In this document: in pieces, positions 1 through 64,000 of the stretch | Numbering within the stretch: the first letter of the stretch is position 1 | Layout of the letters: every line of letters starts with the position of its first letter | Program-made: the position numbers and the translations under genes | From: Erwinia mallotivora | GTDB lineage: Bacteria; Pseudomonadota; Gammaproteobacteria; Enterobacterales; Enterobacteriaceae | Assembly: GCF_000590885.1 (NCBI RefSeq) | Contig: NZ_JFHN01000034.1 | Location: 1 to 64,000 of the forward strand | Length of the DNA: 64,000 nt | Reading direction: 5' to 3' | Notes under the pieces: generated by a model | Databases searched by the model: none | What the model was told of the DNA's origin: nothing | The model's input: the letters and a program-made list of their open reading frames with translations, nothing else

Positions 1-33
1 GAGGGTAGCGAACCCCGGCGGGCGCAGCCGTGA
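1..33 (+). CDS. 3' end of an upstream gene (partial)
   Basis: Frame 1 is open from the window edge and ends at a TGA at 31-33, giving a C-terminal tail EGSEPRRAQP. The stop overlaps the GTG start of the next gene (GTGA at 30-33), the pattern of translational coupling in one operon. Too little is present to name the product. Given the downstream genes it is probably part of the same siderophore locus. Confidence 0.5.
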   Translation, partial: EGSEPRRAQP

Positions 34-1805
34 ACGGCGACAACGCCCGCCAGACTCCACGCGTCTGGTCGATTCTGCGACCGGTGCGTGGACAGGTTTA
101 TTTTGCCATGGTGCTGGCCGGGCTGGCCTGTGCTGCGGCGCTGGGGGCGCTGTGCGCGCTGGCCTGGGCGATGCATCAGCTGTTGCACGCCGCCGCCGGA
201 TGGCCGTGGCCCGCGCTGCTACTGGCCCTGCTGCTGACGGTGCTGGCCTATGTGCTGCGCCTTACCGCCTTTAACCAGTCACATTTTGCCGCTTTCCGGC
301 TGGAGACGCGGCTGCGCACCGATCTTGCCACCCATCTGGCCCGCGTGCCGTTGGGGTATCTGCAACAGACCGGCTCCGGCGCGCTGACCAAAGTTATGAT
401 GGAAGATGTGAAAGCGTTGCATGTGTTTGTCGCTGACAGCACGCCGCTGTATGCCCGTGCCTGCGTCTCGCCCCTGTTAACTTTTCTTTTGCTGTGGTGG
501 CTGGACTGGCGGCTGGCGCTGGCCGCCACGGCGGTGCTGGGCGTGGGAATGGCGGTGGTGTCGCTGACCATGCGCGGCAGTGAAGAGATGACCGCGCGTT
601 ACCACCAGGCCAGTGAAAGCGTCAGCAGTGCGGTGGTGGAGTATGTCCAGGCGATGCCGGTGGTGCGCACTTTTGACAGCGGTACAACCACCTTTCAACG
701 TTATCAGCAGGCGCTTGATACCTTTCTGTCCGTGGTGCTGCGCTGGTACAGAATGGTCGGCTTTTCGTCGCGTCTGTCGGTAGCCATTCTTAATCCGCTG
801 CCCACGCTGACCGCACTGCTGTGGTGTGGAAGCTGGCTGATCGGCCAGGATGGCACCGCCCCCGCTAACTGGCTGGCGGTGCTGCTGGTGGGCACCGGCA
901 TGGCGGAGTCGCTGCTGCCGCTGATGTCGCTGCGGCATCTGGTGGCCAGAACGCAGATGAGCGTTCAGCGTATTCATCAGGTGCTGGCCACGCCGGTACT
1001 GCCGCAGGTGGCCCCGGCCGGTGCGGCGCAGCCTCGCGATAACAGTGTGCGTTTCGAACAGGTTGATTTCAGTTACGGCGGCGAGCGGGTGCTGCACAAC
1101 GTCAGTTTCACCGTCCCGCAGGGCAGCGTCACCGCGCTGGTTGGCCCTTCCGGCGCGGGAAAAACCACGGTGGCGCGGCTGATCCCGCGATTCTGGGACG
1201 TCAGTGCCGGTTGCATCCGGGTGGGCGGCGTCGATGTGCGCGATATGCTACCGGATACGCTGATGCGCCAGGTGGCGTTTGTTTTTCAGGATACCTTTCT
1301 GTTTGCCGGCACCATCGCCAGCAATATTGCCCTGGGCGAACCGGATGCTACGCCGCAGCAGATAACGGCTGCCGCCCGCGCCGCGCAGGCGGATGACTTT
1401 ATTATGGCGTTGCCCCAGGGCTACGATACCCAGGTGGGTGAGCGGGGGGTGTTTTTATCCGGCGGCCAGCGCCAGCGGATTACCATCGCCAGAGCGATCC
1501 TGCAAAACCGTCCCATCCTGGTGCTGGATGAGGCGACGGCGTTCGCCGATCCGGAGAATGAAGCCGCGCTGGTGGCGGCGCTCTCCCGTCTGATGCGCGG
1601 TAAAACCGTGCTGATGGTGGCGCACCGACTCTCCACCATCTGCGATGCCGATCAGATCCTGGTGTTTGATCGGGGTCGGCTGGTGGGGCGTGGACGCCAC
1701 CCCGAACTGCTGGCGCAGGGCGGCGTTTATGCCCGGCTGTGGCACAGTTATCAGCAGGCGCAGCACTGGGTGCTGAGCCGCGACAAAATGGAACAACCGG
1801 CATGA
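30..1805 (+). CDS. ybtP: Siderophore ABC transporter, fused permease-ATPase (YbtP/Irp6-like)
   Basis: 591-residue half-transporter with an exporter-type fold. A six-helix transmembrane domain (about residues 20-310) is followed by a nucleotide-binding domain (about 340-565) with Walker A GPSGAGKTT, signature LSGGQRQR, Walker B ILVLDEATA and H-loop AHRLS. In Yersinia the YbtP/YbtQ pair sits in the inner membrane and imports ferric yersiniabactin although its fold is that of an exporter. The assignment rests on this architecture plus the tandem partner and the strongly FyuA-like receptor just downstream. The start is GTG at 30, overlapping the preceding stop. The stop overlaps the next ATG (ATGA at 1802-1805), so the two half-transporters are translationally coupled and probably form a heterodimer. 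A siderophore exporter is the main alternative. Confidence 0.82.
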   Translation: MNGDNARQTPRVWSILRPVRGQVYFAMVLAGLACAAALGALCALAWAMHQLLHAAAGWPWPALLLALLLTVLAYVLRLTAFNQSHFAAFRLETRLRTDLATHLARVPLGYLQQTGSGALTKVMMEDVKALHVFVADSTPLYARACVSPLLTFLLLWWLDWRLALAATAVLGVGMAVVSLTMRGSEEMTARYHQASESVSSAVVEYVQAMPVVRTFDSGTTTFQRYQQALDTFLSVVLRWYRMVGFSSRLSVAILNPLPTLTALLWCGSWLIGQDGTAPANWLAVLLVGTGMAESLLPLMSLRHLVARTQMSVQRIHQVLATPVLPQVAPAGAAQPRDNSVRFEQVDFSYGGERVLHNVSFTVPQGSVTALVGPSGAGKTTVARLIPRFWDVSAGCIRVGGVDVRDMLPDTLMRQVAFVFQDTFLFAGTIASNIALGEPDATPQQITAAARAAQADDFIMALPQGYDTQVGERGVFLSGGQRQRITIARAILQNRPILVLDEATAFADPENEAALVAALSRLMRGKTVLMVAHRLSTICDADQILVFDRGRLVGRGRHPELLAQGGVYARLWHSYQQAQHWVLSRDKMEQPA

Positions 1806-3580
1806 GCAGCGCAGGAGCAAATACACTGCGTCACAGCTGGCGTGTACTGATGCAGATTGCCGCCAGCCGGATGCCGCGCCTGCGCGCCAGCCTGATCGGA
1901 CTGGCGGTGGCTGCGGCGGTGCAGGGGCTGGCCCTGGCCTGCCTGATGCCGCTGTTTATGGCACTGTTTCCGGTTTTTCACTCGCACTCAGCGCTCGGCT
2001 GGCTGCTGGCGATGACGCTGCTGATGCTGGTCAGCACGGTGATGCGTTGGTGGGCGCAGGGCTTTGATTACCGTGGCGATATGGTGCGCACCACACACCA
2101 GCTGCGCAGCCAGCTGGGAGAACAGCTGCGTCGTATTCCGCTGAACATTCTGCAAAACAGTCGTGCCGGTGGCGTCAATGCCACCCTGCTGGGCAGCGTT
2201 GATGAAACGCTGAGTTATATCCTGACCATCGCCAATATGATGGCGACGGCGCTGTTTACTCCCCTGGTTGTCGCACTGGTGGCCCTGTGGTTTGACTGGC
2301 GCATGGGGCTGATGCTGATGCTGGTTTTTCCACTGTTGATCCCGCTGTATCGCTGGCGGCGTCCAGCCTACGGGCGCGGGATGCGGCTGCTGGCCGATGC
2401 CAGTGAGCGGGTCAGCAGCGATATTCTGGAATATACCCAGGGGTTGCCGGTGTTGCGCGCCGCCTGCTGTGTGGGCGCTCAGGCGGCAACCTTGCAGGCG
2501 GGCCTCAGTGCCCTGCAAACCATCCAGACCATCGGACAGAAGAAAGGCGCAAAGCCTAATCTGGTGCTGGCGACGGTGATGGAGCTGATGGTGCTGGTGG
2601 TGGTGTTTACCGGCACGTTTCTGGTCGCCAGCGGCAGCCTGGATCTTGCCGTTCTGGCCGCGCTGATGGTGATTGTGGTGCGCTTTGGTGAGCCGCTGGC
2701 AACCTTTGTGCTCTACACCAAAATGATTGATCTGATCGAAGCGGCGCTGGGCAAGATTAATGGCCTGCTGAATATTGCACCCCTGCCGCAGCAACTGCCT
2801 GCCCGGACGCCGGAAAGGTTTGACGCGGCATTTAACCAGGTCAGCTTCAGCTATGCCGGTAAGCCGGTTTTCCACGCCTTGCAGGCACAATTTCCGGCGC
2901 GCAGTCTGACGGCGCTGGTGGGCCCGTCCGGCAGCGGGAAAACCACCCTGACGCGCCTGCTGATGCGCCACGCCGATCCGCAGAGCGGCTCGGTGACCCT
3001 CGGCGGCGTTGATCTGCGCGCGGTGCCAGCGGAGACGCTTAATCAACTGATTTCCGTGGTTTTTCAGGATGTGTATCTGTTTGATGACAGCATTATGGCC
3101 AATATTCGCATGGCCCGGCCGGATGCCAGCGACCAGCAGGTGGAAGCGGCTGCCCGTGCCGCCTGTTGTCATGACTTTATCAGCCGCCTGCCGGACGGTT
3201 ACGCCACCCGCGTGGGGGACAATGGCGGGCGGCTGTCTGGCGGGGAACGCCAGCGCATCAGCATTGCCCGCGCGATGCTGAAAAATGCGCCGGTGGTGAT
3301 CCTCGATGAACCTACCGCCGCGCTGGACAGTGAAAGCGAAGTGGCGGTGCAGCGGGCGATTAATGCGCTGGTTCACGATCGCACGGTGATCGTGATTGCT
3401 CACCGGCTGTCGACGATCAGCGGGGCGGATCAGATCCTGGTGATTGACGACGGGCGGGTGGTGGAACAGGGGCGGCATGATGCGCTGCTCAGCCGCCAGG
3501 GCCGCTACTTCACCATGTGGCAGGCGCAACAACGGGCCAAAAGCTGGCAGGGGCAATCGACGGATCCAGCGAAAGGGTGA
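1802..3580 (+). CDS. ybtQ: Siderophore ABC transporter, fused permease-ATPase (YbtQ/Irp7-like)
   Basis: 592-residue partner half-transporter. The N-terminal membrane domain (about residues 20-305) precedes a nucleotide-binding domain with Walker A GPSGSGKTT, signature LSGGERQR, Walker B VVILDEPTAALD and H-loop AHRLS. The ATG at 1802 was chosen because it overlaps the previous stop as ATGA; a longer reading from 1739 would run deep into the upstream gene. It is followed after 120 bp by the FyuA-like receptor, so the block covers passage of ferric siderophore across both membranes. The Yersinia high-pathogenicity island has ybtPQXS in one operon and fyuA elsewhere, so this compact arrangement differs from it. 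None of the yersiniabactin synthetase genes are inside this window. Confidence 0.82.
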   Translation: MSSAGANTLRHSWRVLMQIAASRMPRLRASLIGLAVAAAVQGLALACLMPLFMALFPVFHSHSALGWLLAMTLLMLVSTVMRWWAQGFDYRGDMVRTTHQLRSQLGEQLRRIPLNILQNSRAGGVNATLLGSVDETLSYILTIANMMATALFTPLVVALVALWFDWRMGLMLMLVFPLLIPLYRWRRPAYGRGMRLLADASERVSSDILEYTQGLPVLRAACCVGAQAATLQAGLSALQTIQTIGQKKGAKPNLVLATVMELMVLVVVFTGTFLVASGSLDLAVLAALMVIVVRFGEPLATFVLYTKMIDLIEAALGKINGLLNIAPLPQQLPARTPERFDAAFNQVSFSYAGKPVFHALQAQFPARSLTALVGPSGSGKTTLTRLLMRHADPQSGSVTLGGVDLRAVPAETLNQLISVVFQDVYLFDDSIMANIRMARPDASDQQVEAAARAACCHDFISRLPDGYATRVGDNGGRLSGGERQRISIARAMLKNAPVVILDEPTAALDSESEVAVQRAINALVHDRTVIVIAHRLSTISGADQILVIDDGRVVEQGRHDALLSRQGRYFTMWQAQQRAKSWQGQSTDPAKG

Positions 3581-3700
3581 GATTGAGTGCTTTCGTTCCG
3601 CAGATGTCTGTCGTGCGGGGCAACAACATGACTGGTAATCAGCATGACATCGTCGTTGCGGAGCCTTCTGCCGACGCTTTTTCTTTTCAGGGATAAACAC

Positions 3701-5719
3701 ATGCAAATACTCCGACTCTGCCCGCTGGCCTTTACCGGCCTGCTGCTTTCTCCACTGGTTTTTGCCCAGTCTGATACCGGCGATGACACGCTGGTGGTCA
3801 GCGCCAGCAAGCAATCTCCCCTGTCGGCCTCGGCGCAGAACGTCTCTTCCAGCGTCGCCAGCGGCGAGCAGTTGCGGGATGCCAATGTTACCGGTACGCA
3901 AAAACTCAGTCGGGTATTACCTGGCCTGAATACCGAAACCAGCGGTAGCCTGCTCTATCCGATTATCTCCCTGCGGGGGGTGTCCTCGGCGCAGGACTTT
4001 TATAATCCGGCCGTCAGCCTGTATATCGACGGTGTGCCCCAACTTGCCACTAACACCTTCCAGGCGTTGACCGATGTTGAGAGTGTTGAAATGCTGCGCG
4101 GACCGCAGGGCACGCTGTACGGTAAAAGTGCCCAGGGTGGGGTGGTGAACATCGTTACCCGCCAGCCGGACAGCACTGCCCGGGGTTACCTGGAGGGGGG
4201 CGTCAGCAGTCGTGAGGGGTGGCGCAGCAAACTGAATCTCAGCGGGCCGATACAGGACGGATTGCTCTACGGCAGCGTCACCCTGCTGCGTCAGGTGGAT
4301 AACGGTGATTTAAAAAACCCGTCCACCGGCAGTGATAATCTGGGTGGTACACGCAGCAGCGTGGGTAATGTGCGCCTGCGACTGGCCCCGGACGACCAGC
4401 CCTGGGAGGCGGGATTCTCTGCGACGGAAGATTGTACCCGCGCCACGCAGGACACCTATCTGCCCTTTAATGATATTAAAGGCAGAACGCTGAGTATTGC
4501 CGATGGCGCACCGGATCCCTCACTGAAGCGCTGTACGCACAGCCAGTCACTGACGGCGAAATACACCAGCGATAACTGGATTTTCAATCTGGTCGGTGCC
4601 TTCCAGCAACAGAATTATCAGCGCAGTTTTCCCAACGGGACGCTGATTGCCACCATGCCGGAACGCTGGAATCAGGATGTACAGGAGCTGCGTGCATCCA
4701 CCTGGGGCGAGGGGCGCACGGTGGATATGGTCTTCGGACTTTATCGTCAACATACCCGACAGAAAATTGACCTCTCCTACGATATGCCTGCCTTTAACTA
4801 TATGCAGACCCATTCAGCCACTTCATCGCAAACGCTGGCCGGCTACGGTGATTTGACCTGGCATCTGACCGATCGGGTTGATCTGGGTGGTGGTCTGCGG
4901 CTGTCGCACGATCGGTCTGATACCCGCTACCACGGCAGCGTGATGGGCAGTGCCTTTGGCGACAGTAACAGCCAGAATGATAATCAACTGCTGGGGCAGC
5001 TGTCGGCAGGCTATAAAATGACCCGTGACTGGCGGGTTTATACCCGCATCGCCCAGGGATACAAGCCGGTTGGATTTAACATTATCCCGACGGCAAACGT
5101 CGCGGCAGAACCCTACGCGGCAGAAAAATCCATCAACTACGAGATTGGCTCCCGTTATGAAAAAGAGGATCTGACCTTGCAGGGGGCGCTGTTTTACACC
5201 CACAGCCGGGATATGCAACTTTATTCCGGGCCTGCCGGGATGCAGACGCTGAAGAATGCCGGAAGTGCCGATGCGCGTGGGGTTGAACTCAGCGCCGCCT
5301 GGCAGTTTACGCCCGGCTGGGCGTGGGATGTGAATGGCAATATGACGCAATCCGAATTCACCAGCGGCAGTGAGCTGTATAAAAATAAGCGGGTGCCCTT
5401 TGTTCCGCAGTACAGCGCTGCCAGCAGTGTCAATGGCACGATTGATACCGAATATGGCCTGTTGCAGCCGCGTCTGGCGGTGAATCTGGCAGGCGCACAC
5501 TACTTCGATGGCGATAATCTGCTGCGGCAGGGCGCATACGTCACCACCGATTTACGCCTTGGCTGGCAGGCAACGGAACGGCTGAACGTTGCGGTGTATG
5601 TCGATAATCTGTTTGACCGCCGCTATCGTACCTATGCCTACCTGAGTGGGGATTCGGCGTTTGCGCAGGTTAATACCGGCAGGACGCTGGGACTGGATCT
5701 GCGGGTGGATATGTTCTGA
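3701..5719 (+). CDS. fyuA: TonB-dependent ferric yersiniabactin/pesticin-type receptor
   Basis: 672-residue outer-membrane receptor. A signal peptide (about residues 1-22, ending VFA) is followed by a TonB-box-like DTLVVSAS, a plug domain (about 45-160, with SLRGVSSAQDFYNP and EMLRGPQGTLYGKSAQGG) and a 22-strand barrel that ends in a C-terminal phenylalanine (DMF). Length and many long segments match Yersinia FyuA (673 residues) as I remember it, including the barrel motif NLFDRRYRTY. It binds ferric yersiniabactin and takes energy from TonB-ExbBD. The start at 3701 has AGGGA upstream and gives a proper signal peptide; the reading from 3644 adds a tail that spoils it. It is probably in the same transcription unit as the two ABC genes. 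Fur regulation is likely from family knowledge, but I did not identify a convincing Fur box. Confidence 0.92.
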   Translation: MQILRLCPLAFTGLLLSPLVFAQSDTGDDTLVVSASKQSPLSASAQNVSSSVASGEQLRDANVTGTQKLSRVLPGLNTETSGSLLYPIISLRGVSSAQDFYNPAVSLYIDGVPQLATNTFQALTDVESVEMLRGPQGTLYGKSAQGGVVNIVTRQPDSTARGYLEGGVSSREGWRSKLNLSGPIQDGLLYGSVTLLRQVDNGDLKNPSTGSDNLGGTRSSVGNVRLRLAPDDQPWEAGFSATEDCTRATQDTYLPFNDIKGRTLSIADGAPDPSLKRCTHSQSLTAKYTSDNWIFNLVGAFQQQNYQRSFPNGTLIATMPERWNQDVQELRASTWGEGRTVDMVFGLYRQHTRQKIDLSYDMPAFNYMQTHSATSSQTLAGYGDLTWHLTDRVDLGGGLRLSHDRSDTRYHGSVMGSAFGDSNSQNDNQLLGQLSAGYKMTRDWRVYTRIAQGYKPVGFNIIPTANVAAEPYAAEKSINYEIGSRYEKEDLTLQGALFYTHSRDMQLYSGPAGMQTLKNAGSADARGVELSAAWQFTPGWAWDVNGNMTQSEFTSGSELYKNKRVPFVPQYSAASSVNGTIDTEYGLLQPRLAVNLAGAHYFDGDNLLRQGAYVTTDLRLGWQATERLNVAVYVDNLFDRRYRTYAYLSGDSAFAQVNTGRTLGLDLRVDMF

Positions 5720-5760
5720 AGTCTCTCTTCGTTACCCGGGCTGGTGAGTGGGGGGATCAT

Positions 5761-5777
5761 GCCGTCAGGCTGACGGC
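5761..5777. terminator. Hairpin after fyuA
   Basis: GCCGTCA and TGACGGC form a perfect 7-bp stem around a GGC loop, between the convergent ends of fyuA and the MarR gene. There is no T-run on either side, so function as an intrinsic terminator is uncertain. Confidence 0.35.
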
Positions 5778-5806
5778 GGAGACAGCCAGCCTGGCGACAG
5801 AGGATG

Positions 5807-6289
5807 CTACTGACGGCTGTTTTGCTCCAGCGCGGTAAAGTCTGCGGTGAATTTCTTCAGTAATCGCTCCAGTTGATGACGCTCCTCTTCCGGCCACTGC
5901 TGAAAAATGGCCTGATAGATCTGCGCCCGGGTGGCGTCGATTTTATCGGTCATTGCCTTTCCCTCTGGGGTGATGACCGCCTCATTGATACGTCTGTCCA
6001 CGGCATTCTTCTGACGGCGCGCCAGGCCCGTTTCCTCCAGCTTCGCCACCTGACGGCTTACCGTGGTGTAATCACGACCCACCCTGTCGGCCAGCTCTCC
6101 CACGCCTGTCGGCCCGAAGCGGCTTATCAATACCAGCAGCGGAAACAGGGCGCGGTCAAGGTGAATACCGGCATCTTTTATCATTAATTCGTCGCGTTGC
6201 GGGCGGTTAAAAGCAGCAACCACGGTCAGCAACGTATCGTGCAGCGCATCGAAGTTATCGGGTTTATGTGTATTTTGCACATTTTTCAT
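5807..6289 (-). CDS. MarR-family transcriptional regulator
   Basis: 160-residue winged-helix regulator of usual MarR length. The recognition region reads GVGELADRVGRDYTTVSRQVAKLEETGLARR (split here as positions about 62-93), followed by the wing with the conserved DRR (VDRRINEAVITPEGK). It is divergently transcribed from the reductase gene at 6360, the standard arrangement for a MarR repressor controlling its neighbour. Two near-identical 15-bp palindromes, one inside its own first codons and one in the promoter region, are the probable operators. The inducer is unknown; reductases paired with MarR proteins usually respond to reactive electrophiles or quinones, which is inference here. Confidence 0.88.
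   Translation of the reverse strand: MKNVQNTHKPDNFDALHDTLLTVVAAFNRPQRDELMIKDAGIHLDRALFPLLVLISRFGPTGVGELADRVGRDYTTVSRQVAKLEETGLARRQKNAVDRRINEAVITPEGKAMTDKIDATRAQIYQAIFQQWPEEERHQLERLLKKFTADFTALEQNSRQ
6267..6281. promoter_or_regulatory. Operator-like palindrome, site 1 (within the MarR coding start)
   Basis: TGTG-7 bp-CACA (centre TATTTTG). It lies over the first codons of the MarR gene. Size and symmetry fit a MarR-family operator, and it repeats at 6317 with the same half-sites. Confidence 0.55.
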
Positions 6290-6316
6290 TGACGGGATCC
6301 GAAGCAGGGAATATTG

Positions 6317-6331
6317 TGTGCATTATACACA
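6317..6331. promoter_or_regulatory. Operator-like palindrome, site 2 (marR/reductase promoter region)
   Basis: TGTG-7 bp-CACA (centre CATTATA), exactly 50 bp from site 1 and 29 bp before the reductase ATG. Binding here would block the reductase promoter, and site 1 would give autoregulation. Confidence 0.6.
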
Positions 6332-6359
6332 TATATCTTGCAAACAAAAAGGAACAGAG

Positions 6360-7289
6360 ATGAAAGCAGCTGTTATATCCGAAAAAGGTAAGACGCCGGT
6401 TTTTGGCGATTTTCCGCAACCTGAAGTGAATGAGGGGACGGTAGCGATTACTGTTAAAGCTGCCGCCCTGAGTCAGCTGGTAAGATCGCGTGCTGCCGGT
6501 ACGCATTACAGCTCAACCGGCAGTTACCCCTTTATTCCCGGCGTGGATGGTACGGGGTATCTGAGTAACGGCGAGCCGGTCTATTTTATTGCTTTAGATC
6601 CCGTCTGGGGCAGTATGGCGGAAACCGCGCTGGCAACACCCGGCAGTATCGTGCCATTACCGGCAAACCTTGATCTGGTTGCAGCGGCAGCGATGGGCAA
6701 TCCGGGCATGTCGTCATGGGCAGCATTAACCCGCCGGGCAGCGCTTCGTACCGGTGAAACGGTATTAATTAATGGCGCGACGGGCATATCAGGAGGGCTG
6801 GCGGTACGCATTGCACGCTACCTTGGTGCAGGAAAAATCATTGTCACCGGCCGTAATGCCACTGCGCTGCAACAGTTACGCACTGAGGGAGCAGATATTA
6901 CCCTGACGCTTGAGCAGCTGCCGACCAGACTGCCCGAACTGATGCAGGAAGGGGTGGATGTGGTGCTCGATTATCTGTGGGGTGAAAGCGCGCTGGATAT
7001 TATGACCGCTGCGGTTGACGGAGGCGCAAAGGTGGTGCGTTTTGTACAGATTGGCTCTTTGAGCGGCCAGCAGATTTCGTTGCACAGCAAGTTGCTGCGA
7101 TCTTCCGGGCTGACGTTGATGGGAAGTGGGCTAGGCAGTATTGCAGGTAAAGAGCTGGTGGCGGCGGTGGCTGAGTTTTTCCAGGCCGCCGGGGAGCGCG
7201 ATTTTACGGTGCCATTCCTCTCCAGGCCGCTAAGCGAAGTGCATCAAGCCTGGCACGAGGAAAAAGGCCGCATCGTATTTACGCTTTAG
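6360..7289 (+). CDS. Medium-chain dehydrogenase/reductase (quinone oxidoreductase type)
   Basis: 309-residue protein of the zinc-independent MDR family. The GroES-like N-terminal part (MKAAVISEKGKTPVFGDFPQ) precedes a Rossmann domain with nucleotide-binding NGATGISGGLAVRIARYLGA (about residues 138-157). It likely uses NADPH to reduce quinones or enones. The ATG at 6360 has AGGAACAG just upstream and starts with the family's usual MKA; the 14-codon longer reading lacks a ribosome site. It is divergent from a MarR gene, with shared operator-like palindromes, so it is probably induced by the regulator's ligand. Confidence 0.85.
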   Translation: MKAAVISEKGKTPVFGDFPQPEVNEGTVAITVKAAALSQLVRSRAAGTHYSSTGSYPFIPGVDGTGYLSNGEPVYFIALDPVWGSMAETALATPGSIVPLPANLDLVAAAAMGNPGMSSWAALTRRAALRTGETVLINGATGISGGLAVRIARYLGAGKIIVTGRNATALQQLRTEGADITLTLEQLPTRLPELMQEGVDVVLDYLWGESALDIMTAAVDGGAKVVRFVQIGSLSGQQISLHSKLLRSSGLTLMGSGLGSIAGKELVAAVAEFFQAAGERDFTVPFLSRPLSEVHQAWHEEKGRIVFTL

Positions 7290-7531
7290 TTTATGCCAGG
7301 TGACAGGGCAAAGATGGGGCGTACCCTGAAAATTGATCGGCAATGTGATGCAGCCTGATAGCGGAATTCCCGCTATGGCGTTTAATTTCCCAGGTTTTGT
7401 TGACCGCTGGCTGAACGGAACCTGGGGGTAAACCTGAATGGCATGAGTCAATGGTAAAATCGAATCAGCGGGCTTTGTGCTATCTGGCGTACAAGGCTTG
7501 CTGAATGTTTTAGTCCGGGCTTTTTTGAGTT

Positions 7532-7678
7532 CAGTCATCAGTCACCAGTCTCCAGTCACCAGTCACCAGTCACCAGTCTCCAGTCACCAGTCTCCAGTCT
7601 CCAGTCTCCAGTCTCCAGTCTCCAGTCTCCAGTCTCCAGTCTCCAGTCTCCAGTCTCCAGTCTCCAGTCTCCAGTCTC
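7532..7678. repeat. Heptanucleotide tandem repeat, 21 copies
   Basis: Counting units from CAGTCAT at 7532 gives 21 consecutive 7-mers: one CAGTCAT, five CAGTCAC (units 2, 4, 5, 6, 8) and fifteen CAGTCTC (units 3, 7 and 9-21). The right half is homogeneous and the left half is mixed, the pattern of growth by slippage. The unit length is not a multiple of three, so any reading frame across it would shift with a gain or loss of one unit. No spacers, so it is not a CRISPR. An open frame runs through it but codes only Ser-Pro-Val-type repeats and is not credible. Confidence 0.93.
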
Positions 7679-8291
7679 CAGGTTTCGGACTGGACGATCT
7701 CTTCAGCTGCTTAAATCCCGGCAGACGGTTTCAAACCTGGATAAAAGGAGAGGGCAAATCCGGTCGACGATTGTCAAAACATCGCCAGGCATTAAAACTG
7801 GGTGACAGATTAATCTGCTAATTTCTGAAATTTATTTAAGAAAATACTCGGCATTACTGGCGACCACCTGTCAGTTTCCTGGAGGAAGTTCTCATTCTTA
7901 TACGGAGCAAGAAAAAAATGAAAAGCAGGAATATTATTTTTTACTCTCCAGAGAAAAAATAATTGAGAAATTACGGCAGGAGGAAATAACAGCCTCTTAT
8001 TGGTTGATTGTGATAAATAAAAGACTTTTTAATTGGAATTTTTATATTCAAATTTGATTTTTTTAAATTTTTTTAAATTGAATTTTTTAAGAATTGAGGA
8101 GATGGACATATACAGGATGGTTATGTATGGAACTGATTCCATGGCCGATTAATATAAGATTTCATTATGTTTAAGTAATGTTAAAAATGTAAATGAAGAC
8201 AGGGCTGTTTTTTTATTCATGTAAAACAACAGGTTGTAATCTGCGGTTTTGCAAAATTACATTTGATTACAAACGCCGCAGCTAAAATTAA
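7679..8291. other. AT-rich intergenic region without a gene
   Basis: About 600 bases with no supported coding region. Around 8040-8095 there are stacked A/T tracts, typical of horizontally acquired DNA and of H-NS-bound leader regions. The stretch 7290-7531 before the repeat likewise shows no gene. Confidence 0.5.
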
Positions 8292-8320
8292 TTGAATGTA
8301 TTCGAAATCTTAAAGATATT
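8292..8320 (+). promoter_or_regulatory. Candidate sigma-70 promoter of the peptide operon
   Basis: TTGAAT at 8292-8297, a 17-bp spacer and GATATT at 8315-8320. Each box matches 4 of 6 consensus bases. It would start transcription near 8327, placing the ops element about 50 nt into the transcript, where RfaH recruitment normally takes place. Confidence 0.35.
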
Positions 8321-8373
8321 TATTGAGCGAACTATTTCCAGACATCGACAAAATTAGATTACTTAAATCTAAG

Positions 8374-8385
8374 GGCGGTAGCTTG
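8374..8385 (+). promoter_or_regulatory. ops element (RfaH recruitment site)
   Basis: GGCGGTAGCTTG matches the ops consensus GGCGGTAGNNTG at every fixed base. In enterobacteria ops makes RNA polymerase pause and recruits RfaH, which suppresses Rho-dependent termination and couples translation over long, AT-rich operons such as LPS, capsule and haemolysin. Here it lies 54 bp before the first gene of an 18-kb operon on the same strand, in an untranslated leader, which is exactly the expected position. Confidence 0.85.
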
Positions 8386-8438
8386 GAAATAAAAAGCGTA
8401 AACCATTCAGTAATCCTACGTCTTAAAGAGGCTTAAAC

Positions 8439-8537
8439 ATGAATATGAATGAAGAACTTGAATTGAACGAAGTTATTGAAGGTGACGTTCTGACTGAAGA
8501 AGAAATGATGGCGATCTCTGGTGGTTTGAAAGCCTGA
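8439..8537 (+). CDS. Ribosomal peptide precursor with double-glycine leader and three-residue tail
   Basis: 32 residues: an acidic leader (begins MNMNEELELNEV, continues LTEEEMMAISGG) and then only Leu-Lys-Ala before the stop. The leader has the LS/LT-E-E-x-hydrophobic-x-x-I-S-GG pattern of class II bacteriocin and lanthipeptide leaders cut by C39 peptidases after GG. The start at 8439 has AAGAGG eight bases upstream. It is the first gene of the ops-led operon, followed by a strong hairpin, and the last gene of the operon encodes a C39 peptidase. The tail is far too short for an ordinary bacteriocin. It may be a scaffold to which building blocks are attached, or the source of a tripeptide product. 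It is short, so chance is a possibility, but the ribosome site, leader motif, position and peptidase agree. Confidence 0.82.
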   Translation: MNMNEELELNEVIEGDVLTEEEMMAISGGLKA

Positions 8538-8543
8538 TTTATA

Positions 8544-8563
8544 GCTCCCCCTGCCGGGGGAGC
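8544..8563 (+). terminator. Perfect hairpin between precursor and biosynthetic genes
   Basis: GCTCCCCC and GGGGGAGC form an 8-bp GC-rich stem around TGCC, 6 nt after the precursor stop. It is followed by A-rich sequence, not a T-run. This fits a partial stop or 3'-end stabiliser that yields more precursor mRNA than enzyme mRNA, as in many peptide operons. The next ribosome site (AGGA) lies just after it. Confidence 0.7.
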
Positions 8564-8585
8564 ATTAAAATAATTAGGAACCCGT

Positions 8586-9572
8586 ATGACAGAAAACGAT
8601 TTTTCTCATCAACAACATCTGGATGTCGTCAGGGCACTGTTCCGTCTCTATACAGAAGATGAATCTACACTTGACGTTGACCTGGAGAGGTTGAAATCAG
8701 CCAGTCTGGAAATCATTAACCGAAACAAACTCATTGCGCTGTATCGCTATGCAATGGAGAAATATGAATTACTTCCAGCGCTGGGAAAGAAAAATTTCCG
8801 TATGCTTGATTTGATGTGCTGTTATGAGAAAAACCTGCGGGCTAAAAGAGAAAGTCACAATCGGATCCTCTTCAGAAGGATGAAGGAAGAGAAAATAAAT
8901 TTTGCGGTACGAAAAGGAGAAAGCCTCTCATTTTGCTACAAAGAATCTCATCATCGGATTTCAGGCGATACAGATATACTTATTGATAAGAATGACAAAA
9001 ATAAAATAGTAGAAATACTTGATTCACTTGGTTATAAAATGGGAGAGTTTGACCACTTCAGAGGGGAAATCAAAGACTATCGTCGTGAAGAACTGATTAA
9101 ATACAATATAAGTCCGGATCATCTACCGCATTACCTGCTGGTTGATGATGGCTATCCCGTTTCTGTTGATATTGCCTACAGCATTACGTGGTTTAAAGAT
9201 AATGAAAGTTATTCCACCACGGAATTAATCGATTCATCGACCAGTGAATTAAATGCAGAGGCGAAATTTCTTGATACCACTCTGCACCTCTATCGGGAAA
9301 CATTTCTTAAATCATCCCTGCTTAATCGTGCTCCCTACCTGTCAGGCATGTTTGACTCCGTTATTCTACACAACAAAAAAAATACAGAAATTGAAGATAA
9401 CAGAGTGAAAGAGATAGTCTGGTTTTCACTTCAGACTTTAGCAGGCAATGAGTCTTATGAATGTCTGAACAGAAAATATGCCTATTATTATAGCGGAAGT
9501 GAAAAAAAACCTATGAAAAATAGCGTTCTTTTTTACATGTTCAAAAACCGAGAAACATCGATAATATTATGA
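8586..9572 (+). CDS. Putative nucleotidyltransferase (NTP_transf_5-like)
   Basis: 328 residues. The polymerase-beta-type nucleotidyltransferase signature is visible: RKGESLSFCY (about 109-118), then SGDTDILID with Asp128 and Asp130, and a third acidic residue in PVSVDIAY (Asp195). This matches the layout of the uncharacterised nucleotidyltransferase family often found in peptide-maturation loci. A helical N-terminal part (1-100) precedes it. It would transfer a nucleotide or phosphate group to a small molecule or protein; the substrate is unknown. The start has AGGA at 8577. It is the first enzyme after the precursor hairpin and 12 bp before a second, different nucleotidyltransferase. Confidence 0.72.
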   Translation: MTENDFSHQQHLDVVRALFRLYTEDESTLDVDLERLKSASLEIINRNKLIALYRYAMEKYELLPALGKKNFRMLDLMCCYEKNLRAKRESHNRILFRRMKEEKINFAVRKGESLSFCYKESHHRISGDTDILIDKNDKNKIVEILDSLGYKMGEFDHFRGEIKDYRREELIKYNISPDHLPHYLLVDDGYPVSVDIAYSITWFKDNESYSTTELIDSSTSELNAEAKFLDTTLHLYRETFLKSSLLNRAPYLSGMFDSVILHNKKNTEIEDNRVKEIVWFSLQTLAGNESYECLNRKYAYYYSGSEKKPMKNSVLFYMFKNRETSIIL

Positions 9573-9584
9573 ACAGGACTGGAT

Positions 9585-10415
9585 ATGGAAAAATTAAACG
9601 CGTGGTTTGCAGCTAAAGGTATTAATGAATCTGATCTGAGAGAGGTGTTAATCAAATCAGAACAGGAGGATGTCATCCTGACAGGTAGCCTGCTGGCGGG
9701 CTATGGTGATGAAAATTCCGACGTGGATGTATATAAGATTATCGCAGATGAAGATTACGAGCAGATAACAGGCACTGCTGATAACGAAAGGAAATTTCAG
9801 CAACAGCGGCAAAGATTCACCATCAACTACATTGATGTTAAAGGCGTTGAGTTTGATGTTGAGATTCATCCTGCATCTAAAATAAACAGGTTGATTGATG
9901 AATTTGCTGAGGTTGACGTCGACTCAGAACGGGGAATCATTGAAAGTTTTGACGGCTTGCGCAGTTTTGAAATTGCGCAAGCAATAGACTTGTTGAATCG
10001 TCTGAGTATCGGTCACCACCTCAGCGGAAAATCATTAATTTCAGAGAAAATAAAAGCGATATCCCGCCCTAAACTGGCAAAGTGGATGTCAGCAAGACGA
10101 TTTATTCACAGTCATGATTTTGGCAAGACTTTCAGAAGGAATTTAAATAAAAAGGAATATCTTAACGCATACATAGCATTAACTCATCGCATTGATGCCG
10201 CAGTCGACTATGTCCTTTTTGCTGAGGGTACACTCTTTGACCGATGGAAATGGAGAAGCAAAATGGTGAACGGCAGCAATAACGAAAAAATGATCAAAGC
10301 CTATTATGAAGTTCATGTGTGCGGCAATATCAGCAAATTGCATCTTATGCATTTGAATGAAATGACAGATGCTCTGATTGAAAGTTATAAAAATTCGCGG
10401 AATGATTTCATTTAA
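9585..10415 (+). CDS. Nucleotidyltransferase-fold protein
   Basis: 276 residues. The signature GSLLAGYGDENSDVDVY (residues 34-50) has the Gly-Ser and the two metal-binding Asp (46, 48) of the minimal nucleotidyltransferase fold; a third acidic position follows at EFDVEI (Asp91). The C-terminal half is helical, as in HEPN-like or substrate-binding partners of these enzymes. It has little resemblance to the upstream nucleotidyltransferase outside the motif, so the two are not recent duplicates. Adenylylation of an amino acid, peptide or sugar is plausible; the acceptor cannot be read from sequence. Confidence 0.7.
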   Translation: MEKLNAWFAAKGINESDLREVLIKSEQEDVILTGSLLAGYGDENSDVDVYKIIADEDYEQITGTADNERKFQQQRQRFTINYIDVKGVEFDVEIHPASKINRLIDEFAEVDVDSERGIIESFDGLRSFEIAQAIDLLNRLSIGHHLSGKSLISEKIKAISRPKLAKWMSARRFIHSHDFGKTFRRNLNKKEYLNAYIALTHRIDAAVDYVLFAEGTLFDRWKWRSKMVNGSNNEKMIKAYYEVHVCGNISKLHLMHLNEMTDALIESYKNSRNDFI

Positions 10416-10454
10416 TAAAGCATAAAAATAATAGTGATTGAGCTGGAGGTCAAA

Positions 10455-11180
10455 ATGCAAAGCAATGACGTTGTGATAGATATTATTACTGAAAACTTAC
10501 ATCATTTCTCTAAACAATGTTTGAAAACAATCACTAATGAAATTGATAATGAAGATTCTGACCTTTATAAGTCAATAATAAGGAAGTTTTATAACGAAGT
10601 CCTTGATAACTGCCGTTCAGGTACGCTGGCCAGAAGTATTAAAAACTACCTTAAGCCAGATGATAAAATAATAGACATAATGTGTGGGACAGGAACGCTG
10701 ACCAAAGCGCTGGAAAATACAGGGTATAACATTGAAGCTGTTGAAAGAGAGAGTGCACTTTATGGTGTTAAAAACTTTGAATATAAAAACTACGATGAAA
10801 ATTGTAGCCTCGGCCACTATGATGTCAGCCTGCTAATCACCGTATTGCATCACGAAGAAAAATACTGGAATTTGCTTGAACTGGCAATGGCCCATAGCGA
10901 CAAAATTATAATAGTAGAAAACGTTATCGACAAAAGGCATACCCAGGAAATCCACGAAAAAATCGATGAATTTTTTAACAGAATGCTGAATCAGTTTTCT
11001 GCTGATTGTCCTGGAAAACATCTGAGTGATATTGAGTGGCGAATATTATTAAGCACTTTACAGTCATTTAAGCTTACCCGTGTAGAAAAAATAGGATTTG
11101 TACCCGGAATTCCGGTTCCTCACTATTTATATGTGCTGGAGAGAGAGTGCAATGGCAAAAAGAGCAGCAAACTGTCATGA
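10455..11180 (+). CDS. Class I SAM-dependent methyltransferase
   Basis: 241 residues. SAM-binding motif I is IDIMCGTGTLTKAL (about 73-86), with an acidic end of strand 2 at AVERES and motif IV-like HYDVSLLITVLHH (about 121-133). The start at 10455 has GGAGG five bases before it; the longer frame from 10434 does not. The last 29 bases overlap the next gene, showing coupling. The LHH after motif IV resembles small-molecule and O- or N-methyltransferases; the substrate is unknown. Confidence 0.8.
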   Translation: MQSNDVVIDIITENLHHFSKQCLKTITNEIDNEDSDLYKSIIRKFYNEVLDNCRSGTLARSIKNYLKPDDKIIDIMCGTGTLTKALENTGYNIEAVERESALYGVKNFEYKNYDENCSLGHYDVSLLITVLHHEEKYWNLLELAMAHSDKIIIVENVIDKRHTQEIHEKIDEFFNRMLNQFSADCPGKHLSDIEWRILLSTLQSFKLTRVEKIGFVPGIPVPHYLYVLERECNGKKSSKLS

Positions 11181-12042
11181 GGCAATATGCAATGGCGAAC
11201 CGGTCGAAGCGTTTGAGGGGAAAAAAATCTCATTTATTCGCGGAGAATATCTGCTGAGAGATGATAACCTGCTACTGGATTGTCCGGATAAATACCGGAG
11301 AGTTGAAAAATATCTTTTAAAACTCTATGCTATTCACCCGGATGCCAAATACAGGTTTTCCGATCTTGATTCTGGAGAGATGCTGATAGCTGGATTTTTC
11401 GATTGCTGTTTTGAAAAAAACACCATAACGGGAAATCGTGGACATCGTAATAAAAGTTTCCTTGCTCATCACTATAAACTTGAGTTTGAACTGCTCAAAA
11501 GGATATCAGATTCATTGTCGTTACCCCTGTTGAAACTTATCGTGCCTTTTATCAGCTCACTACAAGAGTTATATAATATAAGAGACGGTTTGAACATCAG
11601 CAGTCATAAGATACAAATTATTCCAATGATAGAGACGCCCGGTCTTCTTGATGAAATACTCTCAGCTGAAATGCTTCAGTTCGATGAAGTTGTTGTCGGC
11701 CTGAATGACTTAACGTCGCTTTATTATGGTATGACGCGTGAGAAAAATAGCATCAACGTAGGTGATGTTTTATACCAGAAATTACTTCAGTTGGTGGATA
11801 AAAAACTGAAAGTTACCCTGGCGGGCAATATCAGGTCTGAAACCATTCAGAATGCTGATGACACTTTTCCACTGGCTATGCACCTGTGGAACGGGTGGAA
11901 TGATAATCTGGCCAGAGAGAGAGTCACAAAGATAAAAGAGCTGGCCTTACAATTGAAGCATGATTATTTCAAACGTAAAGTGGTGGAAAATGAAAATTTC
12001 AGAATATATACCATATACGAAAAAAATAATATCAATAAGTGA
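11152..12042 (+). CDS. PEP-utilising-enzyme-type TIM barrel protein, copy A
   Basis: 296 residues matching only the C-terminal barrel of PEP synthase, pyruvate phosphate dikinase and PTS enzyme I. Visible motifs in order: GNRGHR (94-99, like GxRGxR), VPFISSLQEL (131-140), MIETPGLL (159-166, like MIExP) and VVGLNDLTSLYYGM (181-194, like IGTNDLTQ). The phosphohistidine and ATP-grasp domains of those enzymes are missing. The position of the catalytic Cys (family ...CGE...) reads LAGN, with Ala. So binding of a PEP- or pyruvate-like ligand with Mg2+ is likely, but the classical proton-transfer step is not. The start at 11152 gives MAKRAANCHE. A homologue follows directly. Confidence 0.72.
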   Translation: MAKRAANCHEAICNGEPVEAFEGKKISFIRGEYLLRDDNLLLDCPDKYRRVEKYLLKLYAIHPDAKYRFSDLDSGEMLIAGFFDCCFEKNTITGNRGHRNKSFLAHHYKLEFELLKRISDSLSLPLLKLIVPFISSLQELYNIRDGLNISSHKIQIIPMIETPGLLDEILSAEMLQFDEVVVGLNDLTSLYYGMTREKNSINVGDVLYQKLLQLVDKKLKVTLAGNIRSETIQNADDTFPLAMHLWNGWNDNLARERVTKIKELALQLKHDYFKRKVVENENFRIYTIYEKNNINK

Positions 12043-12829
12043 TATGCAATCGATTGAAAGTGAAACGCATAAACATTTTGAAGATGCTTTTTTCAGAACT
12101 GAATACTATATCAGACAAAGCAAATCATGGATTGACTCTTCAGAATTTAAAGAAAAATTGTATGCCGATATCCAGTATGCGGCAGAAAATGGCTATAAAC
12201 GCATTTTGTTACGTGCACCAGATATCCAGTTAAATGAACTTGCTATCTACGATGCAAGATTTAATAAAGAAGATAATTCAATTATCGGGCATCGTGGTAT
12301 CAGAATTCAACATCTTTATCATGACTATTTTTCGGACTTCAGAGAACTGTATCAGGAAATAATCTCAAGTTTTTCCCTCTCCGTAGAAATTGTCTGGCCA
12401 TATGTAACACAATTGAGAGAATGTGATTTATTTGAACTGACTCCCAGCTATTACATCATGGTAGAAACGCCAGCACTGTTAATCGATCTTGTCCAGAAAA
12501 GGATAAGGAAGGAAATAAAGGGCTATGTCATTGGATTAAACGATCTCTACTCTCTCTATTTTGGTGCTTCGCGACAGGTAAGTTATTATCGGCAGGACAT
12601 GTCTGAGTTGATTAACTTCACCATTGAGATGATAGAAAAAAGTAAAATTGAAAAAAAATACATCTATTGGGCAGGATATTATGCAGAGAAAGATGCCCGG
12701 TTAATAGTGGAAAAAGGTTTTGAAAATTTAATCATCGATCAACAAGCGTTGACCTGTACTGATAGCACCATGGATAAGGTATGGGGTTTATATGATAAAC
12801 AACTTGAAAAAATAAGAAGGGTGCTATGA
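11990..12829 (+). CDS. PEP-utilising-enzyme-type TIM barrel protein, copy B
   Basis: 279 residues, a diverged paralogue of the preceding gene. It keeps IIGHRGIR, the IVWPYVTQLREC strand, YIMVETPALL and VIGLNDLYSLYFGASR in the same order. The catalytic Cys position is again Ala (YWAGYYAE). It overlaps the previous gene by 53 bp from the ATG at 11990; a start at 12044, just after the previous stop, is the alternative. Two adjacent half-enzymes suggest a heterodimer or two successive steps on similar substrates. No function is assigned beyond a likely enolpyruvate/oxaloacetate-type ligand. Confidence 0.7.
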   Translation: MKISEYIPYTKKIISISDMQSIESETHKHFEDAFFRTEYYIRQSKSWIDSSEFKEKLYADIQYAAENGYKRILLRAPDIQLNELAIYDARFNKEDNSIIGHRGIRIQHLYHDYFSDFRELYQEIISSFSLSVEIVWPYVTQLRECDLFELTPSYYIMVETPALLIDLVQKRIRKEIKGYVIGLNDLYSLYFGASRQVSYYRQDMSELINFTIEMIEKSKIEKKYIYWAGYYAEKDARLIVEKGFENLIIDQQALTCTDSTMDKVWGLYDKQLEKIRRVL

Positions 12830-13866
12830 GTATTGAGCTGGCCAGGAAGAAAATGACAGAACTGGGGCTGCTGGTCAGCGGGATGCTGGAAAGTCTCAGA
12901 TACGACATTTTATATAAACAATTTGTTGATGCTGAAGAGATATTGAAGGCCTGCGAACATTTATATGATCTTGCCAGATGTTATGCATCGATTAATGAAA
13001 GAATAACTGAACTCAGGGGCAGCAGCAGAAAGATCAAAGCCGCCAACAGAAAAAGTTTTCTCTCTTTGAAACGCGAAACCGAAGATAAAATAGCATCATA
13101 TTATTCAAACAGCGATCCCATTCTTGATGCACCAGGTCTGAAAGTTTTGAAAACGCTTTCACTGACATTAAAGGATTATACCTATCCCGTCTCAAACAGC
13201 GATGACCTGGTTTATCATCCACAGTTGAATGGTATCAGCAGAGGGAAGAATAAGCCTGTTTATCTTGAATCGAAGGGATATGAAAAAGTCAATTTAAGTG
13301 AAAATATAAATACCACTTTGACCGAGGAAGAAGTAAAAGACCTCTGGTTACAGCGGGATGAAATTGATGCCGTTGAAACTTTCTTAATCGCCCTTGAAGC
13401 GCACTTAACCGAGAACGATGTCGAAAGTATCGTGACAACATCAAGATTTGCCTGGGATGAAGCACGTCATCACTATTACGGTTTGATGAAACTGGCAGAA
13501 TATGGAATTGATGAGAAAAGTTTACCTTACAACGTCGTGGGTATTGCTGTCAGATCAAATCTCGAACCTCTGCTGGCCCAGGCACAAATTCATCTTTTTG
13601 GCGAAGTAGGTATTATTAGTCGAATAAAAGAAGTTAAAAACAGTAACTCTGCAATCAGCGAAGATTTTCAATGGATTTATACCGATGAAAATATGCATGT
13701 CAATGAGGGTGTTGCCTTACTGAAAGCGAAAGGGGTTTATGGCAAGAGTGTCAGAAAACAGATTTCACAAAAATGTAAAAATGCATTGATTAAGCTGGAT
13801 ATATTTGATGAGGAGTATATCTCTGCTCTTGATGATAAACAGCTGAATATATTGATAGGTGAGTGA
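12826..13866 (+). CDS. Ferritin-like di-iron protein
   Basis: 346 residues. The C-terminal half is a helical bundle with carboxylate/histidine pairs: EAHL (near 191), WDEARHHYYGLM (ExxH at 212-215), HLFGE (256-260) and DENMHVNEG (ExxH at 288-291). This is the pattern of ferritin-like di-iron proteins such as MiaE and DUF455-type relatives. A di-iron site would support oxidation or hydroxylation with O2. Residues 1-110 are a separate helical part. The ATG overlaps the previous stop (ATGA). Substrate unknown; a peptide- or carrier-bound intermediate is a guess from context. Confidence 0.65.
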   Translation: MSIELARKKMTELGLLVSGMLESLRYDILYKQFVDAEEILKACEHLYDLARCYASINERITELRGSSRKIKAANRKSFLSLKRETEDKIASYYSNSDPILDAPGLKVLKTLSLTLKDYTYPVSNSDDLVYHPQLNGISRGKNKPVYLESKGYEKVNLSENINTTLTEEEVKDLWLQRDEIDAVETFLIALEAHLTENDVESIVTTSRFAWDEARHHYYGLMKLAEYGIDEKSLPYNVVGIAVRSNLEPLLAQAQIHLFGEVGIISRIKEVKNSNSAISEDFQWIYTDENMHVNEGVALLKAKGVYGKSVRKQISQKCKNALIKLDIFDEEYISALDDKQLNILIGE

Positions 13867-14777
13867 TGATTACCAGACTCAATTATTTATCGGAAAAATT
13901 CAGGCGCGAAATCTATGGCTATTTAGGCTTTTGTAATCTCACTGGCTCGATAAAAGATAAACCCGCGCTGATGATGGTCGAAGACCTGAAAAAAAAAAGC
14001 GTCCAAAAAGGACGCTGGATTATTGAAGGAACGGCAGGGAATACGGGCACAGGACTTGCCTGGTATTGTAAACAAGCCGGTTATAAGTTTATCGCAGTGG
14101 TTCCTGATAAAGTTTCACCTGAAAAAATTGAAAAATTAAAAGGTGTCTGTGAGAAAGTATTCGTCTGCCCGACAGTTTCAAAAGAACATCCGGATTTTTA
14201 TCTTAAAAAGTGCGCAGACCTGGCTAATGAACTTGATGGGATATATATCGATCAGTTCAATAATTTAAGTAATATTCGTGCCCATGAGTGCTACACAGCA
14301 CCAGATATTCACAGATACTTTGGGCAGCAGCCGGACGTGATCTTTTGTGGCATAGGAACCGGCGGCACCCTGAAAGGTCTGAGTAACTACTTTTCGAAAT
14401 TGCCGGGAAAAACAGACTTTATCGTAGGGGATCCTCAAGGCAGCATCTACCACAAAACCATTAACCGCACATTGCTTTCAACAGAACATTTTGCCATAGA
14501 AGGTATTGGTAGTTCATATATCACGCCATTCTTCGATAATAATATTGTCAAGAAAGCCTACGCAATAAATGACCATGATGCTTATCTGGCATGTCGCGAT
14601 TTTTATAAAAATGAAGGAATATGCTGCGGCGGTTCATCTGGTGTCCAGCTTATGGCACTGACGGAATACTGCTGTGACACGACCATTAAAAGGGCAGCGG
14701 GAAAAATAGTGTTAATGCTACCAGATCATGGTGGAAATTATATTGAGAAAATTTATAAGGAGGAGACATGTATATAG
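13866..14777 (+). CDS. Cysteine synthase-like PLP enzyme (fold type II)
   Basis: 303 residues. Schiff-base lysine in NLTGSIKDKPA (Lys30), substrate loop EGTAGNTGTGLAW (about 54-66), PLP phosphate-binding GIGTGGTLKGL (162-172) and C-terminal GGSSGVQ (about 255). These are the hallmarks of O-acetylserine sulfhydrylase, cystathionine beta-synthase and SbnA-type enzymes, which do beta-replacement on activated serine. The start at 13866 follows AGG by six bases. With the CGS-like gene at 17508 it suggests building of a non-standard amino acid. The nucleophile is unknown. Confidence 0.83.
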   Translation: MITRLNYLSEKFRREIYGYLGFCNLTGSIKDKPALMMVEDLKKKSVQKGRWIIEGTAGNTGTGLAWYCKQAGYKFIAVVPDKVSPEKIEKLKGVCEKVFVCPTVSKEHPDFYLKKCADLANELDGIYIDQFNNLSNIRAHECYTAPDIHRYFGQQPDVIFCGIGTGGTLKGLSNYFSKLPGKTDFIVGDPQGSIYHKTINRTLLSTEHFAIEGIGSSYITPFFDNNIVKKAYAINDHDAYLACRDFYKNEGICCGGSSGVQLMALTEYCCDTTIKRAAGKIVLMLPDHGGNYIEKIYKEETCI

Positions 14778-15436
14778 CCGGGCATGTCTATGTGGTGCAA
14801 CAGGCATTTGAAAGAGACATCGATATATTCCAACTGATGCAGGCTGATATATTCAGAAGTCACGACTATTCGGCAATCACCGGGCAAAATTATGAGGTTA
14901 TAGAAAGCGAACCTTATATGTATCTGCATCTTTTAGGTGATTATCATATTCATTTCGGTAATCGCTATCAGGAGCTGAAAGCAGGCTGGGTTTATCAAAA
15001 AATGGGCATTGCCACCGACACCTGGAAGAAAATGCATAATCTTGGTTACACGACAGAGGACAGTAAAAGAGGTATCTGTCACTCACTGGTTGAATATGTC
15101 GTTGATATTTATCTGGAGAAAAACAACTCATGCAGGCAACTCAACGATGTTAAATCACAGCTTACTCATGACAAAGTGAATCTGGCGCAATGCGATGATC
15201 AATCCAGAGAAAAAGCGCATGACTATATTAACCGGGTACATTTATCTGACAGCTATCATGAAATACTGGCACGCGCCGCGGCCAATAAGTTTTTTAAAAC
15301 AAAAGACCAGAAAGTAACGGATTTTTTTTATGATGAACTATCCGTTATCTATCAGCGCTTGGATGAACAATCAATTGAAAATGAGTTGAAAAATAATATC
15401 GAATTTATAAAGAGGAACATTCAATGGAAATCTTAG
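14768..15436 (+). CDS. Phospholipase-C-like helical protein, paralogue 1
   Basis: 222 residues. Conserved features shared with the next gene are an N-terminal GHVYVVQQA, HLLGDYHIHFG (about 54-64), AGWVYQKM and HSLVEYVVDIYL (about 106-117). His and Asp placed in helices in this way resemble zinc-dependent phospholipase C/S1-P1-type metal sites, but I see only this resemblance, and one helical HD-like metalloprotein fold could look the same. AAGGAGGAG precedes the ATG, which lies inside the previous gene. No signal peptide, so it is probably cytoplasmic, unlike secreted phospholipases. Confidence 0.5.
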   Translation: MYIAGHVYVVQQAFERDIDIFQLMQADIFRSHDYSAITGQNYEVIESEPYMYLHLLGDYHIHFGNRYQELKAGWVYQKMGIATDTWKKMHNLGYTTEDSKRGICHSLVEYVVDIYLEKNNSCRQLNDVKSQLTHDKVNLAQCDDQSREKAHDYINRVHLSDSYHEILARAAANKFFKTKDQKVTDFFYDELSVIYQRLDEQSIENELKNNIEFIKRNIQWKS

Positions 15437-16233
15437 GGCATTATTATGTGGCCAAAAATATCATACCTTTATTTGACAGCGAAAAATACTCTTCCCAAAG
15501 TGACTATATGATGTTCCCTAATTATATGCACTGTCACGAGTGGTGTTATGAAAATTTATGGCGGCAGACGATGCTTGACCCTGAAATGGAAATGATAAAA
15601 ATTCACGCTTTATCAGACTGGTTTGTGCATTATGGTGATTCCACTGCAAACAAATATAAGACAGGCTGGGCATACAGCAAAATGGACTGTGCAATAAAAG
15701 CGACAGATAAAGCCTTTGTGCGTCTTGCAGAACTTGGTTACCTTGATTATAACAAAGGGGACTATCGTTTTTTCTCGGAAAGGAAATCATTTAATATATT
15801 TCACAGTATCATTGAATATGCCATCGAACTGCATTTTCTGGAGGAGTTTACAGATGAAAATATTAAATTTATCATCAGTAGCTATAAAAATATAACCAGT
15901 AAAAAGGAGCATCTTTTTTCATATATGGCGGGTCAGAATATACTTTCTGATCAAACAAAAGAAGTAATCAGTCAATCAATCGATCAGATGCAGGATATTG
16001 CATGGCAAAACGATATATTGCTATTTCCTGTCAGTGCTATGTTGGAAAAAGGCCGGGTTGCGTCTAATCAGGAAACCAATGAAGTTATATTGCAGTTGAT
16101 GCACGATGTTTGTGAAAAAGTCAGTCGGAGCGAAGCTGTCAATGCTCTTGACCTTGTAACGTCGAAAGTCATGAATTTCGAGCAATATTATGATGGTGAT
16201 TTTAATGTTAAGAGTCATTATATTAACACCTGA
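15424..16233 (+). CDS. Phospholipase-C-like helical protein, paralogue 2
   Basis: 269 residues, homologous to the preceding gene across its length: GHYYVAKNI at the start, HALSDWFVHYGD, TGWAYSKM and HSIIEYAIELHF align with HLLGDYHIHFG, AGWVYQKM and HSLVEYVVDIYL. It adds HCHEW near residue 40 as an extra His cluster and a longer C-terminal helical part. The start lies 13 bases inside paralogue 1. Adjacent duplicates with retained His/Asp positions imply retained metal binding and perhaps a heterodimer. Function unknown. Confidence 0.5.
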   Translation: MEILGHYYVAKNIIPLFDSEKYSSQSDYMMFPNYMHCHEWCYENLWRQTMLDPEMEMIKIHALSDWFVHYGDSTANKYKTGWAYSKMDCAIKATDKAFVRLAELGYLDYNKGDYRFFSERKSFNIFHSIIEYAIELHFLEEFTDENIKFIISSYKNITSKKEHLFSYMAGQNILSDQTKEVISQSIDQMQDIAWQNDILLFPVSAMLEKGRVASNQETNEVILQLMHDVCEKVSRSEAVNALDLVTSKVMNFEQYYDGDFNVKSHYINT

Positions 16234-16927
16234 TCAGTTTTGCGTTGAAGGCCTGACACATCAGGTCATGCTATTTCTGGAAAAGAGTAATATCACCCTG
16301 AACTCTTTTTTTCCTTTATCTGTGACAGATGACAATATCAATATTATCTATCCTGAGATGAAGGTCAGACACGGTCCGGTAAGCATGTATTCTCTCTCAC
16401 CCTCTCTGGTATTGATCGTTGATATACCTGAAACTACAGATCTGAAGCTGCTTAAAGGATTAAGTCAGGGATTCAGAGAAAATACCATCAGGGGACTCTC
16501 TGCCCAAACACGAAAATCTTTTTCAGTAGTGCACACTTTTGATTCTGTTGATGAAGACAAACAATTTATTTCTGAAATACTTGATGTTGTACTTGATGAA
16601 TTACCATCACGAGAGATTGCTTTCGGTAGTCTGCTTGCCTTATTGCCGGTGTACACTCTGTCGAGAGAAAAACAGTTTTCAGCTACCGATGCGCTGGAAA
16701 AAATGATTTCTGTCATTCGTTACGGTATCGGCAGCGATCTTATTGCAAATAACAGTAAGGCCGGTTCCTGGTTTAAGGAAATTGAGCAGCTATACCAGCA
16801 GCTTTTAAATGAAAATCAGCCCGAACAGGTATTTCAAAAATTAAGAAATATTAAAAATATGAGTGTGCCGCTTACTGAATTGCATATACACATTTGCGCG
16901 CTTGAACTTCTCAACGTTGAAAGGTAA
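16205..16927 (+). CDS. Nucleoside-diphosphate-kinase-like protein
   Basis: 240 residues. Residues 1-125 follow NDK motif by motif: VIILTPDQFCVEGL (family IxKPDgvqrgL), HGPVSMYSL (family sGPVvamv), ENTIRGL (family GTIRGD) and SVVHTFDSVDEDKQF (family IIHGSDSvesAeke). The phosphate-carrying histidine is retained as His110, whereas the usual Lys of KPD is Thr. Residues 130-240 are an added helical domain I do not recognise. It may move phosphate to or from a nucleotide-like intermediate, in line with the two nucleotidyltransferases upstream. The start at 16205 has GGTGA five bases upstream; a start at 16190 is possible. Confidence 0.65.
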   Translation: MLRVIILTPDQFCVEGLTHQVMLFLEKSNITLNSFFPLSVTDDNINIIYPEMKVRHGPVSMYSLSPSLVLIVDIPETTDLKLLKGLSQGFRENTIRGLSAQTRKSFSVVHTFDSVDEDKQFISEILDVVLDELPSREIAFGSLLALLPVYTLSREKQFSATDALEKMISVIRYGIGSDLIANNSKAGSWFKEIEQLYQQLLNENQPEQVFQKLRNIKNMSVPLTELHIHICALELLNVER

Positions 16928-16934
16928 TTGCAGT

Positions 16935-17504
16935 ATGCTGATTTCTAATGGACGATGTTTGATATCAGATTTAACCTGGGTTACAGACAATTATCATCCT
17001 AATATTAACATTACCCATCGTGAGGGTAAAAAGAACAACTGCAAATCGCTTACAGGTCAGGACTTGTCGATCTATAAAAAAGTATGCCAGCCTTGTTCTG
17101 ACAGGACTGATGCCGGCTTTAACGTCAGTGAATGCTTTAACAAAACACAGTGTCATGCAATCAACGATTTTCTTGTTTCAAATGATATCACACCATTCTG
17201 TTGTGATTTTTTGTCAACGGCAGGTCAGGGCAAGTTTTTTGTTCACGATCTGGATAAGGGGATATTTTGCTGCGTCATTAACTTCCCTTTGTTTCACATC
17301 GATGATGTTCTTCTCTCTGCACTGGCTGTTCGTAGTAAGCGAAATGGCATCGGTTCAGCTGTTGTCAGGCAGATAAGTAGCCTGCTTTCGCAAGAGTCTT
17401 CACTTTACGCCTTCTCCGAACATAAAGAAAATAACAGGTTTTATCTGGCGAATAAATTCATCGCGGTTGACGATATTAAAGCAACTTATTATTGCAAAAG
17501 GTAA
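16935..17504 (+). CDS. GNAT-fold acyltransferase-like protein
   Basis: 189 residues. The C-terminal half has a GNAT motif A, SALAVRSKRNGIGSAVVRQI, where the RxxGIG loop binds acyl-CoA pyrophosphate, followed by the expected helix and a YLANKFIAVDD end. The N-terminal part carries a cluster of Cys (CQPCSDR, then C-N5-C spacing around residues 53-74) that may bind metal. The ATG at 16935 follows AAGGT; the longer frame overlaps the previous gene strongly. Acyl donor and acceptor are unknown. Confidence 0.6.
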   Translation: MLISNGRCLISDLTWVTDNYHPNINITHREGKKNNCKSLTGQDLSIYKKVCQPCSDRTDAGFNVSECFNKTQCHAINDFLVSNDITPFCCDFLSTAGQGKFFVHDLDKGIFCCVINFPLFHIDDVLLSALAVRSKRNGIGSAVVRQISSLLSQESSLYAFSEHKENNRFYLANKFIAVDDIKATYYCKR

Positions 17505-17507
17505 ACC

Positions 17508-18566
17508 ATGAAAGACACTTCGGCTATCAGTAGTTATTATAACAGCATGTCTGAGCTACATGCTGATGTGCAGTTACAGAAAGAAGGGAAAAGTTCGACA
17601 GTGCTGTGGGATCCTTTTATCAGCGGTGCAAGAAGGCAGGCTGAGATAACGTTTTCCAACATGCTCGGCTATAATGATTGCAGGCTGGTTAACTGTGGTA
17701 TGGCTGCCATCTACTCTGTACTGGTAGCCGAGTTGCGACAATGCAAAAAAATAATAACGTCCCCAAAAACTTATTTTGAAACGGAAATTCTTTTTGATGA
17801 TTTTATTCCACCAGATGTCGAGATAGTACGATGTGATCGATTTTTTGACGTGCCAGATACTGAGAATTGTCTGCTCTATTTCGAACCGTATATTAACGAT
17901 CCTGTTTCTGGTTCAGTAATTTCGGGGCGAGATGACATCCGAAAACTCTGTGAAAAATATAAAACTGTAATTATAGATAACAGCCTCTTTGGCCCTGGTT
18001 TATCTTTACATGAGATTGCAGCAGATAACCTGATAGTTATTGAAAGCGGAGTAAAACATTCTTGTGAAGATTTTGTTTTTGGTGCAATTTTTTTTAACAA
18101 GAATGCTGAATATTTAGATAAAACAATTAAAACTACCGGTTCTGCACTTTGTAGTGTGCTGGTCAGTAAATTACAACAGCATCTCGACGGTGGTGATTTT
18201 ACTTACCGCAAACGTTTTCTCAATGATATTAATTTTTCGACTGTTAAATCACACTTCTTTAATGTGACCGTACCTTCTCTCGATCATTGTGTCGCTCCTG
18301 TCATATATTTAGTGCCTCAAACTCAGATTAGTGTTTTACTGGATCTTCCCCTTCTGGTTGATTTAACAGTAAAAAATGGCTATCCTGACCTTGTCAGAGC
18401 CGGTTTTGGTTGGTCAAAGACCTGTATGCGGTCCTATGCCGATGATGGTCTGAACCAAAAAAATGGGCTGAATTATATTCGTATTTCTTTAGGTTGCGAA
18501 GGCAAGGAATTTTTGTTCAGGCTACTGGCCACTGTCGAAGATTTATGCAAAAAACTATACTTATAA
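17508..18566 (+). CDS. Cystathionine gamma-synthase-like PLP enzyme (fold type I)
   Basis: 352 residues. The PLP-pyridine Asp in VIIDNSLFGPG (Asp157), the Schiff-base lysine in IESGVKHS (Lys183) and the C-terminal YIRISLGCEGKEFLFRLLATVEDL match the Cys/Met-metabolism PLP family (gamma-synthases and gamma-lyases), though the whole is divergent and shorter than the usual 380-400 residues. Such enzymes do gamma- or beta-replacement and elimination on amino acids. It complements the fold-type II enzyme at 13866. RBS AAAGG is six bases upstream. Confidence 0.72.
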   Translation: MKDTSAISSYYNSMSELHADVQLQKEGKSSTVLWDPFISGARRQAEITFSNMLGYNDCRLVNCGMAAIYSVLVAELRQCKKIITSPKTYFETEILFDDFIPPDVEIVRCDRFFDVPDTENCLLYFEPYINDPVSGSVISGRDDIRKLCEKYKTVIIDNSLFGPGLSLHEIAADNLIVIESGVKHSCEDFVFGAIFFNKNAEYLDKTIKTTGSALCSVLVSKLQQHLDGGDFTYRKRFLNDINFSTVKSHFFNVTVPSLDHCVAPVIYLVPQTQISVLLDLPLLVDLTVKNGYPDLVRAGFGWSKTCMRSYADDGLNQKNGLNYIRISLGCEGKEFLFRLLATVEDLCKKLYL

Positions 18567-18585
18567 ATCTGGAGGTAAGTTGGTC

Positions 18586-20364
18586 ATGTTTTTTTATTTG
18601 ATGCATTTTAATGATTTTTTAAAAAATGTTTTGATAAAAATGACAGGCAGGTACGCTAAGTTCTACATAGCTTTCTTTGCTTTCCTTTATCTTACTACAA
18701 TTACTGCCAGCTCTTTTTTCTATTACAAAATTATAGATCCTAAAATATGGCACAGTACCGATCTGTTTATCAGCTTATCTGTTTACATATTGCTTTATTA
18801 TTTTCTGTACAATATTTCGTTTATACTGGCTAATGTTGCCAGCTCTTTGAGTCAGGCTCTCTATTTTAGCAAAATTAAAAAAGAAAATTTACTACGAGCC
18901 ACTCTTGAACGTGATATTAAATCGGTAGGTGAACTTCATAATATCTTCCTCAACTACTATGTGACTTTGTCAATACTGTTAATTACCTGCTATCGCCTGG
19001 TGAAAATCAGCATTGCTCTTTTAGCTGTTTACGCGGTGGTCATAGGCCTGATTATGCTGGCACTGAAAGTATGGCAAAAAAAAATAAAGCATCTTGATAA
19101 AAAAAGAAAAGCGGTCATCGACAGATTTATCCAGGCATCAAAAAAATCTCACTGGAGTAGTGCTTCCGTTATTCGTGCTTACGAAAACAAAATTGTGTGG
19201 AAGTTACAAAATTACATGACCGTTTCCAGAGTCATATACAATCTCGCACCACTGATGGCGCTGATTATTGCCCTGACAGCTGCTTATCTTCATCTTTTTT
19301 CATTGTCACTGTCCCAGACGGCCAGTCTGGTTATTATCAGTACGGTGCTGATTGATATTGCAGACAGTACATCTTATCTGGTTTTTTACAGTTCCCAGAT
19401 TACCAATGGTCTTGAAAGAATAAAAAAATTCTCGCTTACGGAAAGTCAGGAAGTTTATAACCAGTTTAGTTTTCTGAATAAAGATATGCTCAGATGCTTT
19501 ATTAAAACCAGTCACAATTTTAAGCAGCACTGGCTGAAGCGATATGTCAGATATTTCGTACATGGTAAAAGTTCGTCGAAAACAGTTATATTGTTGTTGC
19601 TCTCTTTTGTCTTTTTAACAGCATACAGTTTTCTCAAATTTAAATTTGATGTTTTTGTTGTCAGTGGAGTAAATCTGATAACCCTGCTTTCAGTTATTAT
19701 TTTTTCACTTTTTTGCCTGATGCTGGCCGATCTCTTACTGAAAAGGCTGTTCTATATCAATGCTAAATTTACTATCTTTGCTTTACTTCATAAACTAAGC
19801 CAAAGAAAAGTAAATGATAAAGATATTGAAGTCCTGTCTTACGATACTAAAGTTCTTGATGATGGCATATCTTTTTCGTTGACCGAGTTTTTCTTCGCTC
19901 TTGCAACATCGTTAATATTTATCTATTCCTATGTAAAAATGGGAGCAAGTCTGTATATTCTGGCCGTAGTCATTGTGCTGTTTTCAATTGGTCAGTATGT
20001 TTACAGAAAACTGGCGGTATTTACCAAGCAAATGGAAGTCTATTTCGTCACACGCTCAGGTACATTACTTTCTGGCGAAATAAAAAACTATCCGTATGCT
20101 GTGCAGGTTTATTTTTCATCATTATCTTCGCAACTGGCTAATACGATCAATAATCGTATTTTCATGGTTTATTGTGCACTACTGATTTCAGCCGTAATTT
20201 TTTCATTATCACAGTTTACTGTTACCTCTTCATTCCCTTTAATTGTAGCAACGGTATCACTGCTGTTTAAACTTTCACATTCACTCTCTTATGCAATTCG
20301 GTATCTGAGTCAGCTGGAAGGGTGGTCTATTTCTGTTGCACGGACCCTGTCCAGAATATACTGA
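18586..20364 (+). CDS. Double ABC-exporter membrane domain lacking both ATPase domains
   Basis: About 592 residues and strongly hydrophobic. Two six-helix blocks (about residues 20-270 and 335-590) each look like an ABC-exporter membrane domain. The first ends with NGLERIKKFSLTE, the usual linker just before a nucleotide-binding domain (SxxRIxxFLxxxE). The second ends with LEGWSISVARTLSRIY, again the pre-NBD helix. Yet no Walker A, signature or Walker B motif exists anywhere; the first NBD is replaced by about 40 residues and the second is absent. GGAGG at 18571-18575 serves ATG 18586 (a TTG at 18580 is possible). Either it uses a separate ATPase or it has been re-purposed as a membrane scaffold or enzyme. 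Confidence 0.72.
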   Translation: MFFYLMHFNDFLKNVLIKMTGRYAKFYIAFFAFLYLTTITASSFFYYKIIDPKIWHSTDLFISLSVYILLYYFLYNISFILANVASSLSQALYFSKIKKENLLRATLERDIKSVGELHNIFLNYYVTLSILLITCYRLVKISIALLAVYAVVIGLIMLALKVWQKKIKHLDKKRKAVIDRFIQASKKSHWSSASVIRAYENKIVWKLQNYMTVSRVIYNLAPLMALIIALTAAYLHLFSLSLSQTASLVIISTVLIDIADSTSYLVFYSSQITNGLERIKKFSLTESQEVYNQFSFLNKDMLRCFIKTSHNFKQHWLKRYVRYFVHGKSSSKTVILLLLSFVFLTAYSFLKFKFDVFVVSGVNLITLLSVIIFSLFCLMLADLLLKRLFYINAKFTIFALLHKLSQRKVNDKDIEVLSYDTKVLDDGISFSLTEFFFALATSLIFIYSYVKMGASLYILAVVIVLFSIGQYVYRKLAVFTKQMEVYFVTRSGTLLSGEIKNYPYAVQVYFSSLSSQLANTINNRIFMVYCALLISAVIFSLSQFTVTSSFPLIVATVSLLFKLSHSLSYAIRYLSQLEGWSISVARTLSRIY

Positions 20365-20409
20365 AATTCGCGTATCACGCGCCTGCTTTATTATTGAATA
20401 TGAGGTGGT

Positions 20410-21792
20410 ATGAATATCTATTCTTATCTTATTCTGAGCTGTTACAGAAATCGTGATAATGTGTTTCTGATAGAAAATGATAGCACTTATACTTATAACG
20501 ATCTTCTTGGAGCGATAATATCTCAAAAAAAGAGATTTATTTCGCAGATTAACGAGGAGGGAATTAACAGGGTTGATATTCTTGAGGGGAATGCTTTTTC
20601 ACTTACTGTTTTTTTAATGCTGGCGCTCTCAGCAGGCATTCATCTCAGGATAAAAAACAGAACAAGTGCAGCATCAAATCAGCTGGATAATGGCTGTATC
20701 GATAGCAGGACTTATCAGACAGATAAGAATTGCTACGATGAAACTGAAATCCAAAAATTTCTCACCGAAACAATTATTAATGACAAATCTGAACATTTCA
20801 GACTGTCTCTTTTTTCATCAGGTAGCTCGTCAGGTCAACCGACAGAGATGATTGCGAGTTCAAAAAACCTGTTTTTCTCTTTGATGAGCATTTCCTCTGT
20901 ACTTAAATACAATAATCATTCCCGTATTGGTTTTTGTACACCTCTCTCTTTTGATTACAGCCTGTATCAGATATTAATGTCCTTATCCGCAGGCGCATCC
21001 GTTGTTTATTATGATTTTCGGGAATACCTGCATCGGGTTTTTGTAAAATTCTCTGAACATAAAGCGAATTGTCTTGCGTTAATACCCGCAATACTGAAGC
21101 ATTATGTCATCGCCAGCAAGAATGATCCCTCACTGTATGCGCCTGTTCAAATTACACTGACCGGTGAAACCTTTACCCAACAACTTTATGACAGCTGTAA
21201 GCTGGTATTGCCTGAAACGCATATTATTACTATGTATGGCATTACCGAATGTAAACGTGTTTCAATTATGCCTCTGTCGTGTTGTGCTGTCGACAGCCAG
21301 TGCTGTGGGGTTGCTATTCCGGGAATTACTATAGCTGTTCGTGATCTCAATAGCAGTGCACTGATGCGGCAGGGAAAGGGCGAGTGTATCGTGCGTGGTG
21401 ATAATGTTCTGCTTGGTTATCAGGATTCTGGTCCATGCCAGTTTATTAACACTGACGAAGGGCGTGCGCTTTTCACCGGAGATCGTATCAATCTCACTGC
21501 GGAAGGGTATGTGTATTTCGAAGGCCGTGAAAGTGAAATGATAAAAATTAACGGCGTCAGAATTGATACCCGACCTTTAATAAAGTCTATTAACGATAAA
21601 TTTTCTCTTAAATTAAAAATAAAATCCGCTGATAACTTTATTGAAGTTATCAGCAAAAATATCACAGAAGATACAGCTACCCTTGAGCTTTTTATCAAAA
21701 ACTATATCAATAATAATCACGGTATAACCATCAGAGGCGTCGAGTTTAAACAGATTAGTAACTCTCTGTTAAATCATAATCTCAAGGAGTAA
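20410..21792 (+). CDS. Stand-alone adenylation enzyme (ANL superfamily)
   Basis: 460 residues. ATP-binding loop SLFSSGSSSGQPTE (133-145), YGITE motif at MYGITECKR (275-283), TGD motif FTGDRINLTAEGYVYFEGR (about 357-375) and hinge SEMIKINGVRID. It activates a carboxylic acid as acyl-AMP. The C-terminal subdomain is short, and the usual catalytic Lys near the end is not clearly placed (ends NHNLKE). A carrier-protein gene is 1.9 kb downstream in the same operon and is the likely acceptor. RBS GAGGT before the ATG. Confidence 0.82.
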   Translation: MNIYSYLILSCYRNRDNVFLIENDSTYTYNDLLGAIISQKKRFISQINEEGINRVDILEGNAFSLTVFLMLALSAGIHLRIKNRTSAASNQLDNGCIDSRTYQTDKNCYDETEIQKFLTETIINDKSEHFRLSLFSSGSSSGQPTEMIASSKNLFFSLMSISSVLKYNNHSRIGFCTPLSFDYSLYQILMSLSAGASVVYYDFREYLHRVFVKFSEHKANCLALIPAILKHYVIASKNDPSLYAPVQITLTGETFTQQLYDSCKLVLPETHIITMYGITECKRVSIMPLSCCAVDSQCCGVAIPGITIAVRDLNSSALMRQGKGECIVRGDNVLLGYQDSGPCQFINTDEGRALFTGDRINLTAEGYVYFEGRESEMIKINGVRIDTRPLIKSINDKFSLKLKIKSADNFIEVISKNITEDTATLELFIKNYINNNHGITIRGVEFKQISNSLLNHNLKE

Positions 21793-21794
21793 AA

Positions 21795-22682
21795 ATGATC
21801 AATAGTATTCCTGTCGATTGTCGCACAAATTCAATTCTGGGCATTCTTAACAACTCTGTGTATAAGAATTTCTTAGCCTCAGTCTGCTATATGGACATCT
21901 TCCTCGATTTTAACCGTGAAAAACGGAGCGTCAGAATAGAACAAAGCAACCCGGTATTTTCCCTTGCTAAATTCGGTTTCGAAATAGAATCCAGAACTTA
22001 TCAGCAGAAAGATTTGTCCGAGGCATATGAAGATATCATCAAATCTTCTGGCATTGTCATTCAACATTCATACAGTACTTTGTTGCGAAGAATGCGAATG
22101 ATAAAAGTGAATCTACCTGTTGATATACCTCATATGGTTTATTCTCAACAAATGCGTAAGGTTGATGATAATCTCATATTTAATACTACCGATCTGAAAT
22201 TCAGGGTGATGAGTTGGCAACATTTTTTTCTCAATGAAGATGATGAAGTGATCATTTATTTAATCCGTAAAAAACCTGATAAAGTATATGACAATAAGGT
22301 GCTTATCAGCTCTGCAAAAGACGCTATGGAAGTTTATTTGTCTACGGTAAACTCAAAGTTAATTGCAGATATTATCTCTGATATGCACCAGGATATTATC
22401 GCAGATAAAAAATATGAATCTGCTGCAATATGGAATCGCAATGTATGGAAGTTGTATATCACGCGCGGATGGTATCATCAATGCCTGCAAAATCTTTTCC
22501 CTGCTTGCAGTAAAAATGAATCCGTGTCACTGCTTTCTGCGGGGTATAAATCGATCAGTGATTCAATTGTAGAGAATGTTATTAATAATAAAAATTACAG
22601 CCTGAATGATTATATTCAACTTTTTGGAGAACACCTGGACAATGAACATAAAACCATTGCAGAAATCTATGAGCAAATCTGA
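21795..22682 (+). CDS. Unrecognised protein between the ligase and the dehydrogenase-like gene
   Basis: 295 residues, mixed alpha/beta by eye, no signal peptide or membrane helix, no motif I recognise. It has AAGGAG before its ATG, starts 3 bp after the ligase stop, and its end overlaps the next gene by 41 bp. Aromatic-rich segments (WNRNVWKLYITRGWYHQC) suggest a ligand- or protein-binding surface. Position between acyl ligase, dehydrogenase-like protein and carrier suggests a role on the carrier-bound intermediate. Confidence 0.6.
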   Translation: MINSIPVDCRTNSILGILNNSVYKNFLASVCYMDIFLDFNREKRSVRIEQSNPVFSLAKFGFEIESRTYQQKDLSEAYEDIIKSSGIVIQHSYSTLLRRMRMIKVNLPVDIPHMVYSQQMRKVDDNLIFNTTDLKFRVMSWQHFFLNEDDEVIIYLIRKKPDKVYDNKVLISSAKDAMEVYLSTVNSKLIADIISDMHQDIIADKKYESAAIWNRNVWKLYITRGWYHQCLQNLFPACSKNESVSLLSAGYKSISDSIVENVINNKNYSLNDYIQLFGEHLDNEHKTIAEIYEQI

Positions 22683-23682
22683 GGTTACAGATATTATAGT
22701 CAGTTGTAAATCTATTGAATGTTTAAAATCGGCTATTGAGTCTGTGGAGTTTAATCAACTCTTTTATCTTAAATTTATTACCGACGCCGATGTTCATAAC
22801 ATTCTTCAGGCGCTTTCTGCTCACTCACTCTCTTTAGGTATCTCCTTCGCTCAACATATGCAATCTGTCTATGCGTTGATCGAATGTAATATTACCGATT
22901 TCACTGATACCGGGCTCATTTATTCTGCAACTACCACCGTCAACGGATCTTCCCTGACTTCGTTAGTGGAACTGATGCACATTGAGGGGCAACTCAGTCG
23001 CGTGTGCCCTGTTATCAGTTTTTTCAGTCTGGCATCACATATTCTGTTTACCGGTAAAATAGCCGATAAGCCGGTGCTGGTTTTTGCACCGATTAAGGAA
23101 TTGAATATTTTGCACCATCATTTTCTCCAGGGCATGGGTATGCATGAGAACAAAATATCTTCTGTTACCTTCTCTCTGGATAGCCGTAAGGCCCTGATCA
23201 TTGAAAATAATATTAAATTTATTTTAAATGAGGTAATTGCCTTCTACGCACATTATTTGTGGAGTATCTGCTGGAACAGCACTATGCGTGCTATGTTTGA
23301 CAGCCTTCTTCACTTCATCAGTAATAAAAAAAATGAGGCCATATTTCTAAGGCTGAACAAATTAAATAATCTGTTGGTTATCAATGATTCCCTCATAATG
23401 AGAGTTTCACGTATTGCCAGTGAAAAAATCTCTCATATTGACAAACATGTGGTGCTCAATTCTGCCAAATTAATTATTTCAGAAAACGCATCGCAATTTG
23501 CTGATATTTTTATGCAATCGTTAGGTTTTAAGAATGGCTACATGGCAGTCAATGATGACAGGTTACACAATCAATATCATGATCTGAAATCTGCGGTTTA
23601 TATGTTTAACAATGATACGCTTTACGATATCAATTTCAAATCCATATTATTATCCTTTCAGCTGTCAGGAAGAGAAAAATGA
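22642..23682 (+). CDS. Acyl-CoA dehydrogenase-like protein (divergent)
   Basis: 346 residues. The C-terminal 100 residues resemble the helical bundle of acyl-CoA dehydrogenases: AKLIISENASQFADIFMQSLGFKNGY, then DDRLHNQYHDLKSAVYMFNNDTLYDINF, corresponding to the family's ...lGg.GY...l.r.yRDar...i..GT.ei. The middle is beta-rich, as expected. Placed with an adenylation enzyme and a carrier protein, it may oxidise a carrier-bound acyl or aminoacyl group, as PltE-type enzymes do with prolyl-PCP. The match is weak in the N-terminal half. The start at 22642 is chosen over 22606, which lies further inside the previous gene. Confidence 0.55.
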   Translation: MNIKPLQKSMSKSEVTDIIVSCKSIECLKSAIESVEFNQLFYLKFITDADVHNILQALSAHSLSLGISFAQHMQSVYALIECNITDFTDTGLIYSATTTVNGSSLTSLVELMHIEGQLSRVCPVISFFSLASHILFTGKIADKPVLVFAPIKELNILHHHFLQGMGMHENKISSVTFSLDSRKALIIENNIKFILNEVIAFYAHYLWSICWNSTMRAMFDSLLHFISNKKNEAIFLRLNKLNNLLVINDSLIMRVSRIASEKISHIDKHVVLNSAKLIISENASQFADIFMQSLGFKNGYMAVNDDRLHNQYHDLKSAVYMFNNDTLYDINFKSILLSFQLSGREK

Positions 23683-23909
23683 TAGAAATTATTAAAAGTT
23701 ATATTTTATCAAATACCGGCAATACGCCTGGTGATGAAATTTATCAGATGGATTTTTTTGCAACAGGTCTGGATTCACTGCTTTTAGTCGGTCTTATTGT
23801 TGAACTTGAAACCCATAATAATACTCAGCTGAGTGAGGAGACGTTAGCCGAACTATTATCTGGGTCGGACACAACCTTCGGAGAGTTAATTGATGCTTTC
23901 AAAAGATAA
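23679..23909 (+). CDS. Acyl/peptidyl carrier protein
   Basis: 76 residues, a four-helix carrier with the phosphopantetheine site at TGLDSLLLVGLI (Ser33). ATGA overlap with the previous gene and a 17-base overlap with the next. It would hold the substrate activated by the ligase at 20410 as a thioester while neighbouring enzymes work on it. No phosphopantetheinyl transferase is in the operon, so a host enzyme must prime it. Confidence 0.88.
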   Translation: MIEIIKSYILSNTGNTPGDEIYQMDFFATGLDSLLLVGLIVELETHNNTQLSEETLAELLSGSDTTFGELIDAFKR

Positions 23910-25062
23910 TTCATTACCTCAGGCTAAAATTTCATATTCAAAGCTTGAGATAATGAAGAATATACTTGCCCTGCAAAAATTTTTACCTGATTTCTCTTCA
24001 TTAATCTATTCATTAAAAGCTAATAATTATCCACCATTAATCGATTTTATTTCGGATTTTACTCAGGGGTTTGATGTTTGTTCACAGCAAGAGATGGATA
24101 TTCTTATTGATGCTAAGGTGTCTGGTAAAGATATATTTATCACTGGCTATGACAAAGTTAATATTCATCTCTCCTCATTTATTAAGTTGTCATCCCAAAG
24201 TAATTCATTGTTTTTTGTACTGGAATCTGTACGCGAAATCGAATTTTTTAAAAAACTGGTCCAGAACGGTATTGATGGCAAAGGGCTGTTTCGTCTTTCT
24301 TATATACCCGGTACAACTTATGGTATTTATAATGGCTTACCCAAAAGTCATTTTGGTATGACAGCAAAACAGATTGTAGATTGCCTGGCTGGAGGAGGGT
24401 ATTTTTATTTAAAAAACATTGTCGGTTTTCACTGTTATATCGGCTCCCAAATCCAGAGCATCGATGCAGTAATGATTTCTCTGGGTAATGCGCTTGATGA
24501 GATAAAAACAATCTGCCAGGCTACGGACTTTCAGCCGGACGTTATTAATTTTGGTGGAGGGTTTCCGCATACCTTCGGTTTACCTCATAAAGCTCTGTCC
24601 TTGCCTGATGTTTCACTCACCGAATCGCTGAGCAGTAAACTCAGAACGTTGAACCATATGCCTGAATCTGTGTTTTTTGAGAGCGGGCGGGGCATTGTTG
24701 GCGGCTCGGGGCGTCTTGAAGTGAGCCTGTTGGATTACAACATTAATGCAGAGTCACCTTTTCTGGTGGTCAATGCCGGGATATCTCAGGTTGGTGCATT
24801 ACATCTGGTCAGATCGTTACGTCCTTCACCAATGACATTCTATGCCAGCAATCTACAGCCTGAGAATTTTGCTGGTTTGCAGAAATTTGACGTCTACGGT
24901 CCTGCCTGCACCTCTCTTGATCACGTCGGCACGGCGTATGTGGATGCAGCATCTCTCCCTGAGTTAAAAACACTTTACTGTGACAATATGGGGGCTTATG
25001 CCGCCAGTGCAGCGCTGAATGGATTTCATGCCAAGGGCAGAATTAATGAGGAACTGATTTAA
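23893..25062 (+). CDS. PLP-dependent amino acid decarboxylase (fold type III)
   Basis: 389 residues with the ornithine/diaminopimelate decarboxylase pattern: Schiff-base Lys in IYSLKANNYP (Lys42), GFHCYIGSQI (family GxHxHiGSQ), VINFGGGFP (PLP phosphate loop), FESGRGIVGGSG, YGPACTSLDHVG (family GptCdslD, catalytic Cys) and DNMGAYAASAALNGF. Both active-site signatures are intact, so it is probably active. It could decarboxylate a free amino acid, the C-terminal residue of a peptide or a carrier-released acid. The ATG at 23893 follows GGAGAG. Confidence 0.86.
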   Translation: MLSKDNSLPQAKISYSKLEIMKNILALQKFLPDFSSLIYSLKANNYPPLIDFISDFTQGFDVCSQQEMDILIDAKVSGKDIFITGYDKVNIHLSSFIKLSSQSNSLFFVLESVREIEFFKKLVQNGIDGKGLFRLSYIPGTTYGIYNGLPKSHFGMTAKQIVDCLAGGGYFYLKNIVGFHCYIGSQIQSIDAVMISLGNALDEIKTICQATDFQPDVINFGGGFPHTFGLPHKALSLPDVSLTESLSSKLRTLNHMPESVFFESGRGIVGGSGRLEVSLLDYNINAESPFLVVNAGISQVGALHLVRSLRPSPMTFYASNLQPENFAGLQKFDVYGPACTSLDHVGTAYVDAASLPELKTLYCDNMGAYAASAALNGFHAKGRINEELI

Positions 25063-25068
25063 TCGGCG

Positions 25069-26217
25069 ATGATGACTTTTCTTTTAATGCTCCTTTTTTT
25101 ATTTGATCAATGGGTTGACCGTACTGTGCTGACTTACGCTGGCGTAATAAAGCCTGTCTACCAGGTTGAAAAGTATGATTGTGGCCTTGCCTGTGTTTGT
25201 ACGCTAGCTTCTCACTATGGTTATCATCTTTCACTAAATCAGCTGAGGAAAAATTATCCGCCTGGATCGACAGGACTGTCATTTAACATCCTTAAACAGA
25301 TTACCGACCGGTGCGGTATTGAATCCTGTTGCAAAAAAATACCCATGACTGCTTTTCAATTGCTCACTGTACCGGTAATCAGCCACCTTAAAAATGCACA
25401 TTACGTTGTTTTCCTTGGTGTGAGAAATCATTGCTACCATTATTTTGATCCTGCGCGAGGATTCTGTATCACTGATGCTGAAGGCTGGAATAATCTGTTC
25501 AGTGGCGTGATTTTACTCCCTTTGCGCGGGGCAAAATCGGTATCGTCACTCATGCATTTTGTCACCTCTGGATTCGGCTTTGCTTTGCCATTTGCGCATT
25601 ATTTTTTAATTGATTTTATACTTTCAGTATCGCTGTTTATGTTGTCTTTATACTTTAATGCGCATTCTGTTTTATTATCTTTTATCTACTCATTTTTAAC
25701 TGCTCTTATATTTAGTTCTGCCTCAGGTAAGCTGTCAGCAAGGATAGAAAGTGTTAACAATGTGCAGCCGTCGATAACACCGTACTTACTGGCTTATCAG
25801 CTTTCAGTCACAAATCGGTTAAATAAAAAAGCCATGCTTTTTTTCTTTCCTGTGTTTTTTTTTGCCGCTGGTTTGTCCTGTTTCACCCCGGCTAAATTAA
25901 TTCTGTTATTGATGTTTTCGCTGATAACACTGTGGTTTCTTTTTTTTAATGCTGACTTCAGAGAGCGTTACTATATGAAAAGAACTTATCGTAGTGAACT
26001 CAGCGCGATGCTCAGTTCTGACAGGATAGTGCGGAAAACAACGGGAATAAAATTTTATATCCTGACAGCTTTTCTGATTTTAATCTGTTTGTACAGTTGC
26101 TTCGACGGTCTGGCAATGTGGTCTATCTCTGTTGTGGTGGCGTATTTTTTGTCGCGTTGGATATTTAATTTTTATCTTGATTTGAAAGAATTTCTTTTCA
26201 TTTTTAATGCAGAGTAG
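25069..26217 (+). CDS. C39 leader peptidase fused to ABC-type membrane helices, no ATPase
   Basis: 382 residues. The peptidase domain (about 25-160) has the oxyanion Gln32 and nucleophile Cys38 in YQVEKYDCGLAC, catalytic His111 in NAHYVVFLGV and Asp127 in YFDPARG: a complete C39 active site. About six hydrophobic helices follow (170-380), and the protein stops without any nucleotide-binding domain, where normal bacteriocin exporters run to about 700 residues. It would cut the precursor after GG. Export energy would have to come from another ATPase. Last gene of the operon. The codons directly after its TAG stay open for 30 more residues. Confidence 0.85.
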   Translation: MMTFLLMLLFLFDQWVDRTVLTYAGVIKPVYQVEKYDCGLACVCTLASHYGYHLSLNQLRKNYPPGSTGLSFNILKQITDRCGIESCCKKIPMTAFQLLTVPVISHLKNAHYVVFLGVRNHCYHYFDPARGFCITDAEGWNNLFSGVILLPLRGAKSVSSLMHFVTSGFGFALPFAHYFLIDFILSVSLFMLSLYFNAHSVLLSFIYSFLTALIFSSASGKLSARIESVNNVQPSITPYLLAYQLSVTNRLNKKAMLFFFPVFFFAAGLSCFTPAKLILLLMFSLITLWFLFFNADFRERYYMKRTYRSELSAMLSSDRIVRKTTGIKFYILTAFLILICLYSCFDGLAMWSISVVVAYFLSRWIFNFYLDLKEFLFIFNAE

Positions 26218-26324
26218 ATCGACAAACAGGTTGTCATCGCCCGTTATCTGTCCGGGATGGCACTGTCGCTGCTGAAAGGCGGTGATTTGCGCAAGTTGAG
26301 TCATTGTTGAGAACAATCTTGCAT

Positions 26325-26361
26325 AAAAAAAGCCGGTGTCGTGAGACACCGGCTTTTTTTT
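26325..26361. terminator. Bidirectional intrinsic terminator
   Basis: AGCCGGTGTC / GACACCGGCT form a perfect 10-bp stem around GTGA, with A-run before and T-run after. It ends tRNA-Asn on the minus strand and the peptide operon on the plus strand. Confidence 0.92.
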
Positions 26362-26366
26362 GAATC

Positions 26367-26442
26367 TGGCTCCTCTGACTGGACTCGAACCAGTGACATA
26401 CGGATTAACAGTCCGCCGTTCTACCGACTGAACTACAGAGGA
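26367..26442 (-). tRNA. tRNA-Asn (anticodon GTT), copy 1
   Basis: 76 nt on the minus strand, beginning TCCTCTGTAGTTCAGTCGG and ending with encoded CCA. Anticodon loop CTGTTAA gives GTT; the T-loop GGTTCGAGTCC is canonical. It matches enterobacterial tRNA-Asn and is identical to the copy at 58175. Asn tRNAs next to amn are the classic integration site of the Yersinia high-pathogenicity island. Confidence 0.98.
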
Positions 26443-26691
26443 ATCGCTTGAACGGGGCGCATAATATCCAGAGCGCTGGCGGATGTCAAAGCCTGTTTTC
26501 GCACTTTTCAACTGACTGCTGAATAAATCAACAGTTTATCAATTAAGGCCTCAACGCGACGTTAAAACAATAAATTCAGGCGAGATTTCATCATTCAGAA
26601 TTTGCTGCCATGCAGGTCAGGCGGTTGATCAGGCCCGCTGCAAGAGCGGCCTGATTTAACCGACGGCTGAGCGCGGTGCTATCTGACCACC

Positions 26692-26721
26692 GATAACCTG
26701 CCGCAGCGCGGGCAGGTTATC
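26692..26721 (-). terminator. Hairpin after amn
   Basis: GATAACCTGCC and GGCAGGTTATC form a perfect 11-bp stem with an 8-nt loop, 15 bp beyond the amn stop. No clear U-run, so it may work as a 3'-end stabiliser or a weak terminator. Confidence 0.5.
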
Positions 26722-26736
26722 ACTAAAAACAGGCTG

Positions 26737-28188
26737 TTAGCGGAACGGCGGTTCATTGAAAGTACGCAACTTGCGCGAATGCAGTTTGTCACCTTCCGCA
26801 CGCAGCAGGTTAATAGCATATATACCTATTTGCAGGTGTTCAGAAATCGCACCTTCGTAAAAACGATTGGCCTGTCCCGGGAGCTTGATTTCGCCATGCA
26901 AGGGTTTATCTGAAACGCACAATAAGGTGCCGTAAGGAACGCGGAAACGGTAGCCCTGAGCGGCAATGGTCGCACTCTCCATATCCACGGCAACCGCACG
27001 GCTGAGGTTAAAGCGCAACGCTGACGCAGAGTAACGCAGTTCCCAGTTGCGATCGTCCGTGGTCACCACTGTTCCGGTACGCAGCCGCTGCTTCACCTGC
27101 TCACCCGGCATACCGCTTACCTCGCGTGTCGCATCAAACAGCGCTCGTTGCACTTCAGCAATGCTGGGCACGGGAATATCCGGCGGCAGCACCGCATCCA
27201 GCACATGGTCATCACGCAGATAGGCATGAGCCAGCACATAGTCGCCAATGGTCTGACTTTCGCGCAGCCCACCACAGTGACCAATCATCAGCCAGGCATG
27301 GGGACGTAACACCGCGAGGTGATCGCAAATGGTCTTGGCGTTCGATGGGCCGACGCCAATATTTATCAGCGTAATACCCTGACCCTCTTTGGCAATCAGG
27401 TGCCAGGCCGGCATCTGATGATTTTTCCACGCCAGGCCTGACAGGGTTTCCTGCGGATTTGGGGTATCAGCGTTGATGTAAATGCCGCCTGCACAGGAAA
27501 GGGCCAGCCAGGGCGAGTCCGGATCGGCGATCTGCTCACAGCCCCAGCGGACAAATTCATCCACATAGCGGGTGTAGTTAGTAAACAGGACCCAGGACTG
27601 AAAATGTTCAACAGGCGTACCGGTGTAGTGGCGCAGTCTGGCCAGTGAAAAATCGGTGCGTAATGCATCAAAATGCGAAAGCGGAAATTGTGCACCTGGC
27701 TGATAAATACCGTCGGCATTTTCGTCGCCAATTTGTGCCAGTTCAGTGGTGGGAAAATGCTGCGCCAGTCCGGCGCTCATGCTGCGATCCAACCCAAGAT
27801 TCGCCCCGTCAATGACATAGGGAAAGGGGATTTCCTGATTTGATGGTTTCACTTCCAGCGTGACCGGATATTCGTTGCTCAATATCTCCAGTTGTTCAGC
27901 AAGATAACGACGGAACAGGGCTGGACGTGTCACGGTGGTAGCGTAACTGCCCGGACGGGTGAATCGCCCAAAAGCCCGCGAATTTTTATGGCTGCCTGCA
28001 TCTCCTTCCCAACTTACGCGTAGCTCCGGGTAGACAAACAGTCCTTGCGCGCGCCGGGTATCATCCGGCAAGGTGCCACTGCGAATATAGCTTTCAATAG
28101 CTTCACGCAGCGCTGTAACCGCGTTTTCATAGAGAAGATCCAGCTGGTCCAGTGCTTGTGCTACCGTTAATTTTGCAGGTTGAGTCAT
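26737..28188 (-). CDS. amn: AMP nucleosidase
   Basis: 483 residues, the usual Amn length. It hydrolyses AMP to adenine and ribose 5-phosphate. An N-terminal regulatory domain is followed by a nucleoside-phosphorylase-like catalytic domain with INIGVGPSNAKTICDHLAVL, MIGHCGGLRESQ, VAVDMESATIAAQGYRF and LLCVSDKPLHGEIK. Ends NEPPFR. In E. coli it also lies among Asn tRNA genes, so this is core chromosome. A Pho-regulated promoter is known in E. coli; I did not find a clear pho box here. Confidence 0.97.
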   Translation of the reverse strand: MTQPAKLTVAQALDQLDLLYENAVTALREAIESYIRSGTLPDDTRRAQGLFVYPELRVSWEGDAGSHKNSRAFGRFTRPGSYATTVTRPALFRRYLAEQLEILSNEYPVTLEVKPSNQEIPFPYVIDGANLGLDRSMSAGLAQHFPTTELAQIGDENADGIYQPGAQFPLSHFDALRTDFSLARLRHYTGTPVEHFQSWVLFTNYTRYVDEFVRWGCEQIADPDSPWLALSCAGGIYINADTPNPQETLSGLAWKNHQMPAWHLIAKEGQGITLINIGVGPSNAKTICDHLAVLRPHAWLMIGHCGGLRESQTIGDYVLAHAYLRDDHVLDAVLPPDIPVPSIAEVQRALFDATREVSGMPGEQVKQRLRTGTVVTTDDRNWELRYSASALRFNLSRAVAVDMESATIAAQGYRFRVPYGTLLCVSDKPLHGEIKLPGQANRFYEGAISEHLQIGIYAINLLRAEGDKLHSRKLRTFNEPPFR

Positions 28189-28389
28189 GGTTTTTCCTCA
28201 CTGTTTTTTCATCGACTATGTTAACTGAAAGTGAAGATAAGCGCCCGCCAGTAAGAAAATTGTCTTCTGGCAGCGAGCGTTGCCAGCAGGGGCAGGGTAG
28301 CGATCGGATATATAAGGAAACGTCCTCCTCTTTGCGAGTGAAATCCCTGTTAATGGATGTACCCCAACTATCCCTGAAAGGAAGACAGT

Positions 28390-29817
28390 ATGAATGCCAG
28401 ATTCACCCCCACTCCTCTGTCCATTTTGTTGCAGCAACAGGGCTGCTTACTCACTGACACGGCGTGGATCAATCAGATTTCTCAGCACGCCGCAGGTAAG
28501 GAACCCGTTACTAAATATGCGTTGAAAAAATTTTACAGCATCATTGATAAATCCTTTTTTCAGCAGCACTTTGCCGCAGCCCGCCACAGTGCGGAGTTTT
28601 ACGCTCTGTTGACCACGATTTATTTGCTCAGCCAGAAATATAAATCCTGGCATCTGAACTTTATCGATCTTGAAATGGCATCGGCTTCGGTTAAAGAGTC
28701 TCTCAGCGCATGGGATTTTTTTGATGCCGCACGTCACAATACGCAGGATGGCAGGCCTGCCGGGTCGAAAAATGGGCGCGAAAAAATCGATTTTTATCTG
28801 GCCTTTACCCAGTTTCTTAACAGTCAGAATGATGAACATGCGCAGGTAGAGCAGCTTACCTTCGACCTGGACTATTTCGCGGCGGAATTTATGCGGGTGG
28901 TACCAAGAATCAGCCATGATTATTTCAATCCTGCGACCCGGCTGGATGCGGGGCTGGCTGAAGCAGCAGAGCAGTTGGTGCAGCTGGCAGAGCAAACAAA
29001 AGTCAGGGTGTTAAAGGGTATTGCTTTTGATAGCGAGTCATCAGGCCCGTCCATGTTTGCCGCGCTGGCAAAGAATGCCTGCCTGCATGAGTGTATTAAT
29101 CACAGCAATTACCATATTAAATCATCGCAAACTGTACCGGCTGCTCTGGATGCTTTTATTGCTGCGCATTTCAATCATCTTTTATCTTACTCATGCCGCA
29201 GAGCGGGCATTGACGATATTGCGTCGCTTTTTAACGGCAGCAGCAGGCCGGACAATCTGCATAAAGCAGTCAGAATCTGTCTGATGCTACATGCCATTGA
29301 CAGACCGGCAGGCAATATCTTCCAGACATTCCGCGCCTTGCAACTGCCGTTTGAGCAGAACACCATGGCTGCCATTTTACTTTTCCATCGTGAACACAAA
29401 ATTGAGGTTAAACGGATAGATCGTGGCGCGACTGCCAAAGCATGGAGTCTGTGGTCAGAGCTGGCCAGATTTGTCGACAGGATCCCCGATTGCGCGGATG
29501 AACAAGCGCTTTTCACCGAGGTAGAGCAGCAAATGACATTGCTCGCGCCGGAGCTGTTGAAATATCTCTGTTCATTTTTTTCAGCGGTGACCAGCCTTCC
29601 CGACAATCCGGCAGATCGCGGGGATTGCCTGGAAAGTTATTTCAAAGCCAGAACCATTAAATGGATGACGCACAAGGCTATTTATCGTTCTGCCATCAAT
29701 ATGTCTTTTAAGCAGCACCGGGTATGGAATCGCGCTTTGTGCCTGCAACTCCAAAAAATCGTTGCCAGTAAAAAACGGCGACTTGAGGCAAAGGCTGCGG
29801 AGGTGGGCTATGTGTGA
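28390..29817 (+). CDS. Unrecognised 475-residue protein
   Basis: Soluble, helix-rich protein with no signal peptide, membrane helix or motif I can name. AAAGGAAG precedes the ATG at 28390. It is divergent from amn and overlaps by 8 bp a small zinc-finger protein, so the two are a translational pair. The C-terminal end is rich in Lys/Arg (ASKKRRLEAKAAE). An enterobacterial lineage gene is likelier than recent import because the base composition looks like the flanking core genes. Confidence 0.7.
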   Translation: MNARFTPTPLSILLQQQGCLLTDTAWINQISQHAAGKEPVTKYALKKFYSIIDKSFFQQHFAAARHSAEFYALLTTIYLLSQKYKSWHLNFIDLEMASASVKESLSAWDFFDAARHNTQDGRPAGSKNGREKIDFYLAFTQFLNSQNDEHAQVEQLTFDLDYFAAEFMRVVPRISHDYFNPATRLDAGLAEAAEQLVQLAEQTKVRVLKGIAFDSESSGPSMFAALAKNACLHECINHSNYHIKSSQTVPAALDAFIAAHFNHLLSYSCRRAGIDDIASLFNGSSRPDNLHKAVRICLMLHAIDRPAGNIFQTFRALQLPFEQNTMAAILLFHREHKIEVKRIDRGATAKAWSLWSELARFVDRIPDCADEQALFTEVEQQMTLLAPELLKYLCSFFSAVTSLPDNPADRGDCLESYFKARTIKWMTHKAIYRSAINMSFKQHRVWNRALCLQLQKIVASKKRRLEAKAAEVGYV

Positions 29818-29998
29818 TGCGCTTATTTGCCGGGTCTGCTGCGGTGAGGGCACTGCGGAGTTTGCCTGTGAAAATTGTGCCGGTACAGGACGCGAACCCA
29901 CAGATGAGAATGCTTTTGGACAGTGTCACACCTGTTATGGCGACGGCGTGGCGGAACAAATCTGCTTCAGATGCTCAGGGAGCGGTATCGAAGAGTAA
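29810..29998 (+). CDS. Small DnaJ-type zinc-finger protein
   Basis: 62 residues containing four CxxC knuckles: CRVCCGEG, CENCAGTG, CHTCYGDG and CFRCSGSG. This is the CxxCxGxG repeat of the DnaJ cysteine-rich domain, which binds two zinc ions, but with no J domain or substrate-binding part. It starts 8 bp before the stop of the upstream gene. Probably a zinc-binding partner or anti-aggregation adaptor for that protein; this is inference. Confidence 0.83.
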   Translation: MCDALICRVCCGEGTAEFACENCAGTGREPTDENAFGQCHTCYGDGVAEQICFRCSGSGIEE

Positions 29999-30027
29999 AC
30001 ATTCGCGGCGCACTGATAACTGCACAG

Positions 30028-30051
30028 CGCCCAGCCTGAAAAGGCTGGGCG
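30028..30051. terminator. Terminator between convergent genes
   Basis: CGCCCAGCCT / AGGCTGGGCG, a perfect 10-bp stem closed by a GAAA tetraloop, lying between the zinc-finger gene and xylE, which converge. T-runs are weak on both sides. Confidence 0.75.
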
Positions 30052-30061
30052 TTCAATCAAT

Positions 30062-31546
30062 TTATCCGCTCCGTTTTTCAGACAGTGGCGTCGGCCTGCG
30101 CCACTGGGCTTCCAGTTCTTCCAGCGTTCTGCCTTTCGTCTCCGGCACATACTTCCACATAAACAGCGCTGCCAGCAGGGCCATTACGCCATACATCCAG
30201 TAAGCAAAACCGTTGTTGAAATGGGCGTTCAGGTAGCTGTTCTTGTCCATCATCGGGAAGGTCCAGGAAACCAGATAGTTGGCGATCCATTGCGCTGCCA
30301 CCGCAACCGACATTGCTTTACTGCGGATACGGTTAGGAAAAATTTCTGCCAGCAACACCCAGCATACCGGCCCCCAGGAGATGGCAAAGGCGGCGACGTA
30401 AAACAGCATCGCTGCCAGCGCCACCGTTGGCGACAGCTTGCTGTAAAAGGCGCTTCCCAGCGTGAACATCCCCACAGCCATCCCCAGCGCGCCAATAATC
30501 TGTAGCGGTTTACGGCCAAATTTATCCACGGTAGCAATAGCGATGGTGGTAAAGAGAAGATTGATCACGCCAACGATAATGGTCTGTAATAAAGCCACAT
30601 CGGTGCTGGAACCCACCGTCCGGAAGACTTCGGGCGCGTAATATAACACCACGTTGATGCCGACAAATTGCTGGAAAACAGAAAGCATTACGCCAATTAC
30701 CACGATGCCAGTGCCAAATGAAAATAGCGGCGATTTTTTCTCCGGACCGGTGCTGACCGATTGCAAGATAGTCGTGAGTTCACTCATTCCCCGCAGTTTG
30801 CCTGACAATTTTTCCAGCACGGCGGCCGCCTGCTGCGTCATGCCTTTTGCCGCCAGCCAGCGTGGACTTTCCGGCACGGTAAACAGCAGAATAAAGAACA
30901 GCAGCGACGGCAGCGCCGCAGAAAGAAACATATAACGCCAGCCCATCGTATTCAGCCAGCTTTCGTTACCAGACAGCGCGATACGATAATTTACGCAGTA
31001 GACCAGTAGCTGCCCAAGGATAATGGCGAACTGATTACAGGCAACCAGCCTGCCGCGCATATCAGCGGGCGTAATTTCAGCGATATACATCGGTGACACC
31101 ATGGACGCGAGGCCGACACCGATACCGCCAATTATCCGGTAGATCACAAATTCCGTCAGATAGCCTGACAGGTAATAAGGCACACCCTCCTGCGGATTAA
31201 TCGTACGATGCCCGAATTCAGGAAAAGCCGAACCGAGAGCGGAAAAGAAGAACAGTACCGCAGCGATCAGCAGGGTTTTCTTGCGGCCAAAGCGGGCGCT
31301 GAGGGGGCCGCCACAGGCACCCCCAATGATACAGCCGATCAGCGCGCTGGCGACACAAAAGCCCAGCAGAGAATTGGCTGCGGATTCACTGAGGCCGCGA
31401 GAGCTGATAAATACCGTATCCAGCGATGAAACGGTGCCGGAAATAACGGCGGTATCATAACCAAATAATAATCCGCCTAATGTCGCCACCAGCGTCATGG
31501 CGATGATATAGCGATTATTCGCTTTCATTTCAGATAGGGGTGTCAT
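30062..31546 (-). CDS. xylE: D-xylose:H+ symporter
   Basis: 494 residues, twelve membrane helices, sugar-porter MFS. It shares long identical stretches with E. coli XylE (GGLLFGYDTAVISGTV, FQQFVGINVVLYYAPEVF, SWTFPMMDKNS, PETKGRTLEELEAQW). It takes up xylose with a proton. It is transcribed away from xylA across a shared regulatory region. As no xylFGH ABC transporter lies in the locus, this is the local xylose uptake route. Confidence 0.96.
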   Translation of the reverse strand: MTPLSEMKANNRYIIAMTLVATLGGLLFGYDTAVISGTVSSLDTVFISSRGLSESAANSLLGFCVASALIGCIIGGACGGPLSARFGRKKTLLIAAVLFFFSALGSAFPEFGHRTINPQEGVPYYLSGYLTEFVIYRIIGGIGVGLASMVSPMYIAEITPADMRGRLVACNQFAIILGQLLVYCVNYRIALSGNESWLNTMGWRYMFLSAALPSLLFFILLFTVPESPRWLAAKGMTQQAAAVLEKLSGKLRGMSELTTILQSVSTGPEKKSPLFSFGTGIVVIGVMLSVFQQFVGINVVLYYAPEVFRTVGSSTDVALLQTIIVGVINLLFTTIAIATVDKFGRKPLQIIGALGMAVGMFTLGSAFYSKLSPTVALAAMLFYVAAFAISWGPVCWVLLAEIFPNRIRSKAMSVAVAAQWIANYLVSWTFPMMDKNSYLNAHFNNGFAYWMYGVMALLAALFMWKYVPETKGRTLEELEAQWRRPTPLSEKRSG

Positions 31547-31853
31547 GCCAGGCCTTAATATAAACGGGTTGAGGTGCGGCGAAATTAAAAAATAGGACTG
31601 CCTTTGCCGGAAGGAAATGACAATATTTTGTTATCGGGATGGCTATTTTGCTTTTCATGATGCCTGTCACAAAGCGTCAGTCATCAGCCCGGGATGTCGC
31701 AACAAAAGGCTGTGATCGCCGTCAAGGTTGGGATTTTACAGAACCGGTTTATAAAATTTTATAATTGTCACCCCGATTCTGTTATTTGCATAGTGAGGGC
31801 GTTAATTAACCCTGTTCGCCGGTTTCATCGCTATTTATTCAAGGAGACTCACC
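31547..31853. promoter_or_regulatory. xylE-xylA divergent control region
   Basis: 307 bases without a gene. It holds a perfect AT palindrome TATAAAATTTTATA at 31750-31763 and several A/T-rich candidate -10 boxes. XylR and CRP binding are expected from the E. coli locus, but I could not place a convincing full site by eye. AAGGAG precedes the GTG start of xylA. Confidence 0.55.
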
Positions 31854-33173
31854 GTGGCTGACTATTTCGAACGCATTGAGAAAATTGTCTATGAAGGCAG
31901 TGAAAGCCAGAACGATCTGGCCTTTCATTTTTATAATCCGGACGAAATCATTCTGGGTAAAAGAATGGAAGATCATCTGCGATTTGCCGCCTGCTACTGG
32001 CATACTTTCTGTTGGGCGGGCACTGACATGTTCGGCACCGGCGCATTCGAACGTCCGTGGTTTCGGGGGGGCGATGAACTGGAGATGGCCAGAGTTAAAG
32101 CTGACATTGCCTTCGAATTTTTCCACAAGCTGAACGTGCCGTTTTATTGTTTTCATGATGCCGATGTGGCTCCACAGGGAAACTCGGTCCGTGAATATCT
32201 GCATAATTTTGCGGCGATAACCGATCTTCTCGCGGAAAAACAACAGCAGACCGGGGTAAAACTGCTGTGGGGCACTGCCAACTGCTTCACTCATCCACGC
32301 TATGGCGCCGGGGCGGCCACCAGTCCCGATCCGGAAGTTTTTGCCTGGGCCGCAACCCAGGTCAATGCCGCGATGGCGGCCACGCACACCCTCGGCGGTG
32401 AAAACTATGTGCTGTGGGGAGGGCGTGAAGGTTACGAAACCCTGCTTAATACCGATTTGAAGCGTGAGCGTGAGCAGATTGGTCGTTTTATGCAGATGGT
32501 GGTGGAGCATAAATATCGCACGGGTTTCAAAGGCACATTGTTAATTGAGCCTAAACCGCAGGAACCCACCAAGCATCAGTACGATTATGACGTGGCCACC
32601 GTGTATGGCTTCCTAAAACAGTTTGGTCTGGAAGGGGAGATTAAGGTTAATGTCGAAGCCAACCATGCCACGCTGGCGGGGCACTCTTTCCAGCATGAAA
32701 TCGCGACCGCCACGGCGCTGGGTATTTTCGGTTCGGTGGATGCTAACCGTGGCGATCTGCAACTCGGCTGGGATACTGACCAGTTCCCCAACAGCGTTGA
32801 AGAAAACGCATTGATTATGTTTGAGATCCTTAAAGCGGGCGGGTTTACCACCGGCGGACTGAATTTTGATGCCAAAGTGCGTCGCCAGAGCACCGATCCT
32901 TATGATTTGTTCTATGGCCATATTGGGGGCATGGACGTGATGGCGCAGGGATTGCGGATTGCCGCGCGACTGATGGAAGAGGGCAGGCTGGAGCAGGCTC
33001 GCGAGGCTCGCTATGCCGGCTGGAATGCCCAACTGGGCAGGGATATCCTCGCGGGAAGCCTCTCGCTGGAAGATCTTGCCAGATATACCGAAAAATCAGC
33101 GTTGTATCCTCAGCATCGTAGCGGGGAACAGGAACGTCTGGAAAATATTGTTAATCAGGCTATCTTTCGCTGA
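31854..33173 (+). CDS. xylA: Xylose isomerase
   Basis: 439 residues, as in E. coli. TIM-barrel metalloenzyme converting D-xylose to D-xylulose. Visible active-site segments: [11 protein letters not shown] (catalytic His), [27 protein letters not shown] and VDANRGD (metal ligands), DTDQFP and [16 protein letters not shown] start with AAGGAG nine bases before. First gene of the catabolic pair xylA-xylB. Confidence 0.98.
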
Positions 33174-33288
33174 CCGCTGACCTGTGGATTATCCGGCGGT
33201 GCAGATGCGCTCTCAGAGGATAGCGCCGGTACGACGCGAGTCACTGCCAGCCGTCAGCGCCAGAACTGAACGCCAGAGGAAATAAGGC

Positions 33289-34743
33289 ATGTATACAGGA
33301 ATCGATCTCGGCACCTCAGGTGTCAAGGCGGTATTACTGGATGAGGATAACAAGGTGGTGGCCAGCCATAGCGAAGCGCTGACCGTATCCCGTCCCCATC
33401 CACTGTGGTCGGAACAGGACCCGGAAATGTGGTGGCAGGCGACCGACAGGGCAATGCAGGCGCTTGGGCAGCAGCACTCGCTACGTGATGTGCGGGCGCT
33501 GGGGCTGACCGGGCAGATGCATGGCGCGGTGCTGCTGGACAGTAGGCAGACGGTTTTACGCCCGGCGATTTTGTGGAATGACGGTCGAAGCGCAGAGGCC
33601 TGCGTCACGCTGGAAGAGCGCGTGAAGGACTCACGACGCATTACCGGCAACCTGATGATGCCGGGCTTCACCGCGCCCAAATTGCTGTGGATACAGCAGC
33701 ACGAACCGGAGATTTTTCGCCAGATTGACCGGGTACTGCTGCCAAAGGATTACCTGCGCTGGCGGATCAGTGGAAATTTTGTCACCGATATGTCAGATGC
33801 CGCCGGGACAATGTGGCTGGATGTGGGCAAACGTGACTGGAGTGACGCGCTGCTGGCCGCCTGCGGATTATCGCGGGAGCAGATGCCTGAACTGGCGGAA
33901 GGAAATCAGGTTACCGGAATGCTGTTACCCTCGGTGTGCGAGCGATGGGGATTACCAGCCAGCGTACCGGTGGTGGCGGGGGGGGGTGACAATGCGGCCG
34001 GGGCGATTGGTGCCGGTATCTGGCGGGAAGGACAGGCGATGCTGTCGCTGGGCACCTCCGGCGTCTGTTTTGCCGTCAGTAACGGCTTTGTCAGTAATCC
34101 CGAGCAGGCGGTCCACAGTTTCTGCCATGCATTGCCACAGACCTGGCATCTGATGTCGGTGATGCTTAGCGCAGCCTCCTGCCTGGACTGGGCAGCGCGG
34201 CTGACCGGACAGCGTTCGGTCTCCGATTTGCTGGCACTGGCGGAAAAAGTGGAGCTTAACGAACGTTCTCCCTGCTTTTTACCCTATCTTTCCGGTGAAC
34301 GGACGCCACATAATAATCCCCATGCCACCGGGTTATTCTGGGGCTTTACCCATCAGCATGGACCGCAGGATTTGGCGATGGCGGTGCTGGAAGGTGTCAG
34401 TATGGGGCTGGCGGAAGGCATGGCGGTATTACAGGCCAGCGGCGTCAGGCCCTCTTCAGTTACCCTGCTTGGCGGCGGGGCGCGCAGCCATTTCTGGCGT
34501 CAACTGCTGGCCGATATCAGTGGCATGACGCTGGACTATCGCACCGGTGGTGAAGTCGGGCCAGCTCTGGGTGCTGCACGACTGGCGCGAATGAGCTGCT
34601 TTCCGGGCGTTTCACCGCAAGAGTTGTTGCCGGAGCTGCCGCTGGAAGCCCATTATCATCCGGTCGCTGACCGCCATGCATTTTATCGCCTGCGACAGCA
34701 GCGTTTCAGTCAGCTTTATCAGCAAACGGCAAGTATTAAGTAG
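33289..34743 (+). CDS. xylB: Xylulokinase
   Basis: 484 residues of the FGGY kinase family. MYTGIDLGTSGVKAVLLDE binds phosphate, LTGQMHGAVLLD contains the substrate-binding Met-His-Gly, and GGGDNAAGAIG plus GGGARSHFWRQLLAD form the ATP site. It phosphorylates xylulose to xylulose 5-phosphate. 115 bp after xylA, same operon. Confidence 0.97.
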   Translation: MYTGIDLGTSGVKAVLLDEDNKVVASHSEALTVSRPHPLWSEQDPEMWWQATDRAMQALGQQHSLRDVRALGLTGQMHGAVLLDSRQTVLRPAILWNDGRSAEACVTLEERVKDSRRITGNLMMPGFTAPKLLWIQQHEPEIFRQIDRVLLPKDYLRWRISGNFVTDMSDAAGTMWLDVGKRDWSDALLAACGLSREQMPELAEGNQVTGMLLPSVCERWGLPASVPVVAGGGDNAAGAIGAGIWREGQAMLSLGTSGVCFAVSNGFVSNPEQAVHSFCHALPQTWHLMSVMLSAASCLDWAARLTGQRSVSDLLALAEKVELNERSPCFLPYLSGERTPHNNPHATGLFWGFTHQHGPQDLAMAVLEGVSMGLAEGMAVLQASGVRPSSVTLLGGGARSHFWRQLLADISGMTLDYRTGGEVGPALGAARLARMSCFPGVSPQELLPELPLEAHYHPVADRHAFYRLRQQRFSQLYQQTASIK

Positions 34744-34930
34744 TGGCCTGCCTCCTCTGTTTGCGCAGGGGAGGTGCCATTCGTTCTCAAGCCGCTCTTT
34801 TAGCGGTTCTTCGATCCTCCTCGCATCTTTGCAGTGAAATCCGTTGTTTCAGCCATTTTCCCGTTTTTACCTGATTCTCGCGGCAGTAATCTGTTTCGTC
34901 ATAACAGTCGGCCATTTTCAGGAAAACAGA

Positions 34931-36106
34931 ATGAACAGTGATCACGATTTCTCCTCTCAGGCGAGGATCTCGTTGCTTTTCAATGCCAACAAGGCTTATG
35001 ACCGGCAAATTATTGCGGGGATAGGGGAGTTTTATCATGCGTCCCAGTGTGACTGGGATATCTATGTTGAGGAGGATTTCAGCGTTCACCCTTTTCACCA
35101 CAGCATTCTCAAAAGCAACGGTATCATTGCGGATTTTGACGACCTGTCTCTTGCCCGCCAGCTGAGTCAGATCGCCGTGCCGGTCGTGGGGGTGGGTGGT
35201 TCGTATCACAATCCGCAGGATTATCCGCCGGTGCACTATGTGGCAACCGATAATGACGCGCTGGTGGCGGCAGCCTTGACGCATCTGACGGAAAAAGGCA
35301 TTGAGCGATTTGCTTTTTATGGTTTGCCCGCGGTGGCGGGCAAGCGCTGGGCGCAGGAGCGGGCCGCAGCCTTTACGCGGCAGACTCAGGCGCTCGCCTC
35401 TCCCGGGGTGATTTTTGAAGGGATGATCACCGACGGAGATACCTGGGGATCTGCCCGACAGCGGTTAGCGGAATTGCTCACAGGTTTACCTGAGCACACC
35501 GGCATTATTGCGGTCACGGATGCCCGCGCCCGGCATGTGTTGCAGACCTGTGAATACTGTGGCATCGCCGTGCCGGAACGCCTCTGTGTTATCGGCATTG
35601 ATAATGAAGAGCTGACCGGCCATCTGTCACGGATTTCGCTTTCATCGGTGGTGCAGGGAACGCGCAGAATGGGTTTTGAGGCGGCAAAATTACTGAATGA
35701 CCTGCTGTCAGCACGTCCTGTCCCCTGTGGTCAGGTAGTGGTGAAACCGGAAGGCGTGATTAGCCGGCAGTCCACTGACTACCGCCCCCTGGCGGATGCG
35801 ATGGTGGTCAGAGCAATGGGATATATTCGAAAGAATGCCTGTCGGGGGATTTCGGTTGGGCACGTGCTGGCAAAGCTGGGTACTTCACGCTCAAATCTCG
35901 ACAAAAAATTTATCGCTGAAATGGGTCGCACGGTGCATAAGGTTATTCAGGATGAAAAATTGTCCAGAGCGAAAGAGTTGCTGGAAACCACCAGTCTGCC
36001 GGTGGTGGAAATCAGCAGGCTGTGTGGTTACAACACGCCACAATATTTTTGCGCCATCTTTCAGCAGGCACTGGCGGTGACACCGGTGAAATATCGCACA
36101 CGCTGA
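34931..36106 (+). CDS. xylR: Xylose operon activator
   Basis: 391 residues. A periplasmic-binding-protein-like domain (RISLLFNANKAYDRQI, PVVGVGGSYHNPQDYPPVHY, IIAVTDARARHVLQTCEY) senses xylose, followed by an AraC-type double helix-turn-helix (about 290-388, with LCGYNTPQYFCAIFQQ). It activates xylA and transport genes. The start at 34931 fits E. coli XylR; the reading from 34844 adds an unrelated hydrophobic tail. In E. coli xylFGH lies between xylA and xylR; here it is absent. Confidence 0.95.
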   Translation: MNSDHDFSSQARISLLFNANKAYDRQIIAGIGEFYHASQCDWDIYVEEDFSVHPFHHSILKSNGIIADFDDLSLARQLSQIAVPVVGVGGSYHNPQDYPPVHYVATDNDALVAAALTHLTEKGIERFAFYGLPAVAGKRWAQERAAAFTRQTQALASPGVIFEGMITDGDTWGSARQRLAELLTGLPEHTGIIAVTDARARHVLQTCEYCGIAVPERLCVIGIDNEELTGHLSRISLSSVVQGTRRMGFEAAKLLNDLLSARPVPCGQVVVKPEGVISRQSTDYRPLADAMVVRAMGYIRKNACRGISVGHVLAKLGTSRSNLDKKFIAEMGRTVHKVIQDEKLSRAKELLETTSLPVVEISRLCGYNTPQYFCAIFQQALAVTPVKYRTR

Positions 36107-36206
36107 CGGGGATTACGCCTGTTCAAATGACTTGCTATGTTTTGGCGGATCGCGCGCATCAGCTGTTCCTGGCTGCTGCGGGGAGTCCCTCTCTCAGACT
36201 CTGCAT

Positions 36207-36596
36207 TCACCCCGCCACAATCTCTATCAGATTGCCATCCGGATCGTTAATTACCGCTTCATAGTAGCCATCGCCGGTCCATCTGGGTTTCCCGGCCAGT
36301 ATTCCCTGCCGATTTGCCTGCTCTGCTAACGCGTTGACGTTGTCTTCGCTGCCAACGGCGAGCGCAATATGGACCCAACCGCTACGATTATTTTCCTCGT
36401 CACTCTGCACCAGACCGGGTTTGGTCATCAGCTCGATGGTCGCTCCCTGTTCAAGGGTGATGAAATAAGATTCAAAGCCAGGATTGTTGCTACTGACATA
36501 TTTCTCGCCGCAACTGGCGGAAAAAAAAGTGGTCCAGAAGCGGACCTGACGTTCCATATTTGACGTCCATAGCGCAACATGCGTGATATGCATCAT
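36207..36596 (-). CDS. VOC (glyoxalase/dioxygenase fold) protein
   Basis: 129 residues with two beta-alpha-beta-beta-beta units. MMHITHVALWTSNMERQVRFW starts the fold (His metal ligand), GWVHIALAV opens the second half, and NDPDGNLIEIVAG carries the C-terminal Glu. A metal-dependent lyase or isomerase, or a binding protein. It overlaps the MFS gene upstream by ATGA, so the two are one operon, perhaps detoxification plus efflux. Confidence 0.85.
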   Translation of the reverse strand: MMHITHVALWTSNMERQVRFWTTFFSASCGEKYVSSNNPGFESYFITLEQGATIELMTKPGLVQSDEENNRSGWVHIALAVGSEDNVNALAEQANRQGILAGKPRWTGDGYYEAVINDPDGNLIEIVAG

Positions 36597-37729
36597 TGCT
36601 CCTCACGGGCATTAATCAGGTTTCTGATACCGAATGCCAGGCAGGCAGCGAGCACCACCAGCCCGGTGACAAAGATAAAGCCGTGGGCGATGGAGCTGTG
36701 ATGGGCGATATAGCCAATCACCGCCGGACCGGCTAACACGCCGATATACCCCAGCGTGGTTACGGCAGGGACGGCAACCATCTGCGGCATACTTTTCTGT
36801 TTACCAATCTGCGAGAACATCACCGGCACAACGTTAGCGCATCCGGCTCCGGTTAACAGATAGCCCGCCAGTACCATCCAGAGGCGATCGCCATTGATTA
36901 CCAACAAAAATCCGGCAATGGCCGTCGCGCTTCCTGCCATCACCACCTTCAGAGCGCCATATCTGGCAATAATCCTGTCTCCGCTCAGTCTTCCGGCGGT
37001 CATTGCGGTGGCAAAGGCGGCAAAACCCAGTCCACCCAGCGTGTCAGGGACGTTGCGACTCTCCACCAGATACAATGCACTCCAGTCAAGCACCGTGCCT
37101 TCTGCCATAAAAAAAATAAAACAGATCATGCCCAGAACCAGAACGGTGCCTTTCGGGATAGCAAATGCGGGGCCTTCTGATGGATTAGCGTAGGGCAGCA
37201 GGCCTTTGTAACTGAGTATCAGCAGAATGATGACCATGCAGGCAATCACCAGCGTGGCGTTAGCAACATTCAGTCCCAGTGCCATTAAGCCCGTCATCGC
37301 GCCAGCACCCGCAATCCCCCCGACGCTGAACATGCCATGAAAGCCAGACATCACTGGTTTTGTAGCTAATTTTTCCACCAGGATGGCCTGCACATTCATT
37401 GCACAGTCGGTGATGCCAACACCCACCCCGAAGACCAGCAGACTGAGCGCCAGCAGCAGCGGGCTGCTGACGACAGCCAGTAGAGGAAGGGAGACGATAA
37501 TAATGACGGCGGCGACAGCGATCACTTTTCTGCAACCAAATCGTGTGGTCAGGGTGCCGGTCAGGGGCATGGCGATGATAGCGCCACCCCCAAGGCAAAG
37601 TAGCAGGCTACCCAGCAGGGCCTCATTAACGCCGGTATTCATTTTGGCAAAGGGAACGATCACCGCCCATGCCGCCGTCACGATACCCGCAATAAAAAAG
37701 ACAATTCGTGTTGATAATCTTTCATTCAT
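36593..37729 (-). CDS. MFS transporter (YbjJ-like)
   Basis: 378 residues, twelve predicted helices, with MFS loop motif TTRFGCRK after helix 2 and GFHGMFSVGG in helix 5, typical of the YbjJ/FucP-like branch. An inner-membrane permease of unknown substrate. Its stop overlaps the VOC start. The leader 37730-38039 holds no gene. Confidence 0.82.
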   Translation of the reverse strand: MNERLSTRIVFFIAGIVTAAWAVIVPFAKMNTGVNEALLGSLLLCLGGGAIIAMPLTGTLTTRFGCRKVIAVAAVIIIVSLPLLAVVSSPLLLALSLLVFGVGVGITDCAMNVQAILVEKLATKPVMSGFHGMFSVGGIAGAGAMTGLMALGLNVANATLVIACMVIILLILSYKGLLPYANPSEGPAFAIPKGTVLVLGMICFIFFMAEGTVLDWSALYLVESRNVPDTLGGLGFAAFATAMTAGRLSGDRIIARYGALKVVMAGSATAIAGFLLVINGDRLWMVLAGYLLTGAGCANVVPVMFSQIGKQKSMPQMVAVPAVTTLGYIGVLAGPAVIGYIAHHSSIAHGFIFVTGLVVLAACLAFGIRNLINAREEQ

Positions 37730-38039
37730 TTTAATACCCGAAAAAAGTGAAACCCATGCGTTAACAAAGCGAAACAGATGCAGGAATGATGATTGATTAT
37801 GGCTTTTCTTGCAACATTAATGTCTTATTCAGATTTATTGTGCTCGATTATGCTCGTTTAACGTTCGGAATCTGGCATAACTGAACATCAGCGCTCGAAA
37901 GAGCAATGATAATGAGGCTCAGAACGAAACCTGAGTAGCCCTGACCTCAATATCGCAGTAATTGATATACGCTGATTGATGAACACCACAGGGCTGCCAG
38001 CGGCGGCGTTGATCTTATAACCTGAAGGAGGCAGACAAG

Positions 38040-38444
38040 ATGATCAGTCATCTCGACCATCTGGTTTTAACCACTCATGACGTTGACACGTGCGTCGATT
38101 TTTACACCCGAATACTGGGATTTCAGCTGGAAACTTTTCATCAGGGCAGACTGGCGCTGAAATTTGGCGAACAGAAAATCAACATCCACGAACAGGGAAA
38201 AGAAATTGAACCAAAGGCACATCTGCCGGTGCCTGGTTCGCTGGATCTCTGCTTTATCACCACTGAAGCCATTGAGGAAGTGAAAGCAAAATTTGAAGCT
38301 CAGAGGGTGACAATACTGGAAAGGCCGGTAACAAGAACCGGCGCGAGAGGCAGCATTATCTCGCTTTATATTCGCGATCCCGACCTGAATCTGATTGAGA
38401 TTGCCAGTTACCCGCCCACGCAGACGGAAGAACAGCCCGTGTGA
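38040..38444 (+). CDS. VOC family protein (glyoxalase-like)
   Basis: 134 residues. ISHLDHLVLTTHDVDTCVDFYTRILGF (metal His, first unit), KINIHEQG, and SLYIRDPDLNLIEIASY (metal Glu). Strong GGAGG before the ATG. A metal-binding small enzyme of unknown substrate; not closely similar to the VOC gene at 36207. Single-gene unit, followed by an inverted repeat. Confidence 0.86.
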   Translation: MISHLDHLVLTTHDVDTCVDFYTRILGFQLETFHQGRLALKFGEQKINIHEQGKEIEPKAHLPVPGSLDLCFITTEAIEEVKAKFEAQRVTILERPVTRTGARGSIISLYIRDPDLNLIEIASYPPTQTEEQPV

Positions 38445-38449
38445 CGTGC

Positions 38450-38482
38450 CGCTGAATCAGCACTTTTACAGCGGATTCAGCG
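38450..38482. terminator. Inverted repeat after the VOC gene
   Basis: CGCTGAATC / GATTCAGCG, a perfect 9-bp stem with a 15-nt loop, directly after the stop. No T-run. The rest of 38483-38838 shows no supported gene. Confidence 0.5.
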
Positions 38483-38838
38483 CGATAAAAGTTGTCCGCA
38501 ACAGATGTCATTCGTTCAGCCATTTTCTGCTGACCAGAAAATGGCCATGACCGGGTGTTCTTACGTTCAGCGCTTTACTTCAGTTCATTTTCTTACATCG
38601 ACAGCAGACCATAAACAGACTGGACAGAGCAGAAGCCAGGGTAAAAATAGATTATTAACTCTGTACAACTATCTCCTGAGGACACTAATGGAAAATTCAG
38701 GCAGTGACATTTTTCTAAAACAAATGACCAGATAACAGATATTTCACGAAACAAAGAACTGACTTTTCTTGCTGTTTTCTGGAATTAAAGATCTGTTGCT
38801 TTTTTTGTTGAGATGTTAAATATAAGTATTGTTTTGGT

Positions 38839-38868
38839 TTGACATCGTCGTTTCAGGAAGCTGATAAT
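38839..38868 (+). promoter_or_regulatory. Strong sigma-70 promoter candidate of the second cluster
   Basis: TTGACA (38839-38844, perfect) and GATAAT (38863-38868, 5 of 6), 18 bp apart. Transcription would begin near 38875, giving a 5' leader of about 205 nt before the MFS gene. Confidence 0.65.
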
Positions 38869-38889
38869 AACAACGTAAAATACACTGAC

Positions 38890-38951
38890 AAAAACGCGTA
38901 ACTCTATTCTTTCGAAGAGTTAATTAACTTTTTTATGCGGGCGCGTTTTTT
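38890..38951 (+). terminator. Leader RNA structure resembling an attenuator
   Basis: AAAAACGCG (38890-38898) can pair with CGCGTTTTT (38942-38950), enclosing a smaller hairpin TAACTCT/AGAGTTA (38899-38905 with 38916-38922) that is itself followed by a T6 run. Both T-runs and both stems lie between the promoter and the first gene, so read-through control of the operon is possible. Confidence 0.45.
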
Positions 38952-39079
38952 ATTTCGGGATGGCATTTTTCCAGATAAATATAAATTACAATTAATAAGA
39001 AAATGAGTAAACGATATCAGGAGCTGTAATTACCCTGATACGTGTTGTCATGATTGTTAATTATAAGGGAATTGAGCAG

Positions 39080-40285
39080 ATGTCGGTTAGTGCGCTAAGA
39101 AAAACAGGGAAAAGATTTATCCTGTTTGATAATTTTATTATTGTTTTTGGTTTCTATATCGTCTTTCCTATGATATCGCTCCATTTTATAAATAATCTCC
39201 ACTGGAGCGGGTGGGTGGTCGGTCTGGCTTTGGGCGTCAGACAACTCCTGCAACAAAGTTTGTGCATACTTGGCGGCGGTATGGCCGACAGGTTTGGTGC
39301 CAAACCAATGATTGTTGCCGGGATGCTGATGCGAACAATCAGTTTTGCAATAATGGCATATGCCAGTAATCCACTCATCCTTATCCTGGCCTGTTTCTTT
39401 TCAGCTGTTGGGGGAGCGCTATTTGATCCTCCACGCACTGCGGTTATTATTAAAATTACCCGGCCCCATGAAAGAGGGCGATTTTTTTCAATACTGATGA
39501 TTCAGGACAGCGTTGGAACCGTGCTGGGTGTATTAGTTGGCAGTTGGCTGGTTAATTATGATTTCAGCTCACTGTGCTGGGCTGCAAGCGCCTTATTTTT
39601 TCTGGCTGCCGTTTCAAACTATTATATTTTACCCGACTTCAGGACTTCCACGGTCGGTAACAGCGTTACACAGGGAATATCAGTCGTCTTACGAGACAGA
39701 AAGTTTGTTATATGGGTGATCACCCTGGCCGGATATTATGTCCTCAGCGTACAGGTGCTTATGATGTTGCCTGTAGTATTGTACGATATTGCCAAAAGTA
39801 CTCACCTGGTAACAGGAATGTACGCCATTGAAAGTATTCTGTCGGTCACGGTACTTTATCCTGTAGTGGTATGGAGTGAAAAAAGATTCAGTCTGCCAGC
39901 CAGAATCATCTTTGGTCTTATAATGATGATTGCAGGGCTGACATTCATCGGATTCATTCAGCGTACAGAAATATTATTAATGAGCATTACCCTGTTTTAC
40001 ATGGGGTCAATTATTGTCGAACCCGCACGTGAAACGCTCAATGCCCTGCTGGCTAACCATAATGCTCGTAGTAGCTATCTTGGATTCAGCCAGCTGGGAC
40101 TCGCCTTCGGCGGACTTATCGGTTACTGCGGCGGTGGGAGTTTATACGATTTAGGCAAGCAGATGGGGGCGACTGAACTGCCGTGGCTACTGCTTGGCGC
40201 AATTGGGGTGGTGACTACTGCAAGCCTGTATTTTCAGTTTTTTAATCAGGGAAATATAAAAGTTAAAGCAGAAACGAACAATTAA
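39080..40285 (+). CDS. MFS exporter of the second biosynthetic cluster
   Basis: 401 residues, twelve helices, DHA1-type drug:proton antiporter pattern with GGGMADRFGAKP after helix 2 and PRTAVIIKITRPHERGRFFS between helices 4 and 5 (MdtH/YceL-like branch). Probably exports the cluster product and gives tolerance. AGGGA precedes the ATG at 39080; the ATG at 39050 has no ribosome site. First gene after the promoter and leader. Confidence 0.82.
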   Translation: MSVSALRKTGKRFILFDNFIIVFGFYIVFPMISLHFINNLHWSGWVVGLALGVRQLLQQSLCILGGGMADRFGAKPMIVAGMLMRTISFAIMAYASNPLILILACFFSAVGGALFDPPRTAVIIKITRPHERGRFFSILMIQDSVGTVLGVLVGSWLVNYDFSSLCWAASALFFLAAVSNYYILPDFRTSTVGNSVTQGISVVLRDRKFVIWVITLAGYYVLSVQVLMMLPVVLYDIAKSTHLVTGMYAIESILSVTVLYPVVVWSEKRFSLPARIIFGLIMMIAGLTFIGFIQRTEILLMSITLFYMGSIIVEPARETLNALLANHNARSSYLGFSQLGLAFGGLIGYCGGGSLYDLGKQMGATELPWLLLGAIGVVTTASLYFQFFNQGNIKVKAETNN

Positions 40286-40302
40286 ATAATCGAGAAAAAA
40301 TC

Positions 40303-41061
40303 ATGAATTTAAAAAATAAGGTAGCTATTGTTACAGGGGGTAGTCATGGCATTGGTGAAGCTATTGTCAAAAGATTTTCTTCTGCTGGCGCAAATGTTCT
40401 GTTTACTTATAAGAACTCAAAAGAAAAAGCAGAAGAGATAATCGCAGGTTCATTACAGGAACATGGAAAAATAGTTGCTATGCAATGTGACATGTCTGAT
40501 GTCTCATGCTGCAATGATATTATTGAAAGATGTGTTGATGAGTTTGGTAATACAGATATCCTGGTTAATAATGTTGGAATCCTGACCAGAGATTCTTTTA
40601 TGACAATAAATGAGGATGACTATGACAGGGTTCTTAATACTACCCTGAAGGTCCCTTTCTTTTTAACACAATCAGTAGCGCGCAGAATGATAACCGAAGA
40701 GACCAGAGGAAGTATAATTAACATCTCTTCGCTGAGTGCCCGGATTTGCCGAAGTCGGGTTGCGCATTATCAGATAGCCAAAGCAGGAATGGAAAATCTT
40801 ACCAAAAGCGCTGCGTTTGAACTGGCTGAATATGGCATCAGGGTTAATGGTATTTGCCCGGGTTTAACCGCAACCAATGCTAATCGCGAACAGTGGGAGA
40901 GCCAACCGGAATTATGGAAAAACAGGGCTGAAAATATCCCATTGGGCAGAACGGGTATAGCTCAGGATCATGCTGGTGCAGCACTGTTTTTAGCATCAGA
41001 TGAGGCTGCATGGGTTACCGGCACCACGATAACGATTGATGGTGGGATGGCACTTTATTAA
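40303..41061 (+). CDS. Short-chain dehydrogenase/reductase
   Basis: 252 residues, classical SDR. Cofactor loop VTGGSHGIGEA (11-20), NNVG motif, catalytic Ser in NISSLSA and Tyr/Lys in HYQIAKAG, C-terminal TITIDGG. FabG-like, NAD(P)H-dependent reduction of a beta-keto group, free or carrier-bound. 17 bp after the MFS gene. Confidence 0.9.
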   Translation: MNLKNKVAIVTGGSHGIGEAIVKRFSSAGANVLFTYKNSKEKAEEIIAGSLQEHGKIVAMQCDMSDVSCCNDIIERCVDEFGNTDILVNNVGILTRDSFMTINEDDYDRVLNTTLKVPFFLTQSVARRMITEETRGSIINISSLSARICRSRVAHYQIAKAGMENLTKSAAFELAEYGIRVNGICPGLTATNANREQWESQPELWKNRAENIPLGRTGIAQDHAGAALFLASDEAAWVTGTTITIDGGMALY

Positions 41062-41156
41062 CGCAATCAGGATAGTGCTGGTGAGCAGCCGATAAAAGAA
41101 ATAATTCACTGTCTTATTTTTCCTGAATAAAAAGTTTAATTTAAAGGAGAGCATCT

Positions 41157-41987
41157 GTGGCGCAAATTAGCTGGTTGTGCGGGCCTGCAACAAAAGAAAA
41201 TCTCAACAGTAAAGCGCAGGAATTTGGCGCGGATATGACTATTATGGATCTTGAAGATGGTCTGGCGCGCACTCATAAGCATGATGGAAGATTACGTGTA
41301 TTAGAAGAATTAAAAAAAGGCAGGATGGCTAATACAGCGGTACGAATAAATAATTTATCTGATGAGCAGGGTTTGCTGGATTTGCACTTTTTTTCTTATC
41401 ACAAAGTTGCGCCTGATTACATCATTATTCCAAAGTTCTGCCAGTTGCGTGATTGTGAAATCGTGAAGGAAATTTTATCTCCTTTTCAGGCAAACCTGAA
41501 AATAATTCCGGTTATTGAATCAATAAAGGGATTCAGATTTTTACGTAACGCAACCAGTATGCCAGATTATATTTCATCATTTCATTTTGGTTCTGCTGAT
41601 TTTTCTGTTGACATGGGATTCGATCCCAAAAAAAATAAATTATCAAAATACAAAGAAGAGTTGAGCTTTCTGTGTCACGAACTGAATATACCCGTTATTG
41701 ATTCGCCTTATTTCAATATCAACGATCTGACGGGATTAAGAGATGACTGCTTCGTTGCCCGCGAACTCGGTTTTTATGGGAAAATTGCTATTCATCCACA
41801 ACAAATTGATGTGATTAATAGCCTGTTCAAAAATACAAAAGAAGATGTCAGGCTGGCACACGAAGTCATTGAACGTCATGGTGATAAAAATATTGTCAAA
41901 CATAATGGTGAAATGACAGGCCCCCCATTTATCAAGTTTGCACAGAAAGTTATCGACTCAGAATCTGACAAAGGTTATATAAAATGA
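41157..41987 (+). CDS. CitE/HpcH-type aldolase-lyase
   Basis: 276 residues. IMDLEDGLARTHK (metal Glu/Asp loop), TAVRINNLSD, IPVIESIKGF, FHFGSADFSVDMGF and GKIAIHPQQIDVIN are the successive barrel motifs of the citrate-lyase-beta/malyl-CoA-lyase family, which cleaves or forms C-C bonds between an acyl thioester and glyoxylate or pyruvate. AAGGAGA precedes the GTG start. Its stop overlaps the MaoC gene, so the pair likely does aldol addition followed by dehydration. Confidence 0.85.
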   Translation: MAQISWLCGPATKENLNSKAQEFGADMTIMDLEDGLARTHKHDGRLRVLEELKKGRMANTAVRINNLSDEQGLLDLHFFSYHKVAPDYIIIPKFCQLRDCEIVKEILSPFQANLKIIPVIESIKGFRFLRNATSMPDYISSFHFGSADFSVDMGFDPKKNKLSKYKEELSFLCHELNIPVIDSPYFNINDLTGLRDDCFVARELGFYGKIAIHPQQIDVINSLFKNTKEDVRLAHEVIERHGDKNIVKHNGEMTGPPFIKFAQKVIDSESDKGYIK

Positions 41988-42496
41988 ATAAAGATAAAGT
42001 CCTGTCGCGTTTAATTTATAAAGGCAATAACCGTTACGAAGAAAGTCATGGTTTATGGTATGAGGATTTTATACCAGGCGAAATTTATATGCATAAACCA
42101 GGAAGAACAGTGACGGAGGCCGATAATATCTGGCAGTCATTGATCAATCTTAATAACCATCCCTTACATATCGACAATGAATACGCCAAAGACACCGAAT
42201 TTGGCAAGCCGTTGGTATCAAGTCTGGTGACCTTTGGCATCGTCGGGGGGCTGAGTCTGGCCGGTACAAGTGCCAGAGGCATTGCCAATCTTGGCTGGGA
42301 TAAAGTGAGGTTCGTTCATCCTGTTTATGTTGGCGACACCCTTTACGCAGAAACTGAAGTTATTTCCCGGCGTGAATCAGCTTCACGTCCTGGTCAGGGA
42401 ATCGTGACGGTTGAGACGCGTGGTTTAGTCAATAAAGATACCGTTTTTATGACGGCGATTCGTAGCTTCCTGATACCAATGCAAAACGCAAAATGA
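41984..42496 (+). CDS. MaoC-like hydratase/dehydratase
   Basis: 170 residues, hot-dog fold. GRTVTEADNIWQSLINLNNHPLHID holds the Asp/His hydratase pair and FGKPLVSSLVTFGIV the following helix; the shape is closest to mesaconyl-CoA hydratase. With the CitE-like enzyme it mirrors the malyl/mesaconyl logic of the ethylmalonyl-CoA pathway, here inside a biosynthetic cluster. Overlaps both neighbours by 4 bp. Confidence 0.85.
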   Translation: MNKDKVLSRLIYKGNNRYEESHGLWYEDFIPGEIYMHKPGRTVTEADNIWQSLINLNNHPLHIDNEYAKDTEFGKPLVSSLVTFGIVGGLSLAGTSARGIANLGWDKVRFVHPVYVGDTLYAETEVISRRESASRPGQGIVTVETRGLVNKDTVFMTAIRSFLIPMQNAK

Positions 42497-43419
42497 ATAA
42501 TATTCCTTTTATCAGCGCTGACGAGATAAGAAAAAAACTGACAGTGTCTCGGGCAATTGCGGTCATGCAGCAGGCATTAGTTTCTCAGGTGCACAAGGAA
42601 AGTCATTGCCCTGTGCGAACACTTATCCGGCAAAATAATCCTCTGGCAGTTTTTGGCAGTATGCCCGGTTTGTTTACGGACAAAAAAATATTTGTGAACA
42701 AAATTGCCACTTTTGTCGAACACAATGACCCGACACAACCTTTAGTGAACTGCATTGTGGTGGTTTTTGATGCCGGAACAGGAAAACCTTTAGCACTGAT
42801 CGAGGGGGGTGAACTTACCCAGTTAAAATGTGCAGCCGTTGTGGGTGCGGTTACCGCACAATGTGCATCGCCAGCAGCCAGAAAACTTGCCCTTGCAGGT
42901 GCCGGCAACCTCGCAAGGCAACAACTTTTAGCGGTGTTGGCGGTTCGTGATATCAGGCAGGTTAATCTCTATAATCGCAGTGATAATCGGGTCCGGCAAC
43001 TTGCAGAATATATTTCCTGCGAGTGGCCAGAAATTGATGTTGTGATTTCAAAAAGCGCTGATGATGCGGTTAATGACGCAGATATTATCTGTAGCGCAAC
43101 AGGTTCTTTTACGCCGATATTCAGCACAAATAACATCAAAGAAAATGTTCATATGAACATTATGGGCGCGCATACACCGCTTGCCAGAGAAGTTCCACAA
43201 CAATGGCTTAAAGAAAGTTTTGTTGTTGTAGAAGATCGCGAGACAGCAATTAAAGAAGCCGGTTCGCTACATGAAAATGCCATTGATTTATTCGAATTAG
43301 CTAAAAAAGACCAAAGTTCATTAATGAACAGGAAAACGCTTTTTAGCTCTACCGGGCATATCATGATGGATATGATTCTGACAGGCGAAATATTATCTCA
43401 ATTTGGTATTGTGGAGTGA
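42493..43419 (+). CDS. Ornithine cyclodeaminase/mu-crystallin family protein
   Basis: 308 residues. FVNKIATF supplies the substrate-binding Lys, and the Rossmann domain has LALAGAGNLARQQLLAVLAV and ADIICSATGSFTPIF. The family includes ornithine cyclodeaminase, ketimine reductase and SbnB-type imino-acid dehydrogenases. Here it probably reduces an imine or forms a cyclic or N-substituted amino acid. Confidence 0.85.
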   Translation: MNNIPFISADEIRKKLTVSRAIAVMQQALVSQVHKESHCPVRTLIRQNNPLAVFGSMPGLFTDKKIFVNKIATFVEHNDPTQPLVNCIVVVFDAGTGKPLALIEGGELTQLKCAAVVGAVTAQCASPAARKLALAGAGNLARQQLLAVLAVRDIRQVNLYNRSDNRVRQLAEYISCEWPEIDVVISKSADDAVNDADIICSATGSFTPIFSTNNIKENVHMNIMGAHTPLAREVPQQWLKESFVVVEDRETAIKEAGSLHENAIDLFELAKKDQSSLMNRKTLFSSTGHIMMDMILTGEILSQFGIVE

Positions 43420-43425
43420 TTATTA

Positions 43426-44679
43426 ATGAATAAGCAGGCCCTGAATAAACTGGTGGATAATGCACGTAAAAACACTATTTTCTATCAGCAACTTTATAAA
43501 CATGCCCCTGCGGTGATCTTTGATCTTAAAGAGCTGCCAATTGCAACGCATGAAAAGATTATGTCTGTCGCTCATGATCCGCATCGTGTATCAGAGATAT
43601 TTAGCGTACACGATGCCTTTGGCATGTTCTCTTACTCCTCTTCAACCACCGGCAAGCCTAAGACTGCGCTGTTCGGCCGGGATGACTGGCGCAAAACCAA
43701 TGAAATTCTGGCAATGAAACATACCGCGAACCAGGTTATTTGTGCCGGTGACGTGGTTTGTAATCTTTCAGAGCCTGGCAGTGCCTCTTTTATGGCAGTA
43801 CACGATATTATTAATCTGAGTTCCGCTCCCTGCTCAGAAATTCCGCTGGGCTGTGACCACAGCTACGAGCGTATTGTCGAAGCCTGCCAGCAGTTTAAAG
43901 CAAATGTAATTTCAGGCATCAATTCCACAGCACTGGGTATTGCTTGCTATCTGTATAAAAACAATCAAACGATGCCACAAATCAGAAAAATTTGGGGTGG
44001 CGGTGAACTGCTTTATGGCGCACAGCAAGAGTTGTTAAAACGAAGCTTCCCGCAAGCAACCCTGATTCCTTTTATGTATGGTACGACGGAGGCGGGTGCC
44101 ATTGGCTTCAGTAAGCCGGGTTATCAGCAAAATGTTTACAACACTATTGATGAATCCGTGGTGATTGAAAACATTGATATTAAAACCGGAGAGGAAATTG
44201 TTGAATGTGGCGTGATGGGCGTTGCCGTTGTAACAAATAAATTGCGTACCTCAGCCCCGGCCATTCGTCTGGATACCGGCGATTTTATGCAGTGGATCGA
44301 TCCGCCGGGAACGCCAGTAAGGCTTTTCTCTATTCACGGTCGTCGCTATCCACGGCACTGGACTTTTAAAGATATCCGTTTTACCGAAACAGATGTCTCA
44401 GCATTGCTGAAAGAGTTTGAAAAAGAGCTGGAGATAACAAAGTTTCAAATCCAATTACACGCTGGCGAGATTAACTTAATTTTATCGCTGCTTGATGAAA
44501 GTCTGTCTGCTGAAGATATTAAAGACAGAGCCAGTCAGATCCTCAGAAACAGTGAAAATCCTGTTGCTCACTGTTTAACTGATAATAATTATTCACTGCA
44601 CAGGGTGGGTATTGATTACTTAATCAATTCAAGTAAGCGTAAATCAAAATTGATCGTTGAGGGTGAATTAGTATGTTGA
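43426..44679 (+). CDS. PaaK-like AMP-forming acyl ligase
   Basis: 417 residues. SYSSSTTGKPKTALFG is the ATP loop, FMYGTTEAGAIG the A5 motif and RLDTGDFMQWID the TGD motif. Similar to phenylacetate-CoA ligase rather than NRPS A domains. It activates an acid to the acyl-AMP or CoA thioester. Overlaps the next gene by 7 bp. Confidence 0.82.
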   Translation: MNKQALNKLVDNARKNTIFYQQLYKHAPAVIFDLKELPIATHEKIMSVAHDPHRVSEIFSVHDAFGMFSYSSSTTGKPKTALFGRDDWRKTNEILAMKHTANQVICAGDVVCNLSEPGSASFMAVHDIINLSSAPCSEIPLGCDHSYERIVEACQQFKANVISGINSTALGIACYLYKNNQTMPQIRKIWGGGELLYGAQQELLKRSFPQATLIPFMYGTTEAGAIGFSKPGYQQNVYNTIDESVVIENIDIKTGEEIVECGVMGVAVVTNKLRTSAPAIRLDTGDFMQWIDPPGTPVRLFSIHGRRYPRHWTFKDIRFTETDVSALLKEFEKELEITKFQIQLHAGEINLILSLLDESLSAEDIKDRASQILRNSENPVAHCLTDNNYSLHRVGIDYLINSSKRKSKLIVEGELVC

Positions 44680-45947
44680 CATCCAGTGAGTCTGAATTAT
44701 GGCATCGATCGCTGTGTGATGTTGCACATAAATTAGAGATAGTCGATCCTGGTGAGAATGTTGTTATTGGTGGCTTACCCATGGCTGAAGAGGAGCTATC
44801 AGAAGCAGCCAGTAAAACCAGCGCTGTTTTAAGGCTTTTGTCCGACATCTATATTCATGACTTTGATCGTGATACCAAAAAAATGGCGTTGGCGCTGGGT
44901 TTTTCTGAGCAGTCGGCACAGATTTTAACTATGTTCACTGAGGATATTACTCATGAGGTTTTCGCACGCAGCGATCTCATTTACTCTGATAAGCAGTGGC
45001 AACTGGTTGAACTGAATATCGGAACGACCGTAGGGGGGATTTTTTATGCCTCACTGCCCCGACTCAGTGGGCAATCACAAGCTTATGATACCCTGAAATT
45101 TTGGGCTAAATACTCTGCTGAATATTTTAATTTCGATGGCAATATCGTCTTTATTGAAGATGATGCACATCTTGAACATATGAAGCTTTCACTTCATGTG
45201 ATGGTAGATGAGTTAAAGCAGTTTGTACCCTGTAAAGATATTTCGGTTATTGGCCACAAAGATGTTCACTGGGATGGCAAATCATTATATACCGCAGAGG
45301 GCGCGAAAATTGATGTGGTGTACAGATTTTTCGACGAGCGGGATGTCCGGGATCGCTACGACGAATATCAACCTGTTATGCAGGCAATTGCCAGTGGCGC
45401 TGTTCGTTGTCCGATGAGTCCAAAATATAATGTATTAAGTAATAAAGGCATTCTGGCATTGCTCTGGGAAAAAGCCCTGGCCGGTAGCCTTTCTTCTGAA
45501 GATACAACGCTGGTCAGGAGCTTCATCCCTTACACTTTTTGGCTGACCAGTGAAAGCTATGATGCGGTACTTGCACAAAAGGACAGTCTCGTTATCAAGC
45601 CGATAGATGGTAATTGTGGTTTTGATGTATATGTCGGCCCGGATATGAGCGAACAGGAATGGAAGGATGTTGTCACCGAAGTGATGAATAAATTACATCC
45701 TAAATCCTATGTCGCTCAGCGTTACGTCGCGCCCCCACTGATGAATGTGACATTAGCGCATCCTGATGGCGGATTATCAAACGAACTACAGAAAATTATC
45801 TGGGGCATTTTCGTCTTCGGTAATAAAAATCTTGGCGGATTTATCAGAGCAAAAAATAACGCGGGCTCCAATGTTATTAATCATGCTAATGGTGCAAATA
45901 TCGGGCCGTTACCCTGTTGCCAGTGGATGGCTCATCCGACTGATTGA
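44673..45947 (+). CDS. ATP-grasp-like ligase
   Basis: 424 residues. VVYRFFDERD and SLVIKPIDGNCGFDVYVGPD (nucleotide Lys and Gly loop), with QWQLVELNIGTTVGG earlier and a late FGNKNLGGFIRAKNNAGSNVINHANGAN (metal and phosphate residues, split over about 390-415). This resembles circularly permuted ATP-grasp enzymes that join carboxylates to amines through acyl-phosphates. It may add an amino acid to the product. Residue-level assignment is tentative. Confidence 0.65.
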   Translation: MLTSSESELWHRSLCDVAHKLEIVDPGENVVIGGLPMAEEELSEAASKTSAVLRLLSDIYIHDFDRDTKKMALALGFSEQSAQILTMFTEDITHEVFARSDLIYSDKQWQLVELNIGTTVGGIFYASLPRLSGQSQAYDTLKFWAKYSAEYFNFDGNIVFIEDDAHLEHMKLSLHVMVDELKQFVPCKDISVIGHKDVHWDGKSLYTAEGAKIDVVYRFFDERDVRDRYDEYQPVMQAIASGAVRCPMSPKYNVLSNKGILALLWEKALAGSLSSEDTTLVRSFIPYTFWLTSESYDAVLAQKDSLVIKPIDGNCGFDVYVGPDMSEQEWKDVVTEVMNKLHPKSYVAQRYVAPPLMNVTLAHPDGGLSNELQKIIWGIFVFGNKNLGGFIRAKNNAGSNVINHANGANIGPLPCCQWMAHPTD

Positions 45948-46019
45948 GTCAAATCGTTCTTTTCTGAACCAGTGAAAATAATTTACTGAAGCACCGCTTT
46001 TATCTGAATGGAGAATATG

Positions 46020-47069
46020 ATGAATATCAAAGTTGACAGAATTAAATTGCCAGAGAAAAAAGTTTTTGATGAAGAGGTACTGCATAGTTTACGGCCTGTG
46101 GTCATCACGAATTTATTTGAAGGTGAAGCAATCAGAGAAATTAATACCCGTGAAAAAGTCATCGAGCATTTTGGTGATATGTCTGTCGGTATCCAGAACG
46201 AGTACGGCGAAGCATATCGCAAGCAAGCCGAAAACAGCACAAGTTCGCCGGGCAGTGCTTCAGGAAATCAGACGCTGACCGTCGCACAATATTTAAAGTT
46301 TCTGGAGACGAACCCGGACACCAAGATGATGTGTATCGAGTTTGCCAGCCCGGAAGAACTTAAAGCCACCTATCAGATACCTGAAGTCTGCCATGCAGAA
46401 AAAGGTGAAAGCAGTAAATTTGTCAATCAGTGTTTTATCGGTAATAAAGGTAACTTTGCACATATTCATATCGACAAAGCTGGCACGCATGGCTTTCTTT
46501 ATCAGGTTTTTGGCCGGAAGCGTTTTATTACCTGGCCACAGTCCGCAGCGCATAAACTTGCTCCATTCACGCAAATTGCCGGCTGGAGTCTGGAAAACTT
46601 TACCGATGAAGATCGTAAGGCATTTCTTGACTTCACCGGTGGGTGCGAAGTCATTCTGGAAGCGGGCGAATGTATGTATGTCCCTGCGTTAAGCTGGCAT
46701 TACGTTGATTACATTGAAGACAGTATGTCTGTCAGCCTTCGTTTCCGCCGTTCTGATTATATTACCCGGCTGGCAAATATCTGTTTCCCCGATCTTTACT
46801 ATCAGGGAATTGGCTATAAGTTTTCTCACCCTGAAGATGCAAAGAAAAATGAGCCTCTGCTGCACAAGCTTGAAGCTCAATGGGATAAATTTTATGAGGA
46901 CGGCGTTCAGAAGGTCAACGATGCCCGGGCACTGGCGAAAGACATTTATCAGCAACTGTATCCTTCAGCGCCGCAAAAAAGCTATTTCCTGGATTACCAG
47001 GATTTTATGCCGCCGCTGTTGCCTGAGTTTCTCGATGCTAATAATCCGCTGCGGCCGAAGCATAATTAA
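46020..47069 (+). CDS. JmjC/cupin_8-type Fe(II)/2-oxoglutarate oxygenase
   Basis: 349 residues. FAHIHIDKAGTHGFLYQVFGRKRFITWP contains the metal motif HxD (His150, Asp152) and the 2-oxoglutarate Lys; the distal metal His is in VPALSWHYVDY (His227). Such enzymes hydroxylate unactivated carbons of peptides and amino acids. GGAG lies six bases before the ATG at 46020. Confidence 0.83.
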   Translation: MNIKVDRIKLPEKKVFDEEVLHSLRPVVITNLFEGEAIREINTREKVIEHFGDMSVGIQNEYGEAYRKQAENSTSSPGSASGNQTLTVAQYLKFLETNPDTKMMCIEFASPEELKATYQIPEVCHAEKGESSKFVNQCFIGNKGNFAHIHIDKAGTHGFLYQVFGRKRFITWPQSAAHKLAPFTQIAGWSLENFTDEDRKAFLDFTGGCEVILEAGECMYVPALSWHYVDYIEDSMSVSLRFRRSDYITRLANICFPDLYYQGIGYKFSHPEDAKKNEPLLHKLEAQWDKFYEDGVQKVNDARALAKDIYQQLYPSAPQKSYFLDYQDFMPPLLPEFLDANNPLRPKHN

Positions 47070-47083
47070 AAAGGAAATTAACC

Positions 47084-48286
47084 TTGAGACAGTTTGCTAA
47101 TGTTCAGAAAATGGTTGAGTTAAGTATGCCATCCTGGCGTGAAGCCCGGAGTAAAGGACTCACTGATATCAGAACCACCGGTTATAGCGGGAATAAACTC
47201 AGTACTGCGGAAGGACATCAGTTTATTAATATGATCTCCTGCTCGTATCTTGGATTAAATCGGCATCCTGACATTATTGCCGGAGCGATTTCTGCTATTC
47301 AGCAGGAAGGTGTGATGAGCACCTCAGCTTCACGTGCCCGTATTGCGCCGCAGCTGATGGATGATGTTGAAAATACCCTTGGTCAGGTTTATCAGGCTGA
47401 GGCTATTCTGACGCCGTCATGCACCTCCAGCTCCGCGGTGGTTCTTCCGCTGCTGGCATCAGGCACTTTTACTGACGGTAAAAGGCCCGTGATGGTTTTT
47501 GATAAGAACTGCCATTTTTCGATGAATGTGCTGAAGGCGGCCTGTGGCGATGAAACAACTGTTCATACCGCGCCACACAATGACCTCGATTATATTGAAC
47601 AATTATGTAAAGAGAATGAGGTTGTTGCTTACATTGCCGATGGCGCTTACAGCATGGGCGGCAACGCGCCGGTGAAAGAGCTGGTCGCGCTGCAACAACA
47701 GTACGGACTCTTTTTATATTTCGATGATTCCCACGCTTTGTCGGTTTATGGTGAACGCGGGTGCGGCTTTGTACGTTCTCAGCTTGATACGCTGGGAGAA
47801 AGAACCATCATCGTCGGTTCTCTGGCGAAAGCATTTGGGGCGACAGGCGGCATTATTCTCTTTGGCAACCCGGCGTGGCGCGAGATTTTTAACTATTGCG
47901 GTGGGCCACTTGGCTGGTCGCAAATGATTAACGCCGCGGGCCTGGGAGCCGTCTATGCATCGGCAAAAATTCACCTTTCGCCTGAACTTCCGGCCCTGCA
48001 AAATAAGCTGTCTCAGATGATGGCGTTTTTTGATAAAACCATTCCGACGGTAAATGCGGGAAATGGATTACCAATAAGAATTATTAACCTGGAGAGTACC
48101 GGGCATGCAATTAATGTCGCTCAGTATATCTACCAACATGGTTTTTATACTTCTGCGGTATTTTTTCCCATCGTGGCAAAAGGAAAGTCCGGATTGAGAA
48201 TTATGGGACGAGCAGATATGGAGCAGCAAGACATTCGTAACTTCTGCAATATTCTTGAGCAGGCTATTCACCGCTACGGTTCGTGA
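47084..48286 (+). CDS. Alpha-oxoamine synthase (BioF/Kbl/HemA-type PLP enzyme)
   Basis: 400 residues. SCSYLGLNRHPDII at the N-terminus, FDDSHALSVYGERG (Asp and His of the PLP site) and GSLAKAFGATGG with the Schiff-base Lys249. It condenses an amino acid with an acyl thioester, releasing CO2, to give an alpha-aminoketone; in this cluster the acyl donor could be carrier-bound. TTG start at 47084 with AAGGA upstream. Confidence 0.88.
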   Translation: MRQFANVQKMVELSMPSWREARSKGLTDIRTTGYSGNKLSTAEGHQFINMISCSYLGLNRHPDIIAGAISAIQQEGVMSTSASRARIAPQLMDDVENTLGQVYQAEAILTPSCTSSSAVVLPLLASGTFTDGKRPVMVFDKNCHFSMNVLKAACGDETTVHTAPHNDLDYIEQLCKENEVVAYIADGAYSMGGNAPVKELVALQQQYGLFLYFDDSHALSVYGERGCGFVRSQLDTLGERTIIVGSLAKAFGATGGIILFGNPAWREIFNYCGGPLGWSQMINAAGLGAVYASAKIHLSPELPALQNKLSQMMAFFDKTIPTVNAGNGLPIRIINLESTGHAINVAQYIYQHGFYTSAVFFPIVAKGKSGLRIMGRADMEQQDIRNFCNILEQAIHRYGS

Positions 48287-48293
48287 GGAAGAA

Positions 48294-49343
48294 ATGAAAT
48301 TTATTAAAGTTGCAGACAATCAGTTTGATGATGATGTACTTAGCGATACGTTGGATATTATTAACAACAAGGCGCGCTGGGAATTTGGTTCCCTTTCTGA
48401 CCGTGAAGGTTTTTCCTATGGCCACTGGGAGCAGACGCTGCTGCATGTGAACCCACGAAATCAGGATGACAAACAGCACCTTTTACAACAAAATCCTGAC
48501 TTTGCGCCAATTAATAAAATATGGGAAGTACTGGAAGCCAACTGGCTGCCAGGTCATAAACTTGTCCGGTGTTATGTCAATGCCCACACCTATGGCATAG
48601 AGGGTTATCCTCATACTGACAGCCGTACGCCGGGCCATTTTACAACCCTGATCTATTTAAACCAGGACTGGTGTCCTGAGTGGGCGGGCGAGACCGTTTT
48701 CTTTGACCATGCTGGTGATATTATCCATTCTGTTTTACCTTCTTATGGAAGAATGGCGATATTTGATGGTTTGATTCCCCATGCTGCGCGTTCAGTCAGT
48801 CGCCGCTGCCCTGAATTACGCCAGACTCTGGTGCTCAAAAGCTTTTTAAAGCCACAAGAGTCTGAGCTGGAAATTGCCGCGCGGAAACTGATTGATTCCT
48901 GTAATAACAGTGAACCTAATACCTACGGTTATAAAATAGCCGATCACAGCCTGGGCCTGCATACGATCCTCAAAAATAATGATGCTAATCAGCAAGTGCT
49001 TTCAGCATCTTTATTTTATTTGCTCTATTTATATAAAATGTCTAATGGTGAGGACATTTCATCGTTACGACAGGATGTCCGCAATATTGTCAATGAGGAA
49101 AATGAAGCCTTTGTTTACAGCGTTGCTTCTTTTTATTACTCAGAGGGAGAATCGAAGAATAATAATTCGATTGCTGAACTGACTTCTTCACCACCTAAAA
49201 TGTGTCATGGGCTGCATCCTGCTCATCCGATGTTTTCGGCGATCGCTTTACTGGAAATTGGCATCGCCATTTACACCAATACACTCTACAAAGACAAAGC
49301 GCTGTGTAAACTTGCGCGCGAACTGGGTTATCTGGCGGATTGA
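48294..49343 (+). CDS. Prolyl-4-hydroxylase-type Fe(II)/2-oxoglutarate oxygenase with extra C-terminal domain
   Basis: 349 residues. Residues 1-190 are a P4H-like dioxygenase: GYPHTDSRTPGHFTTLIYLNQDW with His107 and Asp109, GETVFFD, and LIPHAARSVS with His163 and the Arg that holds 2-oxoglutarate. Residues 195-349 are an added helical domain ending HGLHPAHPMFSAIALLE and KLARELGYL, not recognised. GAGGAAG precedes the ATG at 48294. Confidence 0.83.
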   Translation: MKFIKVADNQFDDDVLSDTLDIINNKARWEFGSLSDREGFSYGHWEQTLLHVNPRNQDDKQHLLQQNPDFAPINKIWEVLEANWLPGHKLVRCYVNAHTYGIEGYPHTDSRTPGHFTTLIYLNQDWCPEWAGETVFFDHAGDIIHSVLPSYGRMAIFDGLIPHAARSVSRRCPELRQTLVLKSFLKPQESELEIAARKLIDSCNNSEPNTYGYKIADHSLGLHTILKNNDANQQVLSASLFYLLYLYKMSNGEDISSLRQDVRNIVNEENEAFVYSVASFYYSEGESKNNNSIAELTSSPPKMCHGLHPAHPMFSAIALLEIGIAIYTNTLYKDKALCKLARELGYLAD

Positions 49344-49754
49344 CTGGTATGTTAATCAGCAAATAAAGGCATTTTCCTGAGCGGGATTGCTATGGTGAGT
49401 GCACCTGAGTCAGGCATGTTAGCTGGCTTTGGGCGCTCTCCGGTTAAATGCCTGCACTAAAAGGACCAGTGAGGCGGACAGTTCCATGGAGGATTATTAC
49501 GCTGCCAGCAGCAACCTTAATGAAACTGACTCCGCCTTTAATTCATTTTTTCACTATTATTATCTTTTTTTGTTTATTTTATGAGCTGTTGTCTGAGGTG
49601 GAAAGGCCCTCGTAAACCCGCGCGCTGAATGCCTTTTTCAGAACGATTTCATCTGCATTTCAGGCGCGATTTCATATACATTGGCTGAATAGTTGGATAT
49701 AATTTTAATAATAAAAATTGCTATGGAAAACCTGAAAAGGGGTTATTTACATTT
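49344..49754 (+). promoter_or_regulatory. Intergenic region with a candidate promoter for the tRNA synthetase gene
   Basis: 411 bases with no convincing gene. A perfect TATAAT lies at 49698-49703, 51 bp before the synthetase ATG, with a poor -35. AAAAGGGG is the likely ribosome site. The gap breaks the tight gene packing of 39-49 kb and suggests that the synthetase has its own control. Confidence 0.5.
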
Positions 49755-51272
49755 ATGAAATCATACGTCACCACGCCGATATACTACGTAAATGATAAAC
49801 CGCATATGGGGCATGCCTATGCGACCATTCATGCCGACGTAGTGACGCGCATAAAAAAAATGGCTGGCTGTCATACCTTTTTGCTGACAGGCGCAGATGA
49901 GCACGGTGAAAAAATAGCGAAAGCAGCAACTGCGCGTGGAATAACCAATGAAGAGTTTGTCCGGCAAAATGCAGAACATTTTATTTTAGCGTGGGATAAA
50001 TTAAATGTTGATTATTCATTTTTTGTAAGAACATCCTCGACGTTTCATCGGGAATTTGTACAAAACTCACTACAAAAACTGTACGATGCGGGGGATATTT
50101 ATTCCGCTGAATATGAAGGTCTTTATTCCGTTGGACAGGAACGTTTCGTTACCGAAAAAGAGCTGGTCAATGGAAAAATACCGGAAGACAAAGATCCACC
50201 GGTGATCCGTAAAGAAAAAAATTACTTTTTCCGCATGTCAAAATATCAGGACTGGATCAAAAGCTACCTGCATGAACATCCGGATCTTATCTCGCCATCC
50301 CAGTACACGAATGAAGTCATGCAAATGTTGAATGAGGATATTGGCGATCTCAGTATTTCTCGTCCCCGCGAAAGGCTCTCATGGGGAATTGCCATTCCGT
50401 GGGATAACGAGCATGTCACTTATGTCTGGTTTGATGCGCTGTTAAGCTATATATCAGCACTCCATTATGCTCATCCGGATGATGCACAGGCATTCTGGCA
50501 GGAATCACAACATATTATCGGTAAAGATATTCTCAAAACACATACTCTGTTTTGGCTGAGTATGTGCAAAGCGTTGGGTTTTTCTCCTTACAAGCGTCTG
50601 TTGGTTTCAGGGCATTTATTGGGCAGTGATGGCCGCAAAATGAGTAAATCACTTGGCAATGGTGTTGATCCTCTTTATGCCGCTGAAAAATACAGCTGTG
50701 ATGTCTTGCGCTACACGCTAATCAAAGAGCTTCGTTTTGGTTCAGACGGCATTATCAGCGAGGCAGTTATTCAGCAGCGACTGAACAATGATTTGGCAAA
50801 TGATATCGGGAATTTACTTTCAAGAACTGTCGCAATGATCAATAAATATTGTAACGGTGTCGTCCCTGAAATGTCTGAACAGACTTTTTCTCAGCATTTT
50901 TTAATCAGTAAAGCCGCTGCCACTTTTGATACCACATTGCCATTAGTCGATGAACTTAAACTATCTATAGTTTATGAAAACGCACTTGATTTTGTGCGTG
51001 AGGCAAATAAATTTGTTAATGACAGCCAGCCCTGGAATTTATTTAAAGATGGCCAGACAGCGTTGTTAGAAGAGGCGCTCAGCGTACTCTTTTATTCACT
51101 TGATGTTATTTCAACATTATTTTATCCGGTCTTACCCGAAAAAATGAGCAGCATGCGCAACACTCTGGGGCTGACTACTGACCAGTTACAGTGGCAGTTA
51201 CCTGCTGTTACCCGTGCGGGCCATCAGGTCTCTGAACATGTAATGGCACTTTTCGAAAAAATTATCGATTAA
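49755..51272 (+). CDS. Methionyl-tRNA synthetase paralogue inside the cluster
   Basis: 505 residues. Class I signature PHMGHAY (16-22) and KMSKSLGN (about 295-302), with TGADEHGEKIAKAA, WGIAIPWDNEHVTYVWFDALLSYISAL, HIIGKDIL and the anticodon-binding helices ending VNDSQPWNLFKDG. It lacks the four-Cys zinc knuckle and the C-terminal dimerisation domain of the E. coli enzyme, so it is not the enteric housekeeping MetG but a short, zinc-free type. Its place in a biosynthetic cluster suggests a target-substitution self-resistance gene, or supply of Met-tRNA or Met-AMP to the pathway. All catalytic motifs are intact. Confidence 0.9.
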   Translation: MKSYVTTPIYYVNDKPHMGHAYATIHADVVTRIKKMAGCHTFLLTGADEHGEKIAKAATARGITNEEFVRQNAEHFILAWDKLNVDYSFFVRTSSTFHREFVQNSLQKLYDAGDIYSAEYEGLYSVGQERFVTEKELVNGKIPEDKDPPVIRKEKNYFFRMSKYQDWIKSYLHEHPDLISPSQYTNEVMQMLNEDIGDLSISRPRERLSWGIAIPWDNEHVTYVWFDALLSYISALHYAHPDDAQAFWQESQHIIGKDILKTHTLFWLSMCKALGFSPYKRLLVSGHLLGSDGRKMSKSLGNGVDPLYAAEKYSCDVLRYTLIKELRFGSDGIISEAVIQQRLNNDLANDIGNLLSRTVAMINKYCNGVVPEMSEQTFSQHFLISKAAATFDTTLPLVDELKLSIVYENALDFVREANKFVNDSQPWNLFKDGQTALLEEALSVLFYSLDVISTLFYPVLPEKMSSMRNTLGLTTDQLQWQLPAVTRAGHQVSEHVMALFEKIID

Positions 51273-51280
51273 TCACCCTT

Positions 51281-51312
51281 GCTGCGTGCCGTAGTGACAC
51301 GCAGCGTCTTTT
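51281..51312 (+). terminator. Terminator-like hairpin after the synthetase gene
   Basis: GCTGCGTG / CACGCAGC, 8-bp perfect stem with a 9-nt loop, then GTCTTTTAT. A weak intrinsic terminator that separates the synthetase from the megasynthase gene, whose own leader is 51313-51386. Confidence 0.6.
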
Positions 51313-51386
51313 ATCTTCCAGCGGTTTTTGCTGATCCCGATCTGTTTTTACATTTATTTTCTCATCGTGCGTAACTGGTATTTAAT

Positions 51387-54107
51387 ATGAATAGAAAGCA
51401 ATACTCCCCTGTTGCAATAACAGGTATGGCATGCAGGTTTCCAGACAATATTAAAATGCCTGAAGAACTCTGGAATTCACTGAATGTCGGACATGATCCG
51501 GTTGACACTATTCCGACGGGAAGATGGACATCGCAAGCAGTAAAAAATAATATCGCGACCGATCAGGGGGGATTTATCGATGATATTGAATATTTCGATG
51601 CGGGCTTCTTTGATATCTCTCCGAGTGAGGCGCTGGAACTGGAACCACAACAACGTTTATTGTTAGAAGTCAGCCATGAAGCCTTCGAAAATGCCGGTAT
51701 TCGGGTTAAAGACCTCATGGGCAGTAAAACCGGAGTCTATATTGGAATTTCAGCCTCTGAATATATGGCTGTCGGTAAACAGTTGGGGCACGAAATTGGC
51801 CCTTTCTCTGCCTTTGGCAGTGCGATGAGTACCGCCGCAGGTCGAATTTCCTACTGTTTTGGGCTTGAGGGGCCAGCCCTTGCCATTGACTCAGCCTGTG
51901 CTTCCTCTCTGGCGGCGGTTCTCCAGGCTGCATCCGCATTAAATAATCACGAGTGTGATTTAGCACTGGCTGGCGGCGTCAGCCTTATTCTGACGCCTGA
52001 CGGGTATATCAGTTTTTCGGCACTCAATATGATTTCACCATCAGGGAGATGCCGCAGCTTTTCCGCCGATGCTGATGGTTATGTTCCGAGTGAAGGGTGC
52101 GGGGCCATCGTATTAAAACGTCTCGATGACGCTGTAAAAGATAATGACCCTATCCTGGCGGTACTGAAGGGTGGGGCGCTTAACAATGGCGGCCGTAGTG
52201 AATATTCGCCTGGAGGGGCTCCGCAGGCACAAGTGGATGTGATCCGACAGGCATTGTCAGTCAGCAATCTTAATTACGATGATATTGACTTCCTTGAGAC
52301 GCACGGCTCCGGCAGTCCGCAAGGCGATATTCAGGAAGGCGCTGTACTTAATGACGTTTTCAGCCAACGTCACTCTCCGCTATTAATCGGCAGCGTTAAA
52401 TCTAACCTCGGCAATATGGAAGCCGCAGCGGGGATGGCCAGCATTATGAAAGTCATTCTGTGTATCAGGCATCAACAGCTGGTGCCCAATCTTCATTTCA
52501 GTACGCCTGCGGACAAGATTGACTGGAATATGACGCCATTACAGGTTGTCAGTGAGGCGCGTGACTGGCCGGTTACCGGGCGTCCTAAAACTGCGGGTAT
52601 CAGCGGCAGGGGGATCAACGGCACCAATGCACATCTGATTCTGCAAGAGTGGACAGGCAGCAGACCCCGACAGGCAATCGCGCCTTCTCCCCCTTATCTG
52701 GTCACCCTGGCAGCGAAAAGTATCAGCGGATTAGAAAATACGCTTCGATCATTTACGGCAAACTTACCCACGACAGATTCCGCTTTGGCTGCATGGTGTG
52801 AGGCGACGAATTTCCAACGTTCTGCTTATCCGGTGCGCTTTGCCAGTCTGGTATCGAATGTCGAACAGTTACACCGGGATTTCACAAGGCTGAACAGTTT
52901 GACCCCTGAGGCTCGTCAAAATCACTATCAGACCTCAGCTTGTTCACCACAGATCTTTTTTCATTTCAGTTTTCAGCCCACAGCCCCTGCGGCAGAAAGC
53001 AAAGCATTGTATGACAGCTATTCTGATTATCGTGACGCTTTTAAATACGTTATCTCTGGCCTGTCTGTAATCAGACATATGACATTCAGTCAGCTGTACA
53101 GCGTAGTCAACAAGGTAACAACGCCTGAAAACCTGCTCAGTCTGGCCGCTTTTAGTCTTTGCCATCAATTTTCCTTAGCGAGCCTTTTACAGACAAAAGG
53201 TTTAGCGCTGGATTATTTAACCGATGAAAAACAACCGTTGTTTAAAAAAGAACGGAGTAATACAGACGACGTTATTTTCAGAACGCTGCGTGATGAATTT
53301 ATTCAGTTACTTTCTTTGTCTGTTAAAAATGGCCCAGCTGAACAGGAGCTGGTCGCCGGTGCTGAAATGAAACTGAAGGCGTTTGACCGTCCGGCGATCG
53401 TTTTATCATCTGAGCTGAATAAAACCTTTGATGTTGATAAGAAATCCCTTTCGCAAATCACCGTTATCGCATTACTACCATTGCTGAATAATTTAACTGA
53501 ACTGTGGTCATTACTGTTCATGGCTGGCGTAAATATCGACTGGCAGTTATATCATGGCAATAAGTCTGATACGGTTCTGTTGCCGACCACAGCCTTTGCA
53601 CGCAGTCATATCTGGTTTGATAAAAGCAAAGCATCAACTGCCAGTAAGTCGATTGCTAAAGAAAATCAGTATCCTCTGTGTTATACCGGCCAGCGTCCTG
53701 CTGCTGATGAGATGAGGGGTTGGTGTCATGTAACATTCAGAATACTAAAAGAATTCGACACACAGAAAGCCTCACTTTTAATTACAGCACTGACAATCCG
53801 TTATCCACAATATCAGCTATCAGATTCTGATAATGCAGTTAATTCATTAAACTGGTGGATGGATTATGATCTTGCTGAGGAAAAATTATTGCTGGCTGTC
53901 AATCCATCCTTTGGTGATGAAAGTACGTTAATTACGCTGTTTCAAACCTTTCACGCGCTGTATACCGGCAAATCGTTGCCGCAAACAGATCAGTGGATGG
54001 ATACTGATGAAATAACACTTTATCCCCTCCAGCTTACCAGAGAACCTTCATTACGTTCTTCAGATAATAAGCAATTTGCATCGGTCGGAGTACCCTTGCA
54101 GGCTTAA
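51387..54107 (+). CDS. Hybrid megasynthase, first part: ketosynthase, degenerate AT, start of a condensation-like domain
   Basis: 906 residues. KS domain (about 1-425) with VAITGMACRFPD, active-site DSACASS (Cys171) and ETHGSGS (His306). The second His motif (family VKSNIGH) reads VKSNLGN, so Asn343 replaces the His needed for decarboxylative condensation. Residues 500-760 resemble an acyltransferase with its linker (end: GVNIDWQLYHG...LLPTTAFARSHIWF) but have no GHSxG serine. From about 790 a condensation-like domain begins (PLCYTGQRPA), without an HHxxxDG motif. The gene stops at TAA 54105-54107; the next frame continues in phase and completes this domain. Confidence 0.85.
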   Translation: MNRKQYSPVAITGMACRFPDNIKMPEELWNSLNVGHDPVDTIPTGRWTSQAVKNNIATDQGGFIDDIEYFDAGFFDISPSEALELEPQQRLLLEVSHEAFENAGIRVKDLMGSKTGVYIGISASEYMAVGKQLGHEIGPFSAFGSAMSTAAGRISYCFGLEGPALAIDSACASSLAAVLQAASALNNHECDLALAGGVSLILTPDGYISFSALNMISPSGRCRSFSADADGYVPSEGCGAIVLKRLDDAVKDNDPILAVLKGGALNNGGRSEYSPGGAPQAQVDVIRQALSVSNLNYDDIDFLETHGSGSPQGDIQEGAVLNDVFSQRHSPLLIGSVKSNLGNMEAAAGMASIMKVILCIRHQQLVPNLHFSTPADKIDWNMTPLQVVSEARDWPVTGRPKTAGISGRGINGTNAHLILQEWTGSRPRQAIAPSPPYLVTLAAKSISGLENTLRSFTANLPTTDSALAAWCEATNFQRSAYPVRFASLVSNVEQLHRDFTRLNSLTPEARQNHYQTSACSPQIFFHFSFQPTAPAAESKALYDSYSDYRDAFKYVISGLSVIRHMTFSQLYSVVNKVTTPENLLSLAAFSLCHQFSLASLLQTKGLALDYLTDEKQPLFKKERSNTDDVIFRTLRDEFIQLLSLSVKNGPAEQELVAGAEMKLKAFDRPAIVLSSELNKTFDVDKKSLSQITVIALLPLLNNLTELWSLLFMAGVNIDWQLYHGNKSDTVLLPTTAFARSHIWFDKSKASTASKSIAKENQYPLCYTGQRPAADEMRGWCHVTFRILKEFDTQKASLLITALTIRYPQYQLSDSDNAVNSLNWWMDYDLAEEKLLLAVNPSFGDESTLITLFQTFHALYTGKSLPQTDQWMDTDEITLYPLQLTREPSLRSSDNKQFASVGVPLQA

Positions 54108-54146
54108 TGGATCGCTAAAATCCACAATTTTTGCCAGCAGCAGGGT

Positions 54147-56492
54147 GTGACAAAAGAAGATTTCTTTTCAGGCTGTTTCATCGCCTTTTTAGGCAGAACG
54201 CTCGATCAATATGATTTCTCAATTGCGATATCGGCTTTTCAGGCGGACAATTTATCATTTGGACCTGGCACCGTCGGAATAAAAAATATTCATATTGCAT
54301 CCTCGCAGCCATTTATCGAGTGGGTCAGAGAAAATATTACGCGTGCGAAAATAATGCCCCTACTGCGAAATAAGACAGCTCTCTTTGGGCCTGATGGCGA
54401 AAAATGTTTTCCACAATTTTGCATTCGCACCTCATTTCCGGAATTAAGTCCGGATTTTCCTGTTGTCGGCTATCTGCCTGCTTCTCCCGAACACGATCTG
54501 GCTTTTGAGCTTATTCTTTCAGAGACAACTCTGGCCTGTCGTCTGCATTATTCCTGCGCCACATTTAACAAAAAAACTATCACTGACTGGAGTGAATGGC
54601 TGGCTGCACTAATAACAAATGCTGTTACGGAACCCAATATTCCGGTGCGCATGTTAGAATTGCTGACCAGCCAGTCCCGTGATTTTATATTGTATAATCT
54701 GAATGATACTGCACGCAGCTATCCTCTTAACTGCCCGGTTGATCGGCTTATAGACTATTCTTCATCGCGTACGGCCATTGTATGCCAGGATCGGCAACTT
54801 ACTTATTATCAACTGGGGCAGGAGGTCAATACGCTTGCTCAGATTCTGGTAGAGAACGGTGCCAGACCAGGAAAACCAGTTGGCGTTATGCTGACAAGAA
54901 GCAGTTATTTAATCATCTCGCTGCTTGCCGCCATTAAAATCGGTGCGCCTTACGTTCCATTAGATCCTGCTTATCCTGCGGACAGAGTTGAGTTGATGAT
55001 TAAAATATCGCAAACAGATATTTTGTTGTCCGACAGGCCCCTTGATGAGCACACGGAATACACCGGATTAGTTATCGACCCTGTGGTGGCAATTAAGGCT
55101 GCCGCCCGTCGTCCGGCTACGGCTGTTCAGTATGATTTTGCCAGTGATACACTCGCTTATATCATTTTTACCTCCGGCTCAACGGGCCTGCCTAAAGGGG
55201 TAATGGTAGAGCAGAAAAATGTTGTTAATTTTATTTTTGCTATGCGCGAGTCGCTCCCTTTGCCAGCCAATCCAACGGTTCTGGGGCTGACCTCTGTCTC
55301 CTTTGATATTTTCGTACTCGAACTTTTTCTCACTCTGGCATCAGAAGGGACGTTGGTTCTGGCAGCAGAAGAACAGCAAACCAACCCTTACGAAATTGCG
55401 GCGCTCTTGCAGCAATACTCTGTTGAACTGGCGCAGATGACGCCATCGCGTCTTCAGCTTCTTGCTGCTTCTGAGCTTAATCTTAACAGCCTGTTCAGTA
55501 CCTTAAAGCTGTTGCTGGTGGGCGGTGAGGCCTTCCCGCTTTCTTTACTCGAAAATCTGAAAGATATTAAGACATTACGCATATTTAATATGTATGGCCC
55601 TACTGAAACCACGGTGTGGTCAGCGGTTAAAGAGATGACTGAGGCCACAGCGGTCACACTCGGAAGCCCTGTTGCCAATACCCAATTGTATCTGCTGGAT
55701 CAACATTTAACGCCGGTGCCTCGCGGAATGTGCGGCGACCTCTATATATCCGGCGAGGGTCTGGCCAGAGGCTACTTTAACGATCAGCAACGCACCCAGC
55801 AGGTCTATATTGATAATCCATTTATTGCCGGCAGGAAGATGTATCGCAGCGGTGATCTCGCTGCCTGGAATGACCGTTATGAGCTGGAGTATTTTGGACG
55901 AAGTGATAATCAGATTAAGCTTCGGGGTTACCGCATTGAATTACAGGAAATTGAAAATACACTTCAGGATTACCCCGCATTAACGGGTGTCGCGGTGATT
56001 CTGAGAACCTCCGGTGATGGCAGCCCAATCATTGCGGCCTTTTACACGGCACAGGAAAAACTGTGTGCTGAGCAACTACATAGCTGGCTGGGTAAGAAAT
56101 TGCCCGCCCCGATGTTGCCCGGCGTCTGGATTCAGTTAGATAAATTTCCTTTAACGCCAAACAGTAAAATCGATCGTAAGCAATTGCCAGAAAACATTCA
56201 GCCCTGGCTTGCTGTGCCACCTGGTGACGCGATGGTTACACCTGCGGAAAATGAACCTGCTCTTATGCAGGCGCTCAGATCTGTCTGGCAAAGTGTACTG
56301 GGTGACATTCCACTGACTGAGGAAAGTAACTTCTTTAACGTGGGTGGAACTTCGATAAGCATGGTTTTGCTGCACAGCAGAGTTCAGAAGCATTTGAATA
56401 GGGTTATCGATATCAACGACTTTTTCACCCAACCGACTCTGGCCGGGAACTATCATTGCATTCTTAAGCAGGGTGATGAGCTGTTGTTATAG
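54147..56492 (+). CDS. Hybrid megasynthase, second part: condensation remainder, adenylation, carrier
   Basis: 781 residues from the GTG at 54147; the frame is open from 54108, immediately after the TAA. Read-through gives WIAKIHNFCQQQG followed by VTKEDFFSGCFIAFLGRTLDQYDF, the normal continuation of a condensation domain. The adenylation domain (about 190-680) has YIIFTSGSTGLPKGVM, SFDIFVLELF, NMYGPTETTVW, YRSGDLAAWN, NQIKLRGYRIEL and PLTPNSKIDRKQLP with the catalytic Lys. The carrier domain has NFFNVGGTSISM with its Ser. No thioesterase or reductase follows. The GTG has only a poor ribosome site, so this half may be unexpressed or produced by reinitiation. Confidence 0.82.
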   Translation: MTKEDFFSGCFIAFLGRTLDQYDFSIAISAFQADNLSFGPGTVGIKNIHIASSQPFIEWVRENITRAKIMPLLRNKTALFGPDGEKCFPQFCIRTSFPELSPDFPVVGYLPASPEHDLAFELILSETTLACRLHYSCATFNKKTITDWSEWLAALITNAVTEPNIPVRMLELLTSQSRDFILYNLNDTARSYPLNCPVDRLIDYSSSRTAIVCQDRQLTYYQLGQEVNTLAQILVENGARPGKPVGVMLTRSSYLIISLLAAIKIGAPYVPLDPAYPADRVELMIKISQTDILLSDRPLDEHTEYTGLVIDPVVAIKAAARRPATAVQYDFASDTLAYIIFTSGSTGLPKGVMVEQKNVVNFIFAMRESLPLPANPTVLGLTSVSFDIFVLELFLTLASEGTLVLAAEEQQTNPYEIAALLQQYSVELAQMTPSRLQLLAASELNLNSLFSTLKLLLVGGEAFPLSLLENLKDIKTLRIFNMYGPTETTVWSAVKEMTEATAVTLGSPVANTQLYLLDQHLTPVPRGMCGDLYISGEGLARGYFNDQQRTQQVYIDNPFIAGRKMYRSGDLAAWNDRYELEYFGRSDNQIKLRGYRIELQEIENTLQDYPALTGVAVILRTSGDGSPIIAAFYTAQEKLCAEQLHSWLGKKLPAPMLPGVWIQLDKFPLTPNSKIDRKQLPENIQPWLAVPPGDAMVTPAENEPALMQALRSVWQSVLGDIPLTEESNFFNVGGTSISMVLLHSRVQKHLNRVIDINDFFTQPTLAGNYHCILKQGDELLL

Positions 56493-56520
56493 CAGCCGGC
56501 TGCATTCCGCCATATCAACT

Positions 56521-56620
56521 CAGAACCATTGATATAGCCGCCAGCAACGGCAGGCGGCTGGGACGGCCTGACAGTATGATGAATGAGGTACTGGTCAGGC
56601 TTAAAGCCATTCTGAGCTGA
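56521..56620 (+). pseudogene. chpB toxin 3' remnant
   Basis: The last 32 codons of a ChpB-like toxin without any 5' part, reading RTIDIAASNGRRLGRPD and ending RLKAILS. It matches the end of the intact toxin at 57704-57806, with one codon deleted. It begins 29 bp after the megasynthase stop. Confidence 0.85.
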
Positions 56621-56870
56621 TGCTTTTTATCTGACCTGAATGTGGGCGCTGTCACACAGCGCTCTGATGTTGCATATCGACGCAAGCTGAGATTCTTTGT
56701 TGTTGCAGCGATAGTTGAGGTAGCAAAGGCGTAATCACCCGGACAGGCAGGCAGATACAAAGCATGGGAAGTGGTCAGTTCAGGGGGGATCACAAAGCTG
56801 GCTGCTGCGGATTTCTGCGTTTGAGAGGCGAGAGGGGCACTCCATTATCAAACAGAAATGACCGCAAATC
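56521..56870 (+). repeat. Duplicated chpB tail plus downstream DNA, copy A
   Basis: About 350 bases aligning with 57704-58062: toxin tail, then shared words such as CCTGAATGTGGGCGCTGT, GCGATAGTTGAGGTAGCAAA and ATCAAACAGAAATGA-like. Clearly diverged (many substitutions), so the duplication is not recent. The remainder to 57183 holds no gene I can support. Confidence 0.85.
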
Positions 56871-57183
56871 AGAGCAACCCTTTCGACGGATGTGCGGGTG
56901 CAGCCATGATATGGAAGCTGCGCCGCATTTTGGTTACCTGATCCGTCATAATCCTTTGAACTGAAAAAACAGTTTTCTATTATCGGGCTTCTTAATTACG
57001 CACCGGGCGCCCGGCTGTCCGCAATGCTTTATGAATTGAAACAAGCGTCTGCTGCATCAGGATGGTCACCACTGAAAATTGCCGGAACAGTACTTCGACA
57101 GACTAAGGCTCTGTTCACGCTTTATTGCACTGGGGAAATCACAATGGATCTGATGAATAATTGCGCATCGCCTGCCAGAAATG

Positions 57184-57200
57184 TTATATTAAAATATAAT
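57184..57200 (+). promoter_or_regulatory. Toxin-antitoxin operator and -10 box
   Basis: Perfect inverted repeat TTATATT-AA-AATATAA (57184-57199), overlapping TATAAT at 57195-57200, followed by GGAGG at 57205-57209 before the antitoxin ATG. Antitoxin binding here would shut its own promoter. Confidence 0.6.
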
Positions 57201-57215
57201 ATCTGGAGGTGCTCT

Positions 57216-57473
57216 ATGTATACTACTCGCCTGAAAAAGGTTGGCGGATCCATTATGTTGGCGGTTCCTCCCGCCGTGTTGAAAACGCTGGAGCTGTCGA
57301 CGGACAGCGAAGTGGGTATGACCATTGATAATGGCTGCCTGATTATCGAACCTCAGAAACGGCCCCGTTATTCACTTGAGGAGCTGCTGGCACAGTGTGA
57401 TCCGCACGCCGAAGTGAGCGAAGTGGATCGGGAATGGATTGATGCGCCAGCGGTGGGCAAGGAGATCCTGTAA
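57216..57473 (+). CDS. chpS: ChpS/MazE-type antitoxin
   Basis: 85 residues. N-terminal AbrB/SpoVT swapped-hairpin DNA-binding fold (TTRLKKVGGSIMLAVPPAVLKTLEL), then RYSLEELLAQCDPHAE, near-identical to the E. coli ChpS neutralising region. It binds the adjacent toxin and represses the operon. GGAGG is six bases before the ATG at 57216; the longer frame from 57024 is not credible. It abuts the toxin start. Confidence 0.92.
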   Translation: MYTTRLKKVGGSIMLAVPPAVLKTLELSTDSEVGMTIDNGCLIIEPQKRPRYSLEELLAQCDPHAEVSEVDREWIDAPAVGKEIL

Positions 57474-57806
57474 ATGGACAGAGGGGAAATCTGGCTTGTT
57501 TCACTGGACCCGATTGCTGGTCACGAGCAAAGCGGAAAACGTCCGGTGCTTATCGTATCGAAGGCATCGTTTAACAAGCTGACCCAGCTACCCGTTGTTG
57601 TTCCCGTCACCAGCGGCGGAAACTTCGCCCGCGCCGCCGGTTTTACCGTCTCACTGGACGGCGCGGGTACAAAGACGGCGGGCGTTATTCGCTGTGACCA
57701 GCCCAGAACCATTGATATGGCAGCCCGAAGCGGTAAGCGGCTGGAACGTATACCCGACGCTGTTGTGAATGAAGTGCTGGCCCGACTGGAAGCTATTCTG
57801 AGCTGA
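57474..57806 (+). CDS. chpB: ChpB/MazF/PemK-type mRNA interferase toxin
   Basis: 110 residues. MDRGEIWLVSLDPIAGHEQSGKRPVLIVS is the conserved MazF start (with the catalytic Arg region), VVVPVTSGGNFARAAGFTV and GVIRCDQPRTIDMAAR follow in family order. It cleaves mRNA until bound by ChpS. It starts directly after the antitoxin stop. The tail and the DNA behind it exist as a second, decayed copy at 56521. Confidence 0.93.
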   Translation: MDRGEIWLVSLDPIAGHEQSGKRPVLIVSKASFNKLTQLPVVVPVTSGGNFARAAGFTVSLDGAGTKTAGVIRCDQPRTIDMAARSGKRLERIPDAVVNEVLARLEAILS

Positions 57807-58062
57807 TGATTTTTATCTGGCCTGAATGTGGGCGCTGTTACATATAGCGCTCTCATGTTGTATATCGACGGAGGTTCGGGATTCTTTTCGATTGAAGCGA
57901 TAGTTGAGGTAGCAAAGGCATAACCACCCTGATTGACAGGCAGATATATAGCTTCGGAAGCGGTTAGTTTACAGGGGTCATACAAGGCTGGTTGCTGTGG
58001 AATTCTGCGTTAGAGAGGGGTGGGGTGGTCACTCTGTTATCGAACAGAAATGATTGTAAATC
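57704..58062 (+). repeat. Duplicated chpB tail plus downstream DNA, copy B
   Basis: Intact counterpart of the 56521-56870 repeat, covering the toxin end and about 255 bp after its stop. Same orientation, about 1.18 kb apart. Confidence 0.85.
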
Positions 58063-58174
58063 AGACCACCCATGATGCGCAGAGAAAATCAGATACGCGT
58101 CGGTAGAGAGTTTCAGGCTGTCTTATTAAATCCGACTGAACAGGGAGATATAAGGACGCATGAAAACAAGAATA

Positions 58175-58250
58175 TGGCTCCTCTGACTGGACTCGAACCA
58201 GTGACATACGGATTAACAGTCCGCCGTTCTACCGACTGAACTACAGAGGA
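58175..58250 (-). tRNA. tRNA-Asn (anticodon GTT), copy 2
   Basis: 76 nt, identical to the copy at 26367, encoded CCA included. The upstream promoter flank shares AACGGGGCGCATA with copy 1, but the 3' flank differs, and I see no terminator stem behind it, whereas copy 1 has a strong one. A lost native 3' flank would fit insertion of foreign DNA at this tRNA end. Confidence 0.98.
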
Positions 58251-58643
58251 ATTGTTTCAACGGGGCGCATAGTAACGGCGGCATGACGGGCTGTCAACAT
58301 TAAAAAAAAGCCTTCACTTTCAGTTGGCTGTGTTTAAATCAATCCGGTCGGATAGTAAACAAATGGTGGCGTCAGCTCAGCTATCGCATTACTTTTTTAG
58401 CAATACATACTGAATACCCTGTGTCGGGCTGCGGCAAAATCTTAATAAAACGGTGTTACTGAAAATGACAGCTTATGGCGTTGGGTGTGTAACAGAGAGC
58501 CAGATATAAGGGAACAGGTTGGTTTCATCCTTTGCTGCCACAGCAACAAAGGATAAAGTGGCCATCCGCGGGAATGCCACGGTCGGCGACGCGTTTTCTC
58601 AAGCCTGAACGATGTTAGCGGCAGTTGATTCCGGGTTCTGCAA
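58251..58643. other. Intergenic region without a gene
   Basis: Contains the tRNA promoter side and an inverted repeat ATCCTTTG (58527-58534) / CAAAGGAT (58547-58554). No coding region supported. Confidence 0.5.
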
Positions 58644-59303
58644 TTACACGCGGATAAATTCTATTACCCACACCCAGGGGTTCACTTCCCAACTGGTGCC
58701 GCCATATTGCTCTGCCCAGTGCTTACGATAAGCATCTCGGGAGGAGAGAACTTCATTGTGAATGGTGAAAAAATTATTCAGGAAGTGCGAGTCAGCCTGA
58801 ATACCTTCCGCCATAACATCTTCACTGCTGATGTCCTGAATTTTCTCCACGCGAACATGGCTGATTTGCAGATTAATGCGGCTCGCCCAGCGAGGCATAT
58901 GAATACCCGCCTGCCAGCCAACGTGTTCATTTTCATCCTCGTAAGATGAAAACTGGCTGGTGTCTGCGCGATACTGGCAATAGCTGGAGGATTTGAAGCG
59001 GGAGGGCGTAAGCTCATAGTCAGGCATATCATGCTGACTGATTACCGGGCCGCGCCAGGTTTCCCGCACCCATAAACGATCGCCTGGCTGGCCGTAAGGA
59101 CAGTGATAACTGATGTTATCCATGCCCATTACGCGCTTACCCTGTAACTGATTGTTCAGCACGTCAATACCATAGCACCCCTCGTGATTATCCTGCCCTG
59201 GACCGAGTAGCTGTGACTTCATGATGCGCCGGGTTTGGCTCTGTTGCCCTGAGAGCAGCGCTTGCACCCGTTGACTGTTAAATAAAATCGGGCGTTCTTT
59301 CAT
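58644..59303 (-). CDS. Phage-type morphogenetic/ASCH-like protein
   Basis: 219 residues. KERPILFNSQRVQALLSGQQSQTRRIMK at the start, YGQPGDRLWVRETW, MPRWASRINLQISHVRVEKIQDIS and WEVNPWVWVIEF at the end are the familiar pattern of a protein common in lambdoid and P2-like prophages, with a PUA/ASCH-like fold. Biochemical role unknown. No other phage genes surround it, so it is a leftover or a moron-type gene next to the tRNA. Confidence 0.78.
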   Translation of the reverse strand: MKERPILFNSQRVQALLSGQQSQTRRIMKSQLLGPGQDNHEGCYGIDVLNNQLQGKRVMGMDNISYHCPYGQPGDRLWVRETWRGPVISQHDMPDYELTPSRFKSSSYCQYRADTSQFSSYEDENEHVGWQAGIHMPRWASRINLQISHVRVEKIQDISSEDVMAEGIQADSHFLNNFFTIHNEVLSSRDAYRKHWAEQYGGTSWEVNPWVWVIEFIRV

Positions 59304-59909
59304 GTTCAGACCTCTGTTACTTACTGATAAAAATGCTGATTACAGCCTCGCCAAAAAACAATATAAGTGACCGGAGAGTTCGCACCTGTAAAGAGCTTCA
59401 AAAAATATGATAAAAATTAATCATATTTATGTATGTTTTTACACTCTTCGCCCGGCACGCGGCTACGCAACGTCAGGGACTAAGCCAGCCCGATTATTAC
59501 TTATAAAACTGGTAATACCCAACAGAAACGCGAGGCAACAGATTTGATTTATGTTGCATTTACAATACATTACATTAATTTCAAACAACTTTTCTGTACT
59601 GATATATCGATAAGTAACGTCATGATGACGTCTGAGCCATCGTTAATTCTATCTTATGGTGTAACAAAATGCCGACAACTTGTTGTGATAGGTTGTTTAT
59701 TACTTTTTAAGGATTATCGGGCGGTTTAATCAAAAAATTTTTTGATAGTAAAATGCTGAAAGAAAGAAATATGTTGTGAGTTCGTTAAAATTAACGCTAT
59801 AAGTTTGATGTGGATCTCGTTTTGACCAGTTGGTCAATCTTTTCCCGCATGGTGGACAGGTCTGTTACCCACTGACATCTCTGGCCGTTCTGATAATAAG
59901 GAGAAGTCT
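59304..59909. other. AT-rich intergenic region without a supported gene
   Basis: About 600 bases. A 61-codon frame at 59544 shows no family features and no ribosome site. The last 30 bases carry AAGGAGAAG for the next gene. Confidence 0.5.
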
Positions 59910-60614
59910 ATGACACTCATTCACTGGCAAACCCGTTTTGAAAACTGGCTACACGAGACCTGGCCTCAGGATGATAAAGCCCATGATGTGGCACATCTGC
60001 GGCGTGTCTGGCAGACCGCCCGGAACATCCTGCAAACCACCCCGGCAGATGAGCTGGTGGTGCTGACGGGCTGTTATTTCCATGACATTGTCAATCTGCC
60101 AAAAAACCATCCTGAGCGGCATCTGGCTTCGGCCAAAGCGGCAGTAGAAACGCGCCCCATTCTGTCAGAGGTATTCCCTGATTTCCCAAAGCAAAAGGTT
60201 GAGGCGGTGGCCCATGCCGTTCATGTACACAGTTTCAGCGCGGGAGTTCCCGCTGAAACGACGGAGGCCAGAATTGTCCAGGATGCTGACAGACTCGAGT
60301 CGCTGGGGGCTATTGGCCTTGCACGGGTGTTTTATGTTTCGGGTGCCCTTGGGCGTTCACTGTTTGACACCAACGACCCGCTGGGCAAGCAGCGTACGCT
60401 GAATGATGCAGAGTGGGCGTTGGACCATTTCCAGAAAAAATTGCTGAAATTGCCAAAAACCATGCAGACCGCAGAAGGGCGCAGGCTGGCGGAATATAAT
60501 GCCCACTTTCTGGTGACCTATATGGCCAAGCTGTGCGCCGAGTTAAAGGGCGATCACTGTGCGCTGGATGAGGGTGTATTAACGGAGTTCGCCTCTGCTA
60601 CGGGGAAATATTAA
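59910..60614 (+). CDS. yedJ: HD-domain phosphohydrolase (YedJ-like)
   Basis: 234 residues. Metal-binding HD pattern: [11 protein letters not shown] (first His), GCYFHDIV (HD pair), [10 protein letters not shown] and [19 protein letters not shown] (last Asp). Same length and motifs as E. coli YedJ, which also lies beside dcm, as it nearly does here. It hydrolyses phosphate esters, physiological substrate uncertain. Strong AAGGAGAAG ribosome site. Confidence 0.88.
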
Positions 60615-60687
60615 ATTTTTGTGAACATATAGTTAAGCAAGGGCGTTTGGGCTACGGTGTTGGCAATAACACTCAGGAGAACGTGGT

Positions 60688-60939
60688 ATGACCGACACCG
60701 TCAGCTTAACAATAAAAATCGATCCCGCCTTGAAAGAAACACTGAAGACATTTGCTCTTGAAAATCAGATATCACTCAGCCAGGAAGTGACTCAACGTTT
60801 ACAGGCCAGCCTCGATCAGGATTCGGCACAGCCCGTGGATAATCTTAACCTTACTGAAGAAGCGGCCGATGACCAGCTTACTGCCAGCGAACTGAAACAG
60901 ATCCGCGTATTACTGAAAAAGTCTAAAAAGAAAAAATAG
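60688..60939 (+). CDS. Small ribbon-helix-helix-like protein
   Basis: 83 residues. TVSLTIKIDPALKETLKTFALENQISLSQEV has the strand-helix-helix layout of Arc/MetJ-type DNA-binding proteins; the rest is acidic and ends in a Lys run (KKSKKKK). AGGAG before the ATG. No toxin gene is adjacent, so a solo regulator is likelier than an antitoxin. Confidence 0.7.
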   Translation: MTDTVSLTIKIDPALKETLKTFALENQISLSQEVTQRLQASLDQDSAQPVDNLNLTEEAADDQLTASELKQIRVLLKKSKKKK

Positions 60940-60985
60940 TCCTGCGAGACCGCCCCCCTTTCGCCCGGCGTAGGGGGACGGTCTG

Positions 60986-62581
60986 TCACAGGACGAACTG
61001 ACTGACGCTGTGTGACAGACGTTGCGCATGTTCCACCAGTGTGGCTGAGGCCTGGGCATTTTCACCGGTCAGCGCCTCACTGATTTTTACCTGTTGATTA
61101 AGATCGTCAATTTCAGTTGCAATCGTATTAACCCGCCGACTTTGTGCGTCGGCATTTTGCAGCAACTCCTGCAATAATGTGACCACGCTGGTGACGGCTA
61201 CGGTAATGTCACCGTACAGGCTTTCCAGCGCCACAACGCTACTGAAACCCTTGTCAATGTGCTGGTGTGTACGGCTAATCAGTCGATCAATATTGCGGGT
61301 AGAAGTCCCGCTCTGCTCCGCCAGCATGCCAATCTCCTTCGCCACAATCGAGAAGCTACGGCCATAGATCCCAGCATGGGCAGATTCGATAGACGCGTTC
61401 AGCGACAGGAGTCGGGTCTGGAGTGACATTCCATCAAGCAGAGAAACGATGCCGGAAATTTCGCTGGCGGCATCCACGATCTGCCGCATTCGCGCGTCCA
61501 CTTCCGCGACCACATCGCCACATCGCCGGGTCAGCGTATCGGCTTCCTGTACCTGTTGGTTAGCATGGCTGGCGAATCCAACACTGTTTTCCACTTCTTC
61601 GGCCACGCGGTTCAGCCGTCCACTGAGATGTTCAAAAACGCTGCTCTGCTGCTGATTATGGTGGCTGAACTCACTGTTTTGCTGTGCTATCTGTCTGGCG
61701 CTGTCCATGACCGCCTGCGACACCGCGTTAATCTCCCTGACGATGTGCTGCAATCCCTGTCGCATTTCTTCAGTTGCCTGAATCAGCTGGCGAATTTCAC
61801 GTGCCTGCGGGCCAGACGTCAGCACCGGCTGTGAAAGTTCACCTAGAGCGTATCGGCTCAGTTGCCGGGAGAGTCTGTCCAGTGGCAGGATCACGCCGCG
61901 TAGCAGCAGCATCCCGCTGGTCAGTAACAGCAGCAACAGCAGAGCAAAGATCGCCAGCGAGAGATTACGATTATCGGTCAGCGCACTGAGGCTGGACTGG
62001 TTGAGCTGCGCGGCGCGGGCGTTGGCGCTGTTAATTGACTGGTAATAAGCATCATTAAACTGCTGCTGGTAAGCCTGCATCGGCACCATAAAAACAGCAT
62101 CGATATCCCTGGCATTTAGCCCTTTTAACTGTTCATCAAGTCCATCGGCCAGCAAATCGAAATTCTGTTTGAGCGGGCTGCCACTGTCCGCCTGCCAGGC
62201 GGTAAACAGGGTTCGCGCTTTATCCAGCGAGGCCCGGGCTGTTTCTGCCAGGCTTTTCCAGCTGTCCACTGAGCCGGTCTGATTGTCCTGCATCAACCAG
62301 ATGACGGCACGATTGCTGTTGTCGCTGGCCGTCAGCAGCTCCATCCTGGCTTCATCCAGCAGAGCCTGCCGCTGGTTCAACTGGTGTGACAGCTGCACAT
62401 TATGTTGCGTGCTGCCTACCAGGCGGGTGAGCAGCAGAGCGCTGCTACACTGCAACAGGCAGAACAACACCAGCAACAGCACGAAAGCCCCACGCAGGCT
62501 TTGCAGCCAGGCGGGACAGTGCAGAGTAAAACGGCGTGGGCGAAACCGCCAACGGAGGGGCAGGGTGGTGAGCAATGACAT
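60986..62581 (-). CDS. Methyl-accepting chemotaxis-type receptor
   Basis: 531 residues. Membrane helix 1 (about 28-52), periplasmic helical sensor to about 205, membrane helix 2 (about 207-230), HAMP (about 231-285) and a coiled-coil signalling domain. The hairpin tip reads SLQTRLLSLNASIESAHAGIYGRSFSIVAKEI, a noticeably divergent form of the canonical [21 protein letters not shown]. No C-terminal NWETF tether. Ligand unknown. Confidence 0.88.
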   Translation of the reverse strand: MSLLTTLPLRWRFRPRRFTLHCPAWLQSLRGAFVLLLVLFCLLQCSSALLLTRLVGSTQHNVQLSHQLNQRQALLDEARMELLTASDNSNRAVIWLMQDNQTGSVDSWKSLAETARASLDKARTLFTAWQADSGSPLKQNFDLLADGLDEQLKGLNARDIDAVFMVPMQAYQQQFNDAYYQSINSANARAAQLNQSSLSALTDNRNLSLAIFALLLLLLLTSGMLLLRGVILPLDRLSRQLSRYALGELSQPVLTSGPQAREIRQLIQATEEMRQGLQHIVREINAVSQAVMDSARQIAQQNSEFSHHNQQQSSVFEHLSGRLNRVAEEVENSVGFASHANQQVQEADTLTRRCGDVVAEVDARMRQIVDAASEISGIVSLLDGMSLQTRLLSLNASIESAHAGIYGRSFSIVAKEIGMLAEQSGTSTRNIDRLISRTHQHIDKGFSSVVALESLYGDITVAVTSVVTLLQELLQNADAQSRRVNTIATEIDDLNQQVKISEALTGENAQASATLVEHAQRLSHSVSQFVL

Positions 62582-62710
62582 GGCGAACTCCGGAAAAATA
62601 AAATGGAGTATTCATGGCATTGATGTCAGTTATTTTACAGGCGGCGGGCAGCTGCCATAAACAGCGGTCAATCTGTTAATAAGCCAAATTACCTGTGGAA
62701 ATTCTGCCGG

Positions 62711-63367
62711 TTATGGCTGCTCATCACCATAATAAAGCTTACCCAGCTTGATTAACGGACGGCCCTGACTTTTACGATGCAGGTTGGTATCTCGCAGGGA
62801 ATAGACGCAACCACAATACTCCTGCTGATAGAACCGTTCGCGTTTGCTGATCTCCACCATGCGTGCCGATCCGCCACCTTTACGCCAGTTATAATCCCAG
62901 TAGGTCAGTTGCGGATAGGGGGCGGTAGCGCGCATACCACAGTCATTAATCTGCTGCATGTTTTTCCAGCGAGAGATGCCAAGGCAGCTGGTCATCACCG
63001 GAAAACCATGTTCATGAGCATAAAGTGCGGTGCGCTCAAAGCGCATGTCGAAACACATGGTGCAACGCACGCCGCGTTCGGGCTCCCACTCCATGCCTTT
63101 GGCGCGTTCAAACCAGTTATCGGTATCGTAATCCGCATCAACAAAAGGCACCCCGTGCTTCTCAGCAAAGCGGATGTTTTCTTCTTTACGCAGCAGATAC
63201 TCTTTCTGCGGATGAATATTCGGATTGTAGAAAAAGATGGTGTAGTCGATACCGGCAGCCTGAATAGCTTCCATCACTTCGCCGGAACAGGGCGCACAGC
63301 AGGAGTGCAGCAGTAATTTATCCGCGCCGCCGGGCAGGGTCAGCTGGGGACGTGAGATCTCGCTCAT
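62711..63367 (-). CDS. queH: Epoxyqueuosine reductase QueH
   Basis: 218 residues from the ATG at 63367, which has GGAG nine bases upstream; an ATG at 63382 is the alternative. [11 protein letters not shown] and [12 protein letters not shown] bring the paired Cys that bind iron-sulfur, with [26 protein letters not shown] and [11 protein letters not shown] near the end. It does the last step of queuosine biosynthesis in tRNA, the role of QueG in E. coli. Confidence 0.92.
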
Positions 63368-63568
63368 GGCGTCAGACTCCATTAATCAGTAAAAAAACTG
63401 CGACAGTTTAGGTGGGCGGCGGGCAGATGTCACGGCAAGCCTTAGCGGAACCTTATAGATGTCTGATAGCAAAGCCTGCTGGCGGCCAGGCGTTCGGCCC
63501 CGTATAGCGGAACGCCTGGCACAGCGAGGATGACATGGTAGACTGTGCGCTCTGTTACTTTTAACCGG

Positions 63569-64000
63569 ATGAATATGAGCGAGTTTAACCGTCCTGATGC
63601 GCCGTCTGCGGGACAGACAGATCAACAGCAGTCATGCCCTGACTCTCAGCGAAAGTTGATGGCTCAGGTTCTGGATATCTATGATGCTAAAACGGTTATC
63701 GCCAGTCTGGATGCAGTCAGCCCGAAAAGATGGACGCGTGACACACTGAAGCGCTGGCTTAAGGATCATCCGACGGCGAGACGCCTGAATGAGGACGAGG
63801 TTGGCGTACTGGCGGGTTTGCTTCCTTCTCCCCCGGCACATCATCCGCACTATGGCTTTCGTTTTATCGACCTGTTTGCCGGAATTGGCGGTATTCGCAG
63901 CGGCTTTGAGGCAATCGGCGGGCAGTGCGTGTTTACCAGCGAATGGAATAAATATTCAGTCAAAACCTACCGGGCTAACTGGTATTGCTGTCCGCAGTCG
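63569..64000 (+). CDS. dcm: DNA-cytosine methyltransferase Dcm (5' part, runs off the window)
   Basis: First 144 codons. After a variable N-terminal helix region comes PPAHHPHYGFRFIDLFAGIGGIRSGFEAIGGQCVFTSEWNK, with SAM-binding motif I FIDLFAGIGG and motif II, closely matching E. coli Dcm, which methylates CCWGG. An ATG at 63575 is equally possible. Proximity to yedJ matches the E. coli gene order. Confidence 0.95.
   Translation, partial: MNMSEFNRPDAPSAGQTDQQQSCPDSQRKLMAQVLDIYDAKTVIASLDAVSPKRWTRDTLKRWLKDHPTARRLNEDEVGVLAGLLPSPPAHHPHYGFRFIDLFAGIGGIRSGFEAIGGQCVFTSEWNKYSVKTYRANWYCCPQS

What the first reader, a model, noticed from the sequence alone, without database searches (positions are those of the whole stretch)
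8439..26217. Possible new peptide-scaffolded biosynthetic system with a three-residue core
About 19 genes on one strand, mostly overlapping or within 50 bp, run from a double-glycine precursor (only LKA after GG) to a C39 leader peptidase. No known lanthipeptide, thiopeptide, radical-SAM or YcaO enzyme is present. The mix (two nucleotidyltransferases, NDK-like, two PEP-type barrels, di-iron protein, two transsulfuration-type PLP enzymes, ligase, carrier, dehydrogenase-like, decarboxylase) does not match any pathway I know. A leader with a tiny core recalls scaffold-peptide pathways, in which residues are added to a carrier peptide's C-terminus, modified and cut off. That analogy is inference.
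Basis: partly seen in the sequence, partly recalled or inferred. Interest (0 to 1): 0.93.

Follow-up and report, generated by a model that had tools for sequence, protein, structure and literature searches.

The report
Ribosomal tripeptide meets carrier-protein beta-amino acid
One rare 20-gene bacterial operon carries a tiny ribosomal peptide precursor with only three residues after its predicted cut site, together with relatives of the enzymes that turn aspartate into a beta-amino acid on a carrier protein, so its product is likely a hybrid of these two usually separate kinds of peptide chemistry.

Summary
Twenty overlapping or tightly spaced plus-strand ORFs (8439-26217) run from a 32-residue double-glycine precursor ending GG|LKA to a C39 peptidase. 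The leader passes NCBI's curated double-glycine signal model; its motif occurs once in the window and in none of 200 simulations. The operon is a 35-41% GC island beside a tRNA-Asn gene. It is very rare: among 5.8 billion proteins its di-iron protein has two close relatives plus a 99% entry that may be its own.

"Matches no known pathway" is only partly right. LIG, ACP, DEC and ACD2 match a known module (vicenistatin VinN, butirosin BtrK, AFC-BC11 AfcQ/AfcP): aspartate is loaded on a carrier, decarboxylated to beta-alanine and likely oxidised. In 80 other VinN-type loci (flanks up to 10 kb) I found no convincing C39 gene or precursor.

The scaffold ("pearlin") reading lacks its defining enzyme. 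I propose that the Leu-Lys-Ala core becomes part of the product, joined to the carrier-built unit (most simply at Lys) and freed by C39. The joining step is inferred. Twelve proteins remain unplaced. No second copy of the precursor was found, so conservation of LKA is untested.

The parts
8439..8537 (+). Precursor peptide, 32 aa, double-glycine leader, core Leu-Lys-Ala
   Evidence: NCBIfam TIGR01847 above cut-off; motif 1 in window, 0 in 200 simulations; AGAGG upstream of ATG
8544..8563 (+). 8-bp G+C hairpin between precursor and rest of operon, no U tract
   Evidence: Region 8520-8590 folds at -24.4 kcal/mol, z -2.55, 2 of 200 shuffles as good; no terminator-like site
8586..9572 (+). NTP5: NTP_transf_5 nucleotidyltransferase
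   Evidence: PF14907 46.2 bits, cut-off 31.2; relatives beside the same ligase module in 3 of 80 loci: L015, L026, L063
9585..10415 (+). NTP2: second nucleotidyltransferase-like protein
   Evidence: PF01909 18.6 bits, under cut-off 21
10434..11180 (+). MT: class I methyltransferase-like protein
   Evidence: PF13489 E 2.5e-5, under cut-off
11098..12042 (+). PEP1: stand-alone PEP-utilising barrel (11146 used as start in scripts)
   Evidence: PF02896 26 bits over cut-off 22.8; PEP synthase match E 1.8e-11, far under that model's cut-off
11960..12829 (+). PEP2: second PEP-utilising barrel, paralogue of PEP1 (11990 used as start in scripts)
   Evidence: PF02896 49.2 bits; PEP1-PEP2 blastp E 7e-13
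12826..13866 (+). DIF: ferritin-like di-iron protein
   Evidence: 7 homologues in 5.8e9 proteins, four distant ones with PF04305; no PDB match
13863..14777 (+). PALP: fold II PLP enzyme, nearest to cystathionine beta-synthase
   Evidence: PF00291 168 bits; best PDB hits cystathionine beta-synthases
14768..15436 (+). U1: orphan, paralogue of U2
   Evidence: U1-U2 blastp E 2e-6; no family
15424..16233 (+). U2: orphan, predicted helical at low confidence
   Evidence: AF2 mean pLDDT 44.9; no family
16190..16927 (+). NDK-like protein by eye (VVHTFDSVDED)
   Evidence: No profile support
16863..17504 (+). GNAT-like acyltransferase by eye (RSKRNGIGSAV, NRFYLANKF; 16932 used as start in scripts)
   Evidence: No profile support
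17508..18566 (+). CGS: divergent Cys/Met-metabolism PLP enzyme
   Evidence: PF01053 27.5 bits, cut-off 27
18580..20364 (+). TMD: polytopic membrane protein without ATPase
   Evidence: 11 hydrophobic peaks, some overlapping; no Walker A or signature motif
20410..21792 (+). LIG: VinN-type adenylating ligase
   Evidence: PDB 3wvn E 1.6e-26; D182, T251, R283 invariant in alignment A3
21795..22682 (+). ACD1: orphan inside the carrier module
   Evidence: No family; AF2 pLDDT 30.7
22606..23682 (+). ACD2: divergent acyl-CoA-dehydrogenase-like protein
   Evidence: E 9.9e-22 to a profile of five module ACADs, one of which is ACAD by Pfam; no Pfam or PDB match of its own
23679..23909 (+). ACP: carrier protein with DSL motif
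   Evidence: PF00550 27.3 bits, cut-off 20.8
23890..25062 (+). DEC: BtrK/VinO-type PLP decarboxylase
   Evidence: Best PDB hits BtrK 2j66, 7ru7; K and C motifs kept
25069..26217 (+). C39 leader peptidase with membrane segments and no ATPase
   Evidence: PF03412 82.6 bits; no ATP motifs

Best explanation
The operon encodes a three-residue-core ribosomal precursor next to relatives of the enzymes that make beta-alanine from aspartate on a carrier protein, and most likely joins the two into one small exported molecule. Predicted order: LIG adenylates the side-chain carboxylate of aspartate (or a close analogue) and loads it on the ACP; DEC removes the alpha-carboxylate, leaving beta-alanyl-ACP; ACD2 would oxidise it, as in dehydro-beta-alanine; an acyltransferase, perhaps the GNAT-like protein, would move the unit onto the core, most simply onto the Lys side chain, while the leader serves as the handle; tailoring enzymes act before or after; C39 would cut after Gly-Gly and release Leu-Lys(X)-Ala for export. 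Shown: gene content, order, homology and conserved motifs. Inferred: substrates, joining step, attachment site, oxidation and export.
For: Leader and a C39 peptidase are the first and last genes of one tight operon. LIG best matches 3wvn/3wv4 (E 1.6e-26 and 7.8e-23; called NRPS in the file, VinN by recall) with Asp182, Thr251 and Arg283 at the beta-amino-acid pocket positions. DEC best matches BtrK, L-glutamyl-[BtrI ACP] decarboxylase, and keeps YSLKANN and GPxC. LIG, DEC and ACD2 match profiles built from 10 loci that I had picked for their ACD2-like protein (E 3.6e-46, 2.9e-47, 9.9e-22). In AFC-BC11 the VinN-type AfcQ loads Asp, AfcP decarboxylates it on the carrier, and dehydro-beta-alanine results (PMC12186527 passages). 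GNAT acylation of Orn/Lys in a ribosomal peptide has precedent in selidamides (PMC9505594 passages).
Against: No joining enzyme is proven: the GNAT-like call is by eye, with no Pfam match even at E 10. In 80 other VinN-type loci I found no convincing C39 gene or precursor, so the link rests on one operon. NTP5 relatives stand with the module in 3 of 80 loci where no such precursor was found, so NTP5 may serve the carrier unit and not the peptide. ACD2 is divergent, with no Pfam or PDB match of its own. LIG is 20 to 53 residues shorter than five relatives, and whether it keeps the last catalytic lysine is uncertain. No ATPase for export is in the operon. No plus-strand promoter-like site was found at 7800-8700. 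Twelve proteins are unplaced. Conservation of LKA is untested.
Confidence: 0.4

Rival explanations
1. Two unlinked outputs: the operon makes a non-ribosomal small molecule from the carrier-bound beta-amino acid, and the tiny GG peptide is only a co-transcribed secreted signal or accessory peptide.
For: The carrier module stands without a recognised precursor in the other clusters seen; NTP5 and a Pfam NDK protein accompany the module without a GG peptide in L063.
Against: A secreted peptide of three plain residues would be very short; the precursor is the first gene and C39 the last of one tight operon; no convincing C39 gene in the 80 comparison loci (a 79-codon frame in L033 gave E 0.0045 and was not supported by the profile).
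Confidence: 0.22
2. Pearlin-like scaffold: residues are added to the C-terminal Ala of the precursor, modified there and cut off, with the peptide recycled.
For: Short carrier-like peptide ending in Ala, many tailoring enzymes; pearlins are built on such peptides (PMC9303977 passages).
Against: No PEARL/LanB-like enzyme in the operon; none found in the genome either, but the control search rang nowhere, so that part is inconclusive; C39 would cut before LKA and not after it.
Confidence: 0.13
3. C-terminal hybrid: the Ala carboxylate of the precursor N-acylates beta-alanyl-ACP, which protects the enamine for oxidation, and C39 frees Leu-Lys-Ala-(dehydro-beta-Ala)-X.
For: In AFC-BC11 N-acylation is thought to precede dehydrogenation because the free enamine is unstable (PMC12186527 passages); two nucleotidyltransferase-like proteins could activate a carboxylate (inference).
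Against: No enzyme known to activate a peptide C-terminus was recognised in the scans made.
Confidence: 0.15

Closest known systems
Carrier-bound amino acid modules: VinN/VinL/VinO (vicenistatin), BtrK with BtrI (butirosin, pathway name recalled), AfcQ/AfcK/AfcP (AFC-BC11)
   Same: Ligase and PLP decarboxylase homologous, small carrier present, plus an ACAD-like protein; pocket Asp, hydroxyl and Arg kept
   Different: Coupled here to a ribosomal precursor and C39; no PKS or NRPS in the operon; ACD2 divergent; LIG short
Pearlins (3-thiaglutamate, ammosamide)
   Same: Short ribosomal peptide linked to many small-molecule enzymes
   Different: No PEARL in the operon; predicted cleavage site lies before and not after the C-terminal residues
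Selidamides (GNAT-acylated RiPPs)
   Same: Possible acyl transfer to Lys in a short core
   Different: Donor would be a carrier-bound amino acid, not a fatty acyl group; GNAT only by eye; no lanthionine synthetase found
Class II bacteriocins and microcins with double-glycine leaders
   Same: Leader and C39 peptidase
   Different: Core of three residues; transporter-like proteins lack an ATPase; many tailoring enzymes

Membership tests
Double-glycine leader peptides cut by C39 | Leader signal before Gly-Gly | tested here: met
   TIGR01847 17.5 bits over 15.7; motif rarity
Double-glycine leader peptides cut by C39 | C39 peptidase in the locus | tested here: met
   PF03412 82.6 bits over 22; Cys, His and Asp seen by eye in the translation
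Double-glycine leader peptides cut by C39 | PCAT architecture with ATPase domain | tested here: not met
   No ABC_tran in Pfam scan, no Walker A or signature motif in any operon protein
VinN/BtrK-type beta-amino acid carrier module | VinN-type ligase pocket (Asp, Ser/Thr, Arg) | tested here: met
   D182, T251, R283; Arg331 role seen in PMC12186527, the other two positions recalled
VinN/BtrK-type beta-amino acid carrier module | PLP decarboxylase with catalytic Lys and Cys | tested here: met
   (roles of Lys and Cys recalled)
VinN/BtrK-type beta-amino acid carrier module | Carrier protein with phosphopantetheine Ser | tested here: met
   PF00550 over cut-off, DSL motif; two ACPS-family transferases elsewhere in the genome
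VinN/BtrK-type beta-amino acid carrier module | Complete ligase with C-terminal catalytic lysine | tested here: inconclusive
   LIG ends ...NLKE; not aligned with the NGK of relatives by MAFFT
Dehydro-beta-alanine (AfcE/BolQ) branch | Functional acyl-ACP dehydrogenase | tested here: inconclusive
   Homologous to module ACADs but divergent
Pearlins | PEARL (LanB-like peptide aminoacyl-tRNA ligase) | tested here: not met
   None in operon; whole-genome search negative but its control was silent
Selidamide-like acylated RiPP | GNAT acyltransferase in the locus | tested here: inconclusive
   By eye only; no Pfam or PDB support
Lanthipeptides, radical-SAM or YcaO RiPPs | LanM/LanC/LanB, radical SAM or YcaO enzyme | tested here: not met
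   None reported in operon Pfam scans; no LanC in genome, control rang in 1 of 14
All of the above | Modification of the core peptide | not testable with these tools
   Needs mass spectrometry

The most novel reading that the evidence does not exclude
The operon is the first ribosomal and thiotemplated hybrid of its kind: the ribosome supplies a three-residue peptide on a double-glycine leader, a stand-alone carrier protein supplies an aspartate-derived (dehydro-)beta-alanine, the two are fused without NRPS, PKS or PEARL enzymes, and a C39 peptidase releases the conjugate.
Probability: 0.35. Interest if true: 0.88.

Novelty: new variant of a known kind. Interest (0 to 1): 0.68.

Why it matters
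Ribosomal peptides and carrier-protein assembly lines are usually treated as separate routes. An operon that joins a three-residue ribosomal core to a carrier-built beta-amino acid would define a searchable hybrid class, offer a small conjugation system to study, and raise testable questions on orphan enzymes (stand-alone PEP barrels, NTP_transf_5, a new di-iron family). It also narrows an open guess: part of the pathway now has a predicted substrate (aspartate) that can be assayed with three or four proteins.

Tried and rejected
Distribution searches. Near DNA matches: none in E. coli genomes or plasmids. tblastn in 72,556 plasmid records: none for DIF, CGS, U2, precursor or NTP5, four Streptomyces records for the ACD2 frame. 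Di-iron protein: 1 of 295 and 1 of 392 genomes in two overlapping family samples, 1 of 37 in the genus, 1 of 369 in the class; NTP5: 1 of 345 in the order; in every case the single hit is the window's own genome. None confirmed in genome contigs with the PEP2 alignment or in viral contigs with A1 or A2; these scans use two short patterns each. So no second locus could be read, and the precursor could not be aligned.

Structure prediction of ACD1 and U2 from single sequences failed (mean pLDDT 30.7 and 44.9), so no fold search was run. NDK-like label: no Pfam, PDB or local profile support, kept only as an eye reading. GNAT-like label: same. Idea that NTP5 must modify the precursor: weakened by L015, L026 and L063. 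Of 38 genomes scanned for PF14907 (the 37 with a DEC match plus L010), 19 had a match; three matches lie in fetched loci (L015, L026, L063). The places tried for L014 and L050 did not read as NTP5 (L014 not open, L050 open but another protein, where I also tried one place for L027 with a guessed offset, of no value). A profile from nine NTP5 proteins, those three among them, found no further one in the 80 loci. Idea that TMD is a fused ABC exporter: no significant similarity to the genome's own C39 exporters. A copy of the tRNA-Asn 3' end at the left end of the operon: none of 12 bases or more in the listed hits for the window apart from the second tRNA gene (hits listed in part). One search scanned an arbitrary short stretch and gave nothing.
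Full report
Observation. Searches show 20 plus-strand ORFs from 8439 to 26217, with the largest gap 48 bp (precursor to NTP5). GC is 35-41% in the nine 2-kb blocks at 8001-26000, against 52-64% to the left and 49-57% at 26001-38000; further right it falls again to 40-54%. The right end lies 149 bp from a tRNA-Asn gene (26367-26442, minus strand), beyond which lies amn. The precursor MNMNEELELNEVIEGDVLTEEEMMAISGG|LKA passes TIGR01847; its motif is rare; it has an AGAGG before the ATG and a strong hairpin without U tract after it. A promoter scan of 7800-8700 found only one site, on the minus strand. The precursor was found once in the genome.

Families. Pfam and NCBIfam give NTP_transf_5; a sub-threshold NTP_transf_2; a methyltransferase-like protein; two stand-alone C-terminal PEP-utilising barrels that keep, by eye, the HRG, ETP and GLNDL motifs of the family (motif roles recalled; PEP1 less well); PALP nearest to cystathionine beta-synthase; a weak Cys/Met PLP enzyme; ligase; carrier; decarboxylase; and C39. 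The di-iron protein is tied to PF04305 only by distant homologues. U1 and U2 are paralogues without family. ACD1, TMD, the NDK-like and the GNAT-like proteins have no meaningful profile match.

Known module. LIG best matches PDB 3wvn and 3wv4, which the file calls NRPS and which I recall as VinN; next come NRPS adenylation domains and beta-aminoacyl-ACP synthetases. VinN's Asp230, Ser299 and Arg331 (Arg331 seen in PMC12186527, the others recalled; numbering matched by an offset of 16 counted by me) correspond to Asp182, Thr251 and Arg283. DEC's best PDB match is BtrK, L-glutamyl-[BtrI ACP] decarboxylase. ACD2 was first tied to acyl-CoA dehydrogenases through four Streptomyces plasmid records among 72,556; in two of them, L005 and L007, ligase, decarboxylase, carrier and ACAD stand together; L006 carries no annotation and gave no good ligase match. 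VinN/VinO chemistry: PMC11284099, passages. AFC-BC11 and bolagladin, in which Asp becomes dehydro-beta-alanine: PMC12186527, passages.

Comparison loci. Among these 80, tblastn at E 1e-3 with all 20 window proteins found LIG in 80, DEC in 37, ACD2 in 7, PALP in 3, NTP5 in 2, and no match for the other 15, the ACP among them, so short or diverged proteins are missed at this sensitivity. NTP5 rose to 3 of 80 when PF14907 was searched (L015, L026, L063). A C39 profile found none in the 80 loci; a single-sequence search had given one weak hit, a 79-codon frame in L033 at E 0.0045. A scan for small ORFs with 1-8 residues after GG in these 80 and six other loci gave two hits, in L024 and L075, that I judge to be chance; longer cores would be missed. 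L063, a Chitinophagales MAG, holds ligase, decarboxylase, carrier, Pfam ACAD, NTP_transf_5 and a Pfam NDK protein. This counts against a precursor-only role for NTP5. The small-peptide link is therefore seen only in the window's operon.

Rarity. Relatives among 5.8 billion proteins: DIF 99% (P0001, listed without source and perhaps the window's own cluster), 85% and 67%, then four distant ones; PEP2 three (Erwinia papayae 99%, Dickeya undicola 77%, a JGI metagenome 58%). The host is probably an Erwinia (inferred from P0008). No locus of the relatives could be fetched.

Mechanism. Shown: order, families, motifs. Inferred: LIG loads Asp; DEC gives beta-alanyl-ACP; ACD2 oxidises; the unit is moved to the core, most simply to Lys, by the GNAT-like protein; C39 cuts after GG. 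Precedent for Lys/Orn acylation of ribosomal peptides by GNATs: PMC9505594, passages. Not placed: NTP5, NTP2, MT, PEP1, PEP2, DIF, PALP, CGS, U1, U2, NDK-like, ACD1. Export is puzzling because neither TMD nor the C39 protein has an ATPase domain.

Pearlin test. Pearlins need a PEARL that adds a residue from aminoacyl-tRNA to the peptide's C-terminus (PMC9303977, passages). None is in the operon. The genome search was negative but its control rang nowhere.

Literature. The ten searches listed no paper that, from title and start of abstract, describes a double-glycine precursor coupled to a VinN-type carrier module. This covers open-licence PMC papers only, and of long result lists only the rows shown.

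Noticed in passing
39050-56492: A second biosynthetic-looking gene set lies between the two tRNA-Asn genes: ketosynthase protein (51387), adenylation-carrier protein (54147), ATP-grasp (44673), AMP ligase-like, under cut-off (43426), HpcH aldolase (41157), aminotransferase (47084).
   Followed up: partly
49755-51272: A methionyl-tRNA synthetase-family protein (PF09334, E 1e-90) sits inside that second gene set; it might be a self-resistance copy (inference).
   Followed up: no
26367-26442 and 58175-58250: Two identical tRNA-Asn genes (76 of 76 bases) flank about 32 kb, a likely island hot spot.
   Followed up: partly
30-5719: Two ABC exporter-type proteins and a TonB-dependent receptor upstream look like a yersiniabactin-type transport end (resemblance recalled, not tested).
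   Followed up: no
8323-8436: A 37-codon TTG-start ORF ends 2 bp before the precursor start codon; could be a leader ORF or chance.
   Followed up: no
L063:717-1664 and L063:15094-16239: Pfam NDK and NTP_transf_5 proteins accompany a VinN-type ligase, decarboxylase, carrier and ACAD in a Chitinophagales MAG.
   Followed up: partly
L015 and L026: Enterococcus loci pair the VinN-type ligase, decarboxylase and carrier with NTP_transf_5 and, in L026, an HPr-kinase-like protein below its cut-off.
   Followed up: partly
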